Below, piece by piece: positions 1 to 64,000 of a stretch of 64,000 nt of DNA. The stretch covers positions 1 to 64,000 of the forward strand of contig NW_026060245.1 in the NCBI RefSeq assembly GCF_024166365.1. Direction: 5' to 3'. Origin of the DNA: Elephas maximus indicus. Lineage: Eukaryota; Chordata; Mammalia; Proboscidea; Elephantidae. Within the stretch, counting starts at the first letter, position 1, and each line of letters begins with the position of its first letter. A program made the position numbers and the translations under genes. Under the pieces are notes generated by a model. It was not told the DNA's origin and searched no databases. It saw only the letters and a program-made list of their open reading frames with translations.

Positions 1-284
1 CTGTATAGAATAGTCTTCAGAGGTGTAGCAAGGGGGGACAGAGTGGAGCACTTGCCCCTGGGCACAAGTCCAAAGAGGTGCCAGAGGAGGCTCAGAGTGA
101 CATTCCAAGGTGCCACAAATATAAAAGGCACCTGACTGAGGCAGCAGGGAAGGCATTTCTGCTGCCATGCTGCCACTATCAACATCTATTCATCTTGAAG
201 TTGAGGAGGGGCACAGCTTAGAGCCTGCTCCTGGCTGCTCTTCACCCTGGCTATGCCCCTGCAGTCTTTATGAACTATATATAT

Positions 285-484
285 TAAAAAAAAGATTGCC
301 GTCTGGTTGACACTGACTCATGGTGCTCCCTCATGTGTCAGAGCAGGACTGAGCTCCACAGGGTTTTCAGTGGCTGATTTTTCAGAAATAGTTCACCAGG
401 GCTTTCTTTCCAGGTGTGCCTGGCTAGACTTGAATCTCTAACCTTTCGGTTAACAGCACAGCATGCTGCCCATTTGCACCACCC
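285..484 (-). mobile_element. Older tRNA-derived SINE
   Basis: Reverse-oriented SINE with tail 'AAAGATTGCCGTCTGG' and head 'CATTTGCACCACCC'. Internal sequence differs from AfroSINE, with 'CTCCACAGGGTTTTCAGTGG', so it is an older subfamily. Confidence 0.75.
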
Positions 485-756
485 AAAAGGGGTCAGAATG
501 GTGGTGGTTGTTTTTTATGAAGATGCTGTTTAAGGAGCCGGCCGTGGTCAACCATCCTCCATAGGATTCCATGAGCTTTAATTGCAGTCTCCAAAATCCA
601 GAAGGGATTATACTGAGGACGAGGTTAAAGTAATAGTATATCTTTTGCAAAACCCCAAATGAATTTCCAAGGCACAGACACCCAGAGCACTGCTACTAGA
701 AATGAAGTGAGAAGCTATTTTCTCAGCAACGGCTGTTAGAGGAAAAAAGTGATGCT

Positions 757-934
757 AACCCTGGTGGTGTAGTGGTTAAGAGCTATGGTTGCTAGCCAAA
801 AGGTCGGCAGTTTAAATCCACGAGGCACTCCTTGGAAACACTATTGGGCAGTTCTACTCTGTCCTATACGGTCGCCACAAGTCAGAATCAACTCAGCGAC
901 AACAGGTTTATTTTATTTATTTATTTATTTTAAC
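757..934 (+). mobile_element. AfroSINE, source of the monomer's forward SINE
   Basis: A complete forward SINE with head 'AACCCTGGTGGTGTAG' and tail 'GTTCTACTCTGTCC', running into TTTATTTATTTATT. The monomers keep only its 3' part from 'CACTATTGGGCAG'. Confidence 0.9.
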
Positions 935-1310
935 GCTTCTCCATTCTCTCCTGTCTGGAACACTAGAAAAAGTGGTGTCTCTGTGTGGTCAGCTTGGCCA
1001 CCCCCTCTCTGGATAAATCACATATTATGTCCTTTCAGTGATGTCCGCACTGCTTAGAGCAATGCTTCCCATGTTTTAATCAGATGAGGAATCTATAATG
1101 TAAACTCGGCCACAGCGATTTCTCCGTCTCTGCCTGATCGCCCGGGAACTCCACCCAAGAAAGGAAGGAGGCGGGAGAAAGGGGCTTAACAAAATGCTGT
1201 GCTTGTTAATCGGGTTATTTGCACTACCATTTGTTCCTAAGAACAATCCCTCCCAATGGATAGCATTTTCCAAGTATTTTTACACATATTTATCTCTCGT
1301 GACCCTCTCA

Positions 1311-1454
1311 GGAACCTCGTGAGGTGAGGATCCAAACCCATTGCTGTCAAGTAAATTGCGAGTCATAGTGACCCTATAGGTAGGAACCTCGTGAGGTGAG
1401 GATCCAAACCCATTGCTGTCAAGTCAATTGCGAGTCATAATGACCCTATAGGTA
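1311..1454. repeat. 72-bp tandem duplication
   Basis: Two copies in direct succession of a segment beginning GGAACCTCGTGAGG, covering the MIR/SINE border. The A' copy has a single version. Confidence 0.9.
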
Positions 1455-1561
1455 CGATAGAACTGCCCCAGAGGGTTTCCAAGGAGAGCCTGGTGGATTC
1501 CAACTGCCGACCTTTTTGGTTAGCAGCTGTAGCATTTAACCACTCTGCTACCAAGGTTTCC
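1402..1561 (-). mobile_element. AfroSINE inside MIR
   Basis: Reverse-oriented full SINE with flanks GAGGTGAGGAT and GAGGTAAGGAT as target duplication. The satellite monomer breaks inside it at 1473 ('GCCCCAGAG'). Confidence 0.87.
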
Positions 1562-1879
1562 CGAGGTAAGGATGAAAAAAATAGATAGTAGGTATTTATT
1601 CTTCCCTTTTGACTGAGGCTCAGAGGAGTTGAGTGACTTCCTCTGGCCACACGGTAAACTAGTGACAGAGTTGGGACTTGAAACCAGGGATCTTGTCTCT
1701 TCTGGGGTTCCTGTCCCCACCCCACCCCCAGGGATTGCCCCCATGCTAGATTAAAATTGAACCCATACTAAAAAATGTCAAGTGGGCAAAGATCTCTTGT
1801 GAAGTTCTGAGTACCATTTACTGCCTTTTCAAATGCCCGTGTGGGCCCGGTGCTTTCTGCTTTGCCCCAGCACACTTAC

Positions 1880-2030
1880 TGGACATCTCTGAAGACGACG
1901 GTCACTCGGTAGTTGCTGTGGACTTCAATATCCCAGATACACCTGGCATTGTTTGGATAGTTCCCAGGATAGAATGGGCTGGAAAACTGCCCTGATGTTT
2001 GGGAAAGGAAGCCTCCGCAGGAAGAACTTA
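1880..2030 (-). CDS. DMBT1: CUB domain, first-half exon (copy 2 in gene order)
   Basis: Identical in sequence to the exon at 39678-39828, including acceptor TTCTGACAG and donor GTAAGT, with phase 1 entry and phase 2 exit. It encodes the first two cysteines of a CUB domain (SSCGG and ARCIWDIEV). Because it exits in phase 2 it needs a partner like 36976-37184, expected left of the window. No SRCR or SID exon was found between it and the preceding CUB. If it is used, the protein has two CUB domains in direct succession, separated only by the 35-kb intron. It could instead be an unused duplicate. Confidence 0.85.
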
Positions 2031-2236
2031 CTGTCAGAACAAAACAGAATTGCCAGTGATGCAAACTGCATGATCCCCTGGGGGAAAATATCTCTCAAAA
2101 ATTTCTAAGACAGAAACTAAACAAAAATGGGAGGTGCCTGGCCTGGGACCGTCTATGATGTCTTAGATGGGGGTGGGGTGGGGATGAGGGGCACACCCTT
2201 CCAGGGGGAATGCCATCTCCTCATCATTCTCATTAG

Positions 2237-2706
2237 CTCTCCACAGCGTCTTCATCACTGAGGGAAAGGGTAAAAGCTTTTCTGGGGATCTTGGCCAAGG
2301 CAGCTCAGAACCTACTGGTTGGGCGGGTAGTGTCATGAACTGATGGCCAAGCAGCTGTTGACAAATAAAAAAAATGATTATCACCAGAGAGTGAACCCAG
2401 ATGTAAACCGTGGACTTTACTTAATAACAAGGCATCAATAGTGGTCCACCAATTAGTGTAACAAAGATACCACAGGAATGCAAGATGGAAGCAGGGAAGA
2501 CTTTGTTCAGGTGGAGGGCAAGCACATGGGAATTCTCTGTGCTTCCTGTACAATTTTTGGGCAAACTGCTCTGAAAAATAAAGTCTATATCGGTATTGGT
2601 GATGGCTGCACATACTTACTGTTATTAAAAACTCATTGCCATCGAGTCGATTCTGACTCATAGTGACCCTATAGGACAGAGTAGAACTCCCGCATAGAGT
2701 TTCCAA
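2237..2706. repeat. Left-edge half monomer (chimeric)
   Basis: From 2237 to about 2430 it matches the A' duplicate (40035-40230). From about 2485 on it matches the core B-type monomers, for example 'GATGGAAGCAGGGAAGAC' where A' has 'GATGGTAGCAGGACAGAC'. The switch point marks an exchange between flank and array. Confidence 0.8.
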
Positions 2707-2771
2707 GCAGAGTTTGCAAACACTATTGGGCAGTTCTACTCTGTCCTATAGGGACGCTATGAGTCAGAATC
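2649..2771. repeat. Inverted SINE-tail pair (hairpin) recurring in each monomer
   Basis: Arm 2649-2688 (reverse SINE tail) and arm 2732-2771 (forward SINE tail) are complementary over 40 bp with 2 mismatches, around a 43-bp spacer. The same arrangement recurs at nearly every monomer junction of the array, for example near 3706-3828 and 4770-4893. Confidence 0.9.
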
Positions 2772-5700
2772 CACTCCACAACAACAGTTTTATTTATTTA
2801 TTTATCTATTTTTTAACCCCTTGTCCCTTCTCTAGTTTCTGGAATACTACAAAACGTGGTGTCTCCATGTAGTCAGCCTGGCCACCCCTCTCTGGAGAAA
2901 TCAAATATTATGTCCTTTCAGTGATGTCTGCACTGCTTAGAGCAATGCTTCCCACGTTTTAGTCAGGTGAGGAGTCCATAAAGTACACTCAGCCACAGAG
3001 ATTTCTCTGTCTCTGCCTGATCCCCTGGGAACTCCACCCAAGAAAGGCGGGAGGTGGGAGAAAGGGGTTTAAGAAAACGCTGTGCTTGTTGATAGGGTTA
3101 TTTGCACTATTATTTATTCCTAAGAACAACCTCTCCCTTTGGATAACATTTTCCAAGTATTTTCACACGTATTTATCTCTCGTGACCCTCTCAGCATCCT
3201 CGTGAGGTGAGGATCCAAACCCGTTGCCATCAAGTCAATTCTGACTCATAGTGACCCTATAGGACAGAGTAGAACTGTCCCAGAGCTCTCCACAGTGTGC
3301 TCATCACTGAGGTAAAGGGTAAGAGATTTTCTGGGGATCTTGGCCACACACTCAAAAGGGAGCTCAGAACCTACTGGTTGGGCGGGTGGTGTCGTGAACT
3401 AATGGCCTACTAGCTGTTGCCAAAAAAAAAATGATGATCGGTAGAGAGTGAACCCACATGTAAAGCATGGACTTTAGTTAATAACAAGGCATCAATAGTG
3501 GTCCACCAATTACTGTAACAAAGATACCACAGGAATGCAAGATGGTAGCAGGACAGACTTTGTTCAGGTGGAGGGCAAGCACATGGGAATTCTCTGTGCT
3601 TTCTGTACAATTTTTGGGCAAACTGCTCTGAAAAATAAAGTCCATATCGGTATTGGTGATGGCTGCGCATAATTACTGTTGTTAAAAACTCATTGCCATC
3701 GAGTCGATTCTGACTCATAGTGACCCTATAGGACAGAGTAGAACTCCCGCATAGAGTTTCCAAGCAGAGTTTGCAAACACTATTGGGCAGTTCTACTCTG
3801 TCCTATAGGGACGCTATGAGTCAGAATCCACTCCACAACAACAGTTTTATTTATTTATTTATTTATCGATTTTTTAACCCCTTGTCCCTTCTCTAGTGTC
3901 TAGAACACTAGAAACCGTGGTGTCTCTGTGTAGTCAGCTTGGCCACCCCCTCTCTGGAGAAATCAAATATTATGTCCTTTCAGTGATGTCTGCACTGCTT
4001 AGAGCAATGCTTCCCACGTTTTAGTCAGGTGAGGAGTCCATAAAGTACACTCAGCCACAGAGATTTCTCTGTCACTGCCTGATACCCTGGGAACTCCACC
4101 CAAGAAAGGAGGGAGGTGGGAGAAAGGGGTTTTAGAAAACCCTGTGCTTGTTGATAGGGTTATTTGCACTATTATTTATTCCTAAGAACAATCTCTCCTT
4201 TTGGATAACATTTTCCAAGTATTTTCACACGTATTTATCTCTCGTGACCCTCTCAGCAACCTCGTGAGGTGAGGATCCAAACCCATTGCCATCAAGTCAA
4301 TTCTGACTCATAGCGACCCTGTAGGACAGAGTAGAAGTGCCCCAGAGCTCTCCACAGTGTGCTCATCTCTGACGGAAAGGGTAAGAGCTTTTCTGGGGAT
4401 CTTGGCCACACACTCAAAAGGGAGCTCAGAACTTACTGGTTGGGCGGGTGGTGTCCTGAACTGTTGGCCAACCAGCTGTTGACAAATAAAAAAAATGATT
4501 ATCACCAGAGAGTGAACCCAGATGTAAACCGTGGACTTTACTTAATAACAAGGCATCAATAGTGGTCCACCAATTAGTGTAACAAAGATACCACAGGAAT
4601 GCAAGATGGAAGCAGGGAAGACTTTGTTCAGGTGGAGGGCAAGCACATGGGAATTCTCTGTGCTTCCTGTACAATTTTTGGGCAAACTGCTCTGAAAAAT
4701 AAAGTCTATATCGGTATTGGTGATGGCTGCACATACTTACTGTTATTAAAAACTCATTGCCATCGAGTCGATTCTGACTCATAGTGACCCTATAGGACAG
4801 AGTAGAACTCCCGCATAGAGTTTCCAAGCAGAGTTTGCAAACACTATTGGGCAGTTCTACTCTGTCCTAATAGGGACGCTATGAGTCAGAATCCACTCCA
4901 CAACAACAGTTTTATTTATTTATTTATTTATCGATTTTTTAACCCCTTGTCCCTTCTCTAGTGTCTAGAACACTAGAAACCGTGGTGTCTCTGTGTAGTC
5001 AGCCTGGCCACCCCTCTCTGGAGAAATCAAATATTATGTCCTTTCAGTGATGTCTGCACTGCTTAGAGCAATGCTTCCCACGTTTTAGTCAGGTGAGGAG
5101 TCCATAAAGTACACTCAGCCACAGAGATTTCTCTGTCTCTGCCTGATCCCCTGGGAACTCCACCCAAGAAAGGCGGGAGGTGGGAGAAAGGGGTTTAAGA
5201 AAACGCTGTGCTTGTTGATAGGGTTATTTGCACTATTATTTATTCCTAAGAACAACCTCTCCCTTTGGATAACATTTTCCAAGTATTTTCACACGTATTT
5301 ATCTCTCGTGACCCTCTCAGCATCCTCGTGAGGTGAGGATCCAAACCCGTTGCCATCAAGTCAATTCTGACTCATAGTGACCCTATAGGACAGAGTAGAA
5401 GTGCCCCAGAGCTCTCCACAGTGTGCTCATCACTGAGGGAAAGGGTAAGAGATTTTCTGGGGATCTTGGCCACACACTCAAAAGGGAGCTCAGAACCTAC
5501 TGGTTGGGCGGGTGGTGTCGTGAACTAATGGCCTACTAGCTGTTGCCAAAAAAAAAATGATGATCGGTAGAGAGTGAACCCAGATGTAAAGCATGGACTT
5601 TAGTTAATAACAAGGCATCAATAGTGGTCCACCAATTACTGTAACAAAGATACCACAGGAATGCAAGATGGTAGCAGGACAGACTTTGTTCAGGTGGAGG

Positions 5701-8700
5701 GCAAGCACATGGGAATTCTCTGTGCTTTCTGTACAATTTTTGGGCAAACTGCTCTGAAAAATAAAGTCCATATCGGTATTGGTGATGGCTGCGCATAATT
5801 ACTGTTGTTAAAAACTCATTGCCATCGAGTCGATTCTGACTCATAGTGACCCTATAGGACAGAGTAGAACTCCCGCATAGAGTTTCCAAGCAGAGTTTGC
5901 AAACACTATTGGGCAGTTCTACTCTGTCCTATAGGGACGCTATGAGTCAGAATCCACTCCACAACAACAGTTTTATTTATTTATTTATTTATCGATTTTT
6001 TAACCCCTTGTCCCTTCTCTAGTGTCTAGAACACTAGAAACCGTGGTGTCTCTGTGTAGTCAGCTTGGCCACCCCCTCTCTGGAGAAATCAAATATTATG
6101 TCCTTTCAGTGATGTCTGCACTGCTTAGAGCAATGCTTCCCACGTTTTAGTCAGGTGAGGAGTCCATAAAGTACACTCAGCCACAGAGATTTCTCTGTCA
6201 CTGCCTGATACCCTGGGAACTCCACCCAAGAAAGGAGGGAGGTGGGAGAAAGGGGTTTTAGAAAACCCTGTGCTTGTTGATAGGGTTATTTGCACTATTA
6301 TTTATTCCTAAGAACAATCTCTCCTTTTGGATAACATTTTCCAAGTATTTTCACACGTATTTATCTCTCGTGACCCTCTCAGCAACCTCGTGAGGTGAGG
6401 ATCCAAACCCATTGCCATCAAGTCAATTCTGACTCATAGCGACCCTATAGGACAGAGTAGAAGTGCCCCAGAGCTCTCCACAGTGTGCTCATCTCTGACG
6501 GAAAGGGTAAGAGCTTTTCTGGGGATCTTGGCCACACACTCAAAAGGGAGCTCAGAACTTACTGGTTGGGCGGGTGGTGTCCTGAACTGTTGGCCAACCA
6601 GCTGTTGACAAATAAAAAAAATGATTATCACCAGAGAGTGAACCCAGATGTAAACCGTGGACTTTACTTAATAACAAGGCATCAATAGTGGTCCACCAAT
6701 TAGTGTAACAAAGATACCACAGGAATGCAAGATGGAAGCAGGGAAGACTTTGTTCAGGTGGAGGGCAAGCACATGGGAATTCTCTGTGCTTCCTGTACAA
6801 TTTTTGGGCAAACTGCTCTGAAAAATAAAGTCTATATCGGTATTGGTGATGGCTGCACATACTTACTGTTATTAAAAACTCATTGCCATCGAGTCGATTC
6901 TGACTCATAGTGACCCTATAGGACAGAGTAGAACTCCCGCATAGAGTTTCCAAGCAGAGTTTGCAAACACTATTGGGCAGTTCTACTCTGTCCTATAGGG
7001 ACGCTATGAGTCAGAATCCACTCCACAACAACAGTTTTATTTATTTATTTATTTATCGATTTTTTTAACCCCTTGTCCCTTCTCTAGTGTCTAGAACACT
7101 AGAAACCGTGGTGTCTCTGTGTAGTCAGCTTGGCCACCCCCTCTCTGGAGAAATCAAATATTATGTCCTTTCAGTGATGTCTGCACTGCTTAGAGCAATG
7201 CTTCCCACGTTTTAGTCAGGTGAGGAGTCCATAAAGTACACTCAGCCACAGAGATTTCTCTGTCTCTGCCTGATACCCTGGGAACTCCAGCCAAGAAAGG
7301 AGGGAGGTGGGAGAAAGGGGTTTTAGAAAACGCTGTGCTTGTTCATAGGGTTATTTGCACTATTATTTATTCCTAAGAACAATCTCTCCCTTTGGATAAC
7401 ATTTTCCAAGAAGTTTCACACGTATTTATCTCTCGTGACCCTCTCAGCAACCTCGTGAGGTGAGGATCCAAACCCATTGCCATCAAGTCAATTCTGACTC
7501 ATAGCGACCCTATAGGACAGAGTAGAAGTGCCCCAGAGCTCTCCACAGTGTGCTCATCTCTGACGGAAAGGGTAAGAGCTTTTCTGGGGATCTTGGCCAC
7601 ACACTCAAAAGGGAGCTCAGAACTTACTGGTTGGGCGGGTGGTGTCCTGAACTGTTGGCCAACCAGCTGTTGACAAATAAAAAAAATGATTATCACCAGA
7701 GAGTGAACCCAGATGTAAACCGTGGACTTTACTTAATAACAAGGCATCAATAGTGGTCCACCAATTAGTGTAACAAAGATACCACAGGAATGCAAGATGG
7801 AAGCAGGGAAGACTTTGTTCAGGTGGAGGGCAAGCACACGGGAATTCTCTTTGCTTCCTGTACAATTTTTGGGCAAACTGCTCTGAAAAATAAAGTCTAT
7901 ATCGGTATTGGTGATGGCTGCACATACTTACTGTTATTAAAAACTCATTGCCATCGAGTCGATTCTGACTCATAGTGACCCTATAGGACAGAGTAGAACT
8001 CCCGCATAGAGTTTCCAAGCAGAGTTTGCAAACACTATTGGGCAGTTCTACTCTGTCCTATAGGGACGCTATGAGTCAGAATCCACTCCACAACAACAGT
8101 TTTATTTATTTATTTATTTATCGATTTTTTAACCCCTTGTCCCTTCTCTAGTGTCTAGAACACTAGAAACCGTGGTGTCTCTGTGTAGTCAGCTTGGCCA
8201 CCCCCTCTCTGGAGAAATCAAATATTATGTCCTTTCAGTGATGTCTGCACTGCTTAGAGCAATGCTTCCCACGTTTTAGTCAGGTGAGGAGTCCATAAAG
8301 TACACTCAGCCACAGAGATTTCTCTGTCTCTGCCTGATACCCTGGGAACTCCAGCCAAGAAAGGAGGGAGGTGGGAGAAAGGGGTTTTAGAAAACGCTGT
8401 GCTTGTTCATAGGGTTATTTGCACTATTATTTATTCCTAAGAACAATCTCTCCCTTTGGATAACATTTTCCAAGAAGTTTCACACGTATTTATCTCTCGT
8501 GACCCTCTCAGCAACCTCGTGAGGTGACGATCCAAACCCATTGCCACCTAGTCAATTGTGACTCATAGCGACACTATAAGACAGAGTAGAAGTGCTCCAG
8601 AGCTCTCCAGAGTGTCTTCATCACTGAGGGAAAGGGTAAGAGCTTTTCTGGGCATCTTGGCCACACACTCAAAAGGGAGCTCGGAACTTACTGGTTGGGC

Positions 8701-11195
8701 GGGAGGTGTCCTGAACTGTTGACCATCGAGCTGTTGACAAATAAAGAAAATGATTATCAGCAGAGAGTGAACCCAGATGTAAACCGTGGACTTCAGTTAA
8801 TAATAAGGCATCAAGAGTGGTCCACCAATTAGTGTAACAAAGATACCACAGGAATGCAAGATGGTAGCAGGACAGACTTTGTTCAGGTGGAGGGCAAGCA
8901 CATGGGAATTCTCTGGGCTTCCTGTACAATTTTTGGGCAAACTGCTCTGAAAAATAAAGTCTATATGGGTATTGGTGATGGCTGCACATAATTCCTGTTA
9001 TTAAAAACCCATTGCCATCGAGTCGATTCTGACTCATAGTGACCCTATAGGGCAGAGTAGAACTCCCGCATAGAGTTTCCAAGCAGAGTTTCCAAACACT
9101 ATTGGGTATTTCTACTCTGTCTTATAGGGTCGCTATGAGTCAGAATGAACTCCACAAGAACAGTTTTATTTATTTATTTATCTCTTTTTTAACCCCTTGT
9201 CCCTTGTCTAGTTTCTGGAATACTACAAAACGTGGTGTCTCCGTGTAGTCAGCCTGGCCACCCCTCTCTGGAGAAATCAAATATTATGTCCTTTCAGTGA
9301 TGTCTGCACTGTTTAGAGCAATGCTTCCCGCGTTTTAGTCAGGTGAGGAGTCCATAAAGTACACTCAGCCACAGAGATTTCTCCCTGATCCCCTGGGAAC
9401 TCCACCCAAGAAAGGCGGGAGGTGGGAGAAAGGGGTTTTAGAAAACCCTGTGCTTGTTGATAGGGTTATTTGCACTATTATTTATTCCTAAGAACAACCT
9501 CTCCCTTTGGATAACATTTTCCAAGTATTTTCACACGTATTTATCTCTCGTGACCCTCTCAGCATCCTCGTGAGGTGAGGATCCAAACCCGTTGCCATCA
9601 AGTCAATTCTGACTCATAGTGACCCTATAGGACAGAGTAGAAGTGCCCCAGAGCTCTCCACAGTGTGCTCATCACTGAGGGAAAGGGTAAGAGATTTTCT
9701 GGGGATCTTGGCCACACACTCAAAAGGGAGCTCAGAACCTACTGGTTGGGCGGGTGGTGTCGTGAACTAATGGCCTACTAGCTGTTGCCAAAAAAAAAAT
9801 GATGATCGGTAGAGAGTGAACCCAGATGTAAAGCATGGACTTTAGTTAATAACAAGGCATCAATAGTGGTCCACCAATTACTGTAACAAAGATACCACAG
9901 GAATGCAAGATGGTAGCAGGACAGACTTTGTTCAGGTGGAGGGCAAGCACATGGGAATTCTCTGTGCTTTCTGTACAATTTTTGGGCAAACTGCTCTGAA
10001 AAATAAAGTCCATATCGGTATTGGTGATGGCTGCGCATAATTACTGTTATTAAAAACTCATTGCCATCGAGTCGATTCTGACTCATAGTGACCCTATAGG
10101 ACAGAGTAGAACTCCCGCACAGAGTTTCCAAGCAGAGTTTGCAAACACTATTGGGCAGTTCTACTCTGTCCTATAGGGACGCTATGAGTCAGAATCCACT
10201 CCACAACAACAGTTTTATTTATTTATTTATTTATCGATTTTTTAACCCCTTGTCCCTTCTCTAGTGTCTAGAACACTAGAAACCGTGGTGTCTCTGTGTA
10301 GTCAGCTTGGCCACCCCCTCTCTGGAGAAATCAAATATTATGTCCTTTCAGTGATGTCTGCACTGCTTAGAGCAATGCTTCCCACGTTTTAGTCAGGTGA
10401 GGAGTCCATAAAGTACACTCAGCCACAGAGATTTCTCTGTCACTGCCTGATACCCTGGGAACTCCACCCAAGAAAGGAGGGAGGTGGGAGAAAGGGGTTT
10501 TAGAAAACCCTGTGCTTGTTGATAGGGTTATTTGCACTATTATTTATTCCTAAGAACAATCTCTCCTTTTGGATAACATTTTCCAAGTATTTTCACACGT
10601 ATTTATCTCTCGTGACCCTCTCAGCAACCTCGTGAGGTGAGGATCCAAACCCATTGCCATCAAGTCAATTCTGACTCATAGCGACCCTATAGGACAGAGT
10701 AGAAGTGCCCCAGAGCTCTCCACAGTGTGCTCATCTCTGACGGAAAGGGTAAGAGCTTTTCTGGGGATCTTGGCCACACACTCAAAAGGGAGCTCAGAAC
10801 TTACTGGTTGGGCGGGTGGTGTCCTGACCTGTTGGCCAACCAGCTGTTGACAAATAAAAAAAATGATTATCACCAGAGAGTGAACCCAGATGTAAACCGT
10901 GGACTTTACTTAATAACAAGGCATCAATAGTGGTCCACCAATTAGTGTAACAAAGATACCACAGGAATGCAAGATGGAAGCAGGGAAGACTTTGTTCAGG
11001 TGGAGGGCAAGCACATGGGAATTCTCTGTGCTTCCTGTACAATTTTTGGGCAAACTGCTCTGAAAAATAAAGTCTATATCGGTATTGGTGATGGCTGCAC
11101 ATACTTACTGTTATTAAAAACTCGTTGCCATCGAGTCGATTCTGACTCATAGTGACCCTATAGGACAGAGTAGAACTCCCGCATAGAGTTTCCAA
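2707..11195. repeat. Higher-order repeat copy 1 (8 monomers)
   Basis: Eight monomers in the order A, B, A, B, B*, C, A', B. Types are told apart by the length of the open minus-strand frame (117, 133, 117, 133, 133, 137, 117, 133 codons) and by point differences. Its first and third monomers differ from the other copies in their left halves, for instance TAAGAAAACGC and the GTAGTCAGCCTGG variant. Confidence 0.93.
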
Positions 11196-14100
11196 GCAGA
11201 GTTTGCAAACACTATTGGGCAGTTCTACTCTGTCCTATAGGGACGCTATGAGTCAGAATCCACTCCACAACAACAGTTTTATTTATTTATTTATTTATCG
11301 ATTTTTTAACCCCTTGTCCCTTCTCTAGTGTCTAGAACACTAGAAACCGTGGTGTCTCTGTGTAGTCAGCTTGGCCACCCCCTCTCTGGAGAAATCAAAT
11401 ATTATGTCCTTTCAGTGATGTCTGCACTGCTTAGAGCAATGCTTCCCAGGTTTTAGTCAGGTGAGGAGTCCATAAAGTACACTCAGCCACAGAGATTTCT
11501 CTGTCTCTGCCTGATACCCTGGGAACTCCAGCCAAGAAAGGAGGGAGGTGGGAGAAAGGGGTTTTAGAAAACGCTGTGCTTGTTCATAGGGTTATTTGCA
11601 CTATTATTTATTCCTAAGAACAACCTCTCCCTTTGGATAACATTTTCCAAGTATTTTCACACGTATTTATCTCTCGTGACCCTCTCAGCATCCTCGTGAG
11701 GTGAGGATCCAAACCCGTTGCCATCAAGTCAATTCTGACTCATAGTGACCCTATAGGACAGAGTAGAACTGCCCCAGAGCTCTCCACAGTGTGCTCATCA
11801 CTGAGGGAAAGGGTAAGAGATTTTCTGGGGATCTTGGCCACACACTCAAAAGGGAGCTCAGAACCTACTGGTTGGGCGGGTGGTGTCGTGAACTAATGGC
11901 CTACTAGCTGTTGCCAAAAAAAAAATGATGATCGGTAGAGAGTGAACCCACATGTAAAGCATGGACTTTAGTTAATAACAAGGCATCAATAGTGGTCCAC
12001 CAATTACTGTAACAAAGATACCACAGGAATGCAAGATGGTAGCAGGACAGACTTTGTTCAGGTGGAGGGCAAGCACATGGGAATTCTCTGTGCTTTCTGT
12101 ACAATTTTTGGGCAAACTGCTCTGAAAAATAAAGTCCATATCGGTATTGGTGATGGCTGCGCATAATTACTGTTGTTAAAAACTCATTGCCATCGAGTCG
12201 ATTCTGACTCATAGTGACCCTATAGGACAGAGTAGAACTCCCGCATAGAGTTTCCAAGCAGAGTTTGCAAACACTATTGGGCAGTTCTACTCTGTCCTAT
12301 AGGGACGCTATGAGTCAGAATCCACTCCACAACAACAGTTTTATTTATTTATTTATTTATCGATTTTTTAACCCCTTGTCCCTTCTCTAGTGTCTAGAAC
12401 ACTAGAAACCGTGGTGTCTCTGTGTAGTCAGCTTGGCCACCCCCTCTCTGGAGAAATCAAATATTATGTCCTTTCAGTGATGTCTGCACTGCTTAGAGCA
12501 ATGCTTCCCACGTTTTAGTCAGGTGAGGAGTCCATAAAGTACACTCAGCCACAGAGATTTCTCTGTCACTGCCTGATACCCTGGGAACTCCACCCAAGAA
12601 AGGAGGGAGGTGGGAGAAAGGGGTTTTAGAAAACCCTGTGCTTGTTGATAGGGTTATTTGCACTATTATTTATTCCTAAGAACAATCTCTCCTTTTGGAT
12701 AACATTTTCCAAGTATTTTCACACGTATTTATCTCTCGTGACCCTCTCAGCAACCTCGTGAGGTGAGGATCCAAACCCATTGCCATCAAGTCAATTCTGA
12801 CTCATAGCGACCCTATAGGACAGAGTAGAAGTGCCCCAGAGCTCTCCACAGTGTGCTCATCTCTGACGGAAAGGGTAAGAGCTTTTCTGGGGATCTTGGC
12901 CACACACTCAAAAGGGAGCTCAGAACTTACTGGTTGGGCGGGTGGTGTCCTGAACTGTTGGCCAACCAGCTGTTGACAAATAAAAAAAATGATTATCACC
13001 AGAGAGTGAACCCAGATGTAAACCGTGGACTTTACTTAATAACAAGGCATCAATAGTGGTCCACCAATTAGTGTAACAAAGATACCACAGGAATGCAAGA
13101 TGGAAGCAGGGAAGACTTTGTTCAGGTGGAGGGCAAGCACATGGGAATTCTCTGTGCTTCCTGTACAATTTTTGGGCAAACTGCTCTGAAAAATAAAGTC
13201 TATATCGGTATTGGTGATGGCTGCACATACTTACTGTTATTAAAAACTCATTGCCATCGAGTCGATTCTGACTCATAGTGACCCTATAGGACAGAGTAGA
13301 ACTCCCGCATAGAGTTTCCAAGCAGAGTTTGCAAACACTATTGGGCAGTTCTACTCTGTCCTATAGGGACGCTATGAGTCAGAATCCACTCCACAACAAC
13401 AGTTTTATTTATTTATTTATTTATCGATTTTTTTAACCCCTTGTCCCTTCTCTAGTGTCTAGAACACTAGAAACCGTGGTGTCTCTGTGTAGTCAGTTTG
13501 GCCACCCCCTCTCTGGAGAAATCAAATATTATGTCCTTTCAGTGATGTCTGCACTGCTTAGAGCAATGCTTCCCAGGTTTTAGTCAGGTGAGGAGTCCAT
13601 AAAGTACACTCAGCCACAGAGATTTCTCTGTCTCTGCCTGATACCCTGGGAACTCCAGCCAAGAAAGGAGGGAGGTGGGAGAAAGGGGTTTTAGAAAACG
13701 CTGTGCTTGTTCATAGGGTTATTTGCACTATTATTTATTCCTAAGAACAACCTCTCCCTTTGGATAACATTTTCCAAGTATTTTCACACGTATTTATCTC
13801 TCGTGACCCTCTCAGCATCCTCGTGAGGTGAGGATCCAAACCCGTTGCCATCAAGTCAATTCTGACTCATAGTGACCCTATAGGACAGAGTAGAACTGCC
13901 CCAGAGCTCTCCACAGTGTGCTCATCACTGAGGGAAAGGGTAAGAGATTTTCTGGGGATCTTGGCCACACACTCAAAAGGGAGCTCAGAACCTACTGGTT
14001 GGGCGGGTGGTGTCGTGAACTAATGGCCTACTAGCTGTTGCCAAAAAAAAAATGATGATCGGTAGAGAGTGAACCCAGATGTAAAGCATGGACTTTAGTT

Positions 14101-17100
14101 AATAACAAGGCATCAATAGTGGTCCACCAATTACTGTAACAAAGATACCACAGGAATGCAAGATGGTAGCAGGACAGACTTTGTTCAGGTGGAGGGCAAG
14201 CACATGGGAATTCTCTGTGCTTTCTGTACAATTTTTGGGCAAACTGCTCTGAAAAATAAAGTCCATATCGGTATTGGTGATGGCTGCGCATAATTACTGT
14301 TGTTAAAAACTCATTGCCATCGAGTCGATTCTGACTCATAGTGACCCTATAGGACAGAGTAGAACTCCCGCATAGAGTTTCCAAGCAGAGTTTGCAAACA
14401 CTATTGGGCAGTTCTACTCTGTCCTATAGGGACGCTATGAGTCAGAATCCACTCCACAACAACAGTTTTATTTATTTATTTATTTATCGATTTTTTAACC
14501 CCTTGTCCCTTCTCTAGTGTCTAGAACACTAGAAACCGTGGTGTCTCTGTGTAGTCAGCTTGGCCACCCCCTCTCTGGAGAAATCAAATATTATGTCCTT
14601 TCAGTGATGTCTGCACTGCTTAGAGCAATGCTTCCCACGTTTTAGTCAGGTGAGGAGTCCATAAAGTACACTCAGCCACAGAGATTTCTCTGTCACTGCC
14701 TGATACCCTGGGAACTCCACCCAAGAAAGGAGGGAGGTGGGAGAAAGGGGTTTTAGAAAACCCTGTGCTTGTTGATAGGGTTATTTGCACTATTATTTAT
14801 TCCTAAGAACAATCTCTCCTTTTGGATAACATTTTCCAAGTATTTTCACACGTATTTATCTCTCGTGACCCTCTCAGCAACCTCGTGAGGTGAGGATCCA
14901 AACCCATTGCCATCAAGTCAATTCTGACTCATAGCGACCCTATAGGACAGAGTGGAAGTGCCCCAGAGCTCTCCACAGTGTGCTCATCTCTGACGGAAAG
15001 GGTAAGAGCTTTTCTGGGGATCTTGGCCACACACTCAAAAGGGAGCTCAGAACTTACTGGTTGGGCGGGTGGTGTCCTGAACTGTTGGCCAACCAGCTGT
15101 TGACAAATAAAAAAAATGATTATCACCAGAGAGTGAACCCAGATGTAAACCGTGGACTTTACTTAATAACAAGGCATCAATAGTGGTCCACCAATTAGTG
15201 TAACAAAGATACCACAGGAATGCAAGATGGAAGCAGGGAAGACTTTGTTCAGGTGGAGGGCAAGCACATGGGAATTCTCTGTGCTTCCTGTACAATTTTT
15301 GGGCAAACTGCTCTGAAAAATAAAGTCTATATCGGTATTGGTGATGGCTGCACATACTTACTGTTATTAAAAACTCATTGCCATCGAGTCGATTCTGACT
15401 CATAGTGACCCTATAGGACAGAGTAGAACTCCCGCATAGAGTTTCCAAGCAGAGTTTGCAAACACTATTGGGCAGTTCTACTCTGTCCTATAGGGACGCT
15501 ATGAGTCAGAATCCACTCCACAACAACAGTTTTATTTATTTATTTATTTATCGATTTTTTTAACCCCTTGTCCCTTCTCTAGTGTCTAGAACACTAGAAA
15601 CCGTGGTGTCTCTGTGTAGTCAGCTTGGCCACCCCCTCTCTGGAGAAATCAAATATTATGTCCTTTCAGTGATGTCTGCACTGCTTAGAGCAATGCTTCC
15701 CACGTTTTAGTCAGGTGAGGAGTCCATAAAGTACACTCAGCCACAGAGATTTCTCTGTCTCTGCCTGATACCCTGGGAACTCCAGCCAAGAAAGGAGGGA
15801 GGTGGGAGAAAGGGGTTTTAGAAAACGCTGTGCTTGTTCATAGGGTTATTTGCACTATTATTTATTCCTAAGAACAATCTCTCCCTTTGGATAACATTTT
15901 CCAAGAAGTTTCACACGTATTTATCTCTCGTGACCCTCTCAGCAACCTCGTGAGGTGAGGATCCAAACCCATTGCCATCAAGTCAATTCTGACTCATAGC
16001 GACCCTATAGGACAGAGTAGAAGTGCCCCAGAGCTCTCCACAGTGTGCTCATCTCTGACGGAAAGGGTAAGAGCTTTTCTGGGGATCTTGGCCACACACT
16101 CAAAAGGGAGCTCAGAACTTACTGGTTGGGCGGGTGGTGTCCTGAACTGTTGGCCAACCAGCTGTTGACAAATAAAAAAAATGATTATCACCAGAGAGTG
16201 AACCCAGATGTAAACCGTGGACTTTACTTAATAACAAGGCATCAATAGTGGTCCACCAATTAGTGTAACAAAGATACCACAGGAATGCAAGATGGAAGCA
16301 GGGAAGACTTTGTTCAGGTGGAGGGCAAGCACACGGGAATTCTCTTTGCTTCCTGTACAATTTTTGGGCAAACTGCTCTGAAAAATAAAGTCTATATCGG
16401 TATTGGTGATGGCTGCACATACTTACTGTTATTAAAAACTCATTGCCATCGAGTCGATTCTGACTCATAGTGACCCTATAGGACAGAGTAGAACTCCCGC
16501 ATAGAGTTTCCAAGCAGAGTTTGCAAACACTATTGGGCAGTTCTACTCTGTCCTATAGGGACGCTATGAGTCAGAATCCACTCCACAACAACAGTTTTAT
16601 TTATTTATTTATTTATCGATTTTTTAACCCCTTGTCCCTTCTCTAGTGTCTAGAACACTAGAAACCGTGGTGTCTCTGTGTAGTCAGCTTGGCCACCCCC
16701 TCTCTGGAGAAATCAAATATTATGTCCTTTCAGTGATGTCTGCACTGCTTAGAGCAATGCTTCCCACGTTTTAGTCAGGTGAGGAGTCCATAAAGTACAC
16801 TCAGCCACAGAGATTTCTCTGTCTCTGCCTGATACCCTGGGAACTCCAGCCAAGAAAGGAGGGAGGTGGGAGAAAGGGGTTTTAGAAAACGCTGTGCTTG
16901 TTCATAGGGTTATTTGCACTATTATTTATTCCTAAGAACAATCTCTCCCTTTGGATAACATTTTCCAAGAAGTTTCACACGTATTTATCTCTCGTGACCC
17001 TCTCAGCAACCTCGTGAGGTGACGATCCAAACCCATTGCCACCTAGTCAATTGTGACTCATAGCGACACTATAAGACAGAGTAGAAGTGCTCCAGAGCTC

Positions 17101-19690
17101 TCCAGAGTGTCTTCATCACTGAGGGAAAGGGTAAGAGCTTTTCTGGGCATCTTGGCCACACACTCAAAAGGGAGCTCGGAACTTACTGGTTGGGCGGGAG
17201 GTGTCCTGAACTGTTGACCATCGAGCTGTTGACAAATAAAGAAAATGATTATCAGCAGAGAGTGAACCCAGATGTAAACCGTGGACTTCAGTTAATAATA
17301 AGGCATCAAGAGTGGTCCACCAATTAGTGTAACAAAGATACCACAGGAATGCAAGATGGTAGCAGGACAGACTTTGTTCAGGTGGAGGGCAAGCACATGG
17401 GAATTCTCTGGGCTTCCTGTACAATTTTTGGGCAAACTGCTCTGAAAAATAAAGTCTATATGGGTATTGGTGATGGCTGCACATAATTCCTGTTATTAAA
17501 AACCCATTGCCATCGAGTCGATTCTGACTCATAGTGACCCTATAGGGCAGAGTAGAACTCCCGCATAGAGTTTCCAAGCAGAGTTTCCAAACACTATTGG
17601 GTATTTCTACTCTGTCTTATAGGGTCGCTATGAGTCAGAATGAACTCCACAAGAACAGTTTTATTTATTTATTTATCTCTTTTTTAACCCCTTGTCCCTT
17701 GTCTAGTTTCTGGAATACTACAAAACGTGGTGTCTCCGTGTAGTCAGCCTGGCCACCCCTCTCTGGAGAAATCAAATATTATGTCCTTTCAGTGATGTCT
17801 GCACTGTTTAGAGCAATGCTTCCCGCGTTTTAGTCAGGTGAGGAGTCCATAAAGTACACTCAGCCACAGAGATTTCTCCCTGATCCCCTGGGAACTCCAC
17901 CCAAGAAAGGCGGGAGGTGGGAGAAAGGGGTTTTAGAAAACCCTGTGCTTGTTGATAGGGTTATTTGCACTATTATTTATTCCTAAGAACAACCTCTCCC
18001 TTTGGATAACATTTTCCAAGTATTTTCACACGTATTTATCTCTCGTGACCCTCTCAGCATCCTCGTGAGGTGAGGATCCAAACCCGTTGCCATCAAGTCA
18101 ATTCTGACTCATAGTGACCCTATAGGACAGAGTAGAAGTGCCCCAGAGCTCTCCACAGTGTGCTCATCACTGAGGGAAAGGGTAAGAGATTTTCTGGGGA
18201 TCTTGGCCACACACTCAAAAGGGAGCTCAGAACCTACTGGTTGGGCGGGTGGTGTCGTGAACTAATGGCCTACTAGCTGTTGCCAAAAAAAAAATGATGA
18301 TCGGTAGAGAGTGAACCCAGATGTAAAGCATGGACTTTAGTTAATAACAAGGCATCAATAGTGGTCCACCAATTACTGTAACAAAGATACCACAGGAATG
18401 CAAGATGGTAGCAGGACAGACTTTGTTCAGGTGGAGGGCAAGCACATGGGAATTCTCTGTGCTTTCTGTACAATTTTTGGGCAAACTGCTCTGAAAAATA
18501 AAGTCCATATCGGTATTGGTGATGGCTGCGCATAATTACTGTTATTAAAAACTCATTGCCATCGAGTCGATTCTGACTCATAGTGACCCTATAGGACAGA
18601 GTAGAACTCCCGCACAGAGTTTCCAAGCAGAGTTTGCAAACACTATTGGGCAGTTCTACTCTGTCCTATAGGGACGCTATGAGTCAGAATCCACTCCACA
18701 ACAACAGTTTTATTTATTTATTTATTTATCGATTTTTTAACCCCTTGTCCCTTCTCTAGTGTCTAGAACACTAGAAACCGTGGTGTCTCTGTGTAGTCAG
18801 CTTGGCCACCCCCTCTCTGGAGAAATCAAATATTATGTCCTTTCAGTGATGTCTGCACTGCTTAGAGCAATGCTTCCCACGTTTTAGTCAGGTGAGGAGT
18901 CCATAAAGTACACTCAGCCACAGAGATTTCTCTGTCACTGCCTGATACCCTGGGAACTCCACCCAAGAAAGGAGGGAGGTGGGAGAAAGGGGTTTTAGAA
19001 AACCCTGTGCTTGTTGATAGGGTTATTTGCACTATTATTTATTCCTAAGAACAATCTCTCCTTTTGGATAACATTTTCCAAGTATTTTCACACGTATTTA
19101 TCTCTCGTGACCCTCTCAGCAACCTCGTGAGGTGAGGATCCAAACCCATTGCCATCAAGTCAATTCTGACTCATAGCGACCCTATAGGACAGAGTAGAAG
19201 TGCCCCAGAGCTCTCCACAGTGTGCTCATCTCTGACGGAAAGGGTAAGAGCTTTTCTGGGGATCTTGGCCACACACTCAAAAGGGAGCTCAGAACTTACT
19301 GGTTGGGCGGGTGGTGTCCTGAACTGTTGGCCAACCAGCTGTTGACAAATAAAAAAAATGATTATCACCAGAGAGTGAACCCAGATGTAAACCGTGGACT
19401 TTACTTAATAACAAGGCATCAATAGTGGTCCACCAATTAGTGTAACAAAGATACCACAGGAATGCAAGATGGAAGCAGGGAAGACTTTGTTCAGGTGGAG
19501 GGCAAGCACATGGGAATTCTCTGTGCTTCCTGTACAATTTTTGGGCAAACTGCTCTGAAAAATAAAGTCTATATCGGTATTGGTGATGGCTGCACATACT
19601 TACTGTTATTAAAAACTCATTGCCATCGAGTCGATTCTGACTCATAGTGACCCTATAGGACAGAGTAGAACTCCCGCATAGAGTTTCCAA
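11196..19690. repeat. Higher-order repeat copy 2 (8 monomers)
   Basis: Same monomer order as copy 1, with a period of 8,495 bp to copy 3. Differences from copy 3 found by eye are few: GTGGAAGTG for GTAGAAGTG near 14954, CTCCCTTTGG for CTCCTTTTGG near 15885, and CACGTT for CAGGTT near 16765. Confidence 0.95.
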
Positions 19691-22600
19691 GCAGAGTTTG
19701 CAAACACTATTGGGCAGTTCTACTCTGTCCTATAGGGACGCTATGAGTCAGAATCCACTCCACAACAACAGTTTTATTTATTTATTTATTTATCGATTTT
19801 TTAACCCCTTGTCCCTTCTCTAGTGTCTAGAACACTAGAAACCGTGGTGTCTCTGTGTAGTCAGCTTGGCCACCCCCTCTCTGGAGAAATCAAATATTAT
19901 GTCCTTTCAGTGATGTCTGCACTGCTTAGAGCAATGCTTCCCAGGTTTTAGTCAGGTGAGGAGTCCATAAAGTACACTCAGCCACAGAGATTTCTCTGTC
20001 TCTGCCTGATACCCTGGGAACTCCAGCCAAGAAAGGAGGGAGGTGGGAGAAAGGGGTTTTAGAAAACGCTGTGCTTGTTCATAGGGTTATTTGCACTATT
20101 ATTTATTCCTAAGAACAACCTCTCCCTTTGGATAACATTTTCCAAGTATTTTCACACGTATTTATCTCTCGTGACCCTCTCAGCATCCTCGTGAGGTGAG
20201 GATCCAAACCCGTTGCCATCAAGTCAATTCTGACTCATAGTGACCCTATAGGACAGAGTAGAACTGCCCCAGAGCTCTCCACAGTGTGCTCATCACTGAG
20301 GGAAAGGGTAAGAGATTTTCTGGGGATCTTGGCCACACACTCAAAAGGGAGCTCAGAACCTACTGGTTGGGCGGGTGGTGTCGTGAACTAATGGCCTACT
20401 AGCTGTTGCCAAAAAAAAAATGATGATCGGTAGAGAGTGAACCCACATGTAAAGCATGGACTTTAGTTAATAACAAGGCATCAATAGTGGTCCACCAATT
20501 ACTGTAACAAAGATACCACAGGAATGCAAGATGGTAGCAGGACAGACTTTGTTCAGGTGGAGGGCAAGCACATGGGAATTCTCTGTGCTTTCTGTACAAT
20601 TTTTGGGCAAACTGCTCTGAAAAATAAAGTCCATATCGGTATTGGTGATGGCTGCGCATAATTACTGTTGTTAAAAACTCATTGCCATCGAGTCGATTCT
20701 GACTCATAGTGACCCTATAGGACAGAGTAGAACTCCCGCATAGAGTTTCCAAGCAGAGTTTGCAAACACTATTGGGCAGTTCTACTCTGTCCTATAGGGA
20801 CGCTATGAGTCAGAATCCACTCCACAACAACAGTTTTATTTATTTATTTATTTATCGATTTTTTAACCCCTTGTCCCTTCTCTAGTGTCTAGAACACTAG
20901 AAACCGTGGTGTCTCTGTGTAGTCAGCTTGGCCACCCCCTCTCTGGAGAAATCAAATATTATGTCCTTTCAGTGATGTCTGCACTGCTTAGAGCAATGCT
21001 TCCCACGTTTTAGTCAGGTGAGGAGTCCATAAAGTACACTCAGCCACAGAGATTTCTCTGTCACTGCCTGATACCCTGGGAACTCCACCCAAGAAAGGAG
21101 GGAGGTGGGAGAAAGGGGTTTTAGAAAACCCTGTGCTTGTTGATAGGGTTATTTGCACTATTATTTATTCCTAAGAACAATCTCTCCTTTTGGATAACAT
21201 TTTCCAAGTATTTTCACACGTATTTATCTCTCGTGACCCTCTCAGCAACCTCGTGAGGTGAGGATCCAAACCCATTGCCATCAAGTCAATTCTGACTCAT
21301 AGCGACCCTATAGGACAGAGTAGAAGTGCCCCAGAGCTCTCCACAGTGTGCTCATCTCTGACGGAAAGGGTAAGAGCTTTTCTGGGGATCTTGGCCACAC
21401 ACTCAAAAGGGAGCTCAGAACTTACTGGTTGGGCGGGTGGTGTCCTGAACTGTTGGCCAACCAGCTGTTGACAAATAAAAAAAATGATTATCACCAGAGA
21501 GTGAACCCAGATGTAAACCGTGGACTTTACTTAATAACAAGGCATCAATAGTGGTCCACCAATTAGTGTAACAAAGATACCACAGGAATGCAAGATGGAA
21601 GCAGGGAAGACTTTGTTCAGGTGGAGGGCAAGCACATGGGAATTCTCTGTGCTTCCTGTACAATTTTTGGGCAAACTGCTCTGAAAAATAAAGTCTATAT
21701 CGGTATTGGTGATGGCTGCACATACTTACTGTTATTAAAAACTCATTGCCATCGAGTCGATTCTGACTCATAGTGACCCTATAGGACAGAGTAGAACTCC
21801 CGCATAGAGTTTCCAAGCAGAGTTTGCAAACACTATTGGGCAGTTCTACTCTGTCCTATAGGGACGCTATGAGTCAGAATCCACTCCACAACAACAGTTT
21901 TATTTATTTATTTATTTATCGATTTTTTTAACCCCTTGTCCCTTCTCTAGTGTCTAGAACACTAGAAACCGTGGTGTCTCTGTGTAGTCAGCTTGGCCAC
22001 CCCCTCTCTGGAGAAATCAAATATTATGTCCTTTCAGTGATGTCTGCACTGCTTAGAGCAATGCTTCCCAGGTTTTAGTCAGGTGAGGAGTCCATAAAGT
22101 ACACTCAGCCACAGAGATTTCTCTGTCTCTGCCTGATACCCTGGGAACTCCAGCCAAGAAAGGAGGGAGGTGGGAGAAAGGGGTTTTAGAAAACGCTGTG
22201 CTTGTTCATAGGGTTATTTGCACTATTATTTATTCCTAAGAACAACCTCTCCCTTTGGATAACATTTTCCAAGTATTTTCACACGTATTTATCTCTCGTG
22301 ACCCTCTCAGCATCCTCGTGAGGTGAGGATCCAAACCCGTTGCCATCAAGTCAATTCTGACTCATAGTGACCCTATAGGACAGAGTAGAACTGCCCCAGA
22401 GCTCTCCACAGTGTGCTCATCACTGAGGGAAAGGGTAAGAGATTTTCTGGGGATCTTGGCCACACACTCAAAAGGGAGCTCAGAACCTACTGGTTGGGCG
22501 GGTGGTGTCGTGAACTAATGGCCTACTAGCTGTTGCCAAAAAAAAAATGATGATCGGTAGAGAGTGAACCCAGATGTAAAGCATGGACTTTAGTTAATAA

Positions 22601-25600
22601 CAAGGCATCAATAGTGGTCCACCAATTACTGTAACAAAGATACCACAGGAATGCAAGATGGTAGCAGGACAGACTTTGTTCAGGTGGAGGGCAAGCACAT
22701 GGGAATTCTCTGTGCTTTCTGTACAATTTTTGGGCAAACTGCTCTGAAAAATAAAGTCCATATCGGTATTGGTGATGGCTGCGCATAATTACTGTTGTTA
22801 AAAACTCATTGCCATCGAGTCGATTCTGACTCATAGTGACCCTATAGGACAGAGTAGAACTCCCGCATAGAGTTTCCAAGCAGAGTTTGCAAACACTATT
22901 GGGCAGTTCTACTCTGTCCTATAGGGACGCTATGAGTCAGAATCCACTCCACAACAACAGTTTTATTTATTTATTTATTTATCGATTTTTTAACCCCTTG
23001 TCCCTTCTCTAGTGTCTAGAACACTAGAAACCGTGGTGTCTCTGTGTAGTCAGCTTGGCCACCCCCTCTCTGGAGAAATCAAATATTATGTCCTTTCAGT
23101 GATGTCTGCACTGCTTAGAGCAATGCTTCCCACGTTTTAGTCAGGTGAGGAGTCCATAAAGTACACTCAGCCACAGAGATTTCTCTGTCACTGCCTGATA
23201 CCCTGGGAACTCCACCCAAGAAAGGAGGGAGGTGGGAGAAAGGGGTTTTAGAAAACCCTGTGCTTGTTGATAGGGTTATTTGCACTATTATTTATTCCTA
23301 AGAACAATCTCTCCTTTTGGATAACATTTTCCAAGTATTTTCACACGTATTTATCTCTCGTGACCCTCTCAGCAACCTCGTGAGGTGAGGATCCAAACCC
23401 ATTGCCATCAAGTCAATTCTGACTCATAGCGACCCTATAGGACAGAGTAGAAGTGCCCCAGAGCTCTCCACAGTGTGCTCATCTCTGACGGAAAGGGTAA
23501 GAGCTTTTCTGGGGATCTTGGCCACACACTCAAAAGGGAGCTCAGAACTTACTGGTTGGGCGGGTGGTGTCCTGAACTGTTGGCCAACCAGCTGTTGACA
23601 AATAAAAAAAATGATTATCACCAGAGAGTGAACCCAGATGTAAACCGTGGACTTTACTTAATAACAAGGCATCAATAGTGGTCCACCAATTAGTGTAACA
23701 AAGATACCACAGGAATGCAAGATGGAAGCAGGGAAGACTTTGTTCAGGTGGAGGGCAAGCACATGGGAATTCTCTGTGCTTCCTGTACAATTTTTGGGCA
23801 AACTGCTCTGAAAAATAAAGTCTATATCGGTATTGGTGATGGCTGCACATACTTACTGTTATTAAAAACTCATTGCCATCGAGTCGATTCTGACTCATAG
23901 TGACCCTATAGGACAGAGTAGAACTCCCGCATAGAGTTTCCAAGCAGAGTTTGCAAACACTATTGGGCAGTTCTACTCTGTCCTATAGGGACGCTATGAG
24001 TCAGAATCCACTCCACAACAACAGTTTTATTTATTTATTTATTTATCGATTTTTTTAACCCCTTGTCCCTTCTCTAGTGTCTAGAACACTAGAAACCGTG
24101 GTGTCTCTGTGTAGTCAGCTTGGCCACCCCCTCTCTGGAGAAATCAAATATTATGTCCTTTCAGTGATGTCTGCACTGCTTAGAGCAATGCTTCCCACGT
24201 TTTAGTCAGGTGAGGAGTCCATAAAGTACACTCAGCCACAGAGATTTCTCTGTCTCTGCCTGATACCCTGGGAACTCCAGCCAAGAAAGGAGGGAGGTGG
24301 GAGAAAGGGGTTTTAGAAAACGCTGTGCTTGTTCATAGGGTTATTTGCACTATTATTTATTCCTAAGAACAATCTCTCCTTTTGGATAACATTTTCCAAG
24401 AAGTTTCACACGTATTTATCTCTCGTGACCCTCTCAGCAACCTCGTGAGGTGAGGATCCAAACCCATTGCCATCAAGTCAATTCTGACTCATAGCGACCC
24501 TATAGGACAGAGTAGAAGTGCCCCAGAGCTCTCCACAGTGTGCTCATCTCTGACGGAAAGGGTAAGAGCTTTTCTGGGGATCTTGGCCACACACTCAAAA
24601 GGGAGCTCAGAACTTACTGGTTGGGCGGGTGGTGTCCTGAACTGTTGGCCAACCAGCTGTTGACAAATAAAAAAAATGATTATCACCAGAGAGTGAACCC
24701 AGATGTAAACCGTGGACTTTACTTAATAACAAGGCATCAATAGTGGTCCACCAATTAGTGTAACAAAGATACCACAGGAATGCAAGATGGAAGCAGGGAA
24801 GACTTTGTTCAGGTGGAGGGCAAGCACACGGGAATTCTCTTTGCTTCCTGTACAATTTTTGGGCAAACTGCTCTGAAAAATAAAGTCTATATCGGTATTG
24901 GTGATGGCTGCACATACTTACTGTTATTAAAAACTCATTGCCATCGAGTCGATTCTGACTCATAGTGACCCTATAGGACAGAGTAGAACTCCCGCATAGA
25001 GTTTCCAAGCAGAGTTTGCAAACACTATTGGGCAGTTCTACTCTGTCCTATAGGGACGCTATGAGTCAGAATCCACTCCACAACAACAGTTTTATTTATT
25101 TATTTATTTATTTATCGATTTTTTAACCCCTTGTCCCTTCTCTAGTGTCTAGAACACTAGAAACCGTGGTGTCTCTGTGTAGTCAGCTTGGCCACCCCCT
25201 CTCTGGAGAAATCAAATATTATGTCCTTTCAGTGATGTCTGCACTGCTTAGAGCAATGCTTCCCAGGTTTTAGTCAGGTGAGGAGTCCATAAAGTACACT
25301 CAGCCACAGAGATTTCTCTGTCTCTGCCTGATACCCTGGGAACTCCAGCCAAGAAAGGAGGGAGGTGGGAGAAAGGGGTTTTAGAAAACGCTGTGCTTGT
25401 TCATAGGGTTATTTGCACTATTATTTATTCCTAAGAACAATCTCTCCCTTTGGATAACATTTTCCAAGAAGTTTCACACGTATTTATCTCTCGTGACCCT
25501 CTCAGCAACCTCGTGAGGTGACGATCCAAACCCATTGCCACCTAGTCAATTGTGACTCATAGCGACACTATAAGACAGAGTAGAAGTGCTCCAGAGCTCT

Positions 25601-28189
25601 CCAGAGTGTCTTCATCACTGAGGGAAAGGGTAAGAGCTTTTCTGGGCATCTTGGCCACACACTCAAAATGGAGCTCGGAACTTACTGGTTGGGCGGGAGG
25701 TGTCCTGAACTGTTGACCATCGAGCTGTTGACAAATAAAGAAAATGATTATCAGCAGAGAGTGAACCCAGATGTAAACCGTGGACTTCAGTTAATAATAA
25801 GGCATCAAGAGTGGTCCACCAATTAGTGTAACAAAGATACCACAGGAATGCAAGATGGTAGCAGGACAGACTTTGTTCAGGTGGAGGGCAAGCACATGGG
25901 AATTCTCTGGGCTTCCTGTACAATTTTTGGGCAAACTGCTCTGAAAAATAAAGTCTATATGGGTATTGGTGATGGCTGCACATAATTCCTGTTATTAAAA
26001 ACCCATTGCCATCGAGTCGATTCTGACTCATAGTGACCCTATAGGGCAGAGTAGAACTCCCGCATAGAGTTTCCAAGCAGAGTTTCCAAACACTATTGGG
26101 TATTTCTACTCTGTCTTATAGGGTCGCTATGAGTCAGAATGAACTCCACAAGAACAGTTTTATTTATTTATTTATCTCTTTTTTAACCCCTTGTCCCTTG
26201 TCTAGTTTCTGGAATACTACAAAACGTGGTGTCTCCGTGTAGTCAGCCTGGCCACCCCTCTCTGGAGAAATCAAATATTATGTCCTTTCAGTGATGTCTG
26301 CACTGTTTAGAGCAATGCTTCCCGCGTTTTAGTCAGGTGAGGAGTCCATAAAGTACACTCAGCCACAGAGATTTCTCCCTGATCCCCTGGGAACTCCACC
26401 CAAGAAAGGCGGGAGGTGGGAGAAAGGGGTTTTAGAAAACCCTGTGCTTGTTGATAGGGTTATTTGCACTATTATTTATTCCTAAGAACAACCTCTCCCT
26501 TTGGATAACATTTTCCAAGTATTTTCACACGTATTTATCTCTCGTGACCCTCTCAGCATCCTCGTGAGGTGAGGATCCAAACCCGTTGCCATCAAGTCAA
26601 TTCTGACTCATAGTGACCCTATAGGACAGAGTAGAAGTGCCCCAGAGCTCTCCACAGTGTGCTCATCACTGAGGGAAAGGGTAAGAGATTTTCTGGGGAT
26701 CTTGGCCACACACTCAAAAGGGAGCTCAGAACCTACTGGTTGGGCGGGTGGTGTCGTGAACTAATGGCCTACTAGCTGTTGCCAAAAAAAAAATGATGAT
26801 CGGTAGAGAGTGAACCCAGATGTAAAGCATGGACTTTAGTTAATAACAAGGCATCAATAGTGGTCCACCAATTACTGTAACAAAGATACCACAGGAATGC
26901 AAGATGGTAGCAGGACAGACTTTGTTCAGGTGGAGGGCAAGCACATGGGAATTCTCTGTGCTTTCTGTACAATTTTTGGGCAAACTGCTCTGAAAAATAA
27001 AGTCCATATCGGTATTGGTGATGGCTGCGCATAATTACTGTTATTAAAAACTCATTGCCATCGAGTCGATTCTGACTCATAGTGACCCTATAGGACAGAG
27101 TAGAACTCCCGCACAGAGTTTCCAAGCAGAGTTTGCAAACACTATTGGGCAGTTCTACTCTGTCCTATAGGGACGCTATGAGTCAGAATCCACTCCACAA
27201 CAACAGTTTTATTTATTTATTTATTTATCGATTTTTTAACCCCTTGTCCCTTCTCTAGTGTCTAGAACACTAGAAACCGTGGTGTCTCTGTGTAGTCAGC
27301 TTGGCCACCCCCTCTCTGGAGAAATCAAATATTATGTCCTTTCAGTGATGTCTGCACTGCTTAGAGCAATGCTTCCCACGTTTTAGTCAGGTGAGGAGTC
27401 CATAAAGTACACTCAGCCACAGAGATTTCTCTGTCACTGCCTGATACCCTGGGAACTCCACCCAAGAAAGGAGGGAGGTGGGAGAAAGGGGTTTTAGAAA
27501 ACCCTGTGCTTGTTGATAGGGTTATTTGCACTATTATTTATTCCTAAGAACAATCTCTCCTTTTGGATAACATTTTCCAAGTATTTTCACACGTATTTAT
27601 CTCTCGTGACCCTCTCAGCAACCTCGTGAGGTGAGGATCCAAACCCATTGCCATCAAGTCAATTCTGACTCATAGCGACCCTATAGGACAGAGTAGAAGT
27701 GCCCCAGAGCTCTCCACAGTGTGCTCATCTCTGACGGAAAGGGTAAGAGCTTTTCTGGGGATCTTGGCCACACACTCAAAAGGGAGCTCAGAACTTACTG
27801 GTTGGGCGGGTGGTGTCCTGAACTGTTGGCCAACCAGCTGTTGACAAATAAAAAAAATGATTATCACCAGAGAGTGAACCCAGATGTAAACCGTGGACTT
27901 TACTTAATAACAAGGCATCAATAGTGGTCCACCAATTAGTGTAACAAAGATACCACAGGAATGCAAGATGGAAGCAGGGAAGACTTTGTTCAGGTGGAGG
28001 GCAAGCACATGGGAATTCTCTGTGCTTCCTGTACAATTTTTGGGCAAACTGCTCTGAAAAATAAAGTCTATATCGGTATTGGTGATGGCTGCACATACTT
28101 ACTGTTATTAAAAACTCATTGCCATCGAGTCGATTCTGACTCATAGTGACCCTATAGGACAGAGTAGAACTCCCGCATAGAGTTTCCAA
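19691..28189. repeat. Higher-order repeat copy 3 (8 monomers)
   Basis: Same order as copy 2 and almost identical to it. It is 4 bp longer because of one extra TTTA in the microsatellite near 25095. A single change (AAAATGGAGC for AAAAGGGAGC) lies near 25669. Confidence 0.95.
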
Positions 28190-31100
28190 GCAGAGTTTGC
28201 AAACACTATTGGGCAGTTCTACTCTGTCCTATAGGGACGCTATGAGTCAGAATCCACTCCACAACAACAGTTTTATTTATTTATTTATTTATCGATTTTT
28301 TAACCCCTTGTCCCTTCTCTAGTGTCTAGAACACTAGAAACCGTGGTGTCTCTGTGTAGTCAGCTTGGCCACCCCCTCTCTGGAGAAATCAAATATTATG
28401 TCCTTTCAGTGATGTCTGCACTGCTTAGAGCAATGCTTCCCAGGTTTTAGTCAGGTGAGGAGTCCATAAAGTACACTCAGCCACAGAGATTTCTCTGTCT
28501 CTGCCTGATACCCTGGGAACTCCAGCCAAGAAAGGAGGGAGGTGGGAGAAAGGGGTTTTAGAAAACGCTGTGCTTGTTCATAGGGTTATTTGCACTATTA
28601 TTTATTCCTAAGAACAATCTCTCCCTTTGGATAACATTTTCCAAGAAGTTTCACACGTATTTATCTCTCGTGACCCTCTCAGCAACCTCGTGAGGTGACG
28701 ATCCAAACCCATTGCCACCTAGTCAATTGTGACTCATAGCGACACTATAAGACAGAGTAGAAGTGCTCCAGAGCTCTCCAGAGTGTCTTCATCACTGAGG
28801 GAAAGGGTAAGAGCTTTTCTGGGCATCTTGGCCACACACTCAAAAGGGAGCTCGGAACTTACTGGTTGGGCGGGAGGTGTCCTGAACTGTTGACCATCGA
28901 GCTGTTGACAAATAAAGAAAATGATTATCAGCAGAGAGTGAACCCAGATGTAAACCGTGGACTTCAGTTAATAATAAGGCATCAAGAGTGGTCCACCAAT
29001 TAGTGTAACAAAGATACCACAGGAATGCAAGATGGTAGCAGGACAGACTTTGTTCAGGTGGAGGGCAAGCACATGGGAATTCTCTGGGCTTCCTGTACAA
29101 TTTTTGGGCAAACTGCTCTGAAAAATAAAGTCTATATGGGTATTGGTGATGGCTGCACATAATTCCTGTTATTAAAAACCCATTGCCATCGAGTCGATTC
29201 TGACTCATAGTGACCCTATAGGGCAGAGTAGAACTCCCGCATAGAGTTTCCAAGCAGAGTTTCCAAACACTATTGGGTATTTCTACTCTGTCTTATAGGG
29301 TCGCTATGAGTCAGAATGAACTCCACAAGAACAGTTTTATTTATTTATTTATCTCTTTTTTAACCCCTTGTCCCTTGTCTAGTTTCTGGAATACTACAAA
29401 ACGTGGTGTCTCCGTGTAGTCAGCCTGGCCACCCCTCTCTGGAGAAATCAAATATTATGTCCTTTCAGTGATGTCTGCACTGTTTAGAGCAATGCTTCCC
29501 GCGTTTTAGTCAGGTGAGGAGTCCATAAAGTACACTCAGCCACAGAGATTTCTCCCTGATCCCCTGAGAACTCCACCCAAGAAAGGCGGGAGGTGGGAGA
29601 AAGGGGTTTTAGAAAACCCTGTGCTTGTTGATAGGGTTATTTGCACTATTATTTATTCCTAAGAACAACCTCTCCCTTTGGATAACATTTTCCAAGTATT
29701 TTCACACGTATTTATCTCTCGTGACCCTCTCAGCATCCTCGTGAGGTGAGGATCCAAACCCGTTGCCATCAAGTCAATTCTGACTCATAGTGACCCTATA
29801 GGACAGAGTAGAAGTGCCCCAGAGCTCTCCACAGTGTGCTCATCACTGAGGGAAAGGGTAAGAGATTTTCTGGGGATCTTGGCCACACACTCAAAAGGGA
29901 GCTCAGAACCTACTGGTTGGGCGGGTGGTGTCGTGAACTAATGGCCTACTAGCTGTTGCCAAAAAAAAAATGATGATCGGTAGAGAGTGAACCCAGATGT
30001 AAAGCATGGACTTTAGTTAATAACAAGGCATCAATAGTGGTCCACCAATTACTGTAACAAAGATACCACAGGAATGCAAGATGGTAGCAGGACAGACTTT
30101 GTTCAGGTGGAGGGCAAGCACATGGGAATTCTCTGTGCTTTCTGTACAATTTTTGGGCAAACTGCTCTGAAAAATAAAGTCCATATCGGTATTGGTGATG
30201 GCTGCGCATAATTACTGTTATTAAAAACTCATTGCCATCGAGTCGATTCTGACTCATAGTGACCCTATAGGACAGAGTAGAACTCCCGCATAGAGTTTCC
30301 AAGCAGAGTTTGCAAACACTATTGGGCAGTTCTACTCTGTCCTATAGGGACGCTATGAGTCAGAATCCACTCCACAACAACAGTTTTATTTATTTATTTA
30401 TTTATCGATTTTTTAACCCCTTGTCCCTTCTCTAGTGTCTAGAACACTAGAAACCGTGGTGTCTCTGTGTAGTCAGCTTGGCCACCCCCTCTCTGGAGAA
30501 ATCAAATATTATGTCCTTTCAGTGATGTCTGCACTGCTTAGAGCAATGCTTCCCACGTTTTAGTCAGGTGAGGAGTCCATAAAGTACACTCAGCCACAGA
30601 GATTTCTCTGTCTCTGCCTGATACCCTGGGAACTCCAGCCAAGAAAGGAGGGAGGTGGGAGAAAGGGGTTTTAGAAAACCCTGTGCTTGTTGATAGGGTT
30701 ATTTGCACTATTATTTATTCCTAAGAACAATCTCTCCTTTTGGATAACATTTTCCAAGTATTTTCACACGTATTTATCTCTCGTGACCCTCTCAGCAACC
30801 TCGTGAGGTGAGGATCCAAACCCATTGCCATCAAGTCAATTCTGACTCATAGCGACCCTATAGGACAGAGTAGAAGTGCCCCAGAGCTCTCCACAGTGTG
30901 CTCATCTCTGACGGAAAGGGTAAGAGCTTTTCTGGGGATCTTGGCCACACACTCAAAAGGGAGCTCAGAACTTACTGGTTGGGCGGGTGGTGTCCTGACC
31001 TGTTGGCCAACCAGCTGTTGACAAATAAAAAAAATGATTATCACCAGAGAGTGAACCCAGATGTAAACCGTGGACTTTACTTAATAACAAGGCATCAATA

Positions 31101-31366
31101 GTGGTCCACCAATTAGTGTAACAAAGATACCACAGGAATGCAAGATGGAAGCAGGGAAGACTTTGTTCAGGTGGAGGGCAAGCACATGGGAATTCTCTGT
31201 GCTTCCTGTACAATTTTTGGGCAAACTGCTCTGAAAAATAAAGTCTATATCGGTATTGGTGATGGCTGCACATACTTACTGTTATTAAAAACTCATTGCC
31301 ATCGAGTCGATTCTGACTCATAGTGACCCTATAGGACAGAGTAGAACTCCCGCATAGAGTTTCCAA
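28190..31366. repeat. Partial higher-order repeat (C, A', B)
   Basis: Three monomers repeat positions 6-8 of the higher-order unit. The last carries CTGACCTGTTGG, a variant otherwise seen only in the final monomer of copy 1 (near 10827), so this block relates to copy 1 rather than to its neighbour. Confidence 0.9.
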
Positions 31367-32899
31367 GCAGAGTTTGCAAACACTATTGGGCAGTTCTACT
31401 CTGTCCTATAGGGACGCTATGAGTCAGAATCCACTCCACAACAACAGTTTTATTTATTTATTTATTTATCGATTTTTTAACCCCTTGTCCCTTCTCTAGT
31501 GTCTAGAACACTAGAAACCGTGGTGTCTCTGTGTAGTCAGCTTGGCCACCCCCTCTCTGGAGAAATCAAATATTATGTCCTTTCAGTGATGTCTGCACTG
31601 CTTAGAGCAATGCTTCCCAGGTTTTAGTCAGGTGAGGAGTCCATAAAGTACACTCAGCCACAGAGATTTCTCTGTCTCTGCCTGATACCCTGGGAACTCC
31701 AGCCAAGAAAGGAGGGAGGTGGGAGAAAGGGGTTTTAGAAAACGCTGTGCTTGTTCATAGGGTTATTTGCACTATTATTTATTCCTAAGAACAATCTCTC
31801 CCTTTGGATAACATTTTCCAAGAAGTTTCACACGTATTTATCTCTCGTGACCCTCTCAGCAACCTCGTGAGGTGACGATCCAAACCCATTGCCACCTAGT
31901 CAATTGTGACTCATAGCGACACTATAAGACAGAGTAGAAGTGCTCCAGAGCTCTCCAGAGTGTCTTCATCACTGAGGGAAAGGGTAAGAGCTTTTCTGGG
32001 CATCTTGGCCACACACTCAAAAGGGAGCTCGGAACTTACTGGTTGGGCGGGAGGTGTCCTGAACTGTTGACCATCGAGCTGTTGACAAATAAAGAAAATG
32101 ATTATCAGCAGAGAGTGAACCCAGATGTAAACCGTGGACTTCAGTTAATAATAAGGCATCAAGAGTGGTCCACCAATTAGTGTAACAAAGATACCACAGG
32201 AATGCAAGATGGTAGCAGGACAGACTTTGTTCAGGTGGAGGGCAAGCACATGGGAATTCTCTGTGCTTCCTGTACAATTTTTGGGCAAACTGCTCTGAAA
32301 AATAAAGTCTATATGGGTATTGGTGATGGCTGCACATAATTCCTGTTATTAAAAACCCATTGCCATCGAGTCGATTCTGACTCATAGTGAACCTATAGGA
32401 CAGAGTAGAACTGCCCCAGAGCTCTCCACAGTGTGCTCATCACTGAGGGAAAGGGTAAGAGCTTTTCTAGGGATCTTGGCCACAGACTCAAAAGGGAACT
32501 CAGAACTGACTGGTTGGGCGGGTGGTGTCGTGAACTGATGGCCTACTAGCTGTTGCCAAAAAAAAAATGATGATCGGTAGAGAGTGAACCCAGATGTAAA
32601 GCATGGACTTTAGTTAATAACAAGGAATCAATAGTGGTCCACCAATTACTGTAACAAAGATACCACAGGAATGCAAGATGGTAGCAGGACAGACTTTGTT
32701 CAGGTGGAGGGCAAGCACATGGGAATTCTCTGTGCTTTCTGTACAATTTTTGGGCAAACTGCTCCGAAAAATAAAGTCTATATCGGTATTGGTGATGGCT
32801 GCACATAATTACTGTTATTAAAAACCCATTGCCATCGAGTCGATTCTGACTCATAGTGACCCTATAGGACAGAGTAGAATTCCCGCATAGAGTTTACGA
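31367..32899. repeat. Fused monomer with internal deletion
   Basis: A C-type monomer passes, inside its SINE tail at about 32385-32412, straight into the second half of an A-type monomer. The expected first half is missing, so the spacing to the next unit is 469 bp. The break lies in the shared 'GGACAGAGTAGAACT' of two SINE tails. Confidence 0.88.
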
Positions 32900-35800
32900 G
32901 CAGAGTTTCCAAACAGTATTTGGCAGTTCTACTCTATCCTAAAGGGTTGCTATAAGTCAGAATCAACTCCACAACAACAGTTTTATTTATTTATTTATTT
33001 ATTTATTTTTTAACCCCTTGTCCCTTCTCTAGTGTCTAGAACACTAGAAAGTGTGGTGTCGCCGTGTAGTCAGCCTGGCCACCCCTCTCTGGAGAAATCA
33101 AATATTATGTCCTTTCAGTGATGTCTGCACTGCTTAGAGCAATGCTTCCCACGTTTCAGTCAGGTGAGGAGTCCATAAAGTACACTCAGCCACAGAGATT
33201 TCTCTGTCTCTGCCTGATCCCCTGGGAACTCCACCCAAGAAAGGCGGGAGGTGGGAGAAAGGGGTTTAAGAAAACGCTGTGCTTGTTGATAGGGTTATTT
33301 GCACTACTATTTATTCCTAAGAACAATCTCTCCTTTTGGATAACATTTTCCAAGAAGTTTCACACGTATTTATCTCTCGTGACCCTCTCAGCATCCTCGT
33401 GAGGTGAGGATGCAAACCCGTTGCCATCAAGTCAATTCTGACTCATAGCGACCCTATAGGACAGAGTAGAAGCGCCCCAGAGCTCTCCGCAGTGTCTTCA
33501 TCACTGAGGGAAAGGGTAAGAGCTTTTCTGGGGATCTTGGCCACACACTCAAAAGGGAGCTCAGAACTTACTGGTTGGGTGGGTGGTGTCTTGAACTGTT
33601 GGCCTACGAGCTGTTGACAAATTAAAAAAATGATTATCACCAGAGAGTGAACCCAGATGTAAACCGTGGATTTCAGTTAATAATAAGGCATCAATAATGG
33701 TCCACCAATTAAAGTAAAAAGGATACCACAGGAATGCAAGATGGTAGCAGGACAGACTTTGTTCAGGTGGAGGGCAAGCACATGGGAATTCTCTGTGCTT
33801 CCTGTACAATTTTTGGACAAACTGCTCTGAAAAATAAAGTCTATATGGGTATTGGGGATGGCTGCACATAATTACTGTTATTAAAAACCCATTGCCATCG
33901 AGTCGATTCTGACTCATAGTGACCCTATAGGACAGAGTAGAACTCTCGCATAGAGTTTCCAAGCAGAGTTTGCAAACACTATTGGGCAGTTCTACTCTGT
34001 CCTATAGGGACGCTATGAGTCAGAATCCAGTCCACAGCAACAGTTTTATTTATTTATTTATTTATCGATTTTTTTAACCCCTTGTCCCTTCTCTAGTGTC
34101 TAGAACACTAGAAACCGTGGTGTCTCTGTGTAGTCAGCTTGGCCACCCCCTCTCTGGAGAAATCAAATATTATGTCCTTTCAGTAATGTCTGCACTGCTT
34201 AGAGCAATGCTTCCCAGGTTTTAGTCAGGTGAGGAGTCCATAAAGTACACTCAGCCACAGAGATTTCTCTGTCTCTGCCTGATACCCTGAGAACTCCACC
34301 CAAGAAAGGAGGGAGGTGGGAGAAAGGGGTTTTAGAAAACGCTGTGCTTGTTCATAGGGTTATTTGCACTATTATTTATTCCTAAGAACAATCTCTCCCT
34401 TTGGATAACATTTTTCAAGAAGTTTCACACGTATTTATCTCTCGTGACCCTCTCAGCAACCTCGTGAGGTGACGATCCAAACCCATTGCCACCTAGTCAA
34501 TTCTGACTCATAGCGACCCTATAAGACAGAGCAGAAGTGCCCCAGAGCTCTCCAGAGTGTCTTCATCACGGAGGAAAAGGGTAAGAGCTTTTCTGAGCAT
34601 TTTGGCCACACACTCAAAAGGGAGCTCGGAACTTACTGGTTGGGCGGGAGGTGTCCTGAACTGTTGACCATCGAGCTGTTGACAAATAAAGAAAATGATT
34701 ATCACCAGAGAGTGAACCCAGATGTAAACCGGGGACTTCAGTTAATAATAAGGCATCAAGAGTGGTCCACCAATTAGTGTAACAAAGATACCACAGGAAT
34801 GCAAGATGGTAGCAGGACAGACTTTGTTCAGGTGGAGGGCAAGCACATGCGAATTCTCTGTGCTTCCTGTACAATTTTTGGTCAAACTGCTCTGAAAAAT
34901 AAAGTCTATATGGGTATTGGTGATGGCTGCACATAATTCCTGTTATTAAAAACCCATTGCCATCGAGTCGATTCTGACTCATAGTGACCCTATAGGACAG
35001 AGTAGAACTCCCGCATAGAGTTTACAAGCAGTTTGCAAACACTATTGGCAGCTCTACTCTGTCCTATAGGGACGCTATGAGTCAGAATCAACTCCACAAC
35101 AACACTTTTATTTATTTATTTATCTCTTTTTTAAACCCTTGTCCCTTCTCTAGCGTCTACAATACTAGAAAACGTGCTGTCTCTGTGTAGTCAACCTGGC
35201 CACCCCCTCTCTGGAGAAATCAAATATTATGTCCTTTCAGTGATGTCTGCACTGCTTAGAGCAATGCTTCCCACGTTTTAGTTAGGTGAGGAGTCCATAA
35301 AGTACACTCAGCCACAGAGATTTCTCTGTCTCTGCCTGGTCCCCTGGGAACTCCACCCAAGAAAGGAGGGAGGTGGGAGAAAGGGGTTTAAGAATACGCT
35401 GTGCTTGTTGATAGGGTCATTTGCACTATTGTTTACTCCTAAGAGCAATCTCTCCCTTTGGATAACATTTTCCAAGTATTTTCACACATATTTATCTCTC
35501 GTGACACTCTCAGCAACCTTGTGAGGTGAGGATGCAAACCCGTTGCCATCAAGTCAATTCTGACTCATAGCGACCCTATAGGACAGAGTAGAAGTGCCCC
35601 AGAGCTCTCCACAGTGTCTTCTTCACTGAGGGAAAGGGTAAGAGATTTTCTGGGGATCTTGGCCACACACTCAAAAGGGAGCTCAGAACTTACTGGTTGG
35701 GCGGGAGGTGTCCTGAACTGTTGGCCAAGGAGCTGTTGACAAATAAAAAAAATGATTATCACCAGAGAGTGAACCCTTATGTAAACCGTGGACTTCAGTT

Positions 35801-35912
35801 AATAATAAGGTATCAATAGTGGTCCACCAATTACTGTAAAACAGATACCACAGGAATGCAAGATGGCAGCAGGGAAGACTTTGTTCAGGTGGAGGGCAAG
35901 CACATGGGAATT
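32900..35912. repeat. Divergent right-edge monomers
   Basis: Two full monomers and one truncated one. They carry many private changes (for example TTTACGAGC, GACAAATTAAAA) that are not shared with the core. The last unit ends at about 35912. Diverged edges around a homogenised core are typical of arrays shaped by unequal exchange. Confidence 0.9.
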
Positions 35913-36975
35913 CCCTCAGACAGCTTTGAAGGGTTAAAAACAATTCTTCCTTGTGTTGAGATGCAATTTCTACTCCCAGGTCCTCATTGTGCCCTCTAGG
36001 AATCAGGGGGGAAACTACCACAAATCAAATGATCATCTCACTGAGTTCTCCAGATAGGGAAAGTGAGCCTCTGAGAGGCTACAGAGTAAGCTTCTAAGGC
36101 ACTATCAGGATTTGATCCAAAGCTGTGTGATTGAAGCTCCCTGTTCTTCCCACGACCCTGACCTACTTCTGGACAGTCACACATGCCATTCCCTTTCCAT
36201 ACTACAGGAAAGCATCCCCATCCTCTCTCTACTTTCTCTCCTTTCTCCCTTCTTCCCTTTGTATCTCTCCCTTCTCTCCTTCTCTCTTTTCTCCCACTCC
36301 ACTTACCTCTCTTCTTCTTCCCTTATCTCTTTCTGTCTCCTACCTCCTCCCTATCTGCCTCTCCCCTCCTCTTTCTCCCTTTCTCTCTCCCTATCTCTTG
36401 AGCCCTCTTCCCTATGGAGTAAGTATTCTCCACTCCTTGCAGCCAGTGTCCCTGGTGATGGAGCTGGCCACAGGGGAACAAAGGTTGCTGGTGGCTGTGA
36501 CTAGCCCAGAGTAAAACAGAGCTGCTGTCATCCTGTTTGTTTCTGTGAAAGGCAGCCTACGGTGAGGAGTAATATCACTAGTCATACAAAGACCTGATAT
36601 TCCTGAGAAACGCTCAGCCAGTCTTCCCATCTGCTTCTCCTCCAAGGCCTGACTTCGGGCAGAATCCTGTGAGTGCCAGACACTTGCAAAATATTTTTTT
36701 CTGTTGCTGAAAGCGCCATCTCACACCTTCTACTTAGTCTTTGCTGACCATGGTGAGGCCAGTACACCAGCCATCAGCCTGTTCTGGATCCTGACCTGTT
36801 TCTGGGCAGCCAGGTTCCACAGTCCACTGCGCTTGGCCCCTTTCAGCACCAAATCACTCTGGGTGACCTACAAGGCTCCTCTAGCTTCTTACTTTACAAC
36901 ACTCAACAGTTGAGACAGCAGAGGCTCTCAGCAACCTGCCTGGTGCTGCCTGAGCTCCCACACAGGGCCACTTAC
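35913..36975 (-). other. Intron between CUB exon and array edge
   Basis: Apart from the polypyrimidine tract, this 1-kb stretch shows no exon with splice signals and no SRCR or CUB similarity. Monomer similarity stops sharply at about 35912, after GGGAATTC. A copy of this stretch is expected left of the window. Confidence 0.55.
36218..36414. repeat. Polypyrimidine tract
   Basis: About 195 bp almost wholly C and T on the plus strand, so purine-rich on the transcribed sense strand. It is a simple-sequence tract capable in principle of triplex formation. The long Ser/Leu/Pro frames here are products of this composition. Confidence 0.85.
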
Positions 36976-37184
36976 TGGTGCTGTCATTAGAAGGACTTGA
37001 GTAGTACTCGGCCTGGAAGCCTTTCCTTGTGACACTGCCATCGCTGATGAAGCGGACAGACATGAAGTTCGACGACGAAGTGAAGGAGCCGCTTACGCCA
37101 TTACAAACCCGAGCAATGAGAGGGGAACTGGGGTAGGGCCCATCAAAGACTTCGATGTAATCATAGTTGCAGCCACTTTCCAGC
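36976..37184 (-). CDS. DMBT1: CUB domain, second-half exon
   Basis: The acceptor TTCCCTGCAG precedes 37184 and the donor GTAAGT follows 36976. The 209-bp exon enters in phase 2 and leaves in phase 1, matching the exon at 39678-39828. Together they give 360 bp, a full CUB of the usual size. It carries the third and fourth CUB cysteines (SGCNYDY and ARVCNG), the acidic YDYIEVFDG motif of calcium-binding CUB domains, and the end motif [16 protein letters not shown], with an N-glycosylation sequon (NDS). The next exon in gene order that I can find is the CUB copy at 1880-2030, beyond the satellite array. Confidence 0.95.
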
Positions 37185-37309
37185 CTGCAGGGAAGAGAGC
37201 ACAGCGGGGCTTCGTGTCAACCACAGTCAGATGCTTAGGGTCAAGTCTCACAGAGGGTCACACCTTTGCTGGCAACTCTGACAAGCTAATAAATGAAGGT
37301 AATAAAACT

Positions 37310-37504
37310 CCCCAAACCAAGCTAGTTGCTGTTGAGTCGATTCTGACTTAGGGCGACCCCATGTGTGCCAAATCTCATAAGGTTTTCAGTAGCTGTGACC
37401 TTTCGGAAGAATATCGCCAGGCCTTTTTTCCAAGGCATCTTTGGGTGGATTTGAACCTCCAACCTTTTGGTCAGGACCCAGGCACTTAACTGCTTACACC
37501 ACCC
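37310..37504 (-). mobile_element. Older tRNA-derived SINE
   Basis: Reverse-oriented SINE: 'GTTGAGTCGATTCTGACTTAGG' region at the left, 'TTTGGTCAGGACCC' and 'TTACACCACC' at the right. It lies in the intron between the two CUB exons. Confidence 0.8.
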
Positions 37505-38155
37505 CGATAATAGATATCCTCACAGTGAATGGAGACTCACCGTCCTACAACCTGCACATCTGCCTCTTGGGTTTTTGGCCCTGCCTCTTGGGATCACACA
37601 GATGAAATGTGTACCTGCTCTCCTGACAGCCCTCTGCATCATCAGGGAAAGGCACCATGTGCTACCTTAGACCACTTTTCTTCAATCAAAAAGACTCAGT
37701 TCCCCATAGAATAAAATAAATATCCACGAGTTTCTAGTGATGGAAACAATCAGTGAATAAATATTAGGAAATTCACTGAACTTCTCTAAAGCTCCAGTGT
37801 CTTATTTACAAAGGTCAGATAATCCCATTCACGCCTACTTAAGAGGGCTGTTGTGATGATCAAATGAAAAATTGTATAGAATAGTCTTCAGAGGTGTAGC
37901 AAGGGGGGACAGAGTGGAGCACTTGCCCCTGGGCACAAGTCCAAAGAGGTGCCAGAGGAGGCTCAGAGTGACATTCCAAGGCGCCACAAATATAAAAGGC
38001 ACCTGACTGAGGCAGCAGGGAAGGCATTTCTGCTGCCATGCTGCCCCTATCAACATCTATTCATCTTGAAGTTGAGGAGGGGCACAGCTTAGAGCCTGCT
38101 CCTGGCTGCTCTTCACCCTGGCTATGCCCCTGCAGTCTTTATGAACTATATATAT

Positions 38156-38355
38156 TAAAAAAAAAGATTGCCGTCTGGTTGACACTGACTCATGGTGCTC
38201 CCTCATGTGTCAGAGCAGGACTGAGCTCCACAGGGTTTTCAGTGGCTGATTTTTCAGAAATAGTTCACCAGGGCTTTCTTTCCAGGTGTGCCTGGCTGGA
38301 CTTGAATCTCTAACCTTTCGGTTAACAGCACAGCATGCTGCCCATTTGCACCACC
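38156..38355 (-). mobile_element. Older tRNA-derived SINE (A' copy)
   Basis: Reverse-oriented SINE with degenerate tail 'GATTGCCGTCTGG' and head 'TTTGCACCACC'. It is the counterpart of 285-484 and belongs to a more diverged subfamily than the AfroSINEs in the L1. Confidence 0.75.
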
Positions 38356-38627
38356 CAAAAGGGGTCAGAATGGTGGTGGTTGTTTTTATGAAGATGCTGT
38401 TTAAGGAGCCGGCCGTGGTCAACCATCCTCCATAGGATTCCATGAGCTTTAATTGCAGTCTCCAAAATCCAGAAGGGATTATACTGAGGACGAGGTTAAA
38501 GTAATAGTATATCTTTTGCAAAACCCCAAATGAATTTCCAAGGCACAGACACCCAGAGCACTGCTACTAGAAATGAAGTGAGAAGCTATTTTCTCAGCAA
38601 CGGCTGTTAGAGGAAAAAAGTGATGCT

Positions 38628-38805
38628 AACCCTGGTGGTGTAGTGGTTAAGAGCTATGGTTGCTAGCCAAAAGGTCGGCAGTTTGAATCCACGAGGCACT
38701 CCTTGGAAACACTATTGGGCAGTTCTACTCTGTCCTATACGGTCGCCACAAGTCAGAATCAACTCAGCGACAACAGGTTTATTTTATTTATTTATTTATT
38801 TTAAC
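38628..38805 (+). mobile_element. AfroSINE (A' copy)
   Basis: Forward SINE with head 'AACCCTGGTGGTGTAG' and tail leading into TTTATTTATTTATT. It is the counterpart of 757-934; its 3' half is the part kept in the satellite monomer. Confidence 0.88.
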
Positions 38806-39200
38806 GCTTCTCCATTCTCTCCTGTCTGGAACACTAGAAAAAGTGGTGTCTCTGTGTGGTCAGCTTGGCCACCCCCTCTCTGGATAAATCACATATTATG
38901 TCCTTTCAGTGATGTCCGCACTGCTTAGAGCAATGCTTCCCATGTTTTAATCAGATGAGGAATCTATAATGTAAACTCGGCCACAGCGATTTCTCCGTCT
39001 CTGCCTGATCCCCCGGGAACTCCACCCAAGAAAGGAAGGAGGCGGGAGAAAGGGGCTTAACAAAATGCTGTGCTTGTTAATCGGGTTATTTGCACTACCA
39101 TTTGTTCCTAAGAACAATCCCTCCCAATGGATAGCATTTTCCAAGTATTTTTACACATATTTATCTCTCGTGACCCTCTCAGGAACCTCGTGAGGTGAAG

Positions 39201-39361
39201 ATCCAAATCCATTGCTGTCAAGTCAATTGCGAGTCATAGCGACCCTATAGGCACGATAGAACTGCCCCAGAGGGTTTCCAAGGAGAGCCTGGTGGATTCG
39301 AACTGCCGACCTTTTTGGTTAGCAGCTGTAGCATTTAACCACTCTGCTACCAAGGTTTCCC
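39201..39361 (-). mobile_element. AfroSINE inside MIR (A' copy)
   Basis: A full reverse-oriented SINE interrupts a MIR. The flanks GAGGTGAAGAT and GAGGTAAGGAT are its target duplication. It is the counterpart of 1402-1561. Confidence 0.85.
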
Positions 39362-39677
39362 GAGGTAAGGATAAAAATAGATAGTAGGTATTTATTCTTC
39401 CCTTTTGACTGAGGCTCAGAGGAGTTGAGTGACTTCCTGTGGCCACACGGTAAACTAGTGACAGAGTTGGGACTTGAAACCAGGGATCTTGTCTCTTCTG
39501 GGGTTCCTGTCCCCACCCCACCCCCAGGGATTGCCCCCATGCTAGATCAAAATTGAACCCATAATAAAAAAAATGTCAAGTGGGCAAACGTCTCTTGTGA
39601 AGTTCTGAGTACCATTTACTGCCTTTTCAAATGCCCGTGTGGGCCCGGTGCTTTCTGCTTTGCCCCAGCACACTTAC

Positions 39678-39828
39678 TGGACATCTCTGAAGACGACGGT
39701 CACTCGGTAGTTGCTGTGGACTTCAATATCCCAGATACACCTGGCATTGTTTGGATAGTTCCCAGGATAGAATGGGCTGGAAAACTGCCCTGATGTTTGG
39801 GAAAGGAAGCCTCCGCAGGAAGAACTTA
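39678..39828 (-). CDS. DMBT1: CUB domain, first-half exon (copy 1 in gene order)
   Basis: The acceptor TTCTGACAG precedes 39828 and the donor GTAAGT follows 39678. The 151-bp exon is phase 1 at the start and phase 2 at the end. It encodes SSSCGGFL at the start, [17 protein letters not shown] in the middle and VVFRDVQ at the split end, giving the first two CUB cysteines. It joins in frame to the exon at 36976-37184 ([11 protein letters not shown]). CUB domains of this family mediate extracellular protein contacts. Confidence 0.95.
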
Positions 39829-40034
39829 CTGTCAGAACAAAACAGAATTGCCAGTGATGCAAACTGCATGATCCCCTGGGGGAAAATCTCTCTCAAAAAT
39901 TTCTAAGACAGAAACTAAACAAAAATGGGAGGTGCCTGGCCTGGGACCGTCTATGATGTCTTAGATGGGGGTGGGGTGGGGATGAGGGGCACACCCTTCC
40001 AGGGGGAATGCCATCTCCTCATCATTCTCATTAG

Positions 40035-41311
40035 CTCTCCACAGCGTCTTCATCACTGAGGGAAAGGGTAAAAGCTTTTCTGGGGATCTTGGCCAAGGCA
40101 GCTCAGAACCTACTGGTTGGGCGGGTAGTGTCATGAACTGATGGCCAAGCAGCTGTTGACAAATAAAAAAAATGATTATCACCAGAGAGTGAACCCAGAT
40201 GTAAACCGTGGACTTTACTTAATAACAAGGCATCAATAGTGGTCCACCAATTAGTGTAACAAAGATACCACAGGAATGCAAGATGGTAGCAGGACAGACT
40301 TTGTTCAGGTGGAGGGCAAGCACATGGGAATTCTCTGTGCTTCCTGTACAATTTTTGGGCAAACTGCTCTGAAAAATAAAGTCTATATGGGTATTGGTGA
40401 TGGCTGCACATAATTACTGTTATTGAAAACTCATTGCCATCGCGTCCATTCTGACTCATAGTGACCCTATAGGATAGAGTAGAACTCCTGCATAGAGTTT
40501 CCAAGCAGAGTTTCCAAACACTATTGGGTAGTTCTACTCTGTCCTATAGGGTCGCTATGAGTCAGAATCAACTCCACAACAACAGTTTTATTTATTTATT
40601 TATCTATTTTTTAACGCCTTGTCCCTTCTCTAGTGTCTAGAACACTAGAAAACGTGGGGTCTCTGTGTAGTCAGCTTGGCCACCCCTCTCTGGATAAATC
40701 ACATATTATGTCCTTTCAGGGATGTCTGCACTGCTTAGAGCAATGCTTCCCGCGTTTTAGTCAGGTGAGGAGTCCATAAAGTACACTCAGCCACAGAGAT
40801 TTCTCTGTCTCTGCCTGGTCCCCTGGGAACTCCAGCCAAGAAAGGAGGGAGGTGGGAGAAAGGGGTTTAAGAAAACGCTGTGCTTGTTGATAGGGTTATT
40901 TGCACTATTATTTATTCCTAAGAACAATCTCTCCCTTTGGATAACATTTTCCAAGTATTTTAACACGTATTTATCGCTCGTGACCCTCTCAGTAACCTCG
41001 TGAGGTGAGAATCCAAACCCGTTGCCATCAAGTCAATTCTGACTCATAGTGACCCTATAGGACAGAGTAGAACTGCCCCAGAGCTCTCCACAGTGTCTTC
41101 ATCACTGAGGGAAAGGGTAAGAGCTTTTCTGGGCATCTTGGCCACACACTCAAAAGGGAGCTCAGAACTTACTGGTTGGGCGGGTGGTGTCGTGAACTGT
41201 TGGCCAACGAGCTGTTGACAAATAAAAAAAAAGATTATCAGCAGAGAGTGAACCCAGATGTGAACCATGGACTTTAGTTAATAATAAGGCATCCATAGTG
41301 GTCCATCTAAT
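40035..41311. repeat. Unexpanded satellite units next to CUB1 (about 1.2 monomers)
   Basis: A second-half monomer (40035-40504) is followed by a first half and the start of another second half (40505-41311). The sequence diverges visibly from the core array units. This is the same intron position that holds the 33.7-kb array in the left duplicate, so it probably shows the state before amplification. Confidence 0.85.
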
Positions 41312-41314
41312 TAC

Positions 41315-41381
41315 AATGGATTCCAACTGCAAACCTTTTGGTTAGCAGCCGAACTCTTAACCACTTTGCCACCAGGGCTCC
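41315..41381 (-). mobile_element. AfroSINE head fragment
   Basis: The reverse complement of the SINE tRNA-like head (plus strand 'TTAACCACTTTGCCACCAGGG'-like, ending CTCC). It is flanked by AATTAC on both sides (41309-41314 and 41382-41387) and ends the monomer similarity on this side. Confidence 0.75.
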
Positions 41382-42519
41382 AATTACTGTAATTAGCGTA
41401 ACTATAATTACACACATGAAAATCTTAAATTGGCAAATGTTGTATTATATTTGTCCTTTACAACAGTGAAAAAAAATAATGATCAGTTTTTCTTCATCCA
41501 TCTGACACAACTATTGAGTGCTTGCTTGCTCTGTGCCAGGCCATATGCCCACTTGGGTTTACAGAGAGGGGCTGGGTCCAGGCTTCACTCTCCTGGAGCT
41601 CACAGCCTGGAGAGAGGACACCAGAGAGCTAGTGCCGCACAGTGTAATGAGGCTGGTGGATGTAAGCCCAGGAAAGAGGAAGAGTCCAAGGGTTGGCTGC
41701 TGACCCAGACTGGGTGGGGAGAAGGAGGCCGGTAACCAAGGAGGGCCTGGCAGAAAGCTGGAAGGATGTTGCAGGCAGAGGAAACAGCATGAGCAAAGGG
41801 ACTGAGGTATGACAGTACCTGGCACAGGTGTGGATGGAGTAGCAGGGGAGGGAGAGATGGAACTCTTTTTGAAGCCAGGACTGGAATTGTGCTATAGAAT
41901 GGGGGTCTTTACCCAGAAGGCCTTGGGGAATCACCTGAAGGGTGATGAGGTCAGGATGATCTTTGCTTTGCATAAAGGTGACTCTGGCTGCAACATGGAG
42001 AATGCATGGGAGGAGGAAGCTGGGAACCACCGCAGGCAGTGAGGAGGAGGTGGAGGTGGAGTGCAGTAAGGATAGTAAGGAGCCTGGAGGGTGCTGGGAA
42101 TACTCAAGGGAGGGCTGGAGCAGCTCGGGAGCGGGCAATGGAAGCCATTCCATGTGGAGCTCAGCCGTGAAGCAGGCCCCAGTCAGCCTTCACTGACCAG
42201 GGCATGGTGTCTGGGAGGACAGGAGGACCCCACACAGGCAGCAGACCTCTCCTTGGGCCTTAGGCTGCCAGGCCTCTGAAGAGGGGTGAACGTCTGGAGA
42301 GGAGTGAAGTTTTCCAGGGAAGCTCACAGTGAGAGCAGCCAGAGAGAGGCCCAACCTTCCTCGGGTTGGGACATGGCTGCAAGGGACCCAGCCCCTCATG
42401 GAGGGTGCAATAGCAAACTCTTCAGAGGGTGAGCGACAAGCCCTGAGCAGCCCAGAGAGCAGCCACTGCGAGAGCAGAAGGAGGGGCAGCCGGAGGTTAG
42501 ACGAAATTACGGTACTTAC
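41382..42519 (-). other. Intron, G-rich, with a possible ancient repeat
   Basis: About 1.1 kb. The stretch near 41510-41640 ('TTGAGTGCTTGC', 'CTCTGTGCCAGGC', 'CTGGAGCTCACAGCCTGGAG') resembles ancient mammalian interspersed repeats of the L2/MIR class. The rest is purine-rich on the plus strand. Long frames on both strands have no splice context or homology to the gene. Confidence 0.4.
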
Positions 42520-42540
42520 CAGGTGTGGTTACGTAGCTCC
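42520..42540 (-). CDS. DMBT1: SID mini-exon (21 bp) before CUB
   Basis: The acceptor CTTTGTAG and donor GTAAGT flank a 21-bp, phase 1-1 exon encoding SYVTTP after the split codon. Spliced to the CUB exon, the join reads TTPVSSSCGG, a natural linker into the first CUB cysteine. Very short exons are usual in this gene, but 21 bp is at the small end and the call rests on signals alone. Confidence 0.65.
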
Positions 42541-44074
42541 CTACAAAGAGAGAGAAGAAAAGTGTCAGTCACAAAAGTGTGGCCAGGAGGAGTGTGGCCT
42601 GAACAAGGGCAGGGACCCACCCATATGGCTCACAGCCAGACCCCATGACTGAGCGCCCCCCCCACAGGCCCACTGAGTTACTGTCCTCAAGAGAAAGCCT
42701 AAGTGCCTAAATATGCTTCTCCCATTGTGCTTCCTCCACATCATTATTTGGGGGACATCAGCATCACAGCCCACCACCTGTCTGTCAGTTTGTCATACTG
42801 TGGTGGCTTGCATGTTGCTGTGCTACTGGTATTTCATACCAGCAGGGTTGCCCATGGTGGACAGGTTTTAATAAAGTTTTCAGACTAAGACAGATTAGGA
42901 AGAAAAGCCTGGGCTCTGCTTAGCAATGCACTCTGAGGGCCAGAGTATTTTTATCCCACCAAACCAGACAAGAGGACCGACATGTTGTGGGCTCAACTGG
43001 TACCACCTACATACCCTAAAGTTTTCAGGGAAGGGTCTGGAGAGGCAAAAATAACTTCACACACCCCTCCTGTGGCTCCTGGTTGGGGACTGTTGAGGTA
43101 ACCAGGAAGAAAAGGGACACCCATGACAAGGTCAAATCAGATGGATTGCACAGGAGATGCCACCGTGGGAAGCAAAGGCTGAAGACGCTGAGCCGATCTG
43201 AAACTCAGCCACTGCCGGTACTCTGCACCGAGGGTGGAGCATTTGTCAGCTACCTCCCGTTGTGAGGAGGCACCGGGAAAAGCCTAGTCAGATCCTGTCC
43301 ATTCTTTCCAACCTCAAGGTGATTGATTAGCTCTGTGTGTGAATGATGGTGGCTGAGCTGATCCAAAACCAACCCTTTGCCTTGCGTGTTTTAAGCAAAA
43401 TATTTCAGCCAGACTGACTATGTATGATCTTTAAGGTCTAGCCGTAGGCGATTACAAGGCTTTGCCTGGCAAATCTCCTGAGAGAAGCTGTCCTCCTCGC
43501 GAGACTTTGTGTGCTGCGTTCTCTGGAGGGAGTTGTAGTCAAGGACTCAGGGCTCGTCTCCCCTTGGCCAGCCATGTCTTATGCATATCTGCATTTCTAG
43601 TCCAGACGCCTTCTTATAAGTGGCCTCAGCTGAGACGCTATTCCCTGATTGACTTGGTGTATTTCTGCTCTTTACTCTCTCCCCTCTCTTCCCAAGGTCC
43701 ATAAAGAGGCTTTTGTTGGGGACACCTAGTCAGGGAGATATTTCCCCTATCTGTGCTGCGTGTTGTCTGACCCTGAAAGGAACACTGGGGAGCCAGAGCT
43801 TTTCTCTTTTTCCTCTTGCCTACGTTTCATGTTTCACAGTAACTGAAAAAAGTCTTGATTGTTGCTTTCAGTTTGCTTCCTTAACCTAATTGACCACCTC
43901 AACACCTGGAGGTTCTGGAAAGATTACCCACGACTCTTGGCAGAGAGCTAAGGAGGCTTCAATGAAATAGGAAATATAGAACACGTTTTGAGTAAGAAGA
44001 ACAAAATACAAAAACACTCTCTTCATGAGCAAACCCCACTCCAAGAGAGGGAGCCTAATGTCTTTGAGACCCAC
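42541..44074 (-). other. Intron with a lost SID exon
   Basis: The part 42880-44074 is paralogous to 55500-56752. The 30-bp SID and its splice sites, present at 55760-55789, are missing near 43128 through a deletion of roughly 65 bp. No other coding similarity is visible. Confidence 0.65.
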
Positions 44075-44398
44075 CTGAGCAGATGATGCCAGCATCCTCA
44101 TAGTGACCACAGTTATGAGAGAGCCAACCTCTGTGGGGACAGCTCCACAGGTAGGACTCATGTCCTGAGCAGCTCACATCGTCCAGGACGATCTGTCCTG
44201 AGCCCTGACCAAACCGGGCATTTCCTGGAGCTGATATGGCCCAGCCACAGCCCAGCTGCCTGCAGACCACGTTGCCATCATTGGTGTCCCAGAGGTCATC
44301 ACACACGGTGCCCCAGGAGCCTTGGTACAGAACCTCCACGCGGCCCTGACACCGGTCACTTCCATTTACCAATCTCAGGGCCAAACCGGAATCTGTCT
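44075..44398 (-). CDS. DMBT1: SRCR domain exon a (324 bp)
   Basis: A complete group B SRCR domain of 108 codons with acceptor CTCTTCCAG, donor GTGGGT and phase 1-1. Eight cysteines are present (DRC, TVC, VVC, LGC, VSC, WSC, HNC, IIC) and the acidic cluster CDDLWDTND is intact. The peptide [11 protein letters not shown] fits the bacterial-binding consensus. The sequence VNGSDRC creates an N-glycosylation sequon (NGS) where SRCR b and c have NGG. It is the last SRCR before the CUB domain in this window. Confidence 0.96.
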
Positions 44399-44878
44399 CT
44401 GGAAGAGGGCACAAGAATTTCTCACTGATGTATAAACTTTGGGATAATTCCTGAAGTGTGTCTGGGCTCTGGCCAAGGACAGTGACCCGACAGACACTGA
44501 CCCAGGCAAATTTGCTTGGAGAGCACATTATACCTTCACTCCCCCTCTACTCAATCCCCCTGAAAAATGAGGTTGCAAGGAATCACATGGATTTGAGGAG
44601 TTACTAGGGCCTACACTGAATACCCAGAGAGGACCTACCAAGACAGGACACCAGCATGGCTTCCAGAAGAGACCTAGGACCTGGCTCTTCCAGCTGATTC
44701 AGCTATTCTCAGGATAGACAAAGCAAGGGACCTACCCAGATGAGGCCCAATGCCTTACTCTGAAGGTTCCCCCTCCCTGAGCTCATGCATGTCATTGTCA
44801 ACTCAGTTCCTCATGACTCTCAAATCATGGATACTCTGCATATAGGGAGCTGCAGGGATGGCGGATGGGAATATGTAC
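44399..44878 (-). other. Intron between SID and SRCR a
   Basis: About 0.5 kb, paralogous to 57077-57578. The pyrimidine tract TGCCCTCTTCCAG directly precedes the SRCR exon. Open frames extending the SRCR upstream here are intron read-through. Confidence 0.65.
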
Positions 44879-44917
44879 CTGTTGTTACTGCAGGTGTGGA
44901 TGTTAAGGGCTGTGGAT
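44879..44917 (-). CDS. DMBT1: SID mini-exon (39 bp)
   Basis: The acceptor TTCTGCAG and donor GTACAT flank a 39-bp, phase 1-1 exon encoding PQPLTSTPAVTT. It is a Thr/Pro-rich linker and the paralogue of 57579-57617. It precedes SRCR a. Confidence 0.78.
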
Positions 44918-45418
44918 CTGCAGAATGCAAATAGAGGAGAAAAAGTTGATTTAGACATTGTAGGAGGAGGTTCATATGCCAAAACTCATGGGGCCATTCA
45001 GACCTCATGGCCCTGAATCCCACACTGGGACTCTGACCATCACAGGCCATGTGTCCTGTACAAGTCAACAAAGGTCTCTACCTCTCAGGAAGTTATCTAT
45101 GAAATGTCCTTAAGGTAGGAAGTCAGACTGGTAACATCCAAATCTCTAAGTCTGTGATTTATTTTTCTCCATTAGCAACTTTTCTCCTGCCTATTTTTTA
45201 TGACAGTTTACTGGATGATGCACCTGTGTTCATCACCAAGATGTAAGTACATGAGGGAGGATATCAGACCTCCCATGAGCCAGGAAAACTGCCAGTACGT
45301 GAACAATGCTCCTTCTCTCTGGAGAAGATGTGGCCTTGCTGAGGATGACCCTGGACTGAGGACAAAAAACCAGCATTAAAATTATTCCCTCAGGCAGAAG
45401 TTCATAGTTTATCATTCA
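44918..45418 (-). other. Intron left of the L1, paralogous to 57618-58100
   Basis: About 0.5 kb of intron matching the SRCR b block and ending at the L1 target site. No coding similarity. Confidence 0.6.
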
Positions 45419-46679
45419 GAATGCTCATTTGAGATTAATCAGAGGTGGGCCAAGATGGTAGTCAGATGCTTCCTGTGGTTCCTCTTAAAAAAAAAAGACT
45501 CCCCCCACCCCAAAAAAGTGAATAGACTGTATATGACAATCTAGGAGCCCTGAACATCAAAAGCAAAGTTGAGGAATTGGACTGAGTGGCAGGGGGAGGG
45601 AGACACGGTTCAGAAGCAGCGAGGAGTTGCCAGGCCTGACCCAGTGGGAATTGGCACCCTGCAGGCCAGGCTGGCTGGTGCAAGTCGTGAGGCAAGCAGT
45701 GGCGTTCGGGATGCATTTTCCACATTGGGAGAGACTGAGCAGCAGAGAATCTACTCAAGCCTCCAGAACCAGTGAAAAGTGGCACTCAATCAGCCATCAA
45801 TAAGTACATGCATCTAACCTACCGTGCGGATCAAAAAACATCCCTTTGGGAAAAATCACTCTCCCATTTGCCCAGTACCTCCCCACTCTGCATTGGGTCC
45901 GAGGCCAGCTTCAGAGATTGCCACGTGCTCTGGGATGGAAGTAGGACCCGTAATGTACCCTGAGCCATTCTCCCAGCCTTGGAGAGGAAACAAATTAAGA
46001 AACAAGAAAAAATAATCTACCAGCTCCCCTAAGCTGGGAACTAAGGGCAGGCACAGCTCCTTTGCCTAGGCACAGGCATAAGGGGTCCACGGACATTGAA
46101 TGCCTTTCACCCCTGCATAGACCCGTGTGGGCCCATTTCAACAGCGTAGGCCCTCAGCACAGTACAACAGGGTATATACCTGAAGCCTAACTTCAACTGT
46201 ATCAGCTATATGGTGGAGTGGCAGGTTCTTGACTTTTGACACCACTCTGCCTATTAAGCAGGGTCCTCACTCACCCACGGCAGGGGCCTGAAAACTGGTG
46301 GGTCAGCACATGATTGCAGCCAGATACCTGTGCCTACACGAATTACCCCTGCCCATCTAGGATTGTAGGTGAGAGCCTGCACCACACACTTGGTGACTGA
46401 TTACCTGGACACCTGAGCTGAATCCATACAAGAAAAGTAAATGGACTCCTGGGTTCACATACCTAGTAACAGATCTAACCACTGGGTGACAGGATGTTAG
46501 AGCTTCAAAGGTGCCAATAATCAAACTTGCTCACACAAGCAGCCTATTTGGGCATATCAGAACAAAACAAGAAGCTAAGACACAGTAAGCGAACATAAAA
46601 TAAAGAAATATAATAACTTATTGATGGCTTGGAGACAACAGTCAATATCAAATCACATAAAAAGGCAGACCACAATGGC

Positions 46680-47740
46680 CTCAGAAAGCTCTGAAAACAA
46701 AGAATCAATAAACCTTCCAGATGAAGAGAATTTCCTGGAATTACCAGGGGTAGAATAAAAAAGATTAATATACAGAACTCTTCAAGAGATCAGGAAGAAG
46801 ATCAGGCAAAACACAGAACAAGCCAAGGGACACAAAGATAAAGCAATAGAGGAACTTAAGAAGGTTATAGAAGAGCATAATGACAAATTTAACAGGCTGC
46901 AAGAATCCATAGAAAGAGGTCAAAGAGAAACCCAGAAGATTAACAATGAAATTTCAAAATTAAACAACTCAATAGAAAGTCATAGGCACAGAATTGAGCC
47001 AACAGAAGTCAGAATTAGTGAGATTGAAGATAAAGCACTTGACACCAACTTATTTGAGGAAAAATCAGGTAAAAGAATTTTTAAAAATGAAGAAATCCTA
47101 AGAATTACGTGGAGCTCTATCAAGAGAAATAACCTACAAGTAATTGGAGTACCAGAACAAGGAGGGATAACAGAAAATACAGAGAGAATTGTTGAAGATT
47201 TGTTGGCAGAAAATTTCCCTGATATCATGAAAGGTGAGAAGATATCTATTGAATCCCACAAAGACAGATCCCAAAAGAAAGTCACCAAAACATCTTATAA
47301 TCAAACTTGCCAAAACCAAAGATAAAGAGAGAATTTTAAGAGCAGCTAGGGATAAACAGGAAACCCTGGTGGCATGGTGGTTAAGTCCTATGGCTGCTAA
47401 CCAAGGCGTCAGCAGTTCAAATCTGCCAGGCACTCCCTGGAAACTCTGTGGGGCAGTTCTACTCTGTTCTATAGGATTGCTATGAGTTGGAATTGACTCG
47501 ACAGCAGTGGGTTTTGTTTTGTTTTGTTTTTTAGGGATAAACAAAAAGTCATCTACAAAGGAGAGTCAATAAGGCTAAGCTTAGACTACTCAGCAGAAAT
47601 GACACAGGCAAGAAGGCAATGGAATGATGTATATAAAACCTTGAAGGAAAAAAATTGTCAAAGTTATATATTCAGCAAAACTGTCTCTCAAACATGGAGG
47701 CAAAATTAGGGCATTTCCAGATAAAAAGGAGTTTAGGGGA
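46680..47740 (+). pseudogene. L1 ORF1p relic
   Basis: The frame carries a coiled-coil-like stretch (about 46800-47030) and then a region typical of the L1 RNA-binding protein, ending in KDKERILRAARDKQ. An AfroSINE splits it at 47359, and it resumes as GESIRLSLDYSAEMTQARRQ. Frameshifts and stops break it in several places. It would have packaged L1 RNA; it cannot do so now. Confidence 0.75.
47359..47531 (+). mobile_element. AfroSINE inserted in L1 ORF1
   Basis: A complete SINE: tRNA-like head 'AAACCCTGGTGGC', box-like 'GTGGTTAAG', tail 'GTTCTACTCTGTTC' and a T/G-rich end. A 12-bp target duplication, TAGGGATAAACA, flanks it (47347-47358 and 47532-47543). It is younger than the L1. Confidence 0.92.
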
Positions 47741-48249
47741 TTTGCAAAAACCAAACCAAAATTACAAGAAATACTAAAGGGAGTCCTCCAGTTAGAAAAT
47801 CAATAACTTCAGACAACAACTCAAGACTAGGACACAGGACAGAGCACCCAGATGTCAACCTAGATAGGGAAGTCACAAAAATAAAGCTAAAACACTGAAA
47901 ATAGGGAAACAGAGACATCAATATGTAAATGATGACATTAAAACAAAAAACAGGGACTAAAAAATGTAGTCAAAGGTCTTTCATATGGAAAGGATGTCAA
48001 GGGGATATAAAAAAATAAAAGGTTGGTTTACACTTAGAGAAATAGTGATAAATATTAAGGTAACCACAAAGGAAACTAACAATCCTAGACATCAAAGTAA
48101 AAAACAAGAAAAACAAAAAGATTCAACAAATACAAAATCAATAACAATGAAAAAGATGAAAAGAAAATACATGAAGAAAAACAACTCAGCACAGAAAACG
48201 AAGTGGAACAAAGAGATTTTCAACAACACACACAAAAAAAGACATCAAA

Positions 48250-51200
48250 TGACACGTCTAAACTCATACCTATCAATAATTATGCTGAATGTAAATGGAT
48301 TAAATGCACCTATAAAGAGACAGAGAGTGGCAGAATGGATTAAAAAACACAATCCGTTTATATGCTGCCTACAAGAGACACACCTTAGACTCAGAGTCAC
48401 AAACAAACTAAAACTCAAAGGATAGAAAAAAATATATCAAGCAAACTACAATCAAAAAAGAGCAGGAGTGCAATGTTAATTTCTGACAAAATAGACTTTA
48501 AAGTAAAATCTGCCACAAAGGATAAGGAAGGACACTAAATAATGATTAAAGGGTCAATACACCAGGAGGACATAACCATAATAAATATTTACACACCCAA
48601 TAACAGGGCTCCAAAATACATAATACAAATTCTAACAGTACTGAAAAGAGAGATAGACAGTTCCACAATAACAGTACGAGACTTCAACACACTACTTTTG
48701 GTGAAGGACAGAATATCCAGAAAGAAGCTCAATAAAGAAACAGAAGATCTAAATGCCACAATCAAACAACTTGGCCGCATAGACATATACAGAACACTCC
48801 ATTCAACAGCAGACAAGTATACTTTCTTTTCCAAAGCACATGGAACATTCTCCAGAATAGACCACGTATTGGGCCAAAAAGCAAGCCTTAACAGAATCCA
48901 AAGCATTGAAATATTACAAAGCATCTTCTCTGACCATAAGGCCATAAAAGTAAAAATCAATAACAGAAAAAGTGAGGGGGGAAAAAAACACACTGGAAAC
49001 TGAACAACATCTTGCTCAAAAACTGTGGGGTTATAGAAGAAATTAAGGAAAGAATAAAGAAATTCACAGAGTCAAATGAGAATGAAAACACATCCTACCA
49101 GAACCTTTGGGACACAGCAAAAGCAGCGATCAGAGGTGAATTTATACAATAAATACACACATCCAAAATGAAGAAAGGGCCAAAATCAAAACATTAACCC
49201 TACAACTCAAGCAAATAGACAACGGCAAATGAAGACCTCAAGCACCAGAAGAAAACAAATAATAAAAAATAGAGCAGACTTAAATAGAGAATAGAAAAAC
49301 ACTTGAAAGAGTTAACAAGACCAAAGGCTCGTTCTTCGAAAACAAACAAACAAAATCAATAAACCATTGGGCAAACTGAGAAAAGAAAAACAGAAGAGGA
49401 AGCAAATAACCCTAATAAGAAATGAGATGGGCGATATCACAACAGACCCAACCAAAATTAAAAGAATCATAACAGAATACTATGAAAAATTATATTCTAA
49501 CAAGTTTGAAAACCTAGAGGAAATGAACAAATTTCTAGAAATAATGCCTACCTAAACTAACACAAAGAGAGGTAGAGGAACTAAATAAACGAAAGGAGAG
49601 ATAGGTAAAGTAACCAAAAAACTACCCCCCCCCCCAAAAAAAGCCCTGGCTCTGACGGCTTCACTGGAGAATTCTACCAAACTTTCGGAGAACAGTTAAC
49701 ACTACTACTACTAAAGGTATTTTAGAGCATAGAAAAGGATGGAATATTCCCAAACTCCTTCTATGAAGCCAGCATAACCCTGATACCAAAACCAGGTAAA
49801 AAAAAAAAAAAAAAAGAAAATTGCAGACCAATATTCCTCATGAGGAAACCCTGGTGATGTAGTGGTTAAGAGCTATGGCTGCTAACCAAAAAGTCAGTAG
49901 TTCAAATCCACCAGGTGCTCCTTGGGAACTCTGTGGGGCAGTTCTGCTCTTTCTCATAGGGTCACTATGAGTCAGAATTGACTCAATGGCAAAGGGTTTG
50001 GTTTTTTGATCCCTGATGAACATAGATGCAAAAGCCCTCAACAAAATTCTAGCCAATGGAATTCAACAACATATCAAAAAAAAATAATTCACCATGACCA
50101 AATGAGATTCATACCAGGTATGCAGGGATGGCTCAAGATGAGAAAAACAATCAATGTAACCCATCATATAAATAAAACAAAAGACAGAAACCACACGATC
50201 TTACCAACTGATGCAGAAAAGGCATTTGACAAAGTTCGAAACACATTAATAATAAAAACTCTCAGCAAAATAGAAATAGAAGGGAAATTCCTCAACATAA
50301 TAAAGGGCATTTATATGAAGTCAACAGCGAACATCATCCTAAACAGAGAGAGCCTGAAAACATTCCCCTTCAGAGTTGGAACCAGACAAGGATGACCTTT
50401 ATTACCACTCTTATTCAACGTTGTGCTGGAGATCCTAGCCAGAGCACTTAGACTACACAAAGAAATAAAGGGCATCCGAAGCGGTAAGGAAGAAGTAAAA
50501 GCATCTCTATCTGTAGATAATATGATCTTATACACAGAAAACAAAGAATCCACAAGAAAACTACTGGAACTAATAGAAGATTTTGGCAAGGTATCAGGAT
50601 ACAAGATAAACATATAAAAAGCAGTTGAATTCCTCTACACCAACAAATAGAACTTTGAAAAGGAAATCACCAAATCAATACCATTTACAATAGTCCCCAA
50701 GAAGATAAAATACTTAAGAATAAATCTAACCAGAGACATAAAAGACCTATATAAAGAAAACTACAAGACACTACTGCATGAAAACAAAAGAGACCTACGT
50801 AGTTGGAAAAACATACCTTGCTCATGAATAGGAAGACTCAGCGTTGTGAAAATGTCTATTCTACCCAAAGCAATCTACAGATACAATGCAATCCTGATCC
50901 AAATTCCAATGGCATTTTTAATGAGGCGGAGAAACAAATCACCAACTTCATGTGGAAAGGGAAGAGGCCCTGAATAAGTAAAGCGTTACTGAAGAAGAAG
51001 AAGAAGAAAGTGCGAGGCCCCACACTACCTGATTTTAGAACCTATTATACCGCCATAGTAGTCAAAACATCCTGGTGCTTGTACAACAACAGATACATAG
51101 ACCAACGGAACAGGATTGAGAATCCAGACATAAATCCACCCACATGTGAGCAGCTGATATTTGACAAAGGCACAAAGTCCATTAATTGGGGGAAAAGACA

Positions 51201-52253
51201 GTCTCTTTAGCAAATGGTGCTGGCATAACTGGATATCCATCTGCAAAAGAAAATGAAACAAGACCCATACCTCACACCGTGCACAAAAATTATTTCAAAA
51301 TGGATCAAAGGCCTAAATAAATATAAAATCTAAAATGATAAAGATCACGGAAGAAAAAATAGGGACAAGGCTAGGAGCCCTAATACATGGCATAAACAGA
51401 ATACAAACATTACTAACAATGCACAAACACTAAAAGAGAAACTAGATAACTGGGAGCTCCTAAAAAGCAAGCACTTATGCTCACCCAAAGCCTTCACCAA
51501 AAAAAAGTAAAAAGACAACCTACAGACTGGGAAAACAAATTTTTGGTTACAACAAATCTGATCAGTGTCTAATCTCTAAAATCTACAAGATACTGCAAAA
51601 CCTCAACAACAAAAAAACAAATAACCCAATTAAAAAATGGGCAAAGGATATGAACAGACACTTCACCAAAGAAGACATTCAGGCAGCTAACAGATACATG
51701 AGGAAATGCTCACAGTCATTAACCATTAGAGAAATGCAAATCAAAACTACAATGAGATACCATCTCACCCCAACGAGGCTAGCATTAATTAAAAAAAAAA
51801 ATACAAAATAATAAATATTGGAGAGGTTGTGGAGAGACTGGAACACTTATACACTGTTGATGGGAGTGTAAAATGGTACAACCACTTTGGAAATCGATTT
51901 GGCACTTCCTTAAAAAGCTAGAAATACAACTACCATACAGTCTAACGATCCCACTCCTTGGAATATACCCTAGAGAAACAAGAGCCCTCACACTAACAGA
52001 TATATGTGCACCCATGTTCATTGCAGGACTGTTCACAATAGCATCACAAAAGATGGAAATAACCTAGGTGCCCATCAATGGAAGAATGGATAAACAAATT
52101 ATGGTATATTTACATAATGGAATACTACATAATGATAAAAAACAACGATGGATCGTGAAACATCTCATAACATGGATGAATCTGGAAGGCATTATGCCAA
52201 GTGAAATTAGTCAGATGCAAAAGGACAAATATTGTATGAGACCACTATTATAA
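48250..52253 (+). pseudogene. L1 ORF2p relic (endonuclease and reverse transcriptase)
   Basis: Endonuclease motifs remain: NVNGLNAPIKR and QETHL (48288-48396), RDFNTLL (about 48680) and SDHKAIK (about 48930). Reverse-transcriptase motifs follow at 50200-50620, including DAEKAFDKV and a GTRQG that runs into a stop codon where the family has GCPL. The catalytic FADD-type motif reads SVDNM, so the second aspartate is lost. Further stops and an inserted AfroSINE (49847-50008) confirm that it is dead. Confidence 0.85.
49847..50008 (+). mobile_element. AfroSINE inserted in L1 ORF2
   Basis: A complete SINE with head 'AAACCCTGGTGATG' and tail 'CATAGGGTCACTATGAG'. The flanks 'TTCCTCATGA' and 'TCCCTGATGA' look like an imperfect target duplication. 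Confidence 0.9.
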
Positions 52254-53336
52254 GAACTCAAGAAAAGGTTTAAACACCGCAGAAAACATTCTTTGAAGGT
52301 TATGAGGGTGACGTGGGAGGGAGAGGGGAATTCACTAACTAGCTAAACCCAAAACCCAGTGCCATTTTAACCAGCTAGTAGACAAGAATTATCTGAGGTG
52401 AAGGGAAGGACAACAGACAATACAGGGGAAGTCAGCACCACTGGACTAAACCAAAAGCTAAGAAGTTTCCTGAACACAACCAAACTCTTTGAGGGACAGT
52501 GTAGCAGGAGCAGAGGTCTGGGGACCATGGTTTCAGGGGATATCTAGGTCAATTGGCATAACAAAATTTATTGGGAAAATCTTCTGCATTCCACTTTGGT
52601 GAGTGGTGTCTGGGGTCTTAAAAGCTAGCAAGTGGCCATCTAAGATGCCTCAATTGGTCTCAACCCACCTGGAGCAAAGGAGAATGAAGAACACCAAAGA
52701 TACAAGGAAAATATGAGCCCAAGAGACAGAAAGGGCCACATGAACCAGAGACTCCACCAGCCTGAGACCAGAGACTAAACCAGCCTGAGACTGGAAGAAC
52801 TAGATGGTACCCAGCTACTACCAATGACCACCCTGATAGGGAACACAACAGAGGGTCCCTGATAAAGCAGGAGAAAATAGGGTACAGAACTCAAATTCCA
52901 GTAAAAAGACCAGACTTAATGGTCTGATAGAGGCTAGAGGGACCCCAGAAGACATGACCTCTGGACTCTCTGTTAGCCCAAACTAAAACCATTCCCAAAC
53001 CCAACTGTTCAGACAAAGATTAGACTGGACTATAGGACATAAAATGATGCTTGTCAAGAGTCTGCTTCTTAGCTTGACACTAAATTGGCAGCTTCTATCC
53101 GGAGGCAAGATGAGAAGGCAGAAAGGGACACGAGCTGGTTGAAAGGACACGGGAAGTACAGGGGGAAAGAAGGAGTATGCTGGCACATGATAGGGAGGGC
53201 AACTAGGGTCACATAACAATGTGTGTATAATATTTTTGTATGAGAAACTAACCTGAACTGTAAACTTTCACATAAAGCACACACATACACAAAAAAACAA
53301 CTTAATAAGCTACAAAAAAAAGAATGCTCATTTGAG

Positions 53337-53826
53337 CCCTGAGGTATAAAAGAAGTATCTCTCACAGACGGTGCCTGGCTACCACCACTGACTGCTCTGA
53401 GAAGGATCAGAATAGAGGGTCCCGGACAGAGCTGGAGAAAAATGTATAACAAAATTCTAACTCACAAAAAAATACCAGACTTACTGGCCTGACAGTGACT
53501 GGAGAAACCCTGAGAGCATGGCCCCTGGACACCCTTTCAGCTCAGTAATGAAGTCACTCCTGAGGGTCACCCTTCAGCCAAACAGCAGACAGGCCCATAA
53601 AACGAAACAACACTAAAGGGTCACACAATCCCAGGGGCAAGAACTAGAAGGCAGGAGGGGACAGGAAAGCTGGTAATAGGGAGCCCAGGGTTGAGAATGG
53701 AGAACGTTGACATGTCATGGGATTGTTAACCAATGTTATAAAACAATATGTGTACTAGCTGTTTAATAAGAAGCTAGTTTGTTCTGTAAAACTTCACTCT
53801 AAAGTACAATAAAAATAAATAAATAA
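53337..53826 (+). mobile_element. Older L1 3' end fragment
   Basis: It resembles the 3' end of the adjacent large L1 at lower identity; compare 'AGAGGGTCCC' and the 'CCAGACTTA' region near 53480 with 52850-52920. It ends in an A-rich tail with ATAAATAAATAAA. No reading frame remains. The large L1 landed at its left edge. Confidence 0.7.
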
Positions 53827-54514
53827 AAGCAGTGTCTTTCATGAAACCAAAAGGAGCAAATTTACTGTTCCCATTCATAAATGATCAGAGGAGGCAAAGG
53901 GCACCTTCAGTCCCTACCTTGTCCCTAGACCGGGAGGTGGGCTTGTGACTCAGACACAGCCAAACAGACTGACTCATTCCCTGGCCCCAGCGGTTGATTC
54001 TGCAAAAGGCACAAGTGCTCAGCCAGACTCTACCCTGGGCCTTTTTTCTCAGCGATTTCAAGAATGGCTGCCCTTTTCCCCTAGAGTGGCTAAGCTGATA
54101 AAGGACAGACTTGGGGAAGACAGATGCCATCTTTCCTACTATGGGGAGAGCAGCTGACTAAGACTGAAGCCTTAGAGAAGCAGATCTAGGACAAGTGGAA
54201 AGATTCAAAACCTTGACGACATCCTTAGAATATCTGAATCCAGCTGTGCCTGAAGTCTGAACACCTGGACTTCCCAGTTACATGAGCTAACTGCAAGTTA
54301 TCCCCTTATAGTCTAAGCTAGTTTGAGTTTTGAGTTTGATCACCTTCAAATTAGGATGTGTTATAGGCTGACTATCCCTTTAATTATTATTAGCTTCCAG
54401 TGAGGTCACATCCAGACAAAGAATTTGGGAGGACGTGGGCAATAGAACCTGAGATCCAGTCCTGAGAAGCCAGCAGCTGGATGAATTTCACCCAGCCTAC
54501 TATGATGACTAAAA
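53827..54514. other. Intron segment paralogous to 58140-58850
   Basis: This is the continuation of the local block duplication on the right side of the LINE insertions. It has no coding similarity and its right end joins the dead SRCR half. Confidence 0.6.
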
Positions 54515-54625
54515 TCCCAGCTGTCATCCCACACCGTGCCCCAGGACATTGGTACAGGACCTCCATGCAACCCTGGCACCGGTCACATCCATTCACCAAA
54601 CTCAGGGCCTAACTGGAATCTGTCC
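54515..54625 (-). pseudogene. Dead half of an SRCR exon
   Basis: The acceptor TGTAG and about the first 110 bp of an SRCR exon are recognisable, with the motifs VNG-DRCQG and EVLYQ. An in-frame TAG appears at codon 6. The similarity then ends abruptly near 54515, within the DDSWD region, where the sequence switches to the intron stretch that is paralogous to 58380-58830. The second half of the domain and its donor are missing. Upstream sequence to about 54780 matches the introns before SRCR a and b, so a whole exon with its flank was once present. Confidence 0.85.
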
Positions 54626-55120
54626 CTACAAGAGGGCACAAGAATTTCTCATCCATGTCTAAACTCTGGGATAATACCTGAAGCATGTGTAGTCTCTAGC
54701 CAAGGACAGTGACCTGAGAGACACTGACCCAGGCAGAGTTGCTTGGAGAGTACATTGCACCTTCTCTTCCAGAAGTGCAATCAGCCCACACACATAAGAT
54801 AGTGGAGGTAAGAGAAGTGCAGGAGACAGTCAACCGTGGAACTTCTGAATCCACCTCTACCTAAAGACAGTTCTTCCACTCAACTTCTTAGTTATGTGGC
54901 AGATGAATTCCCTTCTAGGTCAAGAAATTTTGAGTTGAGTTCCCACACTAGCAAACACAAACATCATAACTGAATTCAGAAGTGGTGGATGGAGGGCACG
55001 CTCCACATTCAGTGAGGTAACGAACTACGGAGACTTAACACAAAACCCAGGAATTTCATCCAGGCCTATTGACAAGAGCATTGAACCTTGATGCTTTGGG
55101 TAGAAACAAATGATGCTTAC

Positions 55121-55150
55121 CGTAGAAAAAAGTTGTTGGATACCACCAAT
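55121..55150 (-). CDS. DMBT1: SID mini-exon (30 bp)
   Basis: The acceptor TTTTCTGTCCAG and donor GTAAGC flank a 30-bp, phase 1-1 exon encoding WWYPTTFFY after the split codon. The WW-PTT start resembles the linker known in DMBT1 proteins. It is the intact counterpart of the 29-bp exon at 58862-58890. Confidence 0.7.
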
Positions 55151-55759
55151 CTGGACAGAAAAAGAAAGTGGGGTTAGAAAAGAGTGGATGGGTCTGGAGA
55201 CCTTTATCTGGGGATCAGAGACAGTGAGGTTTGAGACACCAGTGTTTATGTGAGAAAGTGGCCTGTTCTGGACAGCTGCTGTGAGCAAAACTCATGCTCC
55301 TGAATGACCACAACGATGACAATGATGTGGTACAATACACAAAGAGCAATTACAATTTTCTGACAGGTTATTTTTTTGGTAAAAGTATCAGTTCATTTTT
55401 GCCTTGGGTATATGACATAAGAAATCTGTTTTCTTTTCACATATAAATCTTGGCCCAGGCAAGGCTTCCAAGCAGAGAAGAGACATGAGTGTAACCTTCT
55501 TCTACTCATAAAACTTAAGGTCAGCTCTGCTTAGCAATGCACCCTGAGCGCCAGAATGTTTTTACCCAACCAAACCAGACAAAAGGACCAATATGTTGTG
55601 GGCTCAACTGATACCAGCTACATACCCTAAAGTTATCAGGGAAGGTTCTGGAGAGGCAAAAATAACTACACAGACCCTTCCTGTGGCTACCAGTTGGGGA
55701 CTGTTGAGGTGAGCAGGAAAAAGAGGGACAACCATGAGTTAAGGGGCAGCAGAACTCAC
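55151..55759 (-). other. Intron between two SID mini-exons
   Basis: About 0.6 kb. Its upper half (55500-55740) is paralogous to 42880-43125. It has no coding similarity. Confidence 0.6.
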
Positions 55760-55789
55760 CTGGCCTGGCCGTGGACTGGTTCTGGGAAG
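55760..55789 (-). CDS. DMBT1: SID mini-exon (30 bp)
   Basis: The acceptor TTTCTCACAG and donor GTGAGT flank a 30-bp, phase 1-1 exon encoding SQNQSTARP. It follows SRCR b in the gene. The paralogous block after SRCR a has lost exactly this exon and its splice sites, near 43128. Confidence 0.75.
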
Positions 55790-56752
55790 CTGTGAGAAAG
55801 AGAAAGTCAAATCAGATGAATTGATCAGAAGATGTCCCTATAGGAAGGAAAGATTGAAGAAGCTGAGCCAGTCAGAAACCAAGCCCATCTCTGTACCCTG
55901 CATGGAGTGTGGGGCATTTGTCATCCACCTCCCCTTGTGAGAAGGAGGCACCAGGAAAAGCCCAGGCAGATTCTGTCCATTCTTTCCAAACTTAAGGGGA
56001 TTAGTCCTGTGTCTGGATGATGCTGGCTGAGTTGACTGAAGACCAACGCTCTCCCTTGCATATTCTGGCAATTCACTGAGTCAGCTAGACTGACTATACG
56101 TGAGCTCCCAGGACCAGCCATAGGTAATCACCAGGCTTTGCCTGCAGACCTCCTAGGGGAAACTGTCTTCCCCTCCCACCAGGCTTGGTGCACTGCAGGG
56201 ACTGCCGTCCAGGACTCAGCCTCCCTCCCCCTTCAGACAGCCGTGTTCATATGCATATCTGCTTTTCTAGCCCAGCTTTCTCTTTATCAGTGACCTCAGC
56301 TAAGGCCCTTTGCCAAAGACAGGTCCAGCTCCTTTCCATTCCTAGGTCTTCCCTTTCTCCTTCCCTGGGTCCATAAAAAGCCTTCATTGTGGGTTCCTGG
56401 GCAGTGAGACACTTCTCTCATCTGCACCACATGTCAGCTGAACCTCACCCAGTGCTGTTACATGGGGTGAAATGGAACACTGGGGAGCCGATGCTTTTTT
56501 CTTTTGGCCCTTGTTCATATGTCACAGTAACTCAAAAAGGTTTATTACTTCCTGTTTGGTTCATTGTCCTAACTGACCAACTCAGCACCTGGCAGTTCAA
56601 GAAAATTTCACAATTCTTGGTGGAAAGCAAATGAAATTTCAGGGAAAGAGAATACAGAAAAGGTTTTGAGTAAGAAAATCAAAATATAAGAGCACTCTCT
56701 TTCTGAGCAAATCCCACTCCAAGAGAAGGAGTCTAATGTCTTCGAGGCCCAC
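55790..56752 (-). other. Intron between SRCR b and SID
   Basis: About 1 kb of intron, clearly paralogous to 43130-44074. It includes the stretch with 'ATATGCATATCTGC' near 56250 (43580 in the other copy). It contains no coding similarity and no young repeat. Confidence 0.6.
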
Positions 56753-57076
56753 CTGAGCAGATGACACCGGCATCCTCACTGTGTCCACAGTTATGAGACA
56801 GCCAGCCTCCGTGGGGGCAGCTCCACAGGTAGGACTCGTGTCCCGAGCAGCGCACATTGTCCAGAACAATCTGTCCTGAACCCCGACCAAACAGGGCATT
56901 TCCTGGAGCTGATATGGCCCAGCCACAGCCCAGCTGCCTGCAGACCACGTTGGCATCATTGGTGTCCCAGAGGTCATCACACACGGTGCCCCAGGCGCCT
57001 CGGTACAGAACCTCCACGCGGCCCTGACACCGGTCACCTCCATTCACCAGCCTCAGGGCCAAACCGGAATCTGTCT
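56753..57076 (-). CDS. DMBT1: SRCR domain exon b (324 bp)
   Basis: A complete group B SRCR domain with acceptor CTCTTCCAG, donor GTGGGC and phase 1-1. All eight cysteines and the CDDLWDTND acidic cluster are present, and the frame is open throughout. The bacterial-binding peptide reads [11 protein letters not shown] here. The serine of the GRVEVLxxxSW consensus is replaced by alanine, unlike SRCR a and c. The exon and its flanks (about 55500-58110) are the paralogue of the SRCR a block (about 42880-45434), so a local block duplication produced both. Confidence 0.96.
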
Positions 57077-57578
57077 CTGGAAGAGGGCACAAGAATTTCT
57101 CATTGATGTCTAAACTTTGGGATAATTCCTGGACCATGTCTGGGCTCTGGCCAAGGACAGTGACCTTACAGACACTGACCCAGGCAAATTTGCTTGGCGA
57201 GCACATTACACCTTTTCTTCCCAAAGCTACAATCAATCACCTAAGAGACCAAGATTGCAAGGAATCACACGGATTTGAAGAGCCACTGGGGTCTGCACTG
57301 AACACCCAGAGAGAACATACAAAGACAGGACAACAGCATGGGTTCCAGAAGAGACTTAGGACCTGGCTCTTTGGAGATGTCATCTTCCAGCTGATTCACC
57401 CACTCACAGGTGGACAAAGAGGAGGCTTTACCATTTTCAGCCCGGATGCCTTACTCAGAAAGTTCCTCCCACCGTGAGCTCATACCTGTCACTGTCAACC
57501 CTGTTTCTCAAGACTCAGACTCCAATTATGATACTCTGTACATAGGGAGCTGCTAGGACAGTGAATGAGAATGTTTAC

Positions 57579-57617
57579 CTGCTGTTATTGTAGGTGTGGA
57601 TGTGATGGGCCATGTCT
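57579..57617 (-). CDS. DMBT1: SID mini-exon (39 bp)
   Basis: The acceptor CCTACAG and donor GTAAAC flank a 39-bp, phase 1-1 exon encoding TWPITSTPTITA, rich in Thr, Ser and Pro. It is the paralogue of the 39-bp exon at 44879-44917 (shared core TSTP) and sits about 500 bp upstream of SRCR b. Confidence 0.78.
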
Positions 57618-58861
57618 CTGTAGGAGGAAAAATGTAGACTTATGAATTGTAGGAAGAGGTTCATATACCAGATCCCATCGGGCCAGTCAGATTATAAGAT
57701 CCTGAATCTCATATTGGGACTCTTCCCCTCTCCAGCTGTTTGTCCTGCATAAGTCACGAAAGGTCTCTACTTCTCAGGAGCTTACCTATGAAAGTCCCTG
57801 GAGGTCAGAAATCAGGCTGGTTCCACCCAAGTCTCTAAGACTGTGATTTGTTTTTCTGCGTTAGCAAATCTTGTCCTGCCTATCTTTGCTGACAGGTACT
57901 AGCCAATGCATCTGTGGCCACTGGCAAACCTCCCTGGTTGTGAGTAGATGAGGGAGGGAGTCACACCTCTCAAAATCTGGGACAACTACCAGCACAGACT
58001 CTGCCCCTTCTCTCTGGAGCAGAGAATGTTACAAAGACCGAGAAAACTGGCATTAAAATTATTCCCTTTAGCAGTTCATGGTTTACCAGTGCACATCTTT
58101 CAGAATGCTCATGTCAGCACTGACATGTCTTCCACTGAACCAACAAGGAGAAACTCTATTGTTCACATGCAAAAATGGTCAGAGCAGGGCAAAGATTCCA
58201 GTACCACCCCCTGCCTCCTCACTGAACCAGGAGGGTGGGGATGTGACTCAGGCGGAGTGAATCATGCTGGCTGGATGCCTCACCACAGTGACTGGTTGTG
58301 CAAAGGCACATGTGCTGAGCCAGGCCAAAAAGAGTCTTCCTTGGGACTTTTTTTTTTAAGGGGTTTCAAGTATGGCTGACTCTTTCCCCTGGGGTGGCTA
58401 AGCTGGTAAGGGACAGACTTGGGGGACACAGATTGCCATCTTTCCTAACACGGGGGAAGGAGCTGACTAAGACAGAAGCCTTAGAGAAGCAGATGTAGGA
58501 CAAGTGGAAAGATTCAAAGCCTTGACGACCTCCTTAGAACATCTGCATCCATCTGTGCCTGAAGTCTGAACACCTGGACTTCCCAGTTACGTGAGGCAAC
58601 TGCAAGTTATCCCCTTGTAGGCTAAACTAGTTTGAGTATTGAGTTCCCATCACTTTCAAATTAGAATGTGCCATCTCATGACTATCCCTTTAATTATTAT
58701 CAGCTTCCAACGAGTATACATCCAGACATGATTTTGGGAGGACGTGGGCAATAGAACCTGAGATCCAGTTCTGAAAAACCAGCAACTGGATAAATTTCAC
58801 CCAGGCCTACCGTCTATGATAACTAATCTTAAATTCCAAGAAGAAACCAAAGAGTGCTTAC
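57618..58861 (-). other. Intron; block paralogous to 53830-54514 and 44918-45434
   Basis: This 1.2-kb intron holds the uninterrupted version of a sequence that the L1 insertion splits elsewhere. The motif 'AGAATGCTCAT' near 58100 matches the L1 target site at 45419 and 53321. The stretch 58380-58850 matches 54070-54514. It is useful as the pre-insertion reference for the L1. Confidence 0.65.
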
Positions 58862-58890
58862 CATAAAAGGGGTTGTTTGGTCTCCCCAAT
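58862..58890 (-). pseudogene. SID mini-exon with 1-bp loss (29 bp)
   Basis: The acceptor TTCTTTAG and donor GTAAGC are intact, but the exon is 29 bp, not a multiple of three. It aligns with the 30-bp SID at 55121-55150 (both begin ATTGG and share CAACA), with one base missing near the 3' end. Using it would shift the frame of everything after it. It may therefore be skipped, or it may be a genuine break. A consensus error in the assembly is also possible. Confidence 0.6.
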
Positions 58891-59364
58891 CTAAAGAAGT
58901 AAACTTAAAAGTTTTAAGAAAAAGATAAACTGGGCAATGAAGGCTCTCTTTGAATTTTAGGTCATCCCTATGGAGTGCAGGGAGAGATTGCAACTGAGTG
59001 AATCATGTCTCCTTGTGCCTGGGCTGGTATAACCAGAGACTAGCACTAGGTTACTATATGGACCCCTGCAAGGACTCCTAATAAGAAAGCTAGCTTAGAC
59101 TGCCTTCTGGAAACTGCTCTCTGTCATATGTCTTTCTAAGGGAAACAAATGCCAAATTTGAACCTTTCTGCTTTTTTGAATCTCAATGACTGTATACATA
59201 AGAAGTATGGTGGTGGACAGCGCCATGACAAAATGATGGAAGAAACGATATGTCTCAGATCATCTGCAGAGAGGAGTGGAGGAGGGGTTGTAGAGTGTGG
59301 AAAGGGTGGGGCTGAGGTGGGCAGGGAGGGAGGGGACATCCCCTGTAAGATGTTGTGGACTCAC

Positions 59365-59394
59365 CTGGCCTGTGTGTGGAGCTGGGAACGGCAG
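59365..59394 (-). CDS. DMBT1: SID mini-exon (30 bp)
   Basis: The acceptor TTTCTCACAG and donor GTGAGT flank a 30-bp, phase 1-1 exon encoding AVPSSTHRP after the split codon. Acceptor, donor and the flank 'GAGAAAGAGAAAG' closely match those of the SID at 55760-55789. The two are paralogous copies from the local block duplication. Confidence 0.75.
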
Positions 59395-60285
59395 CTGTGA
59401 GAAAGAGAAAGACAAACAGATGCATTTCACAGAGAAGTCTCAAATGGAATCAATGTTGAGGAAACAGCATATTTACACCCCCAGCCGATGCTGCCCGTGT
59501 GCCTCCGAGTAGACACGGCCAGGGGTCCATAAAAATCTCCACTTGCTTCCAGCAGCTGCACTGGCGTCTCGTGACAGAACAGGCACCTCTGTCCCTGAGG
59601 GCTTTCTGCCCAGACTATGGTAGCCACTGCCCTGGGCTGGCCAGGCCAGAAGTGCCAGGGCTTCAGCCCCTGACCTAAGCAGCAAACAGTAGCCCTCAGA
59701 AATTATTCTAGGAAGACCCATCTCCCTTTCCCTTCAGATGAGATACTCCTAAAATTGTACAGCAACTTCTGGATTTTCTTCAGGGAATTAGCTCCAGCCC
59801 CCGTTGTCAGAGCTGGCTTATTAAAATAGCAGTTATTACATACCTGCCTTCCCTATGACCCTACCTGAACTCCTGAATACAGTTACGTCCCCCAAAATGA
59901 ACACACTTCATTAGAACTTTCCTCTTACTGAATTCTGGGAAACTCCAATCAATACACCCATCAAGGGGAACGGACAGTACATTTACCACCCACATTCTCT
60001 GCCTGTGAGAAGTCACACCATGTAAAACGGGGGTGGGAATGGGTAGACAGGCTTGCATGTAAAGAAAGGGTTCTTTGTTTCTGTCCTCAATATGGTTCTC
60101 CCTGTGATACATGCTATTTCACTGACTACGGGCTAGATAATGGCACCAGAGCCACTAGTTGACCTGGGAAAGTGAGAGCCACAAGATACATAGGAGAGGC
60201 TCCAAGTGGAAGTCCTGGGAGGGGAAGCCTGGTTCCTATGAGAAGAGCCAACCCCAGAAGGTGGCTGAGTGATCTGGAGGCCCAC
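59395..60285 (-). other. Intron between SRCR c and SID
   Basis: About 0.9 kb without coding similarity. I see no SINE or LINE signature. Reading frames present here have no splice context and no homology to the DMBT1 exons. Confidence 0.6.
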
Positions 60286-60609
60286 CTGAGCAGATGACGC
60301 CAGCATCCTCATGGTGACCACAGTTATGAGAGAGCCAACCTCTGTGGGGACAGCTCCATAGGTAGGACTCATGTCCTGAGCAGCGCACATCGTCCAGGAC
60401 GATCTGTCCTGAGCCCTGACCAAACCGGGCATTTGCTGGGGCTGAAATGGCCCAGCCACAGCCCAGCTGCCTGCAGACCACGTTGGCATCATTGGTGTCC
60501 CAGTCATCATCACACACGGTGCCCCAGGAGCCTTGGTACAGAACCTCCACGCGGCCCTGACACCGGTCACCTCCATTCACCAGCCTCAGAGCCAAACCAG
60601 ATTCTGTCC
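60286..60609 (-). CDS. DMBT1: SRCR domain exon c (324 bp)
   Basis: One whole group B SRCR domain of 108 codons, with acceptor CCCTAG and donor GTGGGC, phase 1-1. The eight cysteines of group B SRCR are all present, in the contexts DRC, TVC, VVC, LGC, VRC, WSC, HNC and VIC. The acidic cluster CDDDWDTND, which is a divalent-cation site in SRCR domains, is intact. The peptide [11 protein letters not shown] fits the bacterial-binding consensus GRVEVLxxxSW described for DMBT1. The domain acts outside the cell in mucosal fluids, binding bacteria and mucosal proteins. There is no frameshift or stop. It differs from SRCR b in the DDDW (versus DDLW) and GSW (versus GAW) positions. Confidence 0.96.
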
Positions 60610-61313
60610 CTAGGGAGTGACACAATTATTTCTTATTAGATTCTGTCTTGAATGTGAATGCCCTATACTTTGTAAGTAGCCAAGGCCGCTTCCCAATAGC
60701 CAAAGCTTCCTCACACAGGTTAGAGTTCTCTTAAGGAAAAAAAGGACAGGATCCCCATCCCTTCTGGGGCCCCAGGAATCCTATGCCGTAAGGGCCATGC
60801 CCCCTGACTCCTCTCCTTCCCAACCTGGGTGGGATGCCAGTGCAGGCTCCCCACTGAAAAGGGGCCCCTTGACACCAGGATGGCCTCACTCTGCTCTGGT
60901 CCCTGCTATGCCCTGCTTACTGGCCTTGATGATAGCTGAATACACCCTCCTTCCTCCATGCAACCCGTGGCCTCAAAGCCCAACATGGCCAGGCAAGCCT
61001 GAATCTGCAGGGATGAGCAGGCCTGGCAATGAGCACCCAGATCTCCACCAATCCTGAAACAGAGCACCTCCCTGACCCTCTTGGAAGGAAACCTAGAGAG
61101 GTGTTTTGAGATTCTGCTTGATTTCCTGGACTATGGACTGTGATTCCCAGCCCCCACCCCTCACCCCATCCGGCCATCCACACCGTGCTCTGAGAATTTT
61201 CTGGAAGAACATCTTATACTAATGCTTCCAGCACCAAAGTTTCTCTGGACTCAACTCAACCCTTGAGCATGTGGAGTCCAGTGACCAATAGAGAGAGCTG
61301 TGGGGGAACATAC
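60610..61313 (-). other. Intron between SID and SRCR c
   Basis: About 0.7 kb of intron. The pyrimidine-rich tract directly before 60609 is shorter than those before SRCR a and b. The region shows no coding similarity and no clear repeat. Confidence 0.6.
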
Positions 61314-61346
61314 CTGTTGTGGGTAAAGCTGTGCTCACTGTTGTAG
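61314..61346 (-). CDS. DMBT1: SID mini-exon (33 bp)
   Basis: The acceptor CTTACAG precedes 61346 and the donor GTATGT follows 61314. The 33-bp exon is phase 1-1 and encodes TTVSTALPTT, a Thr/Ser/Pro-rich linker typical of the O-glycosylated SIDs between SRCR domains. It lies about 700 bp upstream of SRCR exon c, as the 39-bp SIDs lie about 500 bp upstream of SRCR a and b. Confidence 0.75.
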
Positions 61347-63120
61347 CTGTAAGGAGCAAAGAGGAGAGAAAAGGTATAGGTCAACCTCACTGAAGATGGG
61401 GCCTGTTACCATGCAAGCCCTGGACCAGGCCACACGTCCTCCCTATTTTCATCTGAATCTTGCCACCTCTTGCCACTTTGCAGGTGCAGGACATCTCTTC
61501 TGTGCAGCTCGCTCAGTGATGAAGTGAGCAGGGTGTGTGAGAAGACCACGGGGACACCACCAGGCCCTCAAAGGCTGTGACATTTTCTGAGTTAGAAGGT
61601 AGAGGCCATCTCTTTCTGTAACCCTGATACTGCCTGGCACCAGGTGGCCCTTCCAGGGGTGGCTGTCTTGCTAGAGCAGAAACCCAATCCCAATCAGGAC
61701 AGCACTCTTCCCAACAACAAGGAGTTGAAACCTGCCCCCTTCAAAATGGCAAGGCTGAGAACGCAGAACCCAGCCCCCAGCGCAGGAATCAGACCATTCC
61801 AAGGAGGCACTCCCAGCAGCTAGAGCATCTCCCTCCACAGACCGCATTGCCCTAGACCATGAGAAAGTAGGCGGGAGGCACCCTGGGAAGGACGACACTA
61901 GAAGCCCGGCCATCTCCACTCCAAACACATGTGTGCCCCTGAGCACACATACCCGTATGCACATGCACACCACAAAATAGAGGGTGGAAATGAATGCCCT
62001 GTGAGACAGACCCGCAGGGGGTGGGATGATGAGTCCCCTGGGGAAGAGAAATCCCCCTCATCCTCTTATGCAGAGAAGTCTCTGTGTTTAGAGCAGAACT
62101 GCATTTGGGAGTCAATGCTTAAAGTGATGTCTAACTCAAAACAAAAACTTCTCCTTCTCCTTCCAGAGTAGGGATTTGGTTAGGACAACATGCCCTTGGG
62201 CTGGTGGCATTAACTTTGACCTTCAAGACCTCCAAGCTTTCCCAGCGCTGCTTTCCTGGACTAGGTTGACACCAATTTGATGTCGGAAGCAAGGTCCAGG
62301 TGCCCCAAGGGTTTAAAAACCAGGCAAACTTCAGCCAGAGTTTCTTCTGGGCCTGTGCTACTCACCCCTCGGGAAACTCACCTCTGTATTGTGGTGTGGG
62401 CGGGGGGGGGAGGGGTGGCCACCAGAATCACTTTGGGTTCAAAAAAGTGCTGTGACTCTTACTCTAAAGCTCAGACTAAACAAAAGTGAGATGGTGGGCC
62501 AGTCCTGTAGGGCATGGATGGAGCCATTGACTACGGCAGCTTATTCTGAGAAATGCAGTGCCCATTCAAGAAGGGAGGGGACCAGGGCTCTGCTTGAGGG
62601 GAGCGGTTGAATATCCTCTGTCTTCACCCCCAAGCGCTGTCCCTCCTCTTGCACTTTTGTGGACAAGAAAGAAGAGACCCTTAAGTCTTTTTGAAAAGGC
62701 TTGGTTTAATAAAGCCAAAAGGGAGACGAAAACAGAAAGAAAAAAAAAAATCCACTTTGAAGACAAAAATATGGCTGTAGAATTTGTAAGGCAACAGGGT
62801 TAAAGATACAAATTGAAAGGGTTGTAAAATAAGTTTTAAAACATCCAGACGAGATGAACATAACTCAAGAGTCATAATGAAAAAGGTGTGGGACCACAAA
62901 ACCATTCCCAGCACACACGGAAAAAAACACTGGCTAGATTTTGAAAATATGCCAAAGGGGTCTTCTGGGCTACCACCATGGCCCCTGCATCCTAGACAAA
63001 GAATACGTGGGACGGAGCACAGAGATGAGCCCCGTGCTCGACAAGCCTGCAGCATCAGACCTAGAAGCAGAGATGGCTGGCCCTCTGTCTGTTGTTCAAC
63101 AGAAACAAAATGGCGCTTAC
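61347..63120 (-). other. Intron between SID mini-exons
   Basis: About 1.8 kb with no SRCR or CUB coding similarity on either strand. It holds a G-run at about 62401-62413 and an A-run at about 62740-62750, with otherwise mixed sequence. I see no recognisable young repeat in it. Confidence 0.6.
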
Positions 63121-63150
63121 CTTCTATCACAGCTGTTGGGTGCTGCGAAC
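63121..63150 (-). CDS. DMBT1: SID mini-exon (30 bp)
   Basis: The acceptor TTCTCTAG precedes 63150 and the donor GTAAGC follows 63121. The exon is 30 bp, phase 1 at both ends, and encodes SQHPTAVIE within the linker. Length, phase and position match the short interspersed exons of DMBT1. It has fewer Thr and Ser residues than the other SIDs. No transcript evidence is available, so the call rests on splice signals and phase. Confidence 0.6.
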
Positions 63151-63973
63151 CTAGAGAAAAACAAAGCAGTATTAGGAAAGAGAATGCAGTGGCATCCATG
63201 CTGGACCTGGGACCCATGCTAGCTGAGATTCAAAGCTCCCCCTCTAAGAAATGGCTAAAGGCTGTGGAGATAGGGCTGCCTGTAGGGCAGGGTCTCAGTC
63301 ATTCTTCCAGTGCTAGGCGAGAGAGGGCATCACTGTGTGAGCAGCTTCGAGTCAGTGGAGCCACCACCCAAGAAATGCCCAACTGCAGCATGCCATTATC
63401 CGCACTGGTGATTTCCACAAAGACCAATCACAGCAGACCAATCTACTGAAGAATTACTTAGAAAAACATCACTAGGTCACCATTTTCACCCCAGTGTATG
63501 ATGGCTTCTCTCGCCCTACACTCGGGATCTCTTCTTCTCTGGATGCAGATGTCGCCCTGCTGATGCTGAGAATAATCAAGGAGTGATGGAGAGAACAGAC
63601 ATCCTCAAAGACACTCTCTCCTACAGAAGGGCAGTGGTTCTCAGGATCAGTTCTCCCAGTAAGGTGATGTCAGCCCTGACTACTAAGGCCTACAGTTCAT
63701 GCAACACGTGGCCATTTCTCTGACCCCACAGTAAACTATCGGCTATAGACAGTATCAAAGGGGTTTAATGAAAGCACAGCTGGACTGACAGGAGGACAGG
63801 ACTCTGTGCATCTCAACATCTAGTTAAGAAGCCTACTGGTAGTCTCAGGAACAGAGTAGGGAGAAAACAAGATGCTCCCAGTTTTTGCAGAGAAAGGAGG
63901 GTCATATGAAAGGGGGAGGGGTGAAAGGGCAGGGAGGGGAGAAAAAAGCCTTATAAGGACGCTGTGGACTCAC

Positions 63974-64000
63974 CTGGTGGCCTGGGTCGGGGGGTGGTGG
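63974..64000 (-). CDS. DMBT1: SID mini-exon, 3' part only (window edge)
   Basis: On the minus strand a proline/threonine-rich stretch runs into a donor GTGAGT at 63973-63968. In the phase-1 frame used by the gene it reads TTPRPRPP. Its acceptor lies beyond the window. The donor context, 'CCAGGTGAGT', is the same as at the SID exons ending at 55760 and 59365, which supports it. It is probably a SID linker between SRCR domains, but it could be a chance donor. Confidence 0.55.

What the first reader, a model, noticed from the sequence alone, without database searches (positions are those of the whole stretch)
2237..35912. A higher-order satellite array inside a DMBT1-family intron
About 32 monomers of about 1,064 bp form an 8-monomer higher-order repeat of about 8,495 bp. 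It is present three times (2707-11195, 11196-19690, 19691-28189) plus a 3-monomer partial copy. Copies 2 and 3 differ at only a few bases by eye. This architecture, with a homogenised core and diverged edges, is known from centromeric alpha satellite; finding it in an intron of a host-defence gene is unusual. I know of no description of it.
Basis: seen in the sequence. Interest (0 to 1): 0.88.

Follow-up and report, generated by a model that had tools for sequence, protein, structure and literature searches.

The report
Exon-derived repeat array in DMBT1-like intron
A mammal gene related to the mucosal defence gene DMBT1 holds, inside what looks like one intron, about 32 copies of a kilobase-long repeat arranged in a repeating block of eight; the repeat appears to be the surroundings of one of the gene's own exons with the exon cut out, so it looks like a failed exon duplication that kept multiplying.

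Summary
The array is real and the coordinates accurate: 31 units (one enlarged, one truncated) plus a 470-bp half-unit. An 8-monomer block of 8,489-8,499 bp occurs three times (copies 2 and 3: 5 substitutions and one 4-bp gap in 8,495), then a 3-monomer partial copy and four irregular units. It fills 96% of a predicted 34.9-kb phase-1 intron between two CUB exons of a DMBT1-like gene on the minus strand.

(2) The CUB exon-1 region with a short array is duplicated at 38-41 kb (0.83% divergence). (3) All 32 boundaries tested carry head-to-head SINE halves able to form a hairpin.

Best explanation: a non-coding megasatellite born from an abortive exon duplication, homogenised by unequal exchange and gene conversion. 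No tested feature is centromere-specific. Allele copy number, species and abundance elsewhere in the genome could not be tested.

The parts
2237..35916 (.). Whole tandem array: half-monomer 2237-2706, then m01-m31; 33,680 bp
2707..11195 (.). HOR copy 1 (m01-m08, A B A B B' C D B)
11196..19690 (.). HOR copy 2 (m09-m16)
19691..28189 (.). HOR copy 3 (m17-m24); 5 mismatches and one 4-bp gap to copy 2
28190..31366 (.). Partial HOR copy (m25-m27 = C D B)
31367..35916 (.). Irregular right edge: m28 (1,533 bp, C-like with an internal 469-bp duplication), m29, m30, m31 (truncated)
6891..7023 (.). Example of the boundary hairpin: head-to-head SINE halves, 63-nt arms 87% complementary, 7-nt spacer; equivalents at 32 of 32 boundaries tested
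   Evidence: (this boundary folded)
1880..2030 (-). CUB exon 1 of the second CUB copy (downstream end of the array intron)
36976..37184 (-). CUB exon 2 of the first CUB copy (upstream end of the array intron)
39678..39828 (-). CUB exon 1 of the first CUB copy; the compared 145 bases (1888-2032 / 39686-39830, which hold 143 of the 151 exon bases) are identical
2031..36975 (-). The predicted 34,945-bp phase-1 intron that holds the array
832..1473 (.). Diverged left half of the ancestral unit (monomer positions about 8-575; 85.7-88.3% identical to m01-m31 over 832-1380) on the other side of CUB exon 1
1474..2236 (.). The 763-bp stretch (5' half of SINE B plus all of CUB exon 1) that monomers lack
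37872..41314 (.). Second copy of window 1-3513: flank, CUB exon 1 and about 1.3 kb of array; 0.83% diverged outside and 4.7% inside the array
40035..41314 (.). Short array upstream of the first CUB copy (half-monomer plus most of one monomer)
44076..44390 (-). SRCR exon (matched part; exact exon ends not determined)
56754..57068 (-). SRCR exon (matched part; exact exon ends not determined)
60287..60601 (-). SRCR exon (matched part; exact exon ends not determined)

Best explanation
The array is a non-coding, locally born megasatellite with higher-order structure in an intron of a DMBT1-like gene. A segment of roughly 1.8 kb around CUB exon 1 was tandemly duplicated, with the junction fusing two oppositely oriented SINEs. 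The extra copy lost 762-763 bp, including the whole exon, giving an exon-less 1,064-bp unit. That unit multiplied by unequal exchange and gene conversion. Later the CUB module with a piece of array was tandemly duplicated, and the array between the two CUB copies grew into the 8-monomer HOR by block duplication. It most likely has no product of its own. Its likely consequence is structural: a long stretch of homology on which unequal recombination can change array length and CUB-module number. SHOWN by sequence: collinearity and the missing exon segment, duplication of the exon-1 region with a short array, mosaic monomers, HOR copies, inverted SINE halves at the boundaries. INFERRED: the direction (deletion, from the SINE ends) and order of the first steps, that exon 2 was duplicated too (it would lie outside the window), recombination as the amplifying process, neutrality, length polymorphism.
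For: Monomer B aligns to the exon-bearing locus on both sides of one large gap (the aligner also scattered 21 bases in three short islands inside it). By its junction letters the missing stretch is 1474-2236 (763 bp) in copy 1 and 39273-40034 (762 bp) in copy 2, and it contains exon 1. The exon-bearing locus has a full-length SINE flanked by similar 11-bp repeats (10 of 11 alike in copy 1, 9 of 11 in copy 2); monomers keep only one flank and the SINE's 3' half, so the monomer is most simply the derived state. The exon-bearing unit is in register with, and contiguous to, the first monomer. Window 1-2236 vs 37872-40034: 18 of 2,160 aligned bases differ (0.83%); inside the array 60 of 1,277 (4.7%). 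Monomers m09 and m11 are clean chimeras, C-like at the first 38 of 88 informative sites and D-like at all but the last of the rest; 0 of 20,000 shuffles give as long a run for m09. m28 carries a 469-bp duplication between its same-orientation SINE pieces. The open frame in monomers shows pN/pS 0.27-2.46 over 15 class pairs, 13 of 15 between 0.75 and 1.79; the class-B frame has no Pfam match at E 0.001.
Against: No reads, no second individual and no second species could be examined, so array length and even the module duplication rest on one assembly. The genome-wide search did not complete, so monomer copies elsewhere are not excluded. The left half of the ancestral unit is 12-14% from m01-m31 while the right half is 2.5-8% from them; this is explained by homogenisation of the side that touches the array, but that is an inference. 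The target-site repeats were read by eye and are imperfect, and one of them recurs at 1321 through a 72-bp duplication. CUB exon 2 of the second copy should lie just left of the window and was not seen. Neutrality is a default, not a result.
Confidence: 0.75

Rival explanations
1. A satellite family resident elsewhere in the genome (centromeric or dispersed) that landed in this intron.
For: Kilobase-scale monomers with HOR look like a centromeric satellite; the elephant centromere monomer is said to be about 936 bp (PMC4053949, passages). The genome could not be searched.
Against: The unit is collinear with this gene's own exon-1 flanks and looks like a deletion derivative of them; monomer length is 1,064 rather than 936 bp; no exact CENP-B box in the window and no match to two manatee-satellite primers within 2 mismatches.
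Confidence: 0.07
2. Assembly artefact: copy number inflated by the assembler, and the 37.9-41.3 kb copy a false (haplotype) duplication.
For: HOR copies 2 and 3 are 99.94% identical; the flank copies are 99.2% identical; no reads are available here.
Against: Each full HOR copy and the partial copy carry differences of their own; the right edge and the second copy have their own structures (469-bp duplication, SINE piece at 41315-41381, 4.7% array divergence). The array intron and both CUB copies are frame-compatible. The window has no N.
Confidence: 0.1
3. Palindrome-driven amplifier: the head-to-head SINE hairpin at each boundary breaks or stalls replication and actively drives amplification (an addition to the best explanation rather than an exclusive rival).
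For: 32 of 32 boundaries have arms of 53-78 nt, 80-87% paired, with spacers of 5-15 nt; the one boundary folded gives z -14.3 (DNA) and -15.8 (RNA), 0 of 200 shuffles as good in each. A review reports replication stalling at inverted Alu repeats with a 12-bp spacer (PMC7999016, passages).
Against: Other exchange points (m09/m11 near alignment column 393; the SINE-bounded duplication in m28) are not at the hairpin; the hairpin may just be the frozen first junction. Fold energies are for isolated strands.
Confidence: 0.3
4. The array encodes something: exonised open frames or a selected RNA.
For: A stop-free frame of 130-150 codons on the gene's sense strand recurs through the array (31 of its 33 listed copies in the array; the other two have 113 and 115); a very stable RNA hairpin at the boundary folded.
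Against: pN/pS is 0.75-1.79 in 13 of 15 class pairs (the lowest, 0.27 for A-D, rests on two changes), the class-B frame has no Pfam match, frame ends differ among classes, no Rfam match at gathering threshold in the window.
Confidence: 0.04

Closest known systems
Megasatellite / large tandem arrays with TE-bearing kilobase units, including a human 6-monomer HOR of ~3.5-kb LTR units (PMC2588610; passages and section 7 seen)
   Same: kilobase units that contain transposable-element pieces, higher-order repeats, not centromeric alpha satellite; some arrays lie wholly in introns
   Different: here the unit is traced to the host gene's own exon neighbourhood with the exon removed, and every boundary tested is a SINE inverted repeat; the passages seen describe neither
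Human DMBT1 SRCR repeat (42 kb, 2.9-kb units, 13 copies in PMC2588610; alleles with 7-21 SRCR domains in PMC9038570, passages)
   Same: tandem expansion inside the same gene family, with known copy-number variation
   Different: SRCR units carry exons; this array amplified exon-less CUB-flank DNA
NBPF 3-mer HORs and hornerin repeats (search listing only; both named in section 7 of PMC2588610)
   Same: repeats of 1.4-1.6-kb units at genes rather than centromeres, NBPF with HORs
   Different: those units lie in or carry exons; these show no sign of coding
Manatee TMAsat (~684-687 bp) and the reported 936-bp elephant centromeric monomer (PMC8421680, PMC4053949; passages)
   Same: large-monomer satellites of afrotherian mammals; TMAsat has HOR structure, and its paper reports short TMAsat-like arrays in elephants and hyraxes
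   Different: different unit length, no match to two TMAsat primers, genic position; the full satellite sequences were not compared

Membership tests
Higher-order repeat array | Multimer copies far more alike than the monomers within them | tested here: met
   HOR copies 99.6-99.9% alike; monomer classes 92.9-98.0% alike, except B vs B' 99.0-99.3%
Higher-order repeat array | Monomer classes recur in fixed order | tested here: met
   A B A B B' C D B in three copies plus C D B
Megasatellite with TE pieces | Kilobase-scale unit holding transposable-element fragments, no gene | tested here: met
   three SINE fragments per unit; the only CUB or SRCR exon match inside the array has E 9.3; SINE family name recalled
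Megasatellite with TE pieces | Length polymorphism among alleles | not testable with these tools
   one assembly only
Centromeric satellite (alpha-like) | Centromeric location, megabase arrays, CENP-A chromatin | not testable with these tools
   no chromosome context; here the array is 33.7 kb inside a gene
Centromeric satellite (alpha-like) | CENP-B box (common, not universal) | tested here: not met
   0 exact matches to the motif in the window, both strands; 56 matches with 2 mismatches allowed, no chance level computed
TMAsat | ~684-687-bp unit | tested here: not met
   unit 1,064 bp
TMAsat | Sequence match to the satellite | tested here: inconclusive
   two published primers only, 0 matches within 2 mismatches
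DMBT1-type gene | SRCR and CUB domains | tested here: met
   Pfam SRCR 127.6 and 123.7 bits, CUB 104.2 bits; best single-domain PDB matches of the SRCR are DMBT1; for the CUB the best PDB match is cubilin and no DMBT1 chain is listed
DMBT1-type gene | ZP domain after the CUB domains (recalled) | not tested
   would lie left of the window

The most novel reading that the evidence does not exclude
Abortive exon duplication as a birth route for satellite DNA: a domain-shuffling gene tried to duplicate a CUB exon, the copy lost the exon, and the exon-less remnant, sealed at each boundary by a SINE palindrome that promotes breakage, became a self-amplifying higher-order satellite that now separates two copies of the CUB module and makes CUB number itself unstable, as SRCR number is in human DMBT1.
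Probability: 0.3. Interest if true: 0.72.

Novelty: new variant of a known kind. Interest (0 to 1): 0.55.

Why it matters
Where satellites come from is usually lost to time. Here the likely ancestor (exon-bearing unit with an intact SINE), the deletion that made the monomer, a short sister array, older diverged units and freshly copied 8-monomer blocks all sit within about 41 kb, so the steps of satellite birth can be read and ordered. It also gives a testable prediction that a host-defence gene varies in CUB-module number.

Tried and rejected
Centromere-like satellite: set aside on unit length, lack of an exact CENP-B box and apparent local origin. Coding or exonised array: set aside on substitution pattern and lack of a family match. 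Structured RNA family: no Rfam match at gathering threshold. Insertion of the exon into a pre-existing monomer (reverse direction): disfavoured because the exon-bearing SINE is whole with target-site-like repeats and the monomer's is cut. A 48-base monomer pattern against viral contigs, tried on the chance of stray host DNA, gave 0 matches; this says nothing on abundance in the host. Tandem Repeats Finder could not see the 1-kb period. Literature: (all ten searches used) listed no paper that, by title and start of abstract, describes this array; passages were seen of five papers, one of them with one section. DMBT1 with 'elephant' gave 4 papers, none of which by title and start of abstract deals with the gene in elephants. 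Most subscription papers are not held.
Full report
OBSERVATION. A 14-mer offset count (14-mers with more than 60 copies left out) peaks at 8,495, and 1,064 and its multiples are prominent. A monomer from 19691-20754 matched against the window gives a contiguous series of units from 2235 to 35916. They parse as m01 (2707) to m31 (35028-35916), 1,049-1,068 bp long except m28 (1,533) and m31 (889, cut short). The order A B A B B' C D B is repeated three times, then C D B, then four irregular units. Within-class identity is 98.2-100%; between classes it is 92.9-98.0%, except B vs B' 99.0-99.3%. Copy 2 vs copy 3: 5 mismatches and one 4-bp gap in 8,495; copy 1 vs copy 2: 30 mismatches and five short gaps, 26 of the mismatches in m01 and m03; the partial copy is 6 of 3,177 from each full copy, plus a 4-bp gap against copy 3. 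'Diverged edges' is right only for the right side.

SETTING. Three SRCR exons lie on the minus strand (matched parts 60287-60601, 56754-57068, 44076-44390). The SRCR at 60.3 kb scores 127.6 bits to Pfam SRCR, and its best single-domain PDB matches are DMBT1 chains; multi-domain chains of M130 (CD163), PIT54 and CD5-antigen-like score higher in sum over several domains. A CUB domain is split over exon 1 (39678-39828) and exon 2 (36976-37184), with a second exon 1 at 1880-2030. All three have AG acceptors and GTAAGT donors. Joined as exon 1, exon 2, next exon 1 they read open in one frame, so the array intron (2031-36975, 34,945 bp, phase 1) is frame-compatible and the array fills 33,680 bp of it. 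The CUB protein matches Pfam CUB at 104.2 bits; its best PDB match is cubilin, and no DMBT1 CUB chain is listed. Splicing is predicted, not observed.

MODULE DUPLICATION. Window 1-3513 recurs at 37872-41314. Outside the array 18 of 2,160 aligned bases differ (0.83%); inside, 60 of 1,277 (4.7%). The match reaches the left end of the window, so the duplication probably continues to the left, where a second CUB exon 2 is predicted. The second copy has only about 1.3 kb of array (40035-41314), interrupted by a SINE piece at 41315-41381 with AATTAC on both sides (read by eye).

ORIGIN OF THE MONOMER. The two sides of CUB exon 1 are themselves monomer halves: 832-1380 matches monomer positions 8-562 (85.7-88.3% to m01-m31), and 2235-2706 matches 583-1064 (92.2-97.5%, best to class B). 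Monomer B aligns to the exon-bearing locus with one large gap, inside which the aligner scattered 21 bases in three short islands, and one 10-bp gap besides smaller ones. The junction lies between CCCCAGAG and CTCTCC: 763 bp (1474-2236) are missing relative to copy 1 and 762 bp (39273-40034) relative to copy 2, and the whole of exon 1 lies inside. The exon-bearing locus has a full SINE (about 1404-1561) flanked by GAGGTGAGGAT (1393) and GAGGTAAGGAT (1563), 10 of 11 alike; in copy 2 the pair is 9 of 11 alike; the monomer has the left flank and only the SINE's 3' half. A whole element with both target-site repeats is most simply older than a half element with one, so the monomer is most likely the deletion product. 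The exon-bearing unit is in register with the array, as its first member. The SINE resembles AfroSINE from memory; no call names it.

THE BOUNDARY. At each boundary tested a SINE half on one strand abuts a SINE half on the other. All 32 (31 in the array, one at 40505) show arms of 53-78 nt, 80-87% complementary, spacers 5-15 nt. The one boundary folded gives -53.3 kcal/mol as DNA (z -14.3) and -105 as RNA (z -15.8), 0 of 200 shuffles as good in each. The exon-bearing flank has a complete-looking SINE at about 757-909 in place of the fused half, so the fusion is most likely the junction of the first tandem duplication. Review passages report that inverted Alus with a 12-bp spacer stall replication (PMC7999016). 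Whether the hairpin drives amplification here is inference.

HOMOGENISATION. Class A units of copies 2 and 3 are chimeras: of 88 sites where C and D differ, m09 and m11 are C-like at the first 38 and D-like at all but the last of the rest; m03 is C-like at the first 21 and then mixed; m01 is mixed. In the run test, made for m03 and m09 only, 0 of 20,000 shuffles reached the observed run for either. Columns 171-400 of m01 and m03 are 1 of 229 from m29, which lies near the opposite end of the array. m28 contains a 469-bp duplication bounded by its same-orientation SINE pieces. These are marks of gene conversion or unequal exchange.

RELATIVE ORDER (inferred from divergence, which conversion can lower): left ancestral half vs monomers 12-14%; monomer classes 2-7% (B vs B' under 1%); CUB module copies 0.83%; HOR1 vs HOR2 0.35%; HOR2 vs HOR3 0.06%. 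On this reading the HOR is younger than the module duplication, and the main monomer classes older.

FUNCTION. The sense-strand frame of 130-150 codons (31 of 33 listed copies in the array) shows pN/pS 0.27-2.46 over 15 class pairs, 13 of 15 between 0.75 and 1.79; the class-B frame has no Pfam match at E 0.001; no Rfam match at gathering threshold. The simplest reading is a non-coding by-product. Its foreseeable effect is recombinational: the short array at 40.0-41.3 kb is about 92-94% like the large array and in direct orientation, and the flanks are 99% alike, so unequal exchange could remove or add the CUB module. This is a prediction.

WHAT IS KNOWN. Human DMBT1 has a 42-kb array of 2.9-kb SRCR units; large arrays inside introns and an LTR-based 6-monomer HOR are described in the same paper (PMC2588610, passages and section 7). 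DMBT1 alleles with 7-21 SRCR domains are described in PMC9038570 (passages). NBPF HORs are known (listing). The satellites reported for elephant (936 bp) and manatee (684-687 bp) differ in length, and two manatee primers find no match; their full sequences were not compared. None of the ten literature searches listed a paper that by title and start of abstract describes this array. It is a new variant of a known kind, with an unusually readable origin.

LIMITS. One assembly; no reads; species, genome-wide abundance and the left flank untested because the genome search did not complete in seven tries.

Noticed in passing
54514-54608: A broken SRCR-like relic on the minus strand (two short pieces, 80-82% identical, E 8e-6), possibly a decayed SRCR exon duplicate.
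   Followed up: no
43125-45328 and 55800-58023: A 2.2-kb segment holding an SRCR exon is duplicated at 75% identity; 53833-54512 and 58126-58826 match at 80%. Probably older exon-unit duplications of the same gene.
   Followed up: no
46759-52063: Open frames that look like pieces of a LINE-1-type element; the one piece tested, 47970-48425, passes the Pfam endonuclease cut-off (27.1 vs 24.5 bits). The LINE-1 name is recalled.
   Followed up: no
1310-1454: A 72-bp tandem duplication in copy 1, at the edge of the full SINE next to CUB exon 1; the copy at 39.2 kb has a 72-column gap there.
   Followed up: partly
41315-41381: A SINE fragment in the short array with AATTAC on both sides; it has the SINE's 5' half rather than the usual 3' part.
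   Followed up: partly
32900-33962 and 2707-5889: Columns 171-400 of left-edge units m01 and m03 are nearly identical to right-edge unit m29 (1 of 229), suggesting long-range exchange or a shared old tract.
   Followed up: partly
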